Shown here: positions 1 through 64,000 of the stretch, in pieces
Numbering within the stretch: the stretch's first letter is position 1
How the letters are laid out: each line of letters begins with the position of its first letter
Origin: Ilex aquifolium
Taxonomy: Eukaryota; Streptophyta; Magnoliopsida; Aquifoliales; Aquifoliaceae
DNA length: 64,000 nucleotides
Reading direction: 5' to 3'
Assembly: GCA_951799425.1 (NCBI GenBank)
Contig: OX637396.1
Span: forward strand, 35,270,701 to 35,334,700
The notes under the pieces: model-generated
What the model was told of the DNA's origin: nothing
Databases searched by the model: none
The model's input: only the letters and a program-made list of their open reading frames with translations
Translations under genes and position numbers: made by a program

Positions 1-104
1 GGTTCAGATTTTCTTCTCCATTTAACAGACAATGAGAGGTATCCACCAAAAAAGTTATTGAAGCTGCAAGTATCTCAAATGTGTGTGTGAGCACTGGCTC
101 GAGA

Positions 105-320
105 AATTTTTTTTTTTCTGTTACAGGGTGTCTAGGTTTGTGCCGATTATTCCATTCAGTTCAACGACTGTCGGCTGACTACTGTAACTTGAACTAGGTT
201 AGAGCATGTCCCTAAAAGGACAAGCGTGTCTAGCTCTTAGGGGGTGTGGGAAAAAATTGAACTTGAGACCTATTGGTTACCAAAGGTCATCCTCAACCAC
301 TGAACCATCCCAAAGGGTTT
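105..320 (-). mobile_element. SINE-like retroposon
   Basis: On the minus strand this reads as a tRNA-derived SINE. There is an A-box-like TGGTTCAGTGG near the right end and a B-box-like GGTCTCAAGTTC further in. A poly(A) tail appears as the T run at about 107-117 on the + strand. An 8-bp direct repeat GCTCGAGA flanks it (97-104 and 321-328) and is taken as the target-site duplication. The family is not identified. Confidence 0.55.
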
Positions 321-969
321 GCTCGAGATATCTTGAAACTTAAAGTGAGTATTATAAATGAGATTGTTCAATTGAAATTTATTCATCTCGCCCTTTAAGA
401 TATAAAATAACTAAGTTTTTGTATTGCTAACATATCTTTCTAAATTTATAGTATGGCCAATCTATTTAGTTTTTGTTGTGATATAGTCGGTCTTAAGTAA
501 GATTATACCTATTATCATATTTTTTAGGTTGGGACACTAATTTAACTAAATAGAGTTCTTTTAACTTTAACTAACTTCAATTTCGTACCGAATTTCATAT
601 CTTCTAACTTTGACTCACTTTAACTTCCTACCTTCTCAATGAAGACATGTTTTGGGTGTTCAAAGCACACACAAACATAGATGGATGATGGTGGTTTGTA
701 GTTTTGCACAGTTTCAATTGACAAAAGCGCCGTTTACTTTGTCAGGACGTATTTTTTACTGTCGGGACACTCGTTGAAATAGGTCTCTAATTGTGTCATA
801 GGTAGTTCTTAGAGTCTCTAGTATAAATATACCTTCTTTTATGAAGAGAAGGATCTTTTCTTTAGCAACCCTCTTACATTATTTTTTAGTTTTTGGAAAT
901 CTATCATGAAACGTGAGTAGTTTTCTTATACTTTTTTGCTAGTGTAATGGATCTGTTCATATTTATTAA
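321..969. other. AT-rich intergenic DNA, nothing recognised
   Basis: No open frame, splice pattern or repeat terminus that I can support. The sequence is AT-rich with scattered stops in all frames. Confidence 0.5.
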
Positions 970-1886
970 GGTAAATTACCCTCACACTTTCTGTAGATTA
1001 GCCTAATTACAAAGACACCCCTCGATTTTCTACTAATTTCATAAAGTACCCATGTGATTAGCATCATTATTGGCAATGTCAAAAAAATGATTACATCATC
1101 AACTTTTTACACTTTAATACCCACATTATCCTGAACAAAATTAGTCTAACTTGATTATTTTCGTATTGTGTTCGTGTTCGTATTCGTGTTTTTTTTTTTT
1201 TGATAATGTGGAACCTCTCCAAGACAAAGCCGCTTTGGATCCATCCTTACGAAAGTAAACCCCGGATACCTACAATCACCCGTAAACCACAAGTATCGAT
1301 TAAGCCCGAGAGACATCATCGAGAGTCAAACTCTCTGACATTCGGGTCTATAGTTCATCTGGGTTCAACTCTACACCTCTGGGCTACCCATGCCAGTGTG
1401 TTCGTATTTGCGTTGATCCATATAAACTTTGAATAAACTACTATTCTATTATCACTTAATTAAATTCATGCCCATACTTTTTTTATAAACTAAAAATTAA
1501 CTTAATAGACATAAATAACAACAAATAATTAATATTTTATTTTTATAATATCAGTCAAATATGTTAATTGTGTTAATTTCGTGTTGTTTTTGTTAACATA
1601 CAATCGAGAAGATACAGAAAATTTGACACAATTAAATAAACGGGTTGATCGTGTCAATTTCGAGTTTGGCGGGTTGATCCCGAAATTACCCATTTATTAG
1701 CATTTAAATATATGAAAAGATGATAATTAAAAAATGATATATGGTAAGGGTAATTATGAAAAATTGCATTTTTTGTTATATTTGTTGAAGGACAAGACCT
1801 GATAGGGGGTGTCAGTGTAATTTCAAAAAATTGAGGGGGTGCTTTGTAATTATACCAATCTATAGGGGTGTTAGTGTAATTTATCC
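970..1886. mobile_element. MULE-like MITE with long terminal inverted repeats
   Basis: The left end GGTAAATTACCCTCACAC is mirrored by the right end, whose reverse complement starts GGATAAATTACACTAACACC. The inverted similarity continues for about 50 bp into both arms. A 10-bp direct repeat TATTTATTAA lies immediately outside both ends (960-969 and 1887-1896), close to the 9-10 bp expected for Mutator-like elements. There is no transposase frame, so it is non-autonomous. A retroposon at 1189-1397 is nested inside. Confidence 0.7.
1189..1397 (-). mobile_element. Short retroposon (SINE-like) nested in the MITE
   Basis: A T run at 1189-1201 is the poly(A) tail of a minus-strand retroposon. Imperfect direct repeats GTGTTCGTATTCGTG (1174-1188) and GTGTTCGTATTTGCG (1398-1412) flank it as a target-site duplication. 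A short 78-codon frame starting at 1205 lies inside and has no resemblance to a known protein. Confidence 0.5.
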
Positions 1887-3202
1887 TATTTATTAAGATG
1901 ATTATTTTTATGCAATTAATATTTAGGGCTTAATATTAAATCTTAATTTTCTTAGATTAATTGATGTCTTGAGTAAGTTTTATACTTTATAAAGTTTTTT
2001 AATTATTTATGAACAAACATTGAGTTCTTGGTATAACCAATACTTAAAATTCTCTAAAAGTATTTTAAATTAGTACTTCAAATCTTATTTTCATATCAAT
2101 CAAAATCAATTGTGTTTAAAGTAATATTTTCTGGTGAACTAAACTAGCATTGAAAATTAATCAAGTTTTTACAATAGCATAAATATATCATTTGATAAAT
2201 ATGAGTAAATTCAAATCCCAAAGTTAAATAGTCATTTTCATTGGTATTGATGACAAGACTTTAATCATCGAACTCAACTTATGTCCCTTAATAGATGGAA
2301 TAGCAACAAATAGTATTTTTCTAGCCTAAATATTCATGGAGCCTAAATATTCGTGGAATTCAATCTCATTTATAAAGCTTTATCCCTATCTTTCATCAAC
2401 TAAATGGAAAGTGGTTTACGAAAAGACTTTAGAATCGTTTCCAATTATTGACATTTTGAAATTTAGTTTTTCAATTGTTATCAACTAACTCAACTTTCAC
2501 AAATAATTATGTTATTCTTTCACCTTGATATTTAAATTTCTTTTTTCCTGTAATTCAACCTCCGACTTACCAAGAATTATTATTTATTGACTGTCTGCAC
2601 TTTGTTGTATCTTCAGAGATCAAGCAAAAGTCATAGCTCTAATGGTTGAATGTTGAGCTGCAAAGAGAAAGAGAAAGAGAGTAAACATACCCTGACACAA
2701 GAGGATAGGTAGAGACGCCCCATTCATTTTTGACATTGTGAAGATCTGAGTGACAAATCTCACAATACAAAACTTTAAAAGTCACATCATGATCGCCCGT
2801 AGCCCTACCTCATCAAATCAAAGCACATCACCGTATCATTATAAATATGCCGATATCTTAAAATGAAAAGGAAACCATTGCCCTCAAGTGAAAAATCACA
2901 TTCAAGCAATGGAGACATGTTAATGTGAGTTCCTATATCTTACATGTAGTGAACAATAAAAAAAATTGCTAATCGCATACCCCAATTATGAAACATTAAC
3001 AGGAAGAATAGAATACCTTCTTGAGAAGTTGAAAGGAGAGAGAACACCAGATGTGTCTCTGGTTGCCCATCCAACGGCCTTTATTGACTGTGCTGATTTT
3101 GCCATTACAGACTATTGTGAATAAAATGAGATCAAAGTAAAAGAAAAAAACCACAGAGAATATGTTTTGAATAATGAGTTGGGTAAAAAGGTCGGAGAAC
3201 TA
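1887..3202. other. Intergenic DNA, no gene recognised
   Basis: AT-rich with no supported coding exon. A moderately GC-balanced patch at about 2600-3130 includes a run of GA-rich sequence at 2660-2680, but no reading frame there could be tied to a protein family. Confidence 0.5.
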
Positions 3203-4177
3203 TCTATATAATAAAGTAGCTTACAATTCAAATCTCAAAAGATAAACAAAATGACTTTTGCTTTTCGCGGTTGAGATCGCTTTAAATTTTACTTTAAAGT
3301 TAATCTAACGGCTAATATTAACACTCTATATTTAATAGGAAAAATAGGTCCCTAAAGGTGTGTTTGAAGTGACTTTTTAAAAGTATTTCTAGAAATTATT
3401 TTTCATAAGTACTTTAAAAAAAAATAGTGTTTGAAACCGCCCCACCACTACCTCTACCACCGCTGCGCCGCCGCCACCACCATTGCCACCACTACCACCA
3501 CCACCGTCGTCGCCACCACCGCCACTGCCATCACCACCGCCGCCACCACCACCAACACTGCCATCACCGTCGCCACCGTCATCGCCACCACCACCGCCAC
3601 CACCACCACCACCACCGCCACCGCCACGGCCACTGCCACCACCACCACCACCGCCACTGCCGCCACCACCACTACTACCGCCATCACTACCACCACCACC
3701 GCCATTATCGTTGGTCCGTCACCGTCGCCATCGCCACCACCACCACCACCACCACCACCACCACCGCCACCCCCACCATCACCACTGGCACCACCCCCCA
3801 CCACCACCACCATTACCGCTGTCACCGCCACCACAACCACCACAGCCATCGTCATCGCCATCGCCATCCCGCCACCACCACCACCGCCATCACCGCCACC
3901 ACCACCACCACCACCATCGCCATCGCTATCGCCGCCACCATCGTTACCACCACTGCCACCATTGCCGCCACCACTACCACCATCACCACGGTCATTGCCA
4001 CCCACCATAACCATTACCGTCTCCTACCACCGTCACCTCTCACCCCCACTACAACCGATACTTAAATTCATTTATTTATCCTCTATGTTTGTGATTTGAT
4101 TTTGGATATGAATACAAATATGTTTATTATTTACCATTTTTTATTACTCTGTGCCTTCAGGTACAGGCAATAACTAG
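3203..4177 (+). mobile_element. Non-autonomous Helitron, copy A, with CCA-type trinucleotide core
   Basis: The 5' end TCTATATAATAAAG and the 3' end ACTAG are typical Helitron termini. A hairpin (GTGCCTTCAGGTAC) ends 10-12 nt before the CTAG. The insertion lies between host A (3202) and T (4178), as expected for Helitrons. The centre (about 3440-4035) is a degenerate CCA/CCG/CAT trinucleotide array that is open in several frames by composition alone (poly-His, poly-Thr, poly-Pro). There is no Rep/helicase, so it is non-autonomous. Full-length relatives lie at 5680-6940, 21469-24005 (reverse) and 62358-63096. Confidence 0.85.
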
Positions 4178-4512
4178 TATATATATATAGTGCTTGGAAA
4201 TAACTTAGGCTGACGTATTCAATGAGCTAAGCAGTAGACAAGTAAAAACATAAAACTGTTAGTGGAAAACTGATGACAGTTTCCTAGTTTTTGGCTGGTT
4301 TATTACATTATGATCCGTTAAACAGCAGCCATTATTTTGGCCAGTTTCCTACTTGTCACGTCATTATTTTGGTCATGGATGAGCTAGCTTTCTTTCTGCC
4401 GGACTTTTTTGATAATTGAGGAAACAACTTCAAACTTTTCCACTTCATCCTCCATATCTAAATATCTAAATGGGTAAATATTTTTAAGGGTTGATTATAA
4501 ATTCTTCTCTCA

Positions 4513-5146
4513 TATTCCGTTTGGTAAGATAAAAAAATGGAAAAATGAAAAGTTGGAAGGATAAAAAATGGAAGGGATAAAACGTCATGTTTAGTAAAGA
4601 AGGAAAGTAGTAAGGATGGAAAAGTAGATGTATTAACTTTCCTTCCAACTCACCAAAATTAATCCCTCCAAAATCGGAAGGAAAGTGGATGAAAAATTAA
4701 TTATTTGTGTTGAGATGTATCTTATATGTCTATATACATATATTATATATACATTAATTTCATATAAAAATACAATGATAAAATATGTATTTATATATAT
4801 ATATATATTTTTTAAAATAAATTTAAAATAAAAAATAAAAATAAAAATAAAAATAAAAATAAACAGATCAACTCGCAACTCGACACAACACAATTAGTTA
4901 AATGAGTCGAGTTAGGTTTGACTAATGTTCGACACAAACCCGTAATGACTCAATACGAATCTGACACGACACGACTCGATTGTAACCCCTAATCTTAGCC
5001 AGCATAAAAAAAAAAAATTATTTATTTTTATTTTTCATCCATCCAACCAAACACAAAGGAAGGAAAGTGTATCATTTATACTTTTCTTCCTTGAAGGATA
5101 GAAAGTGTATTCCTCTTACTTTTCATCATTCATACCAAATAGAGCA
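4513..5146 (+). mobile_element. PIF/Harbinger-like MITE, copy 1
   Basis: The left terminus TATTCCGTTTGGTA and right terminus TACCAAATAGAGCA are inverted and match the cleaner copy at 28570-29047, as does most of the interior. Flanking trinucleotides are TCA and TTA, consistent with a decayed TWA duplication. A segment at about 4860-4990 is rich in CGACACGACACGA-type motifs and resembles the element at 21251-24494, so a second element may be embedded. No coding capacity. Confidence 0.65.
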
Positions 5147-5459
5147 TTAAAGTTTTAGGTCATATAACAATTGACCCTCTCTGCTTTTAATCTCAACAAT
5201 TTACCTCCTACACTTTTAAAATTTTGGCCATTAACTCAAGTCGTGGTTGGCTTTTAAAAGTGATGACATTAAATCATGTGAAAGTCATATGATCTAATTT
5301 TTTTCAAAAAGGCAGAATTACCCTTTTACTCTCAAATTGTTTTTTGGGTCAATTTTTTTTTCTCATTTTCAAAAAAATCTAAAAATTGAAAAAAGAAAAA
5401 ACTCAATCCCCTCCCTAACTAACTGACAGTTGCCACCCATGCATTCAACTCCTCCCTTA
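5147..5459. other. AT-rich spacer between two MITEs
   Basis: No gene or repeat terminus seen. Confidence 0.5.
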
Positions 5460-7162
5460 TACTATGTTTGGTAGGAAGGATGAAAAATAGGAAAAGTACA
5501 TTTTCTATCCTCCAAGGAAAGAAAATATGAAAGATACATTTTCTCTCCTTTATATTTTTTATTTTTTTAAAAAAATTAGTTTTAATTTTTTTTACAAAAA
5601 ATATAAATACATATTTTATCATTATATTTATATATAAATTAATGTATACATAATATATGTATATATATTAAATGATATATTTATATAATAAAGTACAATA
5701 CAATAAACAAAATGACTTTTGCTTTTCGCAGTTGAGATATCTTTAAATTTTACTTTTAAGTTAATCCGACGACTAATATTAACACCCCAAATTTAATAAA
5801 AAAAATAAACCCATAAGGATGTGTTTGATGTAATTTTTTAAAAATACTTCTAGAATTTATAACTTTTCATAAGTATTTTAAAAAAAAATAATTGTTTAGA
5901 TCGTCCCACCACCACCACCACCACCACCACTACCACCGTCACCACCGTCACCACCACCACCACTGTCGCCAACCCACCACTGCCACCAACCCACCACCAC
6001 AACCACACCCATCGCCCCACCACCACCGCTGCCGTCACCCTACCATCACTACCACCACTATCACCATCGCCCCCATCGCCTCACCACCATCACCACTATC
6101 ACTACCACCATCATCGTCGTCGCCACCGCCACCCACACCACCATCACTACCACAAAAACCACCACCGCCCAACCGGCACCACTATTACCGCCACCTAACC
6201 ATCCCCACCACCACTATCACCACCATCGCCACCCCACCACCACCATAACCACTATCGCCACCCCACCACCACAACTGTCGTCACTGTTCCACCATCGCCA
6301 CTGTCCCACAATCACCCTTACCACCACAGCTGTCGTCACTCTACCACCATCGCCACCCACCACCACCACCACAGTTACCGCCACCGCCACCGCCACCACT
6401 CGTCGTCGCCAACCATCGTTGCTAACCGTTGTCACCCACTATCACCACCACCATCATCATCGTCGCTCACCATTCACTATTACCCACCCCCACCACACCT
6501 ACCACCACCACCATCGTCACTGCCCACCACCACAACCCCTCACCGTCACAACCATAATCATCGCTCCACTACCACCACTGCCAACCACCATGACTATCGC
6601 CCACACCCACCACCACCCACCACCACTACCACCGCCGTCACCCATGACTACCACTACCACCACCACCATCGTCAACCAAAACCCACCTCCACCATCACCG
6701 TTGCTACCCACGGCTGCCACTATCACCACGGTCGTCGCCACCAACCACAACTATCACCATCTCTCACCACCACCGTTGCCGCCTACCACCACTACCACCT
6801 CTCACCTCCACTATAATCGGTGCTTAAATTCCTTTCTCTCTCATCTATATTTGTGATTTAATTTTGGATGTGCATGCAAGTATATTTATTGTTAACCATT
6901 TTTTTATTACTCTGTGCCTTTAGGCACAGACAATAACTAGTAAACAAATAAGATACATTTCAACACAAATAATTAACTTTCTATTTACTTTTTTCTTCAA
7001 ATTTTGGAGGGATTGATTTTGGTGAGTTGGAAAGAATGCTCATCTATTCACTTTTTCATCTTATTTTCCTTCCTCGCCAAACATAATGTTTTATCTATTC
7101 CTGTAATTTTTCATTCATCCAATTTTTCATTCTTCCATTTTTTCACCGTATTGAACGGAGCA
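5460..7162 (-). mobile_element. PIF/Harbinger-like MITE, copy 2, split by Helitron B
   Basis: In reverse orientation relative to copies 1 and 3. The left end TACTATGTTTGGTAGGAAGG is the complement of the right end of copy 3, and the right end finishes GAACGGAGCA at 7162. A TTA duplication flanks it (5457-5459 and 7163-7165). The MITE sequence stops at 5679 and resumes at 6941, exactly where Helitron B begins and ends, so the Helitron jumped into a pre-existing MITE. Confidence 0.75.
5680..6940 (+). mobile_element. Non-autonomous Helitron, copy B
   Basis: It starts TTTATATAATAAAG (one change from the consensus TC start) and ends with a perfect hairpin CTGTGCCTTTAGGCACAG followed by ACAATAACTAG. 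The core from about 5905 to 6830 is a long CCA-rich degenerate trinucleotide array, the longest of the four copies. Flanks are the two halves of a MITE. The long His/Pro/Thr or Val/Gly frames through it are compositional and are not called as genes. Confidence 0.85.
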
Positions 7163-8451
7163 TTAACATCAGTCTGCTCCCTCGTTCTCCAGCCACAATC
7201 CTCCCTTCCTCCAATTAAATTGCCACCGTCCTCGGCGAAAACTATTTTCCTAAGTCACTCCACAGTCTCCTTATCAAAACCACCTCCTACTAAAGCCCCA
7301 TCACTATCGAAGTGCTTCCCAACACCCACCACCATCTCCCATGGTGGTTCACTTCCTCCGTCGGATCAAAATCGCTTCGAACCTAACCCGTATCGGTATC
7401 AATAATGGAGGGATAATAAAGGGACAGGCAGAACAAACACACATGCACGCAACACCATTAGCAGTCGAAAACCACATCTATCTCGGGTGAGGATTTCTTT
7501 GATTGATTTACTCTAAAATTTTGCATCTTAATTTGTTGTTTTTTCTTCTAGCAACCATGGCAGAGTCGAGTTTCCTATGGTGGTGCATTTACAACGATGA
7601 TGTTGGTGAGAATTTGTAGCGATGGGGCATTTTTTTTCCTTGTTATTGGTTGGTTGGTAGCTGGTGCTTGATTTGGTAGCTACTAGCGGTGGCGGTGATT
7701 TGGTGGCAGATGCGTTGGTACCGATGGCGTTGGTGTTGTTACTTGTGGTTTACTGAAGGCTGTGTTGGGAGCTGTCGGTCAGGTTGATTAAAGAAAGGAG
7801 AACAAAAATTAGGGGTGCAACTTGGATGGGTTGGGAGGTCAACCATATGTTTATAATCTTCAACTCTAATTCTAATTTGAACCCGACCTCAACCCGAGGT
7901 ATGTTTATAATCTTCAACTCTAATTCTAATTTGAACCCGATTTCAACCCAAGGTATTCAACCCTAGTACTGTTCAAGTTGAGTCGACTCCAGTTAAATTC
8001 GAGTTACTAAATTCGACTTAATTTTGGATTGGGTTTGTTCAAACTCGAAATCAGCTTATTTTTCTAGACCGTTACATCCAACAAACCACAAAAAAACAAC
8101 ACACCACAAGAAAGCACAACAACCACAACCACCACACTACAACCACTACCACAACAACTACACCATACAAAATCTGAGAGGCGCAAATTTGAGAAATTTG
8201 AGAGGAAGTTGGTGATGGTGTTAGTAACACAGATTTCAGATCTGAGAGGAAGATTGCAGATTTTCGTCTTCGTCTTCGATCTTCGGACTTCGATCTTCGA
8301 GATCTTCGGTCTATCTAAAAAAAAGCATCTAAGATAGGTCATCTAAGGGAGGGTGTCATCTGAGAGGGAGGGTGTCATCTGAGAGTGATGGAGGTGAGAA
8401 AAGTGAGAACAAGAGAGAGTTGTAGAGGGTGAGAGAATTTTGGGAGGCTGA
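7163..8451. other. Intergenic DNA with a MULE-like fragment and a 54-bp duplication
   Basis: From about 7798 the sequence AGGGGTGCAACTTGGATGGG resembles the left end of the MULE-like element at 10763. A 54-bp unit is repeated directly at 7847-7954. The GAGA-rich part around 8170-8450 also resembles the interior of that element, but no matching right terminus is seen, so this is a truncated relative. The 133-codon frame at 7004-7405 spans the MITE end and unrelated DNA and is not supported as a gene. Confidence 0.45.
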
Positions 8452-9047
8452 GGGTCCGTTTGTTTAGCCGGAGAATAGTAGAAAATGTAAGAAAGATAAA
8501 TTTTTTATATGTTTGGTTAGCATGAAATGAAAAATGATGGAAAAAATAATTTTCTTTCATACTTAAATTTTCTCATAACTAACCAACTTTTTTTTCTTGT
8601 AAAAAACACAAGGAAAGACAAGAAAGTTGTGACCTATAACTATCTTTCCATTTTACCCTTATTTTTTTTTAAAATAGTTTACTGGTTTTTAATTTAAAAA
8701 ATATTGGTATGGATTTGATTAACCATATAATTTGGTCCAAAGACTTTCGCTGTCCTAGAATTAGGTTACAAGCCATTATTTAAATTAACTTTCAATTATA
8801 ATACATATTTTTTTCTTCTTTAGACTGATTTAATATAATTAAGGATAATTTAGACAATTAAAAATTTTTTATTGTAACTTTACTTTCTTTCAAACAATAA
8901 AATGAAATTTTTTTAAAATTTTCTTGCAATTTTTTCATCCTAACCAAATACAAGCATGACAATATATTTTCTATCATTTGCTTTCTTTCACTTCACTTTC
9001 TATCATTTTCATTTTCCATCATTCTTTTCTTCCTAACCAAAGGACCC
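8452..9047. mobile_element. TIR element, family unclear
   Basis: Left end GGGTCCGTTTGTTTAG and right end CTAACCAAAGGACCC are imperfect inverted repeats. The interior is AT-rich with patches of near-inverted GAAAG/CTTTC motifs. No convincing target-site duplication was found, so the superfamily is left open. Confidence 0.5.
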
Positions 9048-9721
9048 AAAGAAAACACCGTTTCTAAGACTATAGAATAAAGGTGTTTTGAATCCACAGA
9101 GAAAAGGAACAGAGGAATATCTCTTAAAAGGTATACTATTCAATCAATAATTCGTATTATATAAGAGAATATATATATGAACGACCAAAATCCTAATCTT
9201 CCGCATAATAAAAGCAAAATCCTTAATTATATGAAAATTATCAAAAATAAAAAATTACAATCTAACTAATTAATATAAAAACACGTGTCATCTGGAGTCC
9301 AACAAAATTAACAGTTCTAAATTCAGAATCTTCTATGATTTATTATGAATTTTTGAATATTTTCTTAAAATGGCAAAAACAGATCCAAAACTAAAGGGGC
9401 TCAAAGCGAAGCGATGAGCCTTAATTGTTGCCCAATCCGGATCAAACACCACTGATTTCGATAAATTTCGAGTCCGACCCATTTTATCTATACTATCACC
9501 TTTTGACCTTTTGTTGGGCTTTCAATCCGTGTCGGTCTTCTTTCTCCAAGTAATCAGTTGCTACTTGTTCTATCTAGTGAGTACCTCCTCTATAGTGGGT
9601 GTTCACCTATATGGCAGGGGAGAAGACGACTCTCACCCGATGTGGGACGAGAGGTAAAAAGGCTATTGGTGTTCACCAAGTCAGTCGAAATCCTTCGTGG
9701 AGGGTGACCCCTTACACATAT
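9048..9721. other. Intergenic DNA with an snRNA-promoter-like motif
   Basis: No gene seen. On the minus strand GTCCCACATCG (around 9637-9647) matches the plant snRNA upstream sequence element RTCCCACATCG, and a CATATAGG TATA-like motif lies about 26 bp further along the minus strand. Direct repeats of GGTGTTCACC lie on either side. No snRNA body is recognisable next to it. Confidence 0.3.
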
Positions 9722-9900
9722 AAGTATGTATGATGATGTATTTTTCAGGGGTTTAATCTTGTAAAACTGACCAGAATCATTTTGGAATAATATGCTCCAA
9801 GTTGGAATTTCTTTGCCTTAATATTTTGCCTGTGCAAAATCCTTTGTATGGAACAGTTAAGACAAAAAGGACAAATGACATTTTGTCCCTTAAAGTATTT
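9722..9900 (+). pseudogene. Orphan 3'UTR of a lost CAD/PAR-like reductase copy
   Basis: This stretch aligns by eye with the 3'UTRs of gene 1 (about 16400-16560) and gene 2 (about 35805-35960). Shared landmarks, in order, are a CTTGTAAAA-type motif, CAGAATCATT, AATAATATGC, CAAGTTGGAA, TGTGCAAAAT and TATGGAACAG. No upstream exons of the family are visible, so only the tail of a former array member remains. It is the left-most trace of the tandem array. Confidence 0.65.
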
Positions 9901-10762
9901 TAAAATCTAAAATTGTACCTTGAATTTCTTTAGACACAAGTAATGTGTGTGCCCCAATTAGTAAACAATGCCTCATTTTTCATTTGTTGACATTTTATCT
10001 CCACATACGTGATTTGAGAGAATTAATATTTATGGGGTGAACTGCAATTTTTTGAAAATTTTCAGGTGGTAAAGTAACATTATAAAGTTTTTTTCCGATG
10101 GAAAACTAAAAGCCCAGTTGTTGCACATTAAAATTACTATACTTCTAACTTTTAAGAAGCTAAAGAGACATTGGGAGATTTTCTTATTATTTGGTTTTGG
10201 GTTTGTCTCACAGTCCATAGTAGGGCTGATAATTGAATGCGCTACTCCGGTTTGGTTTGAATTCAGTTCGTTCTGAGCTTGGTTCAAGGTCTACTCTTTT
10301 TTCTAAACGAGTAGAATTTGAATAATTTTTTCGGCACAAACTCGACATGTTTATATTATAAATATTCGGATTCGGCTTGTTTTAGGCTCATTCAGGTTCG
10401 AAAATGAGACAAATTTGAATAATTTTTAAGCTCGTTTAAAAAAAAAAAACTCAACATGTTCGGTTCGAACTCGACATGTTTGATTTGATTATCAACCCTA
10501 TCCATAAGCCTAAAGAACATGGCTTGGACCTAAATTCTAAAGCTTCAGCGCTTACAACAGTGAAATTGAAAGTTTTGGCCGTGGAAGTCTTGATAGGTTA
10601 AAAAATTTGCAATTTAAACCCCCTACAATTTTTTTTTTTTTTTTTTCATTTCAAACCTTGAATTTTCTCCATAATTAAGTATTTATTTCATATACTTCAT
10701 GGGACGACAATTCAATCTCTCATTCTTTCAAGTCTCATATACTATTCAACCTCACTTTTCAA
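9901..10762. other. Intergenic DNA, no gene recognised
   Basis: AT-rich. A T run at 10629-10645 and TTCGG/CTCGACATG-rich motifs at about 10320-10490 look like decayed transposon sequence, but no termini are clear. The 9-bp duplication of the next element occupies 10754-10762. Confidence 0.4.
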
Positions 10763-11490
10763 TAGAGGTGCAACTCGGGCGGGTTGGGCGGGTTGAGGGT
10801 CAACTCTAGTCCAACTCTAGGTATATAATCTTCAACCTTAACCTTAACTCTAACCCTACCTCAACTCGAGGTACTCAACCCGAGTACTGCCCGAGTTTAA
10901 TTCGGGCGAGCTTGGGTTGAATTCGAGTTAAAAATCGGGTTGTGCTTGAATTACTTAATTTGGATTGATTTTTTGAAGTGTTAATTTGATTTTTTTAAGT
11001 GTAGATATGATTTTTTCAAGTGATCTAAGATGAAAGGCAAGACACAGATGAAGAGAGAGAGATGAGAGAATGAGGAGTGACGAGTGAGAGAGGGAGGTTG
11101 AGAGTCTGAGACGACTCAAACGAGTGACGATTGAGAGAGGGAGGCTGAGAGAGCAAGAAGTGACGAGTGAGAGAGGGATCTGAGAATGATGGAGACACAA
11201 AGATGAAGACTTGAAGTGAAGTGAAAGTCTAGACTCTAAAAAGTGAAAATAAAAAGTAACCCTAGTTAAATTTATTTATATATTTATGTATATTCGGGTT
11301 CAACCCGATTTTAATATTTGGGTTGAACCCGATAACTTGACGTCTCAACCTGAGGCTTGTTCAAATTCAATTCGGGTTAGAGTTTTTTTGTCCAGACCTA
11401 ACTCAAGTATTAAAAATTCTAACTCAAACTTTATTTTTTTTGGATTAGACTCGAGTTGAATTCGAATTCGTCCGCCCAAATCGCAACCCT
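10763..11490. mobile_element. MULE-like MITE next to the gene 1 promoter
   Basis: Termini TAGAGGTGCAACTCGGGCGG and, reverse complemented, AGGGTTGCGATTTGGGCGGA are inverted repeats. A perfect 9-bp duplication ACTTTTCAA lies at 10754-10762 and 11491-11499, which is the Mutator hallmark. There is no transposase. The right end stops only about 35 bp from the conserved promoter block of gene 1 and about 195 bp from its start codon, so it may influence transcription (inference). Confidence 0.8.
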
Positions 11491-11523
11491 ACTTTTCAAG
11501 CCTCAAATGCTTATTTCAAAGAA

Positions 11524-11684
11524 GTCCAGCGACACTGACGTAGCCGCTTACAAAAGCTGTGCGACCATGAAGCCCCTAACACGTCATCATCATCTATATA
11601 TATACCATCACCCATCGTTCAAATGCTCACTCCACTCGTCAGAGCAAACACTACACACGCACGAGAGAGAGAGAGAGAGAGAAG
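11524..11684 (+). promoter_or_regulatory. Promoter and 5'UTR of gene 1
   Basis: A block shared with gene 2, and in decayed form with gene 3, contains CACTGACGTAGCCGC (bZIP/as-1-like TGACGT core) at about 11533-11547 and AACACGTCATCATC (ACGT core) at about 11578-11591. A TATA box CTATATATATA follows at 11594-11604. The inferred 5'UTR ends in a GA dinucleotide run (about 11663-11684) that abuts the ATG. The same arrangement occurs in all three genes. Confidence 0.7.
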
Positions 11685-14600
11685 ATGAGCGGAAGAGGGA
11701 AGGTGGTGTGCGTGACAGGGGCTTCCGGCTACATAGCATCATGGCTGGTGAAGATGTTGCTTGATCGTGGCTACACCGTCAAAGCCACTGTTCGCAATCT
11801 CAGTTACCACTCTCTCTCTCTCTCTCTCTCTTCACCATATTGAACCGTCATTTATTCTAAAAGCGACTTTTTAGTTGTTAGAGAGAGTACGTGTATTTCT
11901 TGAACAGTTCTATCAATACCCTTGTAATTTTACGAGATTAGAACATTCCCACTTCTTGATATCATTTCATGTCCCCAAGTTCAGATAAATTTAGCATTAT
12001 GGATGTTTTAATTTTTAATTCTTTTGAGAATTGAGAAAAATACAGATGAAAGGATTGAGTTTATCGAGTTGGAAGGAAAAGGTACATGAAAGGATATGAT
12101 TCTCTGAATACTTGTTTATCATGGCTTAATCGAGTTATTAACATTTGATACTAATTCGACCTTTCATCATTCATACCACCTAGTCATGTCATATTGAAAT
12201 TCGTATTAAGAACTAGTCAATCCTAACTTGCGAATCTTGTGTCGTGTTAAAATTGTCCAAGGACCACAACTCTTAGATAATACTAAGGCCTGAACACTAA
12301 TAGTTAATGCAGGGACAGTAATATTATTTTCCTTAAGTGCAATTCTACTTTTACCAAATCTATTGTTGTTGTTTTACTAAACAAACAGTAAAGTTCTCGT
12401 TAGCAAATTTCTAATTCCTTTCTCACATTCTTTAGTCTAATTGTCTTTGTTTCTGTTTATATGTATCACAGGTGATCCGAAGAGGACTGCACATCTGCTT
12501 GGACTTGAAGGGGCCAAGGAAAGACTGCATTTGTTTGAAGCAAACTTACTTGAAGAGGGATCTTTTGATGTTGTGGTTGATGGTTGTGAAGGTGTCTTCC
12601 ACACAGCCTCTCCCGTTATCCTTTCAGTCACTGACCCTCAGGTCCATGATCAAACTTCAACATTCCTATTGTGATTTTTCGTATAGTAGCCGTCATCTGT
12701 ATAAACACTTAAAAGGGGAATAAATTCTTTTGTTGACTTTCAAACTTTTTTATTCAAACACTGCGATTTCTAACTTATTTCTCAGGTTCTCAACCTGTCA
12801 TAGTTTATATGAAAGCGTGATTTCTTTATCTTTTGTAATTTATATGAAAGTGTGGTTTTAATTCATATCATTCTCAAATTTGTATGACAAGACACTGTTC
12901 TATTTCTCATTTGAAAGTGTGTTCTGCAAATACGCTTGTATGTTGGAAATCGTAAACCATGCTTTCATATTAACAATGATAGGTTAAGAAGTAAGTTAGA
13001 AATCACAGTTTTTGTTGAGCAAAAGGAATTTGAACAAATAGGCATCTTGACACTACAACCATCGTGACATCATTAGTTTCATGTTAATACTGTCCCTAGG
13101 TTCAGACCCATACCTGAAAACTGTATTGTAGTTTATGTAGTGTTACCCATCTTCTGGTCATTTCTTGCATGCTTGCTGCTCTTGTTATCACTTGGAAGTT
13201 TTTTGGTCATCTCACGTTCAACAAAGGGATTGAAATAACGGAGTGAAGAGTTGATATGTATGTGCCAAGATCAAGAAGTAAACCTCATTTATTTGTCAAA
13301 GCAATGGAGATTCTACTGTCTTAATCTGGCTAGAAAATAGCTCCCATATACGTAGGTATGATCTAGCGGCAGAAGATTAGCTAAAGACGACCTGTGGACA
13401 AGCAAGCAAGGGTGTTTGATAATTTGGTTACTTTTGATGGCCTAAAAGGAATGATAGAAATGTAAGAGGTCTACACTCAACATTTTTGCAGATTCTTGAA
13501 TTTCATGAGATTTATTACAACCAAAACTCTTACGAATTGTGCTATACATTTAAAGAGCATCTTACGCTACTCGCTTTTCATAAAAAATGGAGAATTAAAG
13601 TAATCAACATGAATACAGCTTGGTATATGCAAGGAATTTATTTTCTATGTGCTGCCTTAAGGCTATTTTGTGCACACATTGGTGTAATGCTATTGGCTGT
13701 TTATTCACTTCCTTGGTAAACTGTATACAGAAAGGGCTGTTTATCATTTATTTACCATGTTTCAGGCAGAATTAATTGACCCTGCTGTGAAGGGAACAGT
13801 TAATGTTCTCACATCCTGTGCAAAAGTTTCATCTATCAAAAGGGTGGTAGTAACATCTTCCATGGCTTCGGTTAGATTCAACAGAAAACCTTTAAACCCG
13901 GATGTTGTAATTGATGAGACTTGGTTCTCCGATCCAGTATTTTGTCAGGAATCAAAGGTTTGTGATGTGCTAATACCTTCGATATTTAAGTTATTATGTG
14001 ATAAAGTGCTGAAGCAACATCCATAAACTTTCCCCAGGACTCTCTTGTATTTCTCTCTTTTGTTGCCATGTTTGTACAAATAGCTTAGTCACTTTAAGGA
14101 TTTTTGCATGATGAGAAACAATTATCAATGTTTGAATGCTTCTTGCATGTCCTTTATGAGAACCAAGTAGAAGATCTATCATCCTATGCTCTGTGGTTTT
14201 GCATGGTTTTCTGTTGTTTGTATTTGCTTGCAAAACAATAGGTATACATGTAATCTCTTTCGGTTAATGGAATCATTGCTTATCCGAAACTAAAAAAAAC
14301 ATTTGACTGCATCTTTTAATGTTGTACAAAGTCCATTGAGATAGTTCTTTTTAGCTTAAGACCTAAGATAGATCTTTAAGTTTTAGTTATGGGGAAAAGG
14401 TGAAGGCTGTTTTCTTTCTGAAAATGTAAGGACAGTGAAGCTTATGTTGTAGCTTGTGTTTTTGTTCAACAACATAGTTGGAGATAAGATAACTTTCTAT
14501 AACACCCTTCCTTATGTGCTAATGAATTAATGAAACTTTGGTGTATGCCTCAGCTGTGGTATATGCTTTCAAAAACACTCGCCGAGGAAGCTGCATGGAA

Positions 14601-16372
14601 ATTTGCAAAACAGAGTGGGATTGACTTGGTGACGATACATCCAGATTATGTGATTGGTCCTCTCTTACAGCCGATTCTCAATAGCTCTTCTGAGGGGATT
14701 GTAGACTTCATAAATCATGGTATGCTTTTCTATAACAAATTGAGTGTTATGAGTATGATAGTATCTTTCTACATGAAATGTATTATATACTTCATTTCAA
14801 TTGTTGTAAAAGCTTGGGAATGAATGATAAGCCCCTAACTGCTATATGGTTATGGAGATTTTGTTAGAGAACTATTTACATTGATTTAATAGTTATCAAA
14901 GATTAAACATGATATTCAAATGATCTTTACTCAAAAGAAATGGGCCAAATGTATCATTCTAGTTGCATATCTATCTTCAAGTAACAGAAAAAGCCCTTCT
15001 TTAGTTCAAATGCCCAATAATTTTGGGATTGTGGGTTCGAATCTGAGGGCAGTCACTTTTGCAAATAGTGTCCAAAGTTAGGTCTACATTCAATCCACAC
15101 CTCCCAAGTGTTATTTGTCGTGATGGGCACAAACAAATTCTTTGTATTTTTTTTTTGTAAAGTTGTAAATGTGATTCTCTTGATACAAGCAATTAAGCTT
15201 TATATGATGCAGGGAAGGAAATACTATCGAGTGGAATCTTTTTATGTGTTGATGTTAGAGATGTTGCATATGGACATATTCAAGCATTTGAGATTCCTTC
15301 CGCTAATGGCAGATACTGTTTGGCCGAGACAGTAACATACTACTCCGAAATTCAAAAGATAATACACAAGCTTTACCCTACTCTCAACCTTCTTGAAAAG
15401 TAAGTATTTAGTATTTGAAACGTCCTTAATGCTAGATAACTGAGCTACTAATTTAAATAATTGAATTTGACCACACATTCAACAAAATGTGCATTGTGTT
15501 AAATTTCCCATATTTAATTGGGTTCTCATCTCTTTTTCTTTCTCCTAATAAAATTTAGCTCTAAATAATATCATACTAATAGTCAGTCACTGGTGTAAGC
15601 TGATGCATGTTCTCCATCATTGTCATGAAAACTGCTTTTTCAGGGAATGGAAAGACATGATTGGATTGTGTTAACCTTGTACAAAATGTGAGGTGGATCA
15701 AAGAGTTCTACAATGGATGGAAGTAGTTTGATGATCTATAGAATGAAATTAGCTCAAGTGAATTAAGTTTAATATATAATGATTCTATCAAGAACTTCCA
15801 TTAATTTTGTGTTTAGGTTAGAATCAAGTCAGAATGCTGTCTTTTCAAGCTATTTTTTGGAGTAGGAAATCAATGGAAAGATTGGCTACTTAGAAACACC
15901 TTCATATTTTACTTGAGGACATAGAGAATTAGGCCAAGTTAGAATTAGAATCCAAACACCTTCAAATTTGTTTCTTTTTTTTTTTTATCTCTGTAGAATA
16001 TATTGAAGAAGAGGTAGAGAGTAATTTCATGCTTAGAATCCAAAGATCCTACTTCTAGAGCTACTAGAAATGGAATTTTTTGAACTATTTCATTTTTTTA
16101 GTTACAATTTAAGCTTTCAAAGTTTCTTATGGTAATTGAATGGTCTATCATCCGGAGATCATTTGAGGTATAAAATTTCTCACAACCAAAGGAATCTGAA
16201 TAGAACTTTGTGTTTTATTCATGGCAGATATACAGATGAAAAGCCGATTATCCCACCATACCAGGTATCCAAGGAAAGGGCAAAAAGTTTGGGCATTGAT
16301 TTCCTTCCTCTTGAAGTGACCCTTAAGGACACTGTAGAAAGCTTGAAGGAGAAGAAATTTTTGAATTTCTGA
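11685..16372 (+). CDS. Gene 1: CAD/phenylacetaldehyde-reductase-like NAD(P)H reductase, six exons, 325 aa
   Basis: Exons 11685-11802, 12472-12641, 13766-13957, 14554-14719, 15213-15399 and 16228-16372 join in frame to 978 bp, all with GT/AG introns. The product is a cytosolic-type short-chain reductase of the CCR/DFR superfamily (no signal peptide or membrane segment). It has a nucleotide-binding motif VTGASGYIA near residue 10, Arg37 after ATV (typical of NADPH users), VVVTSSMAS with the catalytic Ser (127/128), and YMLSK with Tyr163 and Lys167. The CCR signature NWYCY is absent, so it is not a bona fide lignin CCR. The family reduces aldehydes such as phenylacetaldehyde or cinnamaldehydes, but the substrate here is unknown. 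Length fits the usual 320-326 aa. Odd point: [12 protein letters not shown] has Asp where relatives usually have a small residue. Intron 1 has a CT repeat at 11810-11832. Intron 4 includes a B-box-like GGGTTCGAATC around 15032, possibly a SINE scrap. Confidence 0.88.
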
Positions 16373-19311
16373 AAATTGTAATATTCACAAGCAATGTAAA
16401 TAAATGAATGCTGTAAGTTCATGTTTTTATCTTGTAAAATTGATCAGAATCATTGCAATAATATGCTACAAGTTGGAATATGTTTCGCTTGTACCTGTGC
16501 AAAATACTTTATTATGGAACAGAAAAGAAGGACCAATGACACTCTGTCCTCTAAACAATTTTGAAATCCCTCACCCCTGATTTGCACTCTTTAGAATTTC
16601 AAAATAAAAAAATATACCCACATCACAAACACGAGCTTCATTGAAACCTTGATACCAATTTCGTAAAGCCTTGTCAAACCTGTGACACATAAAACAACGA
16701 TACACAAACTTGAAAGTTTATATAGACAAACGTGTATAAACTACTGCAACTTGCCTTCGCATCAAAACTCTAGGGACTATGATTTTACATTGGTCAAGTT
16801 CTTAATGTGATACCACGGTTCTATGACACAACTACAGTGTGGAAATTAAATATCAAGAAGTGCCCATAAATAGGAAAGCATGTATTTATAAACTGTGAAA
16901 TAAATGTAATTTTTTTCACATAGCTCACTTTAAACACATTTTGAATAGTAGCACTTTTGGACCTAGTATATGCTGCCTATTTTGCCACACCTAATTCTTC
17001 GAGTACGGTACATGTAGTACAGACAAGAGCAGAATAAAAGAGCCATGATGAAGCATAAATTGTGAAATTAGCAAGAATTACAACTAAATTGAGAATCCTA
17101 TTCTGCCTACTGAGCACTAGTTAGTCATAGTTGAGAAAAAAATGAAACTAAAGGAATGTTTATAGGAGCACATATCCTGCTGAAGGCCTTGCCAATGTAC
17201 TTACATCAGTCTTACCCACACTACTCTCATCATTAGGAATCAAATCTTTATCATCTTTACAGCTTTCATAAATGTAAATCTCCATAGCAGGTACAATTTT
17301 AGCAAAAATAATAGGTTGTAAGCTTAGTTTTAACATAGCACAAGCAGCAAAATGAAGAAATGCCTAAGCTTTATTTTCAGCCGCTCTATTGAACTCTATG
17401 AGCATCAGGAATAAAATGTAACTAAAAAAAAAAATTACAAGAAAGAACCATGGCCTGAGTTATGTATACCAAGTAGGAGAAGTTTCTGAATCTGCTTTTT
17501 CAACCCTCTTCCAGGCTTAACCAATCTTTCTATATCTGTAGATTGAAAATTCATACATTGAAACGAAAAATTAAGCATCATCTGCAACAAAAAAATGATT
17601 ACCTATGCATTTTCTTCATTATAGGAACATACAAGCATATCAGAGAAGTTTCTTGCATATACCAACTACCAGAGGGTTGTGACCAACCAAACCCAATCCC
17701 CAATCAGATAAGCTGCATATGGGCACAACCCAGTCTGCTGCAACATGCCCTGCTTGGATACCTCCAGTTCCAATGGTAGCTCCTCTTTCTTCCCTCCATG
17801 CAGATACACCCTTTGCCAATCAAATGCCAAATAAAAAATACAACATAAACACAAACATAGCCACTACAGAAAACAGAAACCAACACTATGTGCACTAAAT
17901 CTTCTTCACAAACAGATATGTTCCTTCCACAACCAATATTAAACTACTATTTATTCCTAACAAAAACTTTGAAAATTAATCAAACTGATAAGTAACAGAA
18001 AATGAAACAAAACTTTCCCACCTGCAAGTTTGCTTAAAAGTAGCAACTTAGTAGAATTAACTTTCAAATTTGGTTTAAAATACTCATATTTCTCCATAAA
18101 CCTGTGACCTTCCCATCCTTAAACACAACTTTCTTGCCAGTAATTTTTAAAACTACTCTGAAATAAATGATGATCAAACCACAACCGTCCAAACCCGCAA
18201 GTGTAAAGTTGTGTTTAAGAATGGGAAGGTCTAAGTGTAGTCCAAACATCATTCAATGCATCTGAATGCGAGATTTTGTTAGAAAATATCTTTACAAGCC
18301 AACATAGATTTCTCAATGTAGTTGATCTCCGTATTTTCAGAGAACATAACGCAAAATCTACAAAACTAAGCTGAAAAGGTTCAAACTATTTTCTATTCTG
18401 ATAAAGATTGGGTCCCATCCACAAGCCAAACAAGAGAAAGAAAATCATGGCATGAAACCAGAATTGAGAAAATGATGCCATTTATCCTTCTGAGATATCT
18501 TGGGTTCTAATCTTTAGTGCAAGCATTGTCATCTCTACTTGACACCATTCAACCTAAAAGTAGATCCAAGTGCAAAATGGTTGTGTTATGACCAATTGTT
18601 GTACAATTCTTAGCTTAGTCACAATGAATGTGTCATGATGAGAGCGAATTAAGACATGGAATGAAAACTAACTGTATATTATCAAAGCAGTGCATGGTCT
18701 CTCTCGCTTTAGCAACGGGTGGTTTAGGGATTTCTTTTTGAACAGTTGATTTCACTTGATGAGAGATTGCTCTAAAACTTAATCACTTTATGTGGTCTTT
18801 CGAATAATTACAAAGTTGGTATATAGTTGTATTTGTCACTCCAGAATTAATATAAATAGATTTATGAAAAATGAGGCCACAAATGGATAAGAGTTGGATA
18901 TGACTGGATGATGGTAAGATCTTTGCAACAGTCATAATATAGTTTTCGTGGTAGTTATGGAGGTACTGCTGCTTGATGGGTTTCGGTGTCTCTCAAGTTT
19001 TTGGGTATACTATTATTCGGCCAAATTGGAAGTCTATATGTGATGCATAATTTGGATTCTCATTTCTTTTATAGCCTTTTTCTTTCTTGGGGGAGTCTTG
19101 CCCCACATGTACTTTATTTCATTGATACACTTCCTTGTTATTGATAGCAAGAAAAGAGGACATTAAAATCAAAGAAGCACCTAGCACAAACAAAAATATA
19201 ACAAAACATAACAACAAAAAGAGATTCCAAAAAATTGACATAGGTTGATGTAACATATAACTGAAAATACCTTGAAATCAAAAAACAGTTCCCATCTATT
19301 TAATATTACAG
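16373..19311. other. Gene 1 3'UTR and unassigned DNA
   Basis: The first about 190 bp match the 3'UTRs of the other units. Beyond that no gene is established. On the minus strand a frame at about 17163-17361 (preceded by AG and ending TAA) reads like a terminal exon with sequence IYESCKDDKDLIPNDESS, but I do not recognise it. A + strand 59-codon frame at about 17719-17898 is also unrecognised. The rest is AT-rich. Confidence 0.35.
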
Positions 19312-20101
19312 CTAGTTCACAATGAATCGATATCCAATATACCTCGGATCTCCAATGTACTCAGCAATTTGTTCAGGGCGCAAACTTCCCTACCCACATT
19401 AGAACGCACCCTTTTTCCCCTCACTTTATTAGTAGTGCCCCTTTACTCTCTACTTCGTTTTACGTCTTTACTTTCTCTTTGGGTATTTCACCAACAAAAC
19501 CTAGGCCTTGTCGGCCAGTTCTCCCTGTATATTCAACCACTTTTACATCTTCTTTTGCATTCTTCCCAATTGCCCTACCCTCGTACCAACCATACCCACT
19601 GAGAAGCGCTTTCCCAAACTCTTTCACGGGCATATCGGTAAATTCATTGACCCCATTATCCTCCGGGAGCCTCTGCAAATCATCTTTCAATTTCTGTAAC
19701 ATCAGCTTCTGTATGGACTCTGGCCGCGGAGGCGACCTCGGCTCGACAATTGCACCATTATTCATGGCCCGCCGTAGATTCAAGCCGTAGGATATGGAGG
19801 AATCGGTCTCGACAGAGGAGATAATAGGGTCTTGTTCAAAATCGAGATTATCTGGACGGGCGGATTGGGACGGAAGATTGAGGTTGTTCATCTTCTTGTG
19901 AGGCCTCCATTCGTTGGCTATTGGGGGGATAATCAGCTCTTTGGATTCTGAAATTTTTAGGGTTTCTAAGGAATCGAATTCTGTGATGTATTGTTTCGTG
20001 GTGGATGAGAGATCCTCTTGGTCTTTAGCGTCAGTTTGCGAACGTTTGAGGGGTAGAGGCTTTGAAGATGGGTTTGAAGACAGAGAAAAGGAGAGCTTCA
20101 T
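19312..20101 (-). pseudogene. MOS2: MOS2/GPKOW-like G-patch protein gene with internal deletion
   Basis: The minus-strand frame starting at 20101 encodes 213 aa that open with MKLSFSLSSN. It includes the conserved EWRPHKKMNNLNLP and ISYGLNLRRA segments and a G-patch domain at about residues 160-205 (GKALLSGYGW ... GKNAKEDV ... GRQGLGF). This is the N-terminal half of MOS2, a nuclear G-patch/KOW RNA-binding protein of about 460 aa linked to small-RNA processing and immunity in Arabidopsis. The frame stops after IPKEKVKT. The KOW region is missing, but the extreme C-terminus EQIAEYIGDPRYIGY is still readable in another frame at about 19330-19374, ending with a stop at 19312-19314. So roughly half the gene was deleted. 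A short G-patch-only protein could still be made. The family identity is firm; loss of function is inferred. Confidence 0.75.
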
Positions 20102-20257
20102 GGTGTTGACGATGGAGAAGCAAACGACCGAGAGAGAGATGATTGGGTTGGGGAAGATGTATGCTGGGTTGAGTTTTGTGTCGAGAGGTTATGACAGTGG
20201 GAATATTAAAACCATTCCAATTGGGTTTGGGTTGAGAGTCATTTTGTTCCCTATTAT

Positions 20258-20764
20258 TTAGGGTTAATTGCACTAATGGTCTTAAAAGTATGAGATTTGT
20301 CTCATTTTGGTCATTAATAATTTAATTGTATCATTTTAGTTCATGAAGTATTAAATATGTTTCTATATAGTCTCTCAATTAGACAACATCCAATGGCTAA
20401 TGATTTTTTATCATAAACTTATCATATAATACTTAAACATTGGCAAAAAAATAATTTGGATAGCTCTTTGACCAATATTTGGGTAACCCAAATTTTGGTC
20501 AAAAAGCTATCTAAATTACACAAATTTGATCATAAACTATCCAAATTTTGGTCAAGAGTTACCCAAATTATTTGTTGCTCATATTCAGGTATCACGTGAT
20601 AAGTTTATAATAAAAAACCGTTAGTCATTTTGATGTTGGTTGCTTGAGGGACCATATAAAAATAGATTCAATATTTTAGGGATCAAAATGATGCAATTGA
20701 AACATTCAAGACTAAAATCAGACAAACTCAATACTTTGGAGACTTCCGGTATAATTAACCCTAA
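20258..20764. mobile_element. MITE with TTAGGGTTAATT ends
   Basis: The left end TTAGGGTTAATTGCACTAAT is inverted at the right end (reverse complement TTAGGGTTAATTATACCGGA). Similarity continues inwards through GTATGAGATTTGTCTC and GTATTGAGTTTGTCTG. No coding capacity. The target-site duplication is unclear because AT-rich flanks extend the inverted repeat. It sits about 160 bp upstream of the MOS2-like start codon. Confidence 0.65.
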
Positions 20765-21250
20765 AAATAATGAATTTCATCTTATTTTAATGTTTCAAAT
20801 AATAAAAATTAACTAATTTCACTGTTTCGGTAATTTAAATTGGAACTTAATTTTATCTCATATACTTTAGTGTTAAAATATGTAAAATTTAAAAACAATA
20901 AATTTCATTTAATTTTATTGTCTTAGACAGTAAAAATTCTAACTAATTTACTAAAACATAATTAATGACATGAAAATCGTATATACCAAAAATAGTGAAC
21001 TCATAATTAGTGAAAACAATAAACTCATAAATAATGAAAAATTAGTGAACTCAAAAATAAAAGTAGTAGTGAACTCAAAAACAATGAAAACTTACTGAAC
21101 TCAAAAATAATAAAAAAATTATTGATTTAAAAAATAATGAAAAGCAGTGAATGATTACTGAACTCAAAAACAGTGAAATATTACTAAACTAAAAAAGGGT
21201 GAAAATTAATGAACTCAAAAATAGTTATTACCTGTAGCCACCCACCACAA
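20765..21250. other. AT-rich DNA with degenerate AGTGAACTCAAAAA repeats
   Basis: A short motif of the type AGTGAACTCAAAAATAATGAAA recurs roughly ten times from about 20990 to 21230, as a degenerate minisatellite. No gene. Confidence 0.45.
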
Positions 21251-21697
21251 TTAGGTCTGTCAAAACTCGACACGACACGATTAACTGATACGAATCGACA
21301 TGAATCGACACGAGTTAAGTAAGTTTGGGTGAGACCTTAACGGGTTTAGGTGGTAAACGGATTGACACGCCAGACACGTTTAATAAACGGGTCGTGTTCG
21401 AGTGAGACCTGTCAACCTGTTTATCACTCGTTTACCCGTTTAAATAAATTTCATATAATAATAAATTACTAGTTATTGCTTGTGCCTGAAGGTACAGAGT
21501 AATAAAAAATGGTAAACAATACACATATTTGTATTCATATCCAAAATCAAATCACAAACATAGAGAAGAGATAAATGAATTTAAGCATCAGTTGTAGTGG
21601 AGGTGAGAGGTGGTGGTGGTAGGAGACGGTGATGGTTGTGGTGGGTGGCAATGACCGCAGTGGTGGTGGTGGCGGCGACGGCGACGGTGGTGGTGGT

Positions 21698-23248
21698 TGA
21701 CTTGATCCAAAATGTGTACACCCAAGTGCAGGCGGTCAAGCTGCAGTAATAATCCAGTTTGAGTCCGGAGTCGAATCCACAGAGAGCTGTTGTTAGTGTT
21801 TCAAAGTAAGCAGTGGTGGAGACTAGTTGGTTGTATCCTTTGAGATTTGAAATTGTGGTATTCAAGATTCTTTCTGGATAGAATATAAGATTCTTTCCAA
21901 GAGAATTTTCTAAACAAAATGTGAGATAGACTTTAATATAAAAGAGCAACTATTTAGTTCAAGGATCTGGACATGTAGTTAATTATCCGGTATGTTATAC
22001 TTGTGCGTGATAACTCAATTAACCCCCGTGTCAACAGCAGGTTAATCGGAAGATAAATGTGGATTATGAGAATTAAGTACATGATTCCGATGTCTTTCTA
22101 GAAGTTTACAAGAATTATCTGTGTCGAAACTTAACCCGTCTACAAACAAGCAAGTGTTTCTACAAGACATCCAATCATGACATTAATGTTCCATTTCCAT
22201 TCTTTAATTTAAGCACAATAATGGTGAAGATTGAAGGGTAGTCATGAAGATCTAGCGGGGGTACTTGCCTTGAACCAACGAGTCTTTCTATACAAGAGTT
22301 ATCTATGTTATAGAAAGAACTCTTGGTTATACAAAGTACTTTACCTTTGCTAGATGCAATCAATCTTTCAATAAACATGGGGAATATAAAGCATTAAGCA
22401 TAATCGAATTTGCACAAATATAACATCCGAATAATTTATACATGCCCTTCTCCTCTTATTAAAGAGTGAATGAGAAACTACTCACTCTTCATGGCTTTAG
22501 TAAAACTAGAAAATTGAGTGATGCTCATTCCTCCAAGTAAATGGATCATAAAGCAAAACACACTAAACAAGGAGCCGATCTTCGACAAAGAATGAGTGAA
22601 TCACGTTCCACCCTTCACGGCTTTGGCGAAGCTCTAGAAAAGTGGAAGAGTTTCACTCCTCTAAAGGAAGAAAGAAGCTCAAGCAATGGAAGTGAATGAA
22701 ACACAAATTAAAAGTAGAAGAAAAGTAGTCACTTTTGGAGGGTGATCCACAACCAAAAGTAATCTATCTTTCTTCTAAATATGAAATTAAAAAGAGACAA
22801 ACTACAATAAAAGAAGGCAATACTTCAATTAGAAGAAAGCAACAATTACTTTTGGAGGGTTTTCCACAACCAAAGAGATCTCCTTCTTACAAGCTCTAAG
22901 GGGTGGTATTTATAGACAATTAAAAGATGTCATTTACAAGTCTCAAAAGATGATCTTTACAAGTCCCAAAAAGATGTCATTTAGAGCCCCAAGAAGATGC
23001 CCTTTAATTACACTTTGATCCTCTTTTGTTTTGCTTTAATTATTGGTTGCCCAGTAATTTGTAGTTTTAACACAATTGGCTCCCCAGTAATTTTGACGCA
23101 CAAAACCCTGAAAAGAACAGCAATTAATGCATTATTCCTAATTCACACACTAACTCTAATTTGACTTACTTTGACTAGTTTAACTTTATTTTATTGACAC
23201 AATTGACCTATTATCTTAATTAAATTATGCATTAATTAGGGTTAATCA
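21698..23248. mobile_element. Unclassified 1.55-kb insertion inside Helitron C
   Basis: Sequence from about TTGACTTGATCC to GGGTTAATCA interrupts the trinucleotide core, which continues on both sides. It has no CCA bias, no long frame, and no terminal repeats I can confirm. Exact borders are blurred because the flanks are GGT repeats. It contains two related stretches around 22450-22560 and 22590-22680, both with a CTTCAYGGCTTTRG motif, and two further ones at about 22737-22900 with CTTTTGGAGGG. Confidence 0.45.
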
Positions 23249-23320
23249 GTGGTGGCGGCGGTGGTGGTGGTGGTGACGGTGACGGTGGTGGTGGTGGCGA
23301 CGGTGACGGTGGTGGTGGTG

Positions 23321-23554
23321 GCAACGGCGGCAATGGTGGTGGTGACAGCTGTGGTGGCAATGGCGGTGGTGGTGGTGGCGGCGAGGGCAATGGCGACGGT
23401 GGTGGTGGTGGTGGCGACGGTGACGATGGTGGTGGTGGCAACGGCGGCAATGGTGGTGGTGACAGCTGTGGTGGCAATGGCGGTGGTGGTGGTGGCGGCG
23501 AGGGCAATGGCGACGGTGGTGGTGGTGGTGGCGACGGTGACGATGGTGGTGGTG
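23321..23554. repeat. 117-bp tandem duplication in the Helitron C core
   Basis: The unit starting GCAACGGCGGCAATGGTGG at 23321 recurs at 23438 with almost no change (117 bp, 39 triplets). Keeping multiples of three is expected from slippage in triplet DNA and does not imply coding. Confidence 0.75.
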
Positions 23555-24595
23555 GCGACAGTGGCGGTGGCGACAATGGTGGTGGTGACGGTTGTGATGA
23601 TGGTGGCGGTGGCGGTGATGGTGGTGGTGACGGCTGTGGTGGTGGTGGTGGCGACGACGGCGGTGATGGTGGCGGCGGCGGTGGCAGTCGTGGTGGTGGT
23701 GGTGGTGGTAGAGGTAGTGGTGGTGGGGGTGGGGGTGGGGGTAGTGGTGGTAGAGGTAGTGGTGGAGCGGTTTCAAATACTATTTTTTTTTTAAAATACT
23801 TATGAGAAATAATTTCTAGATATACTTTTAAAAAGTCACTCTAAACACACCCTTAGAGGCCTATTTTTCCTATTAAATTTATGGTGTTAATATTAGCCGT
23901 TAGATTAACTTTAAAATAAAATTTAAAGCGATCTGAACCGCGAAAAATAAAAGTCATTTTGTTTATATTTTCAAATTTGAATTGTAAGCTACTTTATTAT
24001 ATAGATATATATAAAATAATAAATGAGTAAAGAAAAAAAAGTAAATAAAACATTTCAAAAAAAAAAAGGTAAGGAAATCAGTAGGAAAGAGAAGTTTTAA
24101 GCTTTTGAGGCATTGAATTGCCTTTTCTTTGAATCTCACGTCGAATGAGGAGTGGAGATGAGAGACTTTAGTTGCCCATAAAAAAGGTACTAGGCCTTAT
24201 CATTTTGGCTAACCTTTGTGGTGTAACTTTCACATGGGCTTTTGACTAGAACTCATTTAATTGAGGAAAGTATAGTTGAAAGTAAAATGGAGTGTAAAAA
24301 TTTGTGAAAATAATATTTTTTTACTGTTTTTAAACAGGTTAAACGAGTCGTGTCGTGTTACCCGTTTATTAAAAAGTTCGTGTTAAAATTTTTTACCAGT
24401 TTAAATGTATCGTATAAGGGTTTATATGTTTTTCACATGTTACTCGTTTAACTCGATACATAATCATTTAACCCGATAAGATTGACACCCCTAACCACAA
24501 CCACCAATACTCATACCATCGTCAGTAGCTCATTGCATCCCATGTCAATCAGAACCACCATAACAAATACAGGACCAACCACGTACCATCTCTCT

Positions 24596-25235
24596 TTTTT
24601 TTTTTTAGGAGTAAATTCTCAAGGTTTAAGATTAGCAAGTACCAGAAGCCATCAATTTCGCTCTTAATCCACTTGTAGAACACCCCCCCATCAATACCAA
24701 AACATCGAAAAGAACAAGTACAGTTTGCCAAGAAGGCGACCATAAATCCAGTCACGTCCTCGGGCAAATTACAATGTAAGAGCCAAAGTTTTCTATCTAT
24801 GCAATAGTACTATATGGCCGATATTCCATACAATTGTTTGCATATGGAACCAACACCACTAGCACAGACCAAGCTTTCCAGAAGAGAGAACTCACACCTT
24901 TCACACAGTTCACACAAATAATAAAATCATAGAAGTCAGATCATCTACTGTCCATTCTGTAGAACAGTCCTGATCAATCTCCACTCGCACACCCCCCTAC
25001 AAACATAATGTACACATTCTATAACTTTCTCGGCAAACGCATGTGGTTTGGAAGTTGTGATCCCGTGATTGCATGCATCTTAAACAGCAAAGTCGTTCAT
25101 AGCCAGGCTTCTTCCACTTAGACTTAGCAATTAGATTACGATCAGCATACCCTTGGTCCAAGCACAACTCATACAGTTCCTTGGAATATCCTTCCTCCCA
25201 CCCATCATAATATCATTTGCTTCACTCATAAACAT
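24596..25235 (-). pseudogene. BUD31: BUD31/G10 processed pseudogene
   Basis: On the minus strand, at about 25199-24974, the sequence reads [20 protein letters not shown], then [15 protein letters not shown] and [12 protein letters not shown]. This is the unmistakable C-terminal half of BUD31/G10, a small nuclear spliceosome-associated protein with Cys-rich zinc clusters. Defects: a 1-bp loss before KELYE, an inserted residue in AK(S)KWKK, loss of about nine codons after CVCR, and a 1-bp gain near the C-terminus before the stop at 24974-24976. Downstream minus-strand DNA looks like a 3'UTR and ends in an A run (T run at about 24596-24608 on the + strand), and no introns interrupt the match, so it looks retroposed. 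The N-terminal half is not recognisable. DNA at 25236-25437 could be degenerate 5' sequence or unrelated. Confidence 0.85.
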
Positions 25236-25477
25236 AACCACTACATCATGATTTGATTTGTTTAAGTCATAAATAAAACCAGGTAATCTATTCCAATAGA
25301 TGTACTCACGAAAGGTTATACTTTGCCAGATTCGGACTGCCGTGGAGCCGGTGATAATGGTGTAGCCACCGGAGAGAGGGAGAGGAGATGGAAATCCCAG
25401 AGAGAGCATAAGGATTGGGAAAAGAAATGGTGGTTATGTCTAATATGAGTAATGCTACATAGATTTAAAAATTAATC

Positions 25478-26150
25478 AATTTTCTTATTCAAATCTGTCA
25501 ACTCAAAATAATAAAAGGAAATAAACATAGAGCAATGCTACATGAACTTATAATGTAGACTTAATTAATCTTTGTCAATAATGTTATTATCTATTTAATA
25601 GTTGTGATTGATCAAATTTACATTTTTAGTTCAAATATCATTTCTCATAAACATAAAGTTACATATAGTTTTCTACAATACCGGAAAAAAATTGATATTA
25701 TACTGACATTTATCACATTTGTGTGTTATTTTTTACCACTGTTATAGGTATTTTTATCATTGTTGTGGTACTGAAGAAAATTAGTAAAAATAATTATCAC
25801 AACAGTGATAAAACACCTACAAAAATAGTAATTTATCCACAAAAATAACAATTTTTTTTATTATAAAAACACTCACAAAAATTAAAAAAAAATACCAAAA
25901 AATAATAAATTTTAGAGGTACATTACCTAATTTTTTTATTCGGTACCGTAATCAGGTGGTTGCATTACATATTATATGTCAAACCCCACATATTAATAAT
26001 AAAAAAAACCCCACATATTAGAGATAGAATGTCATTGCTTATGTCACAATGATCCAAAGTCTATCTAGGTAAACATGTGCAATAAAATAAATATTACAAT
26101 TTGACATAGAAGAGGTACACTTTTTGAATAGAGAAAGCTCTAGATCATGT
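25478..26150. repeat. Spacer repeat A, copy 3 (partial)
   Basis: Closely resembles 44628-45296 and 47522-48190. Shared landmarks include TTATTCAAATCTGTCAACTC, GAGCAATGCTACATGAAC, ATCACTGTTGTGG-type sequence that pairs with a nearby CCACAACAGTGATAAAACAC, and CCCCACATATTA. It is part of the ancestral spacer between array units. No coding capacity. Confidence 0.75.
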
Positions 26151-26181
26151 TCAATTTTTTTTTCACTTTTTGTGGTTATTA

Positions 26182-26442
26182 TTTTTTTTTTTTTGGTTAT
26201 TGGAAAAAGGGGTGGGACAAATGAGCGCATTCAGAGACCACCATGATAAGCTCTTACTAGTGAAATTATGAGATCTCTAATCGTACTCATTATTCCTCTC
26301 AAGAACGATTCTAGTTAGGCTAGTATAGCTATCAACCATCGAATTTCAATGTGAATTTTAAGACTCGAACCTCCAAGATTCCAACCTCAATATGAGAAAT
26401 TCGACCGATACTCTACTGAACCATCCACTCGGTGGTCTTTCC
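26182..26442 (-). mobile_element. SINE
   Basis: On the minus strand it has an A-box-like GGTTCAGTAGAG, a B-box-like GGTTCGAGTC and an A-rich tail (T run at about 26183-26195 on the + strand). A 10-bp near-perfect duplication GTGGTTATTA (26172-26181) and GTGGTTACTA (26443-26452) flanks it. The homologous spacer at about 61785-61805 reads continuously without it, giving an empty site. Confidence 0.75.
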
Positions 26443-27123
26443 GTGGTTACTATGGTGACCCAATATTTATTTTTATTTTTTTTTTGACCTTTTCAATAAG
26501 ATAACTTGTAATGACCATTTTCTAATCCCCATATATATTAAATGTCGAAGTCCCACATGTTAGAACGTCAGCACTAATGTCCCAATGATGACCCCGCTAG
26601 AAACATTCGAGGATATAGTCATAATATATATAAGGGATTAACCAGTAAAAGAGAAAATATCTGATCAATGATTTAAAATTATTCATAATAAATCAATGGT
26701 CTTTATTAGTTTAATGGTATCATACCAAAAAGGTATATTCGATACCAAAGACGGACCCTATGTATAATATTCATAGATGTAAAAATGTTCATATTAGCGT
26801 CCTGACTTCGTCCGATGTATGAAACATATGTTTTAATTTTTTAATTATTTTTACTTATTCTTTTTCTCTTTCACCTTATCACTTAAGAAATTAGATAAAA
26901 TAATAATAAATTACCACATAACAAAAATAATTTATAAAAATAAATTTGAAAAAAATAATGGATAGTTAGTCGAGAGTTGAGAGATAATTACAAAAAATAT
27001 ATATATATGATAGAATGCAATTGAAAAAAAAAAACTTTAATATGATAATTAAAAGAATCAAAACTCTACAAATTTAGGAAACGTAGAGGGAAAGTTTCCC
27101 AAGTCTCTCCCCTTTAATTTGTG

Positions 27124-27172
<49 letters not shown>

Positions 27173-27923
27173 TAGAAGTGTAAGTGTATTATTTAGATTA
27201 ATTTTTCAAAATGGTAATTCATCATAAATCTAATTTTTTTTTATCAAAATTAGCTTTTTTTACTTAAACATCATTTTGAAAAATTAAATGAAAACATCAT
27301 TTACTAAAAGCATTACCAAAATAATACATTAGTTCTCCTTCTTAAGGAGTTGTGTTGTAGTTCTGTTCCAAAAAAAAAAATAATACATTAGTTTGACCCT
27401 CAACTAAATTATATAATATTTCTAAGTTAAAAAACACGTTTTTGATTTATTAATTAGAGTTAACTATTTATTTGACCCTTAAACTTTATCAATTGTGTCA
27501 ATCAAGCTCTTAAATTATCCTTTGTATCAATTTAGCCCCTGAAATATACTATTTGTACCGATGTGGTCATTCCGTTCAAATTCGAGGTTAAGTTTAACAG
27601 AATTACTCACTTGCGCATCACATGAGTTGGGAATTAGAGTATACTTTAGGGATTATATGATGTGCACGTAAGGAATTTCATCAAAATTAAGGATAAATTT
27701 GGATGGAAGGGCCACATTGACACAAATATTATAGCTCAGAGGCTAAATTGATACAAAGCGTAGTTCAGAGGTTTAATTAACATAAATAGAATAGTTTAGG
27801 GCCAAATATATTAGTTAACTCTATTAATTATTTCGGAATATAATGAAATTTGTTTTTTTTGGCCGGGGGGGGGGGGGAGTAAGTGCATTTACCAAAATAA
27901 ATTGTTTCCAATTTTCAAAGAAG
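26443..27923. other. Gene 2 upstream spacer, conserved with the right end of the window
   Basis: Homologous by eye to 61795-62357 plus 63097-63550 (shared ACTATGGTGACCCAA, AATAAGATAACTTGTAA, TTAGAACGTCA, GAAACATT, CATTACCAAAATAATACATT). It contains a long TA run at 27125-27171 and a run of 13 G at 27865-27877. No gene. Confidence 0.65.
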
Positions 27924-28094
27924 TTCAGCGACGCTGACGTAGCCGCTTAGCAAAGCCGTGGGACCATGAGGCTCATAACACGTCGTCGTCATCATCTATA
28001 TATAGGATGATCACCCATCTTCCAAATGCTCACCCCCACTCGTCACCTTAAAGCAACCAGTCTTTTCAACTTCGGAGAGAGAGAGAGAGAGAGA
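27924..28094 (+). promoter_or_regulatory. Promoter and 5'UTR of gene 2
   Basis: Carries the same elements as gene 1: CGCTGACGTAGCCGC (TGACGT core), AACACGTCGTCGTC (ACGT core), TATA box CTATATATA at 27996-28004, then the shared leader TTCCAAATGCTCACCCC and a GA run that ends directly at the ATG. It looks intact although the coding region is broken. Confidence 0.7.
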
Positions 28095-28569
28095 ATGAGC
28101 GGAAGAGGGAAGGTGGTGTGCGTGACAGGGGCTTCGGGCTACATAGCTTCATGGCTGGTGAAGATGTTGCTTGAGCGTGGTTACACCGTCAAAGCCACCG
28201 TTCGGAACCTCAGTCAGCTTTTTCTCTCTCTCTCTTTCTTGTCATTTAATTGCTTCTCCTTTACCATAGTTCTACTCTGTAGCACACATTGTTTGGAATC
28301 TTCTTATTGAATTGTTACACATGATGATATGGTATAACCATTGTTACGAATATTTTGTTGTTTTGTCGGATTGGTTTTATTGCAGTTAATAAATGGCTTT
28401 ACCATATGTCTTAATGAGATTATTCATATTTGGAACCAACTCGATCATTTATCATTTGATTTTATTATTTTTGAATTTGTATTAAGATTTATTCAACTCT
28501 AACCCGTTAATTTCGTGTAATGTCAATATATGAATTTAAAAAATTTCACTATCCAGTAGCACTTACTAA

Positions 28570-29047
28570 TGCTCCGTTTGGTACGATGGAAAGTTGGAAG
28601 GATAGAAAATTTGAAGGATAGATAAAACATCATGTTTGATAAGAAAGGAAAATAGGAATAATGGAAAAGTGAATAGATGACCTTTCCTTGTAACTCACCA
28701 AAATCAATCTCTCCAAAATTGAAAGGAAAGTGGATGGAAAGTTAATTATTTGTATTGAAATGTATTTTATTTATCTATATATTTTTTGATATATACATAT
28801 ATTATGTATACATTAATTTTATATATAAATACAATGATAAAATATATATTTATACTTTTTTTAAAACAATTAAAAATTAAAAAAATATTTTTTCCATCTT
28901 ACCAAGCACAAAAAAAAATTAATCATTTTTATTTTTCATCCATCCTACTAAACGCAAAGGAAGGAAAGTATATCATTCTTACTTTACTTCCTTGGAGGAT
29001 AGAAAGTGTATCTTTCCTACTTTCTATCCTTCCTACCAAACGGAGCA
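28570..29047 (+). mobile_element. PIF/Harbinger-like MITE, copy 3, in gene 2 intron 1
   Basis: Perfect 14-bp inverted termini TGCTCCGTTTGGTA / TACCAAACGGAGCA with a TAA duplication (28567-28569 and 29048-29050). Gene 1 intron 1 has the unoccupied site: TACTAA followed directly by the GCCTGAACACTAATAG continuation at 12284-12286 onward. This fixes the element borders and shows it arrived after genes 1 and 2 separated, or in one lineage only. Confidence 0.88.
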
Positions 29048-32000
29048 TAAGACCTGAACACTAATAGTTAATGCAGGGACAGTAATTCTATTTTTCTCAA
29101 TTATCTTTTGACAAAATTTATTCACCAAATCTATTATTCTCGTTGGACTAATGATGAATTTTAATCCAGGGTTACAAGCTTGTATTAAATTTTTTTAATG
29201 GATAAAAATAAGATGATGGGTTTGTATTTATTTATGGAGATGCCAATCATACACAAGTAAACACCAGTTGTAGACCAATTACAAATAATTTAATGTTAAA
29301 GTTAAGAACACAAACATAAAAAAACGTAAATTTGTACAACAATGACAATTGCAGAAAGCCTTGATACAATATGAAGTACTAAACATTGAATTGCATATCA
29401 GATTAAGATTAAGATTTTTATATATGGAGTTGTTTTAAGTCTAAATTTTTGTCATATTTTTAGGATTCTCTTCTTTCTTTTTTTTTTGTGTACCTATGGA
29501 ATGATTTTTGTATTTTATTATACAATAACCTCAGTTTTAAACAATAGAAAATGATCTTATATTTTTTTGAAAAAAATATGTAAAATGATTTTCAATGTGT
29601 TCAAAACTTATCGGTACGTGTCCAAAGTTTATCCATAATGTGTTCATAGGCATGTATCGGCATAGGAAGATATATCTGAAAAAGATATGACATTTGTATA
29701 TGCAACAATATACATAATTTGCACTTCGATTTAACATGTTTGTTTGTTCGAATTGTTAGTATTTCTGTTTAATATGTATTACAGATAATCCGAAGAAGAC
29801 AGCACACCTGCTTGAACTTGATGGAGCTAAGGAAAGGCTACATTTGTTTGAAGCAAACTTAACTGAAGAAGGATCATTTGATGCTGTGGTTGATGGTTGT
29901 GAAGGTGTTTTTCACACTGCCTCTCCTGTTTTCTTTCAGCCACTGACCCTCAGGTACATCCTCAAACTTCTACAGTTCTACTGTCCTATGGTGATTTTGG
30001 TGTGGTAGCCAAATCAGTATAGCACTTAAGGCAAATCAATTCCTTTGGTACCATGGTTTTTATTCAAATACTGTGTTTTCTAACTTATTTCCAATCAGCC
30101 ATAGTTTATATGAAAACGGGATTTCATTATCTTTTGCAATTTATATGAAAGCGTAGTTTTAACTCACACTTTTCATTGTAAAAGTGCGTATCACAAAGCA
30201 CACTATTCAAATTTCCAATTTCTGATCCAAAAAAAAAAAATTCCAATTGAAAGTGTGTTGTGCAAATATGCTTTTAGATCGAAAAACATAGGTTAAAACC
30301 ACACTTTGATATTGACAATGTTAGATTAGGAAATAAGTTAGAAATCACAATGTTTGTTGAGAAAAAGGAATTTGAATAAATATGCATCTCGACACTACAA
30401 CCATTGTGATGTCATCTGTTTGATAGTAATGCAGTGCCTACATTTAGAGTCTTCAAACACATACCTGACAACTGCATTTCTGGTATTCTTGGTGGTCTTG
30501 TTACGACTTGAAATTGTTCTGATTGTCTCATGTGGCAACACATGTAATGAAATAACAGAGTGGACAGTGGATAAGATCAAGTAGTAAACTTTAGCTATAA
30601 GCCTATAAATTAGAAAGGGTATCAAGACTTTGCCTTGGAATAAGTTAATTTGGAAGCTAAAGAAAATAGAAACATGAAGACTAAACTAAATCTTATTTCT
30701 CGAATTTATAACTTTATATGCAAAATCTTGATGAGAAAATATATATTTGAAAGTAGTGGAAATTCTAGTCTTAATCTGGCTGGAAATTAGCTCCCCTTGT
30801 ATAAGAAGTGAAAACTAAATCTAATAAAACTGAAGTTCAGATGATTTATTCTTTAGAAATAGAGGGCCTGTATCCTTCTCTTGGGTGGTCTTCCTCCTCT
30901 GCCCATCCCCTTCTTCTGGTGGGAGAATGGGAAGATTTGAGGTGGTTGAGCTATACTGCTTTGTAGGTATGATTTATCATATTAGTTTAACCACTCGTAG
31001 CAGTTCATAGCTTAAAAAGAATGATAGAAATGTAAGAGGTCCACACTTATATCTATTTTGTAGCTCCTTGAATTTCACTAGATTGGTTGCAACCAAAAAT
31101 CTTACCAAATCAGGAATACATGCCAAGATAATGTTAGGTTGCTAGCTTGTTTTCAAGAAAAATGTGGAATCGAAGTAATCATCATCAATACAACTTGGTA
31201 TGCAGGGAGGTTTTTTTTCGATGCAATGCCTTCATGCTATTTTGTGCTTATGTTTGCATAATGCTGGATTTTATTCGCTTTTTGAAAAACTGTATATAGA
31301 AAGGGCTGCTTATCATTTGATTTCCATGTTTCAGGCAGAATTAATTGAGCCTGCTGTGAAGGGAACACTGAATGTTCTGACATCCTGTGCAAAAGTTTCA
31401 TCTATCAAAAGGGTGGTAGTAACATCCTCCATGGCTTCCGTTAAATACAATGGAAGACCTCTAAACCCCGATGTTGTAGTTGATGAGACGTGGTTCTCAG
31501 ATCCAGTATTTTGTCAGGAATCAAAGGTTTGTAAATGTGCTCATGTCTTCAATATTTAAACTAACAACATTCCCCATGACTCTTGTATTTCTTTGTTTAT
31601 TGCCATGGCTATAGAAATATGTTAACAGAAGACCTGTCTTCGTAAGTAGAAGACCTGTCATCCTATGTACTGTGGTGTGGAGTATGCATGGTTTTCTGTT
31701 TTTTGTATTTGCTTGTAAATCAATGGGTATACTTGGTATACATGTTATTTCTTTCGGTTCATGCAGTCATTGCTTACCGAAATCATCTAGTGTTATACAA
31801 AGTCCATCAAGATGGTTCTTTTTAGTTTAAGGCCTAAAAGAGATCTTGAAAATATAGATGGGAAAAGGCCACAAAGGCTGTTTTCTTTCAGAAGAAGTTA
31901 GAATTTGGACAGCAAAACATTGAAGCTTATTTTGTAGTTACGTGTGTTGTCATTTAAAAATATAGCTGGAGAGAAGTTAACTTGCTTTAATACCCTTCAT

Positions 32001-32601
32001 TTTTTGCTAATTAAACTTTGGTTCATGTATCAGCTGTGGTATATGCTATCGAAAACCTTGGCCGAGGAAGCTGCATGGAAATTTGCAAAACAGAATGGGA
32101 TTGACTTGGTGACGATACATCCAGGCTATGTGACTGGTCCTCTCTTGCAGCCAACTCTCAATATCTCTGCTGAGGGGATTCTGAACTTCATAAATTATGG
32201 TATGCTTTTCTGTAGCAAATGAGGATGCTGGATATGACAGTATCTTTCTACTGGAAACGTTTTCATTCTTCATCTCAATTCTTTTCATATGTTTTACTTA
32301 ACTAATCAGGTTACAAATAGAATCTAATCTAGTTTGGAGATAATCCTTCTGAAAACTCTTTATCTCATCCATTCTGTCATTTGAAGTTTAAAAGGCAGCC
32401 TTCTCAGTGCTGCTATCTCAATTTGTTCTTGTTTGTAAGAAGTCTAAATTCATTATTCATTACAAGATTCAATTATTTTGTGAGACACAGAAGAGGTTGT
32501 CTTCTCTGAAGTTTGTTCAATGTTTCCCCTTCTCTTTTTCTTTTTTAGTTCTGATGAGATGCCTATTTCTTGAGAACAATGGCCCCCAAGGATAATTTCT
32601 C

Positions 32602-32895
32602 TTGTTGATTGTGCATTTATATTATATTCCTTGGCATCCTGAGAAATTAACTTGGAAGGCTGCTATTAGTAATGCTCATAATCCAATTCAATATGAAAGA
32701 ACTAAATATGTTGAAATTAACTGGCACTTCATTAAAGAAAAGTTAAACAAGGGCTCGATTTGCATGCCTTTTGTGAAATTATGAGCAATCTTGACAGGGT
32801 ATAGTTGTGTAACCTAACACATTACCCTATTTTGACGATCTTTTCTTTTTCTTCTTTTTTCCTCTCTGTCTCTCTAAACCCTATCGGTTTCACAG
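32602..32895 (+). mobile_element. Copia 3'-end relic in gene 2 intron 4
   Basis: A 60-codon frame ends with NPIQYERTKYVEINWHFIKE, the C-terminal end of copia RNase H. The segment then jumps to GTGTAACCTAACACATTACC, the LTR-like sequence also seen in gene 3 intron 4 (57926-58345). Relative to gene 3 the middle is deleted. Gene 1 lacks it. Confidence 0.7.
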
Positions 32896-34069
32896 CTTAA
32901 CTGTAAATTATGTTTAGTAGCTTTCAAGCAACATATACACTCACATATTGTAGAACTCATGCAAAACTGAAGTAGAAATTATGGAGTACAATAATTTCCT
33001 TTGGTTCCTACTTTTTTTTTTTTATCGTGATATATTTAATAGTCAAATATTATTGTTCTAGTTGGTTAATTATCTTCAAGAACAAGCAAAAACACTTTTT
33101 TTTTTTTAATTCCAAGGACAGTGTTGCATTGATACGTATGCAAATCTCTTTTTCTTTCTTAATTAGGTACATCTGCACATGTAATTCTTTTCATACGAGC
33201 ATTTAAGTTATATGTATGATGCAGGACAAGAAATACTCTCTAGTGGAATCTATACATATGTTGATGTTAGAGATGTTGCATATGCACATGTTCAAGCATT
33301 GGAGATTGCTTCAGCTAATGGCAGATACTGTTTAGTCGAGACAGTAACATACTCTTCCGAAACTCGGAAGATATTACACAAGTTTTACCCTGCCCTCAAC
33401 CTTCTAGAAAAGTAAGTATTTAGTATTTAAAATGTCCTTGATACTAGATGGCTGAGCTAATAACTAAAATAATTAAAGTTGACTACATATGTTCAGCTAA
33501 TGCGCATTATGCTAAATCCTTTATATTTCGTTGGGTTCTCATTCCTCTCTCTCTCTTTTACGTTATATGAGAAATTTTAAATGTAATTCTTCTCATAAAA
33601 TTTTATCCCTCTCAATAATATGATAATTAGGGCCAGTCGATGGGGTAAACTCATGCATATTATCCACTGTTGTCATGTTTCTATTGTGTTAACCACATAA
33701 AATATGTGGATCAAAGAGTTCCTTGTGGAAGGAAGTTGTCTGATAACCCATATAATAAAAGTTGCTTAAGAGTTTTAAGTTTAGGACATAACTACTTATT
33801 AAAGAATTCCCTTAGCTTTATGACTTTAGGTTATGTAAGGTAATTAAAATGTCCTATAAAATACAGACAAAGGGAAAAGAACTAAGGGACAATAATTATT
33901 CAAAACTAGAGGAGGCCACTCAACAATGTATATTAGACTTATAATTAACTAGTGAACAATTATAATCTCCGAACACCATATGATTACATGAAAGCAGTTA
34001 ACTCTAAGCTTTTTTTAATTGAATTTCTATTGAATATATTGACAAGAAGTACCATGTAATGTCATACTT

Positions 34070-35422
34070 TTTTTTTTTTTTAACAATCAAAGAAGTTTTA
34101 TTTCATGAAACAAAATTTACAAGAAGCAAAGAGGATCAGACCAAATTGGCTTAGTCCTTCAAAACACTCAGTAGTATCAATGATAGTCCAAAAATCTCAA
34201 AATTGCAAAAAAGGAAATTCAGATAAATTTCCTCTTCTTCCTCAGCAGCTGAAGCCCTTGTTGGTCATGCAATAACAGCAGCCTTGCTTGCACAGGAACA
34301 ATCTGATCTTGGAGAAAAACAGAAGAATAACCTTGCAGCACTGCCAGATTAGCAAAATAATCTGCCAGGCAGTTGGCCTCTCTATAAACATGCTGCAAAC
34401 TGAACTCCAAGCTGTCCAAACTCTCCAAAATCTGCCTCAATAAACCCCAGAATTTCCAAGCTCTATGATGTCCTTTCAACACCATCTGTACCATGACCTC
34501 AGAATCAGTTTCAATCTGAAACTGATAGCCCAGCTGGTTATATCTTTCCAATAAAATCAGTCCATCACTCAAAGCCCTTAACTCTGCCTCCATATTTGAA
34601 CAATCACCATAACATAATGAAGCAGCCATAACCAGATTACCCCAGTGATTTCTGACCACCATTCCACCCCCTGCTCTACCAGGATTCCCTTTGGAAGCCC
34701 CATCAACATTAATCTTCAACTTTCCAAAAGGAGGAGGGAACAATCTCACCCACAGAGCAATAATTTGAATCTTCTGAACATATACAATCCCCAAAGCCTG
34801 TAAAACTTCCTTTCCTCTTTCATCTTCTACTGCATTAGGCCTGAACACCTTAGCCTGCATTCTCAAAACCTCACAAACTCTTACAAAAATAGCATGAGTA
34901 GATAAACAGCCTTCATCATAAACTCTCCTACATCTTTCCTTCCAAAGAATCCAGTACACTGTCACTGACACACCTCTCATCAAAGCATGATGCAAAGAGC
35001 CCTTTTTAAAAATTCTCACCAATCTCATCATTCTAACTAATGGAGACTCATTATTAATCAAATGAAAACCACACAGAGCTGCTAGTTTAGACCAAACCAA
35101 ATTAGCAAAACTACAATGAACAAACAGGTGGGAACCATTCTCCATTTCAGCAGAGCATAAAGCACACCTACTGGCCAGACTTACCCCAATAGACTGGAAC
35201 CTAGAATCCAAAGGAATAGCATTATTCAACAGCCTCCATCCTAGCAACTTAGCACTAGGAGGAACAGTTAGCTTCCAGATAACAGAAGCCACTTGATTCA
35301 CTCTCCCACCATTCCTGACAAGCTGCCAAGCTGACTTAACAGAAAAAAGACCATTAGTGTTAGGCATCCATACCAAACAATCAGGCCTGTTAGATAAACA
35401 AACATCAGTAGCTAAAATTTCT
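34070..35422 (-). mobile_element. 5'-truncated LINE in gene 2 intron 5
   Basis: A T run at about 34068-34081 is the poly(A) tail of a minus-strand insert. A perfect 15-bp duplication TGTAATGTCATACTT lies at 34055-34069 and 35423-35437. Gene 3 intron 5 has the same 15 bp once (59490-59504), so it is the empty site. Typical target-primed insertion that aborted before the reverse transcriptase domain. Confidence 0.93.
34219..35422 (-). pseudogene. C-terminal part of LINE ORF2: zf-RVT plus RNase H
   Basis: The open frame begins in flanking intron (ATG at 35523) and runs into the LINE, so its first about 34 codons are host sequence and not part of the protein. The LINE part has a zf-RVT-type segment with Cys/His spacing (CALCSAE ... 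HLFVHCSF) and a plant-type RNase H domain: INVDGASKGNPGRAGGG, MEAELRAL, ETDSE and EANCLAD supply the acidic residues. There is no internal stop, which suggests a young insertion. Without the endonuclease and RT domains it cannot mobilise itself. Confidence 0.88.
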
Positions 35423-35781
35423 TGTAATGTCATACTTAAAATGCATGATTGATTTATTTCTTTAGGTACAGAAAAAAATGAATTTGTGGTACTTTTCCTT
35501 CTGATTTGCAATTCACATTTCAAAAAATATTTATCGCAGTAATTAAAGATATATTGTATGTGTTATCTTTTGATGTCTACATTATCGCCTTAGGAAAGAA
35601 ATTTTAATTGAATTTAATACTTTTTTTTTATGGCAGGTGTAAAGATGAAAAACCTGTTGTCCCACCATTCCAGGTATCGAAGGAGAGGGCAAAAAGTTTG
35701 GGCATTGATTTCCTTCCTCTTGAGGTGAGCCTTAGGGACACTGTGGAAAGCTTGAGGGAGAAGAAATTTTTGAGTTTCTGA

Positions 35782-36085
35782 ACATAATATAGTACCGAGC
35801 AATGCAAATGCGTATGACGCTGTTTTTTAGGGTTTTATGTTGTAAAAGTGGCCAGAATAATTGCAATAATATGCAACAAGTTTGAATATGTTTTGATTTG
35901 TGCTTTTCATTTCTTTGCCTTAATATTGTATTTGTGCAAAATCCTTCAAATAACACATTTTCACCAAAAAGATTTTAAGATTTTTGCTTTCCCTCTTAAT
36001 GGTTAAATGCCTCAGATTGCATATTGAAATTTTTTTTTTTTGAACACTAACCTAGTAGTTGTGGCATATTGCTACACTCTTGAAA
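35782..36085. other. Gene 2 3'UTR and downstream flank
   Basis: The 3'UTR matches gene 1 (AATAATATGC, TGTGCAAAAT landmarks) to about 35960. The rest matches the flank of gene 3 (CCTAGTAGTTGTGGCATA compared with CCTAGCAGTTGTGGCATA) up to the LINE insertion point. Confidence 0.6.
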
Positions 36086-36416
36086 AAATAGTCTATGTGA
36101 AATTTTTGATCTTTGAGGTAGTAAAATGAATCTTTAAAATAGTTCAAAAGGCAAAGAGCAGTTAAGACTTAGACCTAAGGAAAAAAAGAAAGAGTGCTGC
36201 TTCTGCTCTGACTTCCAAAGCCTGGGCAGTAAGGCCTGCATGTAACTTGGTAGCTACTGAAGGGTGGAATTCAGTGCTAATTGAAAGTGATTCACAAGTA
36301 CTTCTGAATTCCCTCTGAAAAGGTGCAATTGAACCGTTGAAAGAAGTCGAAGCCTTCCAAAAGGATATATGACATTGTGCTGAACAGCTCCCTTTGATTA
36401 AATTCAGAGCAATACG

Positions 36417-36892
36417 TGTTAACTTTATTTGATCGAATAATAATCAATCAAACCCTAATTCCAAGATCTAGAACAATCATGATTTTCACATATTTTTATT
36501 GCGGAATTAAAACATCATATTTTACATACCTGATGCCATTGATGCAAACCTTTAATTTCTTGAACAAGAAGAACAGTATTTTGATGTAGCTTGAAAACAC
36601 AGTTTCTCTCTCCTAACATTTTTCGTAAGATACACAAATTAATGGGGCATGTGCACATTTATAGGTAGAGAGAGGATCAGTTTCCTAGATCAACATGAAC
36701 TCCACTTCCCATCAAAGTAGGATATCAGGAAACTACTACTTCTCTTTGACCAATCAGAAAACATCAGTTACCTAGTTAGTTTGGGATTGAGAACCTTATC
36801 ATTATCTTGACCCAACCAAATCACCTATTAATTAGTCATTAGTATATATCACATGTGCCAAAAAATCATGTGGGCCACATTTAAGTCTTACA
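36417..36892 (-). repeat. Copia 3' LTR
   Basis: 476 bp, TG...CA bounded (TGTTAACT ... GTCTTACA as written on the + strand). Confidence 0.9.
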
Positions 36893-37514
36893 TTCTCCCA
36901 CTTGGCTCATATGATTATCTTACAGTTGAGTCAAGAAAAGTTAACATACGCGCGCATTAAATCCAATCCGTCACTCCTTAATTTGGTCATCATAATACCA
37001 CAATTAAACAAATCACTAATGCGAGTCATGGCGGTCGTACATCATTAACACGACATAGTCCCTTCCATATACCACAACACTAGTAACTTGTCAAACTAGA
37101 TCTATAAGTCATAAGTGTATATAAAAGAGGTTCAACAATAATGCCTTGTGCCAAAGGCTATTCCTGTTATCATTCATCCAATTCTAACATATGTACGTAC
37201 ATAATGGAAAACAAGAAATATCATAAAACACATTAAAATTAAAAGTGTCTAGTAAATAAACATAACAAATAATTCAACATCAAGTAAACATCATGGGTTA
37301 TATTCAAGACTCATTCTGTTAACATGTTCCTTAAATGTCTTTGGTGATAACCCTTTTGTTAATGGATCTGCAAATCATGAGCTCTGTGCTAATGTGCTCT
37401 ATAGACACTCGTTTCTTTTGAACTTCCTCCTTGACGGCAAAGTATTTCAATTCCATGTGTTTGGCACCTTTAGAATACTTGTCGTTCTTGGAGAAAAACA
37501 CTGCTACGGAGTTA

Positions 37515-37892
37515 TCACAATAAAATTCTCAACGGCTTGGCAATAGTGTCGACAATTCCAAGTCCTAAGATAAAATTCCGCAACCACAATCCATGAACTG
37601 TAGCCTCAAAACATGCCACAAATTCAGCTTCCATTGTAGATGAAGCTATGATAGTTTGCTTCGCACTTTTCCATGAGATTGCCCCTCCAGCTAGAAGGAA
37701 CAAATAACCAAAAATGGACTTTCTCCTATCTATACATCCGGCAAAATCCGAATCTGAGTAGCCAATAACCTTTAGATGATCAGATCTCCTAAATGTGAGC
37801 ATATATTCCTTTGTTCCTTTCAAGTACCTCATCACTTTCTTTGCAGCCTTCCAATGATCCATTCCGAGATTACTTTGGTATCTCCCTAGCAT
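37515..37892 (-). pseudogene. Copia RNase H remnant
   Basis: The frame holds the typical copia RNase H region: MRYLKGTKEYML, GYSDSDFAGCIDRRKS, GGAISWKSAKQ and STMEAEF, with the catalytic acidic residues visible. It is separated from the RT frame by a stop around 37990 and another near 37932, and ends early at 37515. Confidence 0.88.
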
Positions 37893-37991
37893 TCCAACTG
37901 CAAAACTGATGTCTGGCCTAGTGCATGTCTATGCATACATTAGGCTTCCTACCGCAGAAGCATAAGGAATCCTTTCCATTTCTTTACGTTC

Positions 37992-38657
37992 CTATTCATT
38001 CTTTGGGCATTGCATAAGGCTGAACTTATCCCCTTTCTGAATTGGGGCAACACTATCTGAACAATTCTCCATATTAAATCTCTCTAGAACTCTATCAATA
38101 TATGCTTTCTGAGACAACCCCAACAATTCACGTGATCGATCACGGAATATTTCAATTCCTATCACGTAGGTTGCCTCACCCATATCTTTCATTTCAAAAT
38201 TCTTAGAGAGAAATTTCTTGGTGTCATGCAATAATCCAAGATCACTATTGGCAAGCAATATATCGTCAACATATAGAATCAAAAATATAAACTTACTCCC
38301 ACTAACCTTCAGATATATACACCGATCAACGATGTTTTTCGTAAAACCAAAGGAAGTAATGGTATCATTGAACTTAAGGTACCATTGTCGGGAAGTTTGT
38401 TTAAGTCCATATATTGACTTCTTAAGTTTGCAAAGCATGTGCTCTTTTCCCTTAGTGGAGAATCCTTCAGATTGATCCATATAGACTTTTTCCTCTAAAC
38501 TTCTATTTAGAAAAACGGTTTTCACATCCATTTGGTGTAACTCTAAATCATAATGGGCCACCAATGCCATAATAATTCTAAGTGAGTCCTTCTTGGATAC
38601 AGGAGAGAAGGTCTCTTTATAATCAATGCCTCCTTTCTGAGTGAAACATTTGGCCAC
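37992..38657 (-). pseudogene. Copia reverse transcriptase remnant
   Basis: Contains KGGIDYKETFSPV, HQMDVKTVFLN, KSIYGLKQTSRQWY and the RT active-site box YVDDILLAN. The catalytic Asp pair is present, but the frame is cut off from the integrase frame upstream by a stop and frameshift near 38660-38763. Confidence 0.9.
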
Positions 38658-38762
38658 AAGTCTAGCTTTATGTCGCTTGATATTGCCGTTGGAGTCGCGT
38701 TTGGTCTTAAAGACCCATTTACACCCGACTCTCTTAAATCCTTCAGGAAATTCTACTAGATC

Positions 38763-39509
38763 TCAGACTTCATTCTGTTCCATTGATTTCAATTCATCAT
38801 TCATAGCATCAATCCATTTAGCATAATCATCACTTTCTATGGCTTGTAAAAATGAAACCGGATTTTTACTTGTCCCTTTATCAAAGTCAGATTCTTGTAG
38901 ATATATCACATAATCATCCGGAATAGCTGGTCTTCTTTCTCTTTGAGACCGTCTTAATGCTACCCCTTGTGATTCTTCTACTATCGGTTCAATGGTAACA
39001 ACCTCATTATGGAGTGGTTGATCATTTAATTGTTGTTCAACGTTGTCGTATTGTACAACAACTGTAGGAACAACATTATCATTAGAAGTTATAGGTGATG
39101 GGACTTTCTCCCTAACTTCTTCAATAATCACATTTCGTGATTTATCACTCCCACTGGTTTTACCATCCTCAATGAATCTGACATTACCGGTTTCAACAAT
39201 TCTTGTACTATGAGTATGACAGTAAAACCTATACCCTTTGAATTTTTCTGGATAACCAATAAAGTAACAGCTAACCATTCTAAAATCCAATTTCTTTTCA
39301 TGCGGATTATAAATCCTAGCCTCTGCCAGACAACCCCAAACATGCAGGTGTCTTAAACTCGGTTTCCTTCCTGTCCACAGTTTAAAAGGAGTCTTTGGAA
39401 CTACCTTACTAGGAACCCGGTTTAATAAATAGACAGAGGTCTTAAGAGCTTCCATCCACAAAGATAAGGGTAATGAGGAATTACTTAACATGCTCCTAAC
39501 CATATCCAT
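38763..39509 (-). pseudogene. Copia integrase C-terminal part and RT linker
   Basis: Begins just downstream of the integrase Glu motif and reads [20 protein letters not shown] and [17 protein letters not shown], the standard copia integrase C-terminal region, then a divergent linker to [21 protein letters not shown] at the RT start. Confidence 0.88.
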
Positions 39510-39545
39510 TAAAGTACGGTTACGCCTTTCAGCTACACCATTCAG

Positions 39546-40583
39546 CTATGGCGTACCAAGCATAATGTATTGTGCACAAATGTCATGCTTTTCAAGGAGT
39601 TTAGCAAACGGACCAGGACATTGTCCTAAACCATCATATCTTCCATAATATTCATCACCTCTATCTGATCTGATAACTTTCACCTTTCTATCTAGCTGCC
39701 TTTCAACCTCAGTAATGTACACCTCAAGGGCATCCACAGACTGAGATTTTTCATGCAATAAATAGATATAACAAAAACGTGAAAAATCATCTATAAAGAT
39801 AATAAAATACTTTTCTCCACCAATCGATGGAGTGTCAAAAGGTCCACATATGTCTGTATGGATAATTTCAAGGAGTTCATTACTTCTTGTGGCACCTTTC
39901 TTGGTGTGTTTGGTTTGTTTTCCCTTAATACAATCCACACACACTTCGAGATCAGTGAAATCTAGATTCGGAAGAATCCCATCCATCACCAATCTCTCTA
40001 ACCTTTCTTTGGATATATGACCCAGTCGTTTGTGCCACAAGTTGGAAGAATTTTCATTCATCAAGCTACGTTTGGTTCCAACATTATGATGTAGGGTTAG
40101 AAGAGACTCAGCAAATAGGTCATCAAGTTTCAATTTGTATAAACCATCATGCAGAATACCAGAACCAATGAAAGAGGTATTCTTAAACAGACTAACACTC
40201 TTATTACCAAATTTAAAAGAATATCCATCAACATCAAGTCTAGACAAAGAAACTAAATTTCGAGAAATAGAAGGAACATAAAGTGTCTGAAATAAATCCA
40301 AATAATGACCAGTATCTAGAAATAAACGAAAAGTCCCAATAGATTCAACTGGAGCTTTGACCCGGTTACCCATGAATATGAATTTCTCATTTGGATTTAT
40401 GGTCTGGGTTGTAAGGAATCCCTGCATCGTATTTGAAACATGAATAGTAGCACCAGAATCAATCCACCAAGTATTTGAAGGAACTTTAGTAAGGTTTGAT
40501 TCAAAACATACAAAAGCTAAATGTTTACCTTTCTTTTCGAACCATGCCCTTCGTTTATGGCAATCTTTCTGAAAGTGCCCCAA
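39546..40583 (-). pseudogene. Copia protease and integrase core
   Basis: Protease motif WWIDSGATIHVSN, then an integrase HHCC finger (LWHKRLGHIS ... CVDCIKGKQ) and core Asp residues in IIHTDICGPF and IRSDRGDEYY. The frame stops with TAG at 39546-39548 in the conserved GTP(Q)xNGVAERRN motif. The catalytic Glu lies just beyond that stop in the same frame. Confidence 0.9.
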
Positions 40584-41324
40584 CTTCTTACAGAAGTGAC
40601 ACCGATCACCCTTTTCCTTCTTATAGTAACTTGAGTAGGCTCATTAGTCTTGGGTGGACCATGCTTCATACTTTTAGGCTTCTTCCATTTTCTTTTTGCT
40701 CCTTGACTTACGAGATGAACTGAATGATTTCCCAATTTATTAAGCCTTGTCTCCTCTTGAACAAGTATGTTGGTCAATTCATTCACATTCCACTTATCCT
40801 TAATAGTGTTATAGTGAATCTGAAAAAGACCATACTGAGGAGGCAAGGAGTTTAGAATAAACTGTGTCAGAAAGAAATCATCCACACCCTTCCCTAGAGC
40901 TTTCAATTTAGCGGCTACATTTGTCATCTCGATGACATGATCATGCATCGTACGTGTACCATCAAATTTCATGGTGGTAAGCTCAGGCATTAATGTCCCA
41001 GCAAGAGACTTGTCAGCAGTTTGGAAACGATCTTCCACAATATCAAAAAATTCTTTAGCAGTTATGTTTTTTCTGTGGAATAGTTGACTTAATGTTGCTT
41101 ACAATGGTCATCCGCATAAACATAAGGCTTAATCTATTCGATCTTTCCCAAGCTTTATGGAAAGCTCTTTCATCAGCGATGCTTGTCTCAGTAATAGCAG
41201 CAGGTTTCTCAGTTTGTAGTGCTAAATCAAGATCCAAAACACCTAGGTGAAACTGGACTTGTTCACGCCAATTAGAGAAATTTAGTCCATTAAGCATCGA
41301 AACAGAAGAAGCATGCGAATGCAA
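40517..41324 (-). pseudogene. Copia gag remnant, frameshifted
   Basis: Two frames cover gag: 41055-41324 (start region with LNGLNFSNWREQVQFHLGV) and 40517-41038 (UBN2-type region, LNSLPPQYGLF). They are offset by a frameshift near 41040-41055. The zinc knuckle (CHFCKKLGHFQKDC) is in the protease frame, across another frameshift near 40600. Confidence 0.85.
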
Positions 41325-42641
41325 CGAAACAGGAACAGACGCTGCAATAAGTTAAATGCTCACTACATTAGTGCTTTGAGTTATCTAACAATTCAAACAT
41401 GAGTAAGAATAAAATACATATTCTTGTAATCAATAAATAGTCCTATCGTGACTCTCTTTTGGGTAGTAATCACAATATATTAATACATTAACCATCATGG
41501 TGATTCCCTTCACCTAATATGACTAATTAATGATACATCCATAATTAGGTAGGTCTGTTACTTTTGGGTATCCAGAACCCACCAATCATGAATATACCAT
41601 AATTATCCTATTCCAATTAATTAATCACTTGAAAGGTGGTGCACCTTTGGGCCGATTCCTAATATCCAAGTGATCAAGAAACTGCGATTTGCAAGTCGTT
41701 ATTTTAATACCTCGGTAATGTGTATTAAATGTCAATTATATGATTTAATACTTATTAATCATTCTAGTTAGGCCACTTTGGCGGCTACAAACTATATCAT
41801 AATATAAGCATTACATCAAAATAATGATGTTGCATAAACAATTATATATATATATATATTAAAACTATCATGATACATCATATTATCCATAAGGCTAACA
41901 TTAACACATTCATGGGCAAAATAGGATACAACTTATGTGCCATAGTGAATAAACTGTAATTATTGTGATTGGTATCACAGTGACACCCAACGTCATATGT
42001 GACTACTGTTTAGTAAGAGCCCATTTAATGTGACATAAAATATGTCATCAAAAACATGTGTAACTCTCTGGACAAAAACAGTCAATAATCAAACCGGAAA
42101 ATTCCAGTCTAAAGATGTATAGATATCCTGTCTAAAAAATTATCATATACATGAATATAAAATACAGATCATCATGTAAGACATTTGACCTTCTCTGTAA
42201 ATTTGCCCAACAGAAAAGAAATTTGTAAGAAGAATTATGGGCTTCAATTATAACGTACCATCAACAGATAAAGCCAAAATACACTAATCCCACATCTCGA
42301 TAAAATCACAGTCATATATTTTATTGGGTCTCATCAAATCTATCAAGAAGTCAAGCTTCCATACATAATCTGAAGCTAAAAGTGAATTGTCTTGGTACAG
42401 ATTCCATACATATTTACTCAAAGCATTCGGCACCCAACTTTTAAAATAATATTAACACTAGTTACATCAAACAAATCAAATAACAGTACAACTTTTGACT
42501 GTACCGACTGTGTTTTATTAGTACATCTTTTGATCAAACAAATCAAATTGTAATTCATAACAGTAGGCAACAAGCATGACCATTGTATATACATTTTAAC
42601 AGAAAATTACAAACGTCTTTTACTCAGGCTCTGATACCACA
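41325..42641 (-). other. Copia 5' untranslated internal region and primer site
   Basis: No coding frame. Unusually long leader (about 1.3 kb) between the 5' LTR and gag. The tRNA-iMet primer site is at 42628-42639. A TA run lies at 41846-41859. Confidence 0.6.
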
Positions 42642-43118
42642 TTTTAACTTTATTTGATCAAATAATCAATCAATCAAACCCTAATTCCAAGATCTAGAAT
42701 AATCATGATTTTCACATACTTTTTTTGCGGAATTAAAACATCATATTTTACATACCTGAAGTCATTGATTCAAATCTTTAATTTCTTGAACAAGAAGAAC
42801 AATATTTTGATGTAGCCTGAAAACACAGTTTCTCTCTCCTAACCTTTTTCGTAAGATACACAAATCAATGGGGCATGTGCACATTTATAGGTAGAGAGAG
42901 GACCGGTTTCCTAGATCAACATGAACTCCACTTCCCATCAAAGTAGGATATCAGGAAACTATTACTTCTCTTTGACCAATTAGAAAACATCAGTTACCTA
43001 GTTAGTTTGGGATTGAGAACCTTATCATTATCTTGACCCAACCAAGTCACCTATTAATTAGTCATTAGTAAATATCGCATGTGCCAAAAAATCATGTGGG
43101 TCACATTTAAGTCTTACA
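42642..43118 (-). repeat. Copia 5' LTR
   Basis: 477 bp. On the + strand it starts TTTTAACT where the partner has TGTTAACT, so the terminal dinucleotide has mutated. Confidence 0.9.
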
Positions 43119-44013
43119 ATACGGCGATCAACCAACCAGTTGGCTCATCTGATTGCTTCTCAAGCTAAGAATGGGAAGCTTCCCATAAATTGGGTTACTA
43201 ATCCAGCAATGCAGGTTATGCAGTTGACCGAGAAGGAAGCTAGGGAGGGCAGCATAAGGAGTAGGTATGCATTCTTCGACCAGTGAGGAAAGTTGTGCTC
43301 AGAAATCAATCACCATTGCATAGCAAACAAATTCATCTCGAAAATCAATTCGAAGCTCTACAAGAAGATGACAACTCCAAATCGTGCACTGGTTTACCAA
43401 ACCAATCCATTACTGAGGTAGTCATATGTCAAATTGCACCAGATCAAACAAACCAACAATCCTTACTTTCATCTTCCAATAACTTAAGAGCATCCACCAA
43501 ACATCAGTCAAAATTTCTTCCAAAGCCAAATAGAATCAAATGACAACCAAATGGAAGGTAAGAGGGATTAATCGAATATAAGAGGATGAAGTGGACAACT
43601 TTGCCTCGTACTAATCAGAGCAACCGATGGATGAATATTGCATGGAATTGGCATCGGCAAAGCTTGCAATAACCAAAATGTTACAAGGATATGAAATAAG
43701 ATCTTGCAAATCATCAATAGGGCGAAAGTCTTCTGGAAGGATTGTCATTAGATGACACAAATGATGGCAGTGGAAGCGGATGAAGCAAGCGTTTTGGTTT
43801 TTTGTTTGCCTAGCCTTGAATTTTGGTTTCAAAGTTCTTTCCTTTCTTTATCTGCCTTCTTAGTTTTTGTGTGTTTTGACTAAGTTGAGAGTTACCTTGT
43901 ATGGCCTTCGGGCGAGTGTCAAGCCTTGGAGGTTGATTTTCCTTTGTACTAACTTTTCCCTTAATCTCAATTTTACTTAGCCAAAAAAAAAAAACTACAG
44001 TATAGTCTTGAAA

Positions 44014-44349
44014 TTATAGTTCTGATTATTTATGTTTTGCAGTTATCAATTCGAGTACATTGTAACTTGAACTATTTATATTTCTGACGGGTTACTCAAA
44101 ATCGGTACTATTTTGAATTTAAAATGACCCACAAACCAAAAAATGTTGGAATAATATTTAACAATTAAGAGACTAAAGTAAAAATGGAATCACATTTTGA
44201 GGGGCAAAGTATAATTAATTCTCAACAAACCAAACTAGAGGAGGCCAAATCCATGGAAACAGTTCATTGACACTAGATAAAAAAAAAAAAAAGGAAAAAT
44301 ATAAAATACTTATTTTCTTCATACAATATCATATCCAATGTTAACTTAA
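44014..44349. other. Downstream flank of gene 2, shared with gene 3
   Basis: Matches 59983-60340 by eye (CTGATTATTT, AATTCGAGTACATTGTAAC, AGAGGAGGCCA landmarks). No gene. Confidence 0.6.
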
Positions 44350-45326
44350 TTCTTTTATTAATCGTGGAAATGAGTTGTTTCACTCTGAAAAATAATATAC
44401 GTAAGTTATTTTCATTTGAATTTGACAATTTGTGCAAAATATTTTAAATTTAAACAGCTAAAAGTGTAATGTATTCAAATCAATATGATAATCGATCATT
44501 GAAGTTCCACGAAGGTGGTGAAATATAATATGAGTTGAATTTGTGTCAAACACAAATTCAAATGTGACATAAAAAACCTTCAGGTTGTATTGTATATAGA
44601 AAGTAAGTGATTTAGTTGTATTAATCAACTTTCTTATTCAAATCTGTCAACTCAAAATAATAAAAGGAAATAAACATAGAGCAATGCTACATGAACTTTA
44701 AATGTGAACGTAATTTATATTTGTCAATAATACTATTATCTATTCAATGGTTGTGATTGATCAAATCTTCATTTTTAGTCCAAATATCATTTCTCATAAA
44801 CATAAGGTTACAGAGTTGTCTACAATACTTGGAAAAAATTGTTATCATATAGATATTTATCACATTTGTGGGTTTTTTTATCACTGTTGTGGGTATTTTT
44901 ATTATTATTGTGGTACTGAAGAAAATTAGTAAAAATAATTACCACAACAGTGATAAAACACCAACAAAAATAGTAAATTATCCACAAAAATGACAACTTT
45001 TTTTTGTTATAAAAACACTTACAAAAATTAAAAAAAATACCCAAAAAAATAATAAATTTTAGAGGTACAGTACCTAATTTTTTTATTCGGTGCCGTACTC
45101 AGGTGGTTGCACTACATATTAAATGTCAAACCCCACATATTAACAATAAAAAAAACCCCACATATTAGAATGGCATTACTTATGTCACAATGATCCTAAG
45201 TCTACCTAGGTAAACATATGCAATAAAATAAAATAAATATTACAAATAGAGATAGAAGAGGTACACTCTTTGAATAGAGAAAGCTCTAGATCATGTTCAT
45301 TATTCTCACTCTGTACTCAACTCACT
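44350..45326. repeat. Spacer repeat A, copy 1
   Basis: Nearly 1 kb, highly similar to 47251-48229 along its length and, for its last two thirds, to 25478-26150. Contains a pair of inverted motifs (ATCACTGTTGTGGGT and ACCACAACAGTGAT) that could fold. Small frames of 60-74 codons recur in both copies but only because the DNA is duplicated. Confidence 0.85.
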
Positions 45327-45451
45327 ATCTGATTTTGTCCAAACTAACACTCCACATGAATCGAATGGGTTAGTAGGCGTCATTTCCCAATCACTACATA
45401 TTAAATGTTAAACCCCTCACATATGACCATGTCACTGCTTATGTCACAATG

Positions 45452-45702
45452 GTTAGGCCACACCAACGAGCTGTTGGCGAGTGATTGGTTCAATTCTCCA
45501 TAGTTACCGTACTTCGTTAATATTAAACTTTTTTTTCAGTGTCCAGAATAATCGGGGAAACCTTTGCTTAGGCCCTGACGTAGTTGAGATGGGATTCCCT
45601 GTAGATAGCTGTGTGGTACTTTTTGAAGGACAATATTCTCTTAGAGATGTATGAAGTGATCTACCTGTATATCCATTTTGTGTAGCGAAAAAAAAAAAAA
45701 TG
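45452..45702 (+). mobile_element. SINE
   Basis: A B-box-like GGTTCAATTCTCC at about 45486 follows an A-box-like GAGCTGTTGG. The element ends in an A run at about 45690-45702. The related spacer of gene 2 (about 26585-26610) reads across this point without it (CCCAATGATG ... GCTAGAAACATT), giving an empty site. Confidence 0.6.
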
Positions 45703-46100
45703 ATTGGGCTGCTAGAAACATTAGAGGATAGTGATTAGGGTAATTCTACACTGCCAAAAAAAAAATAATAAGCAGTACTAAAAAATATTATTTTTTAAGG
45801 TCAAGTTATATTTTTTAAAAGTGAAGTTGCAAACAGTTTGAAGTAATTCCATGATTAGTAATAAAATGTTATAATCGATCATGAATACTACTAATCAATT
45901 TTAACTTCATCGACCTAAAAAGGTAATAACTTTACCTTTACAAGTTATAATTTTCATGATCAATCATGATATTATACGTTTTTATATACCTAAATTTTAT
46001 CTCGAGTTTTAATTTGGAGCATGAATTTTTAATTGTCTCAATTAAGTATTTTTGTCATTTTTCACCATTAGATCAAAACAAGAACATATGCTTTAACGCT

Positions 46101-46401
46101 TTTTTTTCGGAACAACAGAAATCAAATCCACTACAACTCCTTAAAAGGAGAAGTAGTAGAAAAGGCATTAAACACACACACACAACCCAAAGCCATCCGA
46201 TGTGGGATGGCCCAGCCCCAAGGAACCATTTTTGGACCCGTTAGCGGGAACCAGAGACACACCCCACACCACACACGCAAAGATTCTGCGGTGAGCCGCA
46301 GTTTTCATACTTTTTTGGAACAACAGAAACCAAATCCACTACAACTCCTTAAAAGAAGAAGTAGTAGAAGAGGCTTTAAACACACACACAACCCAAAGCC
46401 A
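46101..46401 (-). mobile_element. Dimeric retroposon carrying an snRNA-type USE motif
   Basis: Flanked by ATGCTTTAACGCT (46088-46100) and ATGTTTTAACGCT (46402-46414) as a target duplication, with a T run at its left end, so the insert is on the minus strand with a poly(A)-like tail. Inside, a unit of about 90 bp (GGCTTTGGGTTGTGTG ... GGAGTTGTAGTGG ... TCTGTTGTTCC) occurs twice, separated by about 130 bp. The inner copy is preceded by ATCCCACATCGG, identical to the plant snRNA upstream element RTCCCACATCG. Family unknown. Confidence 0.55.
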
Positions 46402-46531
46402 TGTTTTAACGCTTGAAATTGATCAAATTAGACTATTCTCGGATTGATCTAACATAAAAAATAGGTGGAGTGACTTAATTAATACACTTTTGGGTAAGTG
46501 AATGTAATGAATTTAATAAAATAAATTGTTC

Positions 46532-46620
46532 CAATTTTCAAAGAAGTCCAGCGAGGCTGATGTAGCCGCTTACCAAATACGTAGGTCCATGAACCCCATA
46601 AGTCATCCTGATCATCTACT
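46532..46620 (+). promoter_or_regulatory. Displaced distal promoter block of gene 3
   Basis: CCAATTTTCAAAGAAGTCCAGCG-like sequence and GGCTGATGTAGCCGC correspond to the promoter block of genes 1 and 2, but TGACG has become TGATG. The ACACGTCATC motif has become TAAGTCATCC, so both ACGT cores are lost. The block now lies about 2.5 kb upstream of the gene 3 TATA box. Confidence 0.65.
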
Positions 46621-46858
46621 TAATATTATAGTTATCTTAATTTAATTTGTGTCTATTTTGATCTAATCGTATAAAATTTATTATAAATTTTTTTTACTGA
46701 AAAACGTTTTATTTTTTCTATACGACTTTTAATGTCAAATAACTCAATTAATACACTTTTTATTTTTATTTTTTTGGGTTCAACGGTTAAGAGTGCCCGG
46801 ATCAATTTATACGTATCTCAACTAATCCTCTTTCCAGTCCAGTCAAAGGCAGGTTATT
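46621..46858. other. Start of the insertion in the gene 3 promoter
   Basis: AT-rich sequence without a match elsewhere in the window. No gene. Confidence 0.4.
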
Positions 46859-47250
46859 CACTCAAGTTAAATCTCTTATGACCTGATTCCAAGCAATTCT
46901 CAATATTCGAATTCAGGATATTTAAGTTTATAACTCGTCCCTGTTTTCACTTAAACTACCTTAAGAATAACTAACACCCTTTTTAATATCAATGAACCCC
47001 ATTAATTCATATATATCTCCCTCTTAGTCCTTTTTGTTTTCTCTATGTAAACTTTAAATTTAGATTATATAATTAAAAAATTAAAAATAAAGTATTAATT
47101 AAAAATAAAAAGAAAATAGATTCTTTACAGGCAACCTATAAAATAATTGTTTACAGTAGCTAATCAGAATTTGAAAGCTAAGCAAACTATGTTTGTGTAG
47201 TTGTCAAATTTTAAATTGGCTACTTGTAAATAATTGATTTACAGATTGTG
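46859..47250. repeat. Direct repeat B, copy 1
   Basis: 392 bp running from CACTCAAGTTAAATC to ACAGATTGTG, repeated at 48225-48644. Compared with copy 2 it lacks a 27-bp stretch after AAGCTAAGCAAACT. Confidence 0.85.
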
Positions 47251-48229
47251 TTCTTTTATTAATCGTGGAAATGAGTTGTTTCACTCTGAAAAATATTATA
47301 CGTAAGTTATTTTCATTTGAATTTGACAATTTGTGCAAAATATTTTAAATTTAAACAGCTAAAAGTGTAATGTATTCAAATCAATATGATAATCGATCAT
47401 TGAAGTTCCACGAAGGTGGTGAAATATAATATGAGTCGAATTTGTGTCAAACACAAATTCAAATGTGACATAAAAAACCTTCCAAGTTGTATTGTACATA
47501 GAAAGTACGTGATTTAATTGTATTAATCAACTTTCTTATTCAAATCTATCAACTCAAAATAATAAAAGAAAATAAACATAAAGCAATGCTACATCAACTT
47601 AAAATGTGGACGTAATTAATCTTTGTCAATAATGTCACTATCTATTCAATGGTTGTGATTGATCAAATCTACATTTTCAGGTCTAAATATCATTCTCATA
47701 AACATAAGGTTACGGAGTTGTCTACAATACTGGAACAAAATTGGTATCGTATAGATATTTATCACATTTGTGGGTTTTTTTATCACTGTTGTAGGTATTT
47801 TTATCATTGTTGTGGTACTGAAGAAAATTAGTAAAAATAATTACCACAACAGTGATAAAACACCCACAAAAATAGTAAATTATCCACAAAAATGACAATT
47901 TTTTTTTGTTATAAAAACACTTACAAAAATTAAAAAAAATACCCAAAAAAATAATAAATTTTAGAGGTACAGTGCCTAATTTTTTTATTCGGTGCCGTAC
48001 TCAGGTGGTTGCACTACATATTAAATGTCAAACCCCACATATTAACAATGAAAAACCCCACATATTAGAATGTCATTGCTTATGTCACAATGATCCAAAG
48101 TCTACCTAGGTAAACATATGCAATAAAATAAAATAAATATTACAAATAGAGATAGAAGAGGTACACTCTTTGAATAGAGAGAAACGTCTAGATCATGTTC
48201 ATTATTCTCACTCTATACTCAACTCACTC
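47251..48229. repeat. Spacer repeat A, copy 2
   Basis: Copy of 44350-45326, inserted between the two B repeats. The right junction is a CACTCA microhomology shared by A and B. No coding capacity. Confidence 0.85.
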
Positions 48230-48644
48230 AAGTTAAATCTCTTATGACCTGACTTTAAGCGATTCTCAATATTCGAATTCAGAACATTTAAGTTTATAAC
48301 TCGTCCCTGTTTTCACTTAAACTACCTTAAGAATAACTAACACCCTTTTTAATATCAATGAACCCCATTAAATTCATATCTATCTCCCTCTTAGTCCTTT
48401 TTGTTTTTTCTATGTAAACTTTAAATTTAGATTATATAATTAAAAAATTAAAAATAAAGTAGTAATTAAAAATAAAAAGAAAATAGATTCTTTATAGGCA
48501 ACCTATAAAATAATTGTTTACAGTAGCTAATCAGAATTTGAAAGCTAAGCAAACTCATTGAGAATCCTTAGCATTGACTTATATGTTTGTGTAGTTGTCA
48601 AATTTTAAATTGGCTACTTGTAAATAATTGATTTACAGATTGTG
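48225..48644. repeat. Direct repeat B, copy 2
   Basis: 420 bp, same as 46859-47250 plus 27 bp. The two B copies flank A in direct orientation. Confidence 0.85.
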
Positions 48645-49082
48645 TGGAGAGAATTTATTCTCGAATAAAAATGGATGAGTTCACCCAATTTATACTAATT
48701 CAATTAAACTATTAAATATATGTCAAAAAAATCGAAACAAAAATAGTAATTAAAGCTAAATTTTAATGTTTTGATGTGATCTATATTATTTTGAGGTACT
48801 TTGAAATATTTTGATATATTTTTATCAATGTTTTAGAATATTTTGAAGTGTTTTAAGATATTTTAACTAATATTTTAAAAATAATTATTAATTTTTATTT
48901 TACTTTTGAAATATTTTTGTATCGAAATAATACATAAAAATAAAATTTTGATTATTGTTTATATAGTAGGTTGAAATAAAATTGGATGAATTTAGTTTTT
49001 AATTAATGAATATAGATTTGATGGGTTTAATAACTAAATAATTACATGAAGCGAAGACTCTTTCCGATCCCTTATTGCTGGT
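48645..49082. other. AT-rich DNA upstream of the gene 3 TATA box
   Basis: Short ATTTTGA-type motifs recur at 48770-48900. No gene or element terminus is seen. Confidence 0.4.
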
Positions 49083-49162
49083 CTATATAAGTATGATCAC
49101 GCACCTTTCAAATGCTCACCCCAACTCTTCACCTTTTAAGGTAACCAGTATCTTCAACTTAG

Positions 49163-49188
<26 letters not shown>
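49083..49188 (+). promoter_or_regulatory. Core promoter and 5'UTR of gene 3
   Basis: TATA box CTATATAAG at 49083-49091, followed by the leader shared with gene 2 (TTTCAAATGCTCACCCC) and a GA run at 49163-49188 that abuts the ATG. No TGACGT or ACACGTCA motif lies within the 400 bp upstream. Confidence 0.65.
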
Positions 49189-49194
<6 letters not shown>

Positions 49195-52100
49195 GGAACA
49201 GGGAAGGTGGTGTGCGTGACAGGGGCTTCGGGCTACGTAGCATCATGGCTGGTGAAGATGTTGCTTGAGCGTGGTTACACCGTCAAGGCCACCGTTCGGA
49301 AACTCGGTCAGCTCTCTCTCTCTTTCTCATCACCTTTACCGTTCTCTGTAGCACATATTGTTTAGAGTCATCTTTGTTTCCTATTCTTTTCTGTTCGAGT
49401 TGGTTCGAGTCTTGAGTCTTGGGTTCGTTGGGGCGGACCTCGTGATCTAGTGGTTTATACTCTCCTTTACCCCACCCTTTTTTAATTATCAAAAAAAAAA
49501 AAAACAATTCATACAATACGAACATTCTCTGGCTTCTATGTTACACTTTTGAAAGCGAGTCAAGTTTAGAGAGGACAACAAAAAAGGAAAGATTAAGTAA
49601 GTCGAGCTGCTGCTGGTCGATGCTTACCTTTCTTTTCTCGAGAGCATTATGCCGTAACCGGATTATTATGTTTGATACTAATTTTAGGGCCAGCCCAACC
49701 ACAAGCCTAATAAAATTTGGACTTTAAACCTCACTTTTAACCACCGGATGGGGTGGTCTAAAGGGAGTATAGACCGAATTTCTCACTAAAGTAGGAGGTT
49801 CAAATCTTGGAGTTCATATTAGGGATCGGTGCATGACTACTATACTAATCTAGCTAGGTTGACCACTATGCTAACCTAGTTACGTCCGTTTCTAAGAGAA
49901 GTAACGGACACGGTCAAGGCGTCATGATTCCACTAGCGAGAGCCTATCGGAGTGGTCTTCCGCTCGATCCCTTGCCCCCTCCCTTTGTTCGCACATAAAA
50001 AAAAACCTCACTTCTAAGAAAGATCCCAAATTTTTGAGTACATAATTAGTTAATATCAAAAATTTAAATTCAAGAAATTTTTAAGTCTTACAAAAGGCCC
50101 TATAAAAATATAAGCCCCTAGGAAATAATATCACCAATGTTTCACTTCAAAATTAAAATTAATTTGTAGTACAAAAAAAATAAAAAAAAAATGAATAAAT
50201 ATAACTGATGGGTCAAGCCCAAATAGCCCAATTTATGTGAAAAGGCCCAACCTCGATTGAAGAGTCCAACCATACAAAGACCCACCAAGTCCAAGTTCAA
50301 GTCCAATCCAGCTGGGGCCCTCCTCCGAAGGAATTGGAGTACGAGGGAGAGAAATACGGCGCACAGAGAAATCCTACCAAATTGGTAATTACCAAAACAA
50401 GTAGGAAATCCCTCCCTCACGGCACCGCCTCACCTCCAAACCCTAACTCTATAAATGTAAGCCCTCTCATCATCTAGGGCAGACGCCTCCCAAAATACCT
50501 CATCTCCTACCCTTGCACAACACTGTCGTTCCTTTTCCCTAAAAGCTCTGTAGCTCCGGTGACGATTATTCATCAATAAAGAACACCAAAGGCCATCGTT
50601 GCCATTAAAAGTGGACGTAGGCCAAGGCCGAACCACTATAAATCTCTGCTTTACTCCTTTATTTGCCATTTTTGGCATTGATTGTTTGTTTACTGCATTT
50701 TTATATTATTTACTTGACTGTGGTGCACGAAAACCAATTTGTGCATCATCAGTTTGGCGCCGTCTGTGGGAATCGACAAATTCTCATTTCTAAACACTTT
50801 TTCTGTTGAATCAATGACGATCACTACCCGATCGATGAACCAGCCTGAAGATAATCCACCAAGAGAAGAGGAGGTTGCTCCTCCCCCAACCAATTATGTC
50901 CCAAGTACGTAGCAGATACTGGAGACCATGCAGGAGCTTATGGCCCAGAATCAGCAAATCCTTCAACTAATGCTCACGGCGCAAGGAGGAACACTACCTG
51001 AACCTCAAGAGGGAGGAGCTCCACGCCTTGAGCGTCAAAGAGCTCCCCATACAGGAGCACCCCATCATGGCGCCACTTTTGGAGCTCACTTGGGCGCCCC
51101 GCCTATGGGAGCCCCCTTGGGCGCCCAGCATGGGGGACCTCCCCATGAGGGACTCTAACCCCCACCTCTTCCAGCTCCTGCTCCTCATGGTGGAGACCCT
51201 CCTCTCCATGAGGATAAGGGTGAAAATCAAAGCATGGGGCATGGGAGCCATTTTCACGACAATTCCAGAGGAGCTCCCAACCATTGGAATGAGAAAATTA
51301 AAGAAGTACAAAATCAGCTAGGTGACGTCTTCAATGCCATGAAGGCGCAAGGACCTGAGACTGTGGACTATCTTGTTAGGCGAACTGACACGCCTTTCAA
51401 GCCAGACGTGGCGAACTACCCCCTCCCTCAAAAGTTTCAAATGCCATCGGTGGAGACCTTTGACGGGAAAAAGGATCCACTGGACCATTTGGAGACTTAC
51501 AAAACTCTAATGCAGATGCACAGTGTCCCCGACGAAATCATGTGCAGAGCATTCCCGACCACCTTGAAGGGATCAGCGCGACAATGGTTCGCCAAACTCA
51601 CCCCGGCCTCCATAGGCTCCTTCGCCGAATTGAGCAGATCCTTTGTGACACAGTTCATCGGTGGACGCCGCCAGTAGAAGCCTGTCACCCATCTGCTCAG
51701 CATAAAGCAGGACCAAGATGAGAGCCTGAGAAGCTAGCTGACTCGTTTTAACGAGGGGGTCCTTCAGGTCGAAGAACCCGATGAAAAAGTCAGCATGACC
51801 GCCTTCCTGGGAGGCCTCCAATCATCGAGCTTCCTTTTCTCCGTGATGAAGCGACCACCGAAGAGCATGCTAGAACTATTGGCAAAAGCTCAAAAATATA
51901 TGAATGCTGAGGAAATCAACAAGTCTAGGCGAGGTGAATCATCTCGCGGATCGTCAAAAGATTGACCTGCTCTGCACTGTTCTCAAACAGGCAGCCTAAC
52001 TCCAGCTTAGCGGCTCTCTCGCGGGTCGCCAAAAAAGCTTGGCCTCTGCACTGTTCTCAAACAGGCAACCTATCTCTAGCTTAGCGACTCTCTCGTGGGT

Positions 52101-55100
52101 CGCCAAAAAAGCTTGACATATCTCTGCTCTGCTCTTAAGCAGCAGCCTACCTCTGCACTGCTCTCAAGTAGGCAGCCCACCTACCTCCGCACTGTTCTAA
52201 AGCAGGCAGCCTACCTCCCTCTCCAGGTAATTGTGTTAAATATTTTAATGTTTGGAATAACATTGTTTTTTCAACACCTCTCAGGCACCGAGCACATGCG
52301 CCAAGCACCTCTTAGGCGCCTAGCACAGGCATTCAGCATCTCTCAGGCGCCCAGCACCTCTTTGGCACCCAGCACAGGCCCCCAACACCTCCTAGGCACC
52401 CAACATAGGCGCCTAGACCTCCCAGGCGCCCAGCAAAGTTGCCCAGTCCCTCTCGGGCGTCCAGACCCCCCAAGCTCGCCCAAGGCAACTCCGGCTTGCC
52501 CAAGGCAGCTCCAGCTCGTCCAAGGTGCTCAAAATGGGGCTTATAATATATCAAATCGAAGCTCTCGACGAGCTCTACAAGACTCACAGCCTATGGCTGT
52601 GATTGATGCTGTAAAAAGTCCAAAAAAGGCTCAGAAACAGCTATTTTGGCCTCTCAAATTTTTTTTCAAAAAAAAAAAAAAATTCTGCTCGCCCAGGACA
52701 CTTCCAGCTCGCCCAGGACACCTCCATCTCGCCCAAAAGCTGTCATCTCGCCCAAAACCGTGCATACAACTCTCTGCTCGAAGTTTTGACCGTAACTTTT
52801 GCTCCGTTGCTCCAAATGGGGCTTATAATATATCAAATCGAAGCTTTCGACGAGTCCTACAAAACACACTGCCCATGGCAATGACTGATGTTGTAAAAAG
52901 TCCAAAAAAGGCTCAGAAACAGCTGTTTTGGCCTCCCGAAGTTCTTCCAGTTATGCCGGTCAGCCGAAAATTCAAATTCAACCGAATGCCCTCCTCTCCA
53001 AGTTCCATTGGACACAGGGCATTGGGGGGCAAATGATGGGCCAAGCCCAAAGGCCCAACTCATGTTACAAGCCCAATGGCCCAACTTCAAGAGGTCCAGC
53101 TAGTCAAGCCCAATGTGGTCAACCCGGTCAAACTCAACAAGCTCAAGGAGCTACATTAGCAAGGAGCACATAAGGTCAAGTTCAAGGAGTAACATTAGCA
53201 GGAGCATACAAGGCCATCACGCCAGGCGTCCAGGCCATAACGCCATGCGCCCTGCCCTCCTCCTCAGGCGCCCAGGCCTCATCAGGCACCCCTAATGGCG
53301 CCCAGGCAAGGCCCTCAGGCTCCCAAGCCTCCTTAGGCACCCCTGATGGCGCCCAGGCCTCTTCAGGCACCCCTGATGGCACCCAGGCAAGGCCCTCAGG
53401 CGCCCAAGCCTCCTTAGGTACCCCTGATGGCGCCCAAGCCTCTTCAGGCACCCCTGATGGCGCCCAGGCAAGGTCCTCAGGCGCCCAAGCCTCCTTAGGT
53501 ACCCCTGATGGCCCCCAAGCCTATTCAGGCACCCCTGATGGCACCCAGGCAAGGCCCTCAGGCGCCCAAGCCTCCTTAGGTACCCCTGATGGCGCCCAAG
53601 CCTCTTCAGGCACCCCTGATGGCGCCCAAGCCTCCTTAGGTACCCCTGATGGCGCCCAAGCCTCCTCAGCCACCCTTGATGGCGCCCAGGCAAGGCCCTC
53701 AGGCGCCCAAGCCTCCTCAGCCACCCTTAATGGCGCCCAGGCAAGTCCCCCAGGTGCCCAGACTCCCTCCGATACCCAGACAACTCGCCCTATGGGCTTA
53801 CCTCTTCCAAAAACCTCCTCCTCCTTCTCCTCCTTCAATGCTTGCAGCTCCAAGAACTCCATGACCGCCGGATTCAGATCCAATTTCGCCACCTTCCTCA
53901 ATCGACATTGTCCTCTTAAAAATCCTAGCAAAAGTGGAAAAAACTTGGAGTATGCACCAAAGCAAAAATGCATCTAGCAAGGGAAGTCTCCACCACCTGA
54001 AACTCAAGATGTAAACTAATGCACCCTTCTCCAAAGTTTCCTTGGACAAGGGGCATTGGGGGGCAAATGATGGGTCAAGCCCAAATAGCCCAATTTATGT
54101 GAAAAGGCCCAACCTCGATTGAAGAGTCCAACCATACAAAGACCCACCAAGTCCAAGTTCAAGTCCAATCCAGCTGGGGCCCTCCTCCGAAGGAATTGGA
54201 GTACGAGGGAGAGAAATACGGCGCACGGAGAAATCCTACCAAATTGGTAATTACCAAAACAAGTAGGAAATCCCTCCCTCACGGCACCGCCTCACCTCCA
54301 AACCCTAACTCTATAAATGTAAGCCCTCTCATCATCTAGGGCAGACGTCTCCCAAAATACCTCATCTCCTACCCTTGCACAACACTGTCGTTCCTTTTCC
54401 CTAAAAGCTCTGTAGCTCCGGTGACGATTATTCATCAATAAAGAACACCAAAGGCCATCGTTGCCATTAAAAGTGGACGTAGGCCAAGGCCGAACCACTA
54501 TAAATCTCTGCTTTACTCCTTTATTTGCCATTTTTGGCATTGATTGTTTGTTTACTGCATTTTTATATTATTTACTTGACTGTGGTGCACGAAAATCAAT
54601 TTGTGCATCATCAATAACCACAATCAAAATTTATTAAATTCAATAAGTTGGGCCCGTAGTCCAACCCATAACAGTCAAAACCCAAAATATCAAAAGTTTA
54701 AAAAAAAAAAAAAAAGAAGAAGAAACCTCGTGTTAAAAATTAATAGGTAATCTCATTTACCAACACTTACTCTCAACCTCTCTCTCCTGCCAAAAACAAA
54801 AACAAAAAATGAAAATAATTAGAGGATCCTCCAATTCATTTTGCATGGCGAGGATTTATCCACTCCTGCAAATTCGGTCCATCATAAATTTTTCAAAATC
54901 TAAAGTACATATTTCAAAATTTTTAGGATTCTCTTTTTCTATGTACTTATGGAATGATTTTTGTATTTTATTACACCAATTTTAAATAATACAAAATGAT
55001 CTTATATTTTTTTGAAAAAAATATGTAAAATGATTTTCAATGTGTTCTAAACTTATTAGTACGTGTCCAAAGTTTATCCGTAATGTGTTCATTGTCATTT

Positions 55101-58100
55101 ATGTATGCAGTCAAGCTTTTTGACTATGTGGCTTTGCCCATTTTCAGGAAAATATATCTGAAAGAGATATAATATTTGTATATATAACAATATACATAAT
55201 TTTTTAGAAAAATGGGAAGCTGGCCTGTGCCCCTGGCTCCCACATAACTGTGGCCATGGTTTAAGTATTTGAATGAACTTATGTTAGCTCATTTTTTCTG
55301 TAAGATGAACTCAGCTTGGCATGCCACAGCACAGCTTTATTTCTATATGGCTGAGGTACACTCCAGTAGTTCTGATTTGCAAAATTTGCAATTACAATTT
55401 AACACGTTCGTTTATTCTAATTGTCAGTATTTCTATTTAAATGTACTACAGATGATCCGAAGAAGACAGCACACCTGCTTGAATTTGATGGAGCTAAGGA
55501 AAGGCTACATTTCTTTGAAGCAAACTTAACTGAAGAAGGATCATTTGATGCTGCGGTTGATGGTTGTGAAGGTGTCTTTCACACAGCCTCTCCTATTTTG
55601 CTTTCAGTCACTGACCCTCAGGTAAATCCCCAAACTTCTACTGTGCTATGGTGATTTTGGTGTGGTAGCCACATCTGTATAGCACTTAAGGCAAATCAAT
55701 TCATTTGGTACTGTGATTTTGAAACTTCTTTATTCAACAACTGCGATTTCTAACTTACTTCCAATCTGTCCTAGTGTGTTTTGTCATACACACTTTAACA
55801 ACGAGAAGTGTGGTTCAAACTACCGCTTTCTTGTATGCTTGTTGGTCTTGTTATCACTGCAAATTGTTCTGATCGTCTCATGTGGCAACACATGTAATGA
55901 AATAACAGAGTGGAGAACAGATAAGCATATGACAAGATAAGCAGTAAACTTTAGCTATAAGCATATTAGTCAGAATGGTATCAAGACTTTGCCTTGGAAT
56001 AAGTTAACGTGGAAGCTAAAGAAAATAGAAACATGAAAACTAAAGCTTATTTCTTGAATTTATAACTTTATATGCAAAAGCTTGATGGGAAAATATATAT
56101 CTGAAAGTAGTGGAGATTCTACTGTCTTAATCTGGCTAGAAATTAGCTCCTTGTATAAGAAGTGAAAACTAGATCTAGTAAAACTGAAGTTCAGATGCTT
56201 TATTCTTTAGAAGTACAGGGCACTGTATCATTCTCTGTGTGGTCTTCCTCCCCTGTCCCTCCCATTCTTAGCGGGAGAGCAAGACGATTTTAGGTGGTTG
56301 AGTTATACTCTTTGTACATGTGATTTATCATCTTAGTTTAACAACTCATAGCAGTTCTTAGCTTAAAACGAATGATAGAAATGTGAGAGGTCCACGCTCA
56401 TATCTATTTTATAGCTCCTTGAATTTCACTAGATTGGTTGCAGCCAATAATCTTACCAATTCAAGATCATGTTTTGTTGCTAGCTTATTTTCAAGAAAAA
56501 TGTTGAATCAAAGTAACCAATGCAGGAAAGTTTTTTTCCGATAGAATGCCTTAGTGCTATTTCGTGCTTACGTTTACATAATGCTGTTGGCTTTTATTCG
56601 CTTCTTTTGAAAAACTGTATATAGAAAGGGCTGCTTATCATTTGATTACCATTTACCACGTTTCAGGCAGAGTTAATTGAGCCTGCTGTGAAGGGAACAC
56701 TTAATGTGCTGACATCCTGTGCAAAAGTTTCATCTATCAAAAGGGTGGTACTAACATCTTCAATGGTTTCGGTTAGAAACAACGGAAAACCTCTAAACCC
56801 CGATGTTGTCGTTGATGAGACATGGTTCTCAGATCCAGTATTTTGTCAGGAATCAAAGGTTGGTAATTAGCTAATGTCTTCAAAATGTAAGTAATTAAGT
56901 GATGCAGTGCAGAAGCAACATCCATTGAGTTCCCCATGACTCTTGTATTTCTTTCTTTGTTGCCATGGCTATAGAAATATGTTAGTCGTCCATGAAAGAT
57001 AAGTAGAAGACATGTCATCCTATGCACTGTGGTGTGGAGTATACATGATTTTCTGTTGTTTGTTTTTGCTAAACTTTGGTTCATGTATCAGTATACGCTA
57101 TCGAAAACCTTGGCCGAGGAAGCTGCATGGAAATTTTCAAAACAGAATGGGATTGACTTGGTGACAATACATCCAACCTATGTGACTGGTCCTCTCTTGC
57201 AGCCAACTCTCAATAGCTCTGCTAAGTTGTTTCTGAACTTCATAAATAATGGTATGCTTTTTCTGTAGCAAATGAGAATGATGCATATGATATGACAGTA
57301 TCTTTATACTTGAAATGTTTTGATCCTTCATCTCAATTGTTACTAGCAACCATCTAGGTAAAATATTGAGAGTTATTGTGAACAAGATACGTTGAGCCTT
57401 TTTTATATATCTGGCAGGATTAGAAACATTGTATGGACAGTTACATGTAGGAATCAGGCCCTAATTAATATATGGTTATGGGGGTCTCTTAGAGAGCAAT
57501 TTATGTTTCATTTAACTAATCAGATTACGAATAGAATCTAATGTAGTTTGGAAGGAAACTACTCATTCCTTTTCATGACTGCTGGTGTGAAGTTCTAGAA
57601 ATTGTTTTTCTTCTGACGGTCACTGAGATAGGATTTGGTTCCAGAAAGAATTTTGATGGGGAGATAAGCCTTTTGAAAATTCTTTATCTCATCCATTCTG
57701 TCATTTGAAGTTTAAAAGGCAGCCATCTTAGTGCTGCTATCTCAATATGTTCTTGTTTGTAAGAAGTCTGAATTCATTATTCATTGCAAGATTCAATTAT
57801 TTTGTGAGATGCAGGAGAGGTTATCTTCTCTGAAGTTTGCTCATTGTTTCCCCTTCTCTTTTTATTTTTTAGTTCTTATGAGATGCCTATTTGTTGAGAA
57901 CAATGGCCCCTAAGGATAATTTCTCTTGCTGATTGTGCGTTTATATTATATTCCTTGGCATCCTGAGAAATTGACTTGGAAGACTGCTATTAGTATTGTT
58001 CATAATCCAGTTCAATATGAAAGAACCAAACATGTTGAAATTGACCAGCACTTCATTAAAGAAAAGCTAACCAAGGGCTTTATTTGCATGCCTGCTGTGA

Positions 58101-59847
58101 AATCAGAGAATTAGTTAGCCGATATTTTCATTAAGGGGGTTAGCAAGTTGGGCATGAGGAATATCTATGTACCAACTTGAAGGGGAGTGTTACATTGTGC
58201 CTTATTACTAAAATAAGGGTATTTGAGTATTTTGTCTATATATGAATAGGGTATAGTTGTGTAACCTAACACACTATCCTATTTTGACAATATTTTCTCT
58301 TCTTCTTTTTTCCTCTCGCTCTCTAAACCCCATCAGTTTCATAACTTAACTGAAAATTATGTTTAGTAGCTTTCAAGCGATATATACACACATATATTGT
58401 AGAACTCATGCAAAACTGAAGTAGAAATCTTGGAGGACAATAATTTCCTTTAGTTCCCACTTTTTTTTATCGTGATATATATAATGGCCAAATATTATTG
58501 TTCTAGTTGCTTAATTATCTTCAAGTACAAGCAAAAACACTTTTTTTTTTTAATTTCAAGGACAGTGTTGCACTGTTGCATATGCAAATCTCTTTTTCTT
58601 TCTTAATTAGGTACATCTGCACATGTAATTCTTTTCATACGAGCTTTTAAGTTATATATATGATGCAGGACAAGAAATTCACTTTGCTGAAACCTATGAA
58701 TGTGTTGATGTTAGAGATGTTGCATATGCACATATTCAAGCATTGGAGATTGCTTCAGCTAATGGCAGATATTGTTTAGTCGAGACAGTAACATACTCTT
58801 CCGAAATTCTGAAGATATTACACAAGCTTTATCCAGCCCTCAACCTTCTAAAAGAGTAAGTATTTAGTATTTGAAATGTCGGCTAAGCTAATAACTAAAT
58901 TAATTAAAGTTGACCACATATGTTCAGCAAATGCGCATTATGCTAAATTCTTTATGTTTCATTGGGTTCTCATTCCTCTCTCTCTTTTACGTCATATGAG
59001 AAATTTTAAATGTAATTCTTCTCATAAAAATTATCCCTCTCAATAATATTATAATTAGGGCCAGTCAATGGGGTAAACTCATGCATATTATCCACTGTTG
59101 TCACGTTTCGATTATGTTAATCACAGAAAATATGTTAGGTAGATCAAAGAGTTCCATGGTGGAAGGAAGTTGTCTGATAACCCATATAATAAAAGTTGCT
59201 TAAGGGTTTTAAGTTTAGGACATAACTACTTATTAAAGAATTCCCTTAGCTTTATGACTTTTGGTTATGTAAGGTAATTAAAATGTCCTATAAAATACAA
59301 ACAATGGAAAAAGAACTAAAGGACAATAGCTATTCAAAACTACAGGAGGCCACTCAACAAAGTATTAATAGACTTATAATTAACTAGAGAACAATTATAA
59401 TCTCCGAACACCATATAATTACATGAAAAGGGTTAACTCTAAGCCTTTTTTAATTGAATTTCTATTGAATATATTGACAAGAAGTACCATGTAATGTCAT
59501 ACTTAAAATGCATGATTGATTTATTTCTTTAGGTACAGAAAAAAATGAATTTGTGGTACCTTTCTTTTTGATATGCAATTCACATTCCAAAAAAAAATTA
59601 TTGCAGTAATCGAAGATATATTGTATATGTTATCTTTTGATGTCTACACTATCGCTTTAGCAAAGAAATTTTAATTGAATTTAATATTTTTTTTTATGGC
59701 AGGTGTAAAGATGAAAAGCCTGTTGTCCCACCATTTCAGGTATCGAAGGAGAAGGCAAAAAGTTTGGGCATTGATTTCCTTCCTCTTGAGGTGAGCCTTA
59801 GGGACACCGTGGAAAGCTTGAAGGAGAAGAAATTTATAAGTTTTTGA
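49189..59847 (+). CDS. Gene 3: CAD/PAR-like reductase, six exons, 323 aa, 6.1-kb first intron
   Basis: Exons 49189-49306, 55452-55621, 56667-56858, 57092-57251, 58669-58855 and 59703-59847 give 972 bp in frame. The product has [18 protein letters not shown] and the YTLSK catalytic motif, so the Ser/Tyr/Lys set is present. Exon 4 is 160 bp, not 166: the codons for Leu-Trp that precede the catalytic Tyr in genes 1 and 2 are gone, without a frame change, and the AG acceptor is kept. Intron 3 is also shortened to 233 bp. Other differences are [10 protein letters not shown] (Thr in place of Gly/Asp) and SSAKLFLNF for SSAEGILNF. Intron 1 contains a SINE and a 4.4-kb LTR element. The gene is open but may have altered activity and, given its displaced promoter, altered expression. 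Substrate unknown. Confidence 0.83.
49741..50002 (+). mobile_element. SINE in gene 3 intron 1
   Basis: Flanked by AAACCTCACTTTTAA (49726-49740) and AAACCTCACTTCTAA (50003-50017), a 15-bp duplication with one change. Contains an A-box-like TGGTCTAAAGGGAG, a B-box-like GGTTCAAATCTT and a terminal A run. tRNA-derived type. Confidence 0.8.
50206..50751 (+). repeat. 5' LTR of the LARD-like element
   Basis: Starts TGATGGGTCAAGCCC, ends GTGCATCATCA. Contains TATAAATG at about 50450 as a possible TATA box and AATAAAG near 50575 as a possible poly(A) signal. Confidence 0.92.
50814..51965 (+). pseudogene. Ty3/gypsy-type gag with in-frame stops
   Basis: A single reading frame from ATG 50814 to TGA 51963-51965 is interrupted by TAG 50910, TAA 51156, TAG 51675 and TAG 51735 but has no frameshift. 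It includes the Retrotrans_gag core: [35 protein letters not shown] and [12 protein letters not shown]. The N-terminal half carries an imperfect Gly-Ala-Pro-rich repeat ([20 protein letters not shown]). Since the LTRs are almost identical, these stops were probably already present when the element jumped. Confidence 0.85.
51966..54067 (+). repeat. Non-coding filler of the LARD: minisatellites and duplicated blocks
   Basis: Four parts are visible. (1) CTGCACTGTTCTCAAACAGG-type repeats at about 51966-52225. (2) AGGCGCCCAGCAC-type repeats at 52270-52460. (3) A 130-bp block (GGGGCTTATAATATATCAAA ... AAAAGTCCAAAAAAGGCTC) present at about 52537-52655 and 52815-52940. (4) A 30-bp-type minisatellite (GGCGCCCAAGCCTC...CCCCTGAT) at about 53225-53760. 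At 53018-53100 GGGCATTGGGGGGCAAATGA plus LTR-like start sequence repeats the element's own 3' junction. ORFs here on either strand follow the repeats and are not called. Confidence 0.75.
54068..54613 (+). repeat. 3' LTR of the LARD-like element
   Basis: Differs from the 5' LTR by about three substitutions (ACGGAGA for ACAGAGA, GACGTCTCC for GACGCCTCC, AAAATCAAT for AAAACCAAT). Confidence 0.92.
57926..58345 (+). mobile_element. Copia 3'-end relic in gene 3 intron 4
   Basis: Reads [20 protein letters not shown], then after a stop [16 protein letters not shown], the typical copia RNase H C-terminus. A purine tract AAGGGGAG follows, and an LTR-like segment starts TGTTACATTGTGCC at 58188 and ends near 58345. 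A shortened version is in gene 2 intron 4, none in gene 1. So it inserted before the gene 2/gene 3 duplication but after the split from gene 1. Confidence 0.78.
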
Positions 59848-61794
59848 ATCATAATATAGTAATGAGCAATGCCAATGCGTATAACGCTATGTTTTTCAAG
59901 GTTTTATGTTGTAAAAGTGACGTTATAATGTATATGTTGTCTGAAAACTAATTGCCACCTAGCAGTTGTGGCATAATGCTACGTTCTTGAAATTATAGTT
60001 CTGATTATTTTTGTATCGCAGTTACTAATTCGAGTACATTGTAACTTCAACTATTTATATTTCTGACATGTTATTCAAAATCGGTACTGTTTTGAAATTA
60101 AAATGACCCACATCTCAAAAGTGTTGGAATTAATATTTAATAATTAAGAAAGTAAAGTAAAATCAGAATCACATTTTGAGGGGCAAAGTATAATTAAACC
60201 TTAACAAACCAAACTAGAGGAGGCCACATGTCTTGAAACAGTTCATTGGCACATGATAAGGAAAAGAAAAGATAATATATAAAATACTTATTTTATTCGT
60301 ACAATATCATATTCAGCTTTAATATAATTCTTCTATTAATCGTGTTAATGGGTTGTTTCACCCTAAAAAATAATATGTGTTATTTTCATTTGAATTTGAC
60401 AATTTGTGCAAAATATTTCAAATTTAAACAACTAAAGATGTAACGTATTCAAATCAATAGCAACCATAAAGAAGTGAAATAGAACCACGTTTTTTTTTTG
60501 GGAGGGGAGGGGAGGGGGGGGGAGTATGATTAATCCTAAAAAAAATAAGGATAAATTATACTTTGACCCCTAAACTATGGACTTGATTTCACTTTGCTCC
60601 TTAACCTAATAGTTTAAAGGGTAAAAACAGATTATAGTAAAAAATAAGACTTCCTTGAAACTAAAAGTTGGATTTGATTGTTCCAATATAAATTTAATAA
60701 AAATATTTTTTTTGTACCAAAAAAATTTATTGATGCTTTTTTTCTAAATTTATTTTGTTTGATTGGATCATATCCAAATTGATCCTTGAAACTCATTTAG
60801 TAAATAAGTGAACAAGGATTCATTTATACATATATGTTTTTCTATTTCAATTATTGAATTATAACTTTATTAATTTAGTTGGTCCCTAAATTTTATCTGA
60901 AGTTTTAATATGTTACATCTAATTATTTATTGACATACAAATTTAAATAATTATAATTATAATTATAAATTTCTTTTAAAAAACGCATGATCCTATAGAA
61001 CAGCCCTAAGGGAGGGAGTAAATATTGGGCTCATTTGGTAGACGTATTATGAGGGGATTAAATATTGAATTGTACTATTTTTTATTTAATCTAGCCTAAT
61101 ACTTTGTTTAGTGAGCAAATTTGATACTGTATTAATTTCAAAAATATATAATAATCGTATACTTATCGCATATTTTTTGTACGATAGATTTGTATTATAA
61201 AGGTTTTTTAATACCACCAAGAGATGTGGTATTATAATCCAACTCAAACGTATTATTCTATACATTTACTATAATAACCCCCAAGTGATAAAATCAAGTT
61301 GTCATCAATATAACAAACACTAATTGAGAGTATTTTTGTTAATTCAACATTAATACGATGAAATAATTCTCTAACCAAACAACCGATTGAATTAAATAAC
61401 TATTATCCAACGCTTATATCGTGTATTGTCAAATACTAGATAAAATTACGTATTATTCTAATACCATATTTAATCTTGTCTTTTATCCATCTGTATTGTA
61501 TTTGACTGTATTACTTTATCCAATCCATCTATTTTTAATACGACAATCAAACGAACAGTGATACCACGTCATCATTGATACATGTTATCACCATTCAATA
61601 ATAAACCTATAAATAGATAAGATCAACCTTATTTGACTAGTTATTAAATGATATGACAGGGTGATTACTAGAATATGTAGAATTCATATATTTATTTGTA
61701 AGTTTATTATTAAATAGTGACACATGTGTCAATAAAGACGTGATGACATGGATACTATGCACATCGTTACACCTAATATTTTTTTTCACTTTCC
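59848..61794. other. Gene 3 3'UTR and spacer
   Basis: A short family-type 3'UTR reaches about 59940. From 59960 to about 60470 the DNA matches the flank of gene 2. A G-rich run lies at 60500-60522. The rest (60525-61794) is AT-rich with AATACGA/CGTATTA-type inverted motifs around 61040-61520, which look like a decayed transposon, but no gene is seen. Confidence 0.5.
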
Positions 61795-62357
61795 ATAGGT
61801 ACTATGGTGACCCAACGTTTAATTTCTTTTTTAGGACCTTTCCAATAAGATAACTTGTAAATGGTCATTTTCTATTCCCTATGTATTAAACGTCCAAGCC
61901 CCAAATGTTAGAACGTCACTGCTAACGTCACAGACTCACAATCGTGCTTTCCCCCCAATAGAAACATTGGAGAATGTAGTGATGTATATATATAGTATTC
62001 ATAGATGTACCAATGTACATATTAGTGTCCTGACTTTATGTGATGCGCGAGATATATGTTTTGTTTTTTTTAATTAATTTTATTCATTGCTTTTCTCTTT
62101 CACTTTATTACTTAAGAAATTAGATAAAACATAATAAATTACTATATAACAAAAATAATTTATATAAATAATTTTTAAAAAAAATAGTGACTAGTTAGTT
62201 GAGAGTTGAGGAATAATCACAAAAAAAAAAAAAATTTGATAGAATGTAATTGAAAAGATATGAATATGATAATTAAAAAAATAAAAACTCTACAAATTAA
62301 GGAAAAGTAAAGCGATAAAGGGAAAGCTTCTCCCCTTCAGTTTGTGTATTATATATA
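61795..62357 (+). other. Upstream spacer of a fourth array unit, left part
   Basis: Homologous to gene 2 upstream sequence from about 26448 (GGTGACCCAA, AATAAGATAACTTGTAA, TTAGAACGTCA, TCCTGACTT, AAACTCTACAAATT landmarks). It is interrupted at 62358 by Helitron D and continues at 63097. Confidence 0.7.
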
Positions 62358-63096
62358 TCTATATAATAAAGTAGCTTATAATTCAAATCTCAAAAGATAA
62401 ACAAAATGACTTTTGTTATTCGCGGTTTAAATCATTTTAAATTTTACTTTAAAGTTAATTTAACGGCTAATATTAACACTCTATATTTAATAAGAAAAAT
62501 AGGTACCTAAGGGTGTGTTTGAAGTGACTTTTTAAAAGTACTTCTAGAAATTATTTTTTATAAGTACTTTAAAAAAAAAAATAGTTTTTGAAACCGCCCC
62601 ACTACTACCTCTACCACCACCACCATCGTCGTCATCGCCGTAACCGCCACCACCACCGTCGCCGCCACCACAATTGCCACCACCGCCACCATCATCACCG
62701 CCATCACCACCATTGCCACCACCACCACCACTGCAGCCGTCGTCGCCACCACCACCACCATCATCACCACTACCACCGCCACCGCCACCGCCACCACTGC
62801 TGTCGCCGCCACCACCACCGCCACTATCGCCACCACCACACACCGCTACCACACACTGCCGCCACCACCACCATCATCACCGATGCCAAATCTATCGCCA
62901 CCACCACGGTCATTGCCACCCACCACAACCATTACCGTCTCCTACCACCACCACCTCTCACCCCCACTACAAACCGATACTTAAATTCATTTATCTCTCC
63001 TCTATGTTTGTGATTTAATTTTGGATATAAATACAAATATGTTTATTATTTACCATTTTTTATTACTTTGTGCCTTTAGGCACATGCAATAACTAG
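62358..63096 (+). mobile_element. Non-autonomous Helitron, copy D
   Basis: TCTATATAATAAAG start, hairpin TGTGCCTTTAGGCACA, CTAG end, between host A and T in a TA-rich stretch. CCA-type core at about 62600-62975. It is the shortest of the four, with ends very similar to copy A. Frames in the core are compositional. Confidence 0.87.
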
Positions 63097-63344
63097 TATA
63101 TATATATATATAAGTTTAAGTGTCTCATTTATATAGTAAGATTCATTCAGATTAATTTTTCAAGTATTTCATCATAAATCTACTTTTTTTTTTTTTTACT
63201 TAAAACATCATTTTTGAAAAATTAAATGAAAACATCACTTACTAAAAGCATTACCAAAATAATACATTAGTTTGACCATGAACTAAATTATATAATATTT
63301 CTAACTTAAAAAAAAACGTTTTTGTTTTATTAATTAGGGAAATA

Positions 63345-63503
63345 CTGTGTATTTCAAATTTACAACACAAATTTGCATTTCAAATGAAGGGGGACCATTG
63401 GATGAGTGTGTCTCATCAATTTTTTTAAATGGGACCCACTGATTCAATGATCCCTCTTCATTTGAGATGCAAATTTGAGTTACAAATTTGTGTTACATAA
63501 CAT
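63345..63503. mobile_element. Fold-back insertion
   Basis: Left arm 63362-63400 (ACAACACAAATTTGCATTTC ...) is the imperfect complement of the right arm 63445-63496 (... GATGCAAATTTG ... ACAAATTTGTGTT). The gene 2 counterpart near 27450 has TTATTAATTAG without it. A small MITE or a hairpin-forming element; no termini could be assigned. Confidence 0.55.
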
Positions 63504-63548
63504 TGCTTTATTAATTATTTGTAAATATAATGAATTCGACCCTAACAT

Positions 63549-63591
63549 ACTCGGTTACCAAATCCGTGGGACCATGAGGCTCAAAACACGT

Positions 63592-63600
<9 letters not shown>
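63549..63600 (+). promoter_or_regulatory. Promoter relic of a fourth array unit
   Basis: GTTACCAAATCCGTGGGACC, CATGAGGCTCAAAACACG and TCATCATATATA match the promoters of gene 2 (27945-28000) and gene 1. The ACACGTCATCAT motif is intact. The TATA region has become a long TA run, and the following 340 bp do not show the leader or the ATG exon, so the unit is broken or its exon 1 lies beyond an insertion. Confidence 0.6.

Positions 63601-63655
<55 letters not shown>
63597..63655. repeat. TA dinucleotide repeat
   Basis: About 29 TA units replacing the TATA-box position of the family promoter. Confidence 0.9.
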
Positions 63656-63659
<4 letters not shown>

Positions 63660-64000
63660 AAACACATAGAAAGTTAAATTTTATCTCTTATACATTTTTC
63701 TCTCTAAAACCATTAAATCACATATTTTTATCATATGTTCAATCATTTAATATTTGATTAATTTATAATTTAACATATGTGAGAAAATTTTATTAAATGA
63801 CGTATTTTGAGAAAATTTTGTTAATATTTTTAAGAAAATAATAGGTAAAAATAAATTTTGAATGATGTAATCAAATAAATGAAGGAAAAAAAATTTATTT
63901 TTAATATAGCGAGATTAATTTTTTGGGCTCGAATTTTATGCTCTATCTTGCCCTTCAGGCATGAGTTATGATTAGTCTATATATAATTATAGGAAGAATT
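63656..64000. other. AT-rich end of window, no gene seen
   Basis: No exon of the reductase family and no element terminus is recognisable. Confidence 0.5.

Follow-up and report, generated by a model that had tools for sequence, protein, structure and literature searches.

A tandem array of reductase-type genes on holly chromosome 6

A cluster of repeated aldehyde-reductase-type genes, about 170 kb long, lies on chromosome 6 of English holly (Ilex aquifolium), and the window analysed here, a stretch of 64 kb (chromosome 6: 35270701-35334700), is part of that cluster. All coordinates are those of the window, continued beyond both of its edges. The sequence examined extends from -89999 to 154000 (244 kb; the window and 180 kb of flanks) and does not contain a single N. 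Genes were called by tblastn with exon peptides and by gene models. The resulting array consists of seven six-exon genes placed head to tail and one or two relic units at the left, all in one orientation. At E 0.01, the exon peptides found no match between -89999 and -30794 or between 139359 and 154000. The features are listed below.

9718-9907, plus strand: relic 3'UTR of a left-hand unit, from blastn to the 3' ends of the genes
11685-16372, plus strand: gene 1, open, 325 aa, modelled with GT-AG introns; exons 11685-11802, 12472-12641, 13766-13957, 14554-14719, 15213-15399 and 16228-16372
28095-35781, plus strand: gene 2, frameshifted pseudogene; exons 28095-28212, 29785-29953, 31335-31526, 32034-32199, 33225-33411 and 35637-35781
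34219-35562, minus strand: non-LTR retroelement fragment in intron 5 of gene 2 (zf-RVT PF13966, E 4.4e-22; RVT_3 PF13456, E 2.6e-15)
36417-43118, minus strand: LTR element lying between genes 2 and 3, with LTRs of 95.6% identity across 475 bp and ATACG as the 5-bp target duplication
44350-48645, plus strand: gene 3 unit, upstream (promoter-side) sequence present in duplicate, from self-comparison
49189-59847, plus strand: gene 3, open, 323 aa; exons 49189-49306, 55452-55621, 56667-56858, 57092-57251, 58669-58855 and 59703-59847
50206-54613, plus strand: young LTR element in intron 1 of gene 3, with LTRs of 99.45% identity across 546 bp and ATAAC as the target duplication
61789-64000, plus strand: upstream region of gene 4, from alignment to the region upstream of gene 2 and from the gene 4 model
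64709-78128, plus strand: gene 4, six exons, open, beyond the right edge of the window
88864-96266, plus strand: gene 5, six exons, open, right of the window
104637-115376, plus strand: gene 6, six exons, open, right of the window
128114-139358, plus strand: gene 7, six exons, open, right of the window

The units are adjoining and homologous, run in the same orientation and have a common gene structure, as expected of a tandem array. Exon lengths are 118, 170, 192, 166, 187 and 145 nt in five of the seven genes. The initial annotation had described three six-exon genes in the window with equal exon lengths and phases; these are confirmed, all on the plus strand, except that exon 2 of gene 2 (169 nt) and exon 4 of gene 3 (160 nt) depart from the pattern. 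Each of the 35 modelled introns has GT-AG borders. The donor of intron 1 is weak (GTCAGC in six genes, GTTACC in gene 1), and thus the junction of exons 1 and 2 rests on reading frame and homology. Additionally, leaders, introns and 3' ends can be aligned between units, both by self-comparison and in the unit alignment, as had been proposed for the leader and 3'UTR.

An open frame with its stop at the same place was found in six of the seven genes (1, 3, 4, 5, 6 and 7). Gene 2 is frameshifted, as had been proposed: it has lost 1 bp late in exon 2 (at about 29929-29935) and is out of frame from there on. The earlier count of five units, only two of them open, does not survive inclusion of the flanks; two open genes is correct inside the window only. 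Since the array is cut by the window edge, the proportion of living copies was misjudged from the window alone. Extension to both sides, proposed as a check, did reveal further units, which are genes 4-7 at the right and relics at the left.

The two outer units of the initial annotation fared differently. The lone 3'UTR at the left is a genuine relic, 76% identical to the 3' end of gene 1 over 157 bp (E 1.5e-27 against a 1.7-kb end, 3.9e-26 against the 244 kb). It also matches genes 2, 4, 5 and 6 more weakly (five of seven genes in all), with no blastn match to genes 3 and 7 at E 1e-3, and no exon 6 was found beside it. The lone promoter at the right is rejected as a relic unit. Positions 61789-63337 align piecewise, in self-comparison, to 26437-27457 upstream of gene 2, and they lead to the open gene 4, whose ATG at 64709 lies 709 bp beyond the window edge.

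Left of the window, relics follow one another in the order exon 1 twice (out of frame past codon 27), exon 2, a deletion across exon 3, and exon 4; a further set consists of four copies of exon 4 and then exon 5. The four copies stand in tandem at -6476 to -5919 with a period of 133 bp, and three of them mutually agree at 127-129 of 133 positions and the fourth at 110-112. These relics represent one or two units: exon 4 occurs in two places, and the rest could be a single unit torn by insertions.

The array carries several passengers. Both LTR elements in the window have perfect 5-bp target duplications. The element at 36417-43118 contains SH3_retrovirus PF25597 in the one frame scanned, and by its frames we take it to be copia-like. 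The element in gene 3 has a weak gag-like frame (Retrotrans_gag PF03732, E 3e-5), scoring 24.6 bits where the cut-off is 24.1. In the upstream sequence of gene 3, 47251-48228 is 95.2% identical to 44350-45326 by self-comparison, and a stray leader fragment at 46504-46618 is 81.7% identical to 27879-27998.

Left of the window, an LTR-type element occupies -30236 to -19754 on the minus strand, with terminal repeats of 729 bp at 99.45%; the aligned repeat ends lack TG...CA, and its gag-pol-like frames are presumably of Gypsy type. The element is flanked by a direct duplication of 966 bp at 99.7% (-31197 to -18789) that bears relic exon 1. Flanking duplications of this length are unusual; this one could have arisen when two insertions recombined. 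Between genes 1 and 2, a 242-aa frame on the minus strand (19460-20188) contains a G-patch domain (PF12656, E 9e-18), which we assume could be a MOS2/SPP2-like fragment. A fragment of a BUD31-type splicing factor gene (24997-25212, minus strand; PF01125, E 6.1e-21) is probably a pseudogene. Four dispersed stretches (3201-4189, 5675-6950, 21445-24014 and 62349-63118) are related to one another and abound in CCA or GTG repeats; they occur in both orientations and are perhaps a transposon family carrying a triplet tract.

Protein family and predicted activity

By sequence, the array proteins are classed as predicted SDR108E reductases of the CAD/PAR-like kind. The closest solved structure is 4QTZ (E 6.6e-141), described as Medicago CAD2 (PMC10531346). 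The array proteins are 65-68% identical to this Medicago truncatula SDR108E protein over 316-318 residues and resemble it in length and in the YxxSK active site. In contrast to CAD2, which has neither change, all seven array genes carry K62E and N189H. The six open genes encode 323-325 aa. All seven genes have TGASGY(I/V)A, which agrees with the extended-SDR pattern TGxxGxxA, and YMLSK, YTLSK, YQLSK or YPLSK together with TSS (gene 2 read exon by exon), which gives a Ser-Tyr-Lys triad with YXX(S)K; the same holds for these active-site motifs in a copy on chromosome 16. Compared by published description, the array is also like the plant phenylacetaldehyde reductases olive PAR1.1/1.2, for which a YXX(S)K motif and a length of 326-328 aa are given (PMC8309162).

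The gene 1 protein, the sole array protein scanned, matched Pfam Epimerase at E 2.3e-18. Its six Pfam families were all of the Rossmann/SDR kind and included no ADH domain, and a zinc-dependent (MDR) CAD was rejected on these grounds. In a tree of 14 protein rows (those for chromosomes 5, 16 and 19 partial; midpoint root for drawing only), the array genes form a single clade (100/99), to which the chromosome 5 gene attaches (97/95). A 100/100 branch separates three solved cinnamoyl-CoA reductases (CCRs) from the array, and Medicago CAD2 falls on the array side together with the chromosome 5 and 19 sequences. Seven adjoining units and placement with CAD2 uphold the original description of a tandem array of CAD/PAR-like SDR genes.

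K62E and N189H are also present in the chromosome 16 copy and absent from the single homologues on chromosomes 5 and 19, a distribution that hints at a founder that had already changed. At positions fixed in four solved relatives, the array genes depart at 17-22 of 128-129. For the other three, fewer exons were compared: within exons 2-5, departures number 15 of 90 in the chromosome 16 copy and 9 of 90 in the chromosome 5 gene, and within exons 2-4 there are 6 of 67 in the chromosome 19 gene. Because the array genes depart from fixed positions more often than the chromosome 5 and 19 genes, the ancestral activity of the array may have changed.

In related reductases, key cofactor residues are reported to be Arg 43 and Lys 50, seven residues apart (PMC10531346). 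Matched by spacing and alignment, positions 37 and 44 in the array would correspond to these residues. Gene 6 has R37L, a Leu where its relatives have Arg, and this Leu likely replaces the cofactor-binding Arg. In gene 1, Lys 44 is replaced by Arg.

Graded divergence and a probable recombinant, gene 3

Divergence between the copies is graded. Genes 2-5 are mutually closest (Ks 0.09-0.16), gene 1 is further off (Ks 0.26-0.32 to genes 2-5), and genes 6 and 7 are furthest (Ks 0.27 to one another, 0.31-0.42 to genes 1-5). Array genes differ from the chromosome 5 and 19 homologues by a Ks of 0.81-1.19. Ka/Ks is below 1 in all 15 pairs of open genes (0.24-0.58), and genes 6 and 7 show 0.29-0.39 in every pair with array genes.

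Non-synonymous change peaks at codons 211-225, at the end of exon 4 and the start of exon 5 (pN 0.232). Positive selection at this stretch is not supported; pS is also high there (0.404; ratio 0.58). A ratio above 1 was seen in one of 22 codon windows (codons 91-105, 1.17), which has the lowest pS, and the scan does not establish selection above neutrality. The copies may differ in substrate preference, since it is around codons 211-225 that their proteins have diverged most.

Gene 3 had been called open, and its frame is, but a closer comparison reveals features not recognised earlier. Exon 4 has 160 rather than 166 nt, an in-frame loss that removes the two residues preceding the catalytic Tyr, which are LW in the other array genes. 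Along the aligned units, gene 3 is 95-99% identical to gene 5 across 55800-57399, whereas across 57400-59799 it is nearer gene 2 (91-94%) than gene 5 (86-91%). A maximum chi-square analysis put the best recombination point near 57680, in intron 4; gene 3 is gene-5-like at 127 of 158 informative sites to the left of this point and at 52 of 172 to the right (permutation p 0.0002). Five of six such comparisons gave a permutation p of 0.0034 or less, uncorrected for six tests, and the comparison of gene 2 against genes 4 and 5 yielded no recombination signal (p 0.58). The signal appears only when introns are included. A GENECONV-like run-length test on the coding sequences of the seven genes (21 pairs) found nothing after correction (lowest global p 0.69), the lowest uncorrected p being 0.046, for genes 3 and 5. 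The most fitting reading of gene 3 is a recombinant between a gene-5-like and a gene-2-like array member. Recombination of this type is the usual result of misaligned tandem copies.

The protein of gene 3 has also changed at an accelerated rate. At codons where genes 2 and 4 agree, to which the tally was confined, gene 3 has 18 private non-synonymous and 4 synonymous changes, compared with 3 and 7 in gene 5 (Fisher p 0.013). Its branch in the protein tree is longer, 0.088 versus 0.03. Genes 1, 4, 5 and 7 have neither the two-residue loss of gene 3 nor the R37L of gene 6.

A genome-wide search with exon 3 returned at least 21 matches at E 1e-5 or better; at least eight of the 21 have 80% identity or more, seven in the array and one on chromosome 16. 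With exon 4 there were at least 37 matches, and the at least 13 listed at 75% or more are the seven genes, five relic copies and the chromosome 16 copy. This copy is nearest to gene 2 (Ks 0.035 over 237 codons, exons 2-5) and retains exons 1-5, with flanks that match. At the point equivalent to 33952 its sequence skips ahead to the counterpart of 43528, and the 36 kb around it yielded no exon 6. The 1-bp deletion of gene 2 is absent from its exon 2. Other groups of exon-4 peptide matches lie at 1.87-1.94 Mb on chromosome 16, 40.04-40.09 Mb on chromosome 6, and 8.593 and 8.698 Mb on chromosome 5, the last two with equal scores on opposite strands; these groups are possibly further SDR clusters.

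Birth and death in a reductase family

Taken together, we favour, at a probability of about 0.85, a tandem SDR108E (CAD/PAR-like) array that has grown by repeated unequal crossing-over and has been pruned by frameshift, deletion and transposon insertion. In such an array, copies would arise by unequal crossing-over and be removed by the three routes of loss. The open members would use the N-terminal TGASGY(I/V)A site to bind NADP(H) and, through the Ser/Tyr/Lys triad, reduce an aromatic aldehyde of the phenylacetaldehyde or cinnamaldehyde type to the alcohol. Birth and death, as the initial annotation had put it, is supported by the graded Ks, the frameshift of gene 2 and the left relics.

Alternatively, most of the array might be non-functional, its frames open only through youth, with all the work left to one or two copies, such as gene 1 or gene 4. 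The frameshift in gene 2, the excess of private non-synonymous changes in gene 3, R37L in gene 6 and the relic units at the left all point this way. However, genes 6 and 7 are old by their Ks and are still open, with the Ka/Ks of 0.29-0.39 given above, and we regard a mostly dead array as unlikely. It is scarcely credible that the copies are assembly artefacts such as haplotigs or false duplications. The published holly assembly is described as not fully phased, but also as HiFi-based, with a QV of 64.2 and treated with purge_dups (PMC11109700). Furthermore, a copy-to-copy Ks of 0.09-0.42, different inserts among the copies, two LTR inserts in the window with intact target duplications and the lack of N in 244 kb all speak against assembly duplication, which was rejected.

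The array genes belong to the same superfamily as the CCRs and are 46-50% identical to the three solved ones, which would be in keeping with bona fide cinnamoyl-CoA reductases of lignin synthesis. This identity is nevertheless very improbable and was rejected: the NWYCYGK signature is present in all three solved CCRs and in none of the seven array genes, and the tree groups the array with CAD2.

Beyond growth by unequal crossing-over and subsequent pruning, we tentatively raise a further possibility, to which we give a rather low probability. The holly-lineage clade may have changed function before it multiplied, since all copies share departures from family positions (K62E, N189H and others). 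The cluster may then make a set of holly-specific phenolic alcohols, as the stretch at the exon 4-5 junction has diversified between copies, and the recombinant gene 3 would be a recent variant whose active site has been remodelled.

Clusters of similar SDR108E genes on plant chromosomes have already been described (PMC3541173). Compared with such clusters in general, the holly cluster includes a series of relics and one recombinant gene, and it has a copy on a second chromosome. A literature search on Ilex, cinnamyl alcohol dehydrogenase and tandem gave no report of the holly array among the papers listed, judged by titles and the opening of abstracts. Because SDR108E clustering is already described, the general picture is unchanged, and the array represents ordinary gene-family growth and decay. 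What holly provides is a gap-free, graded series of duplicates that includes both old and young open copies, a recombinant, a freshly broken gene, nearly erased remnants and a copy that has moved, and this series is usable for timing gene birth and death in a specialised-metabolism family.
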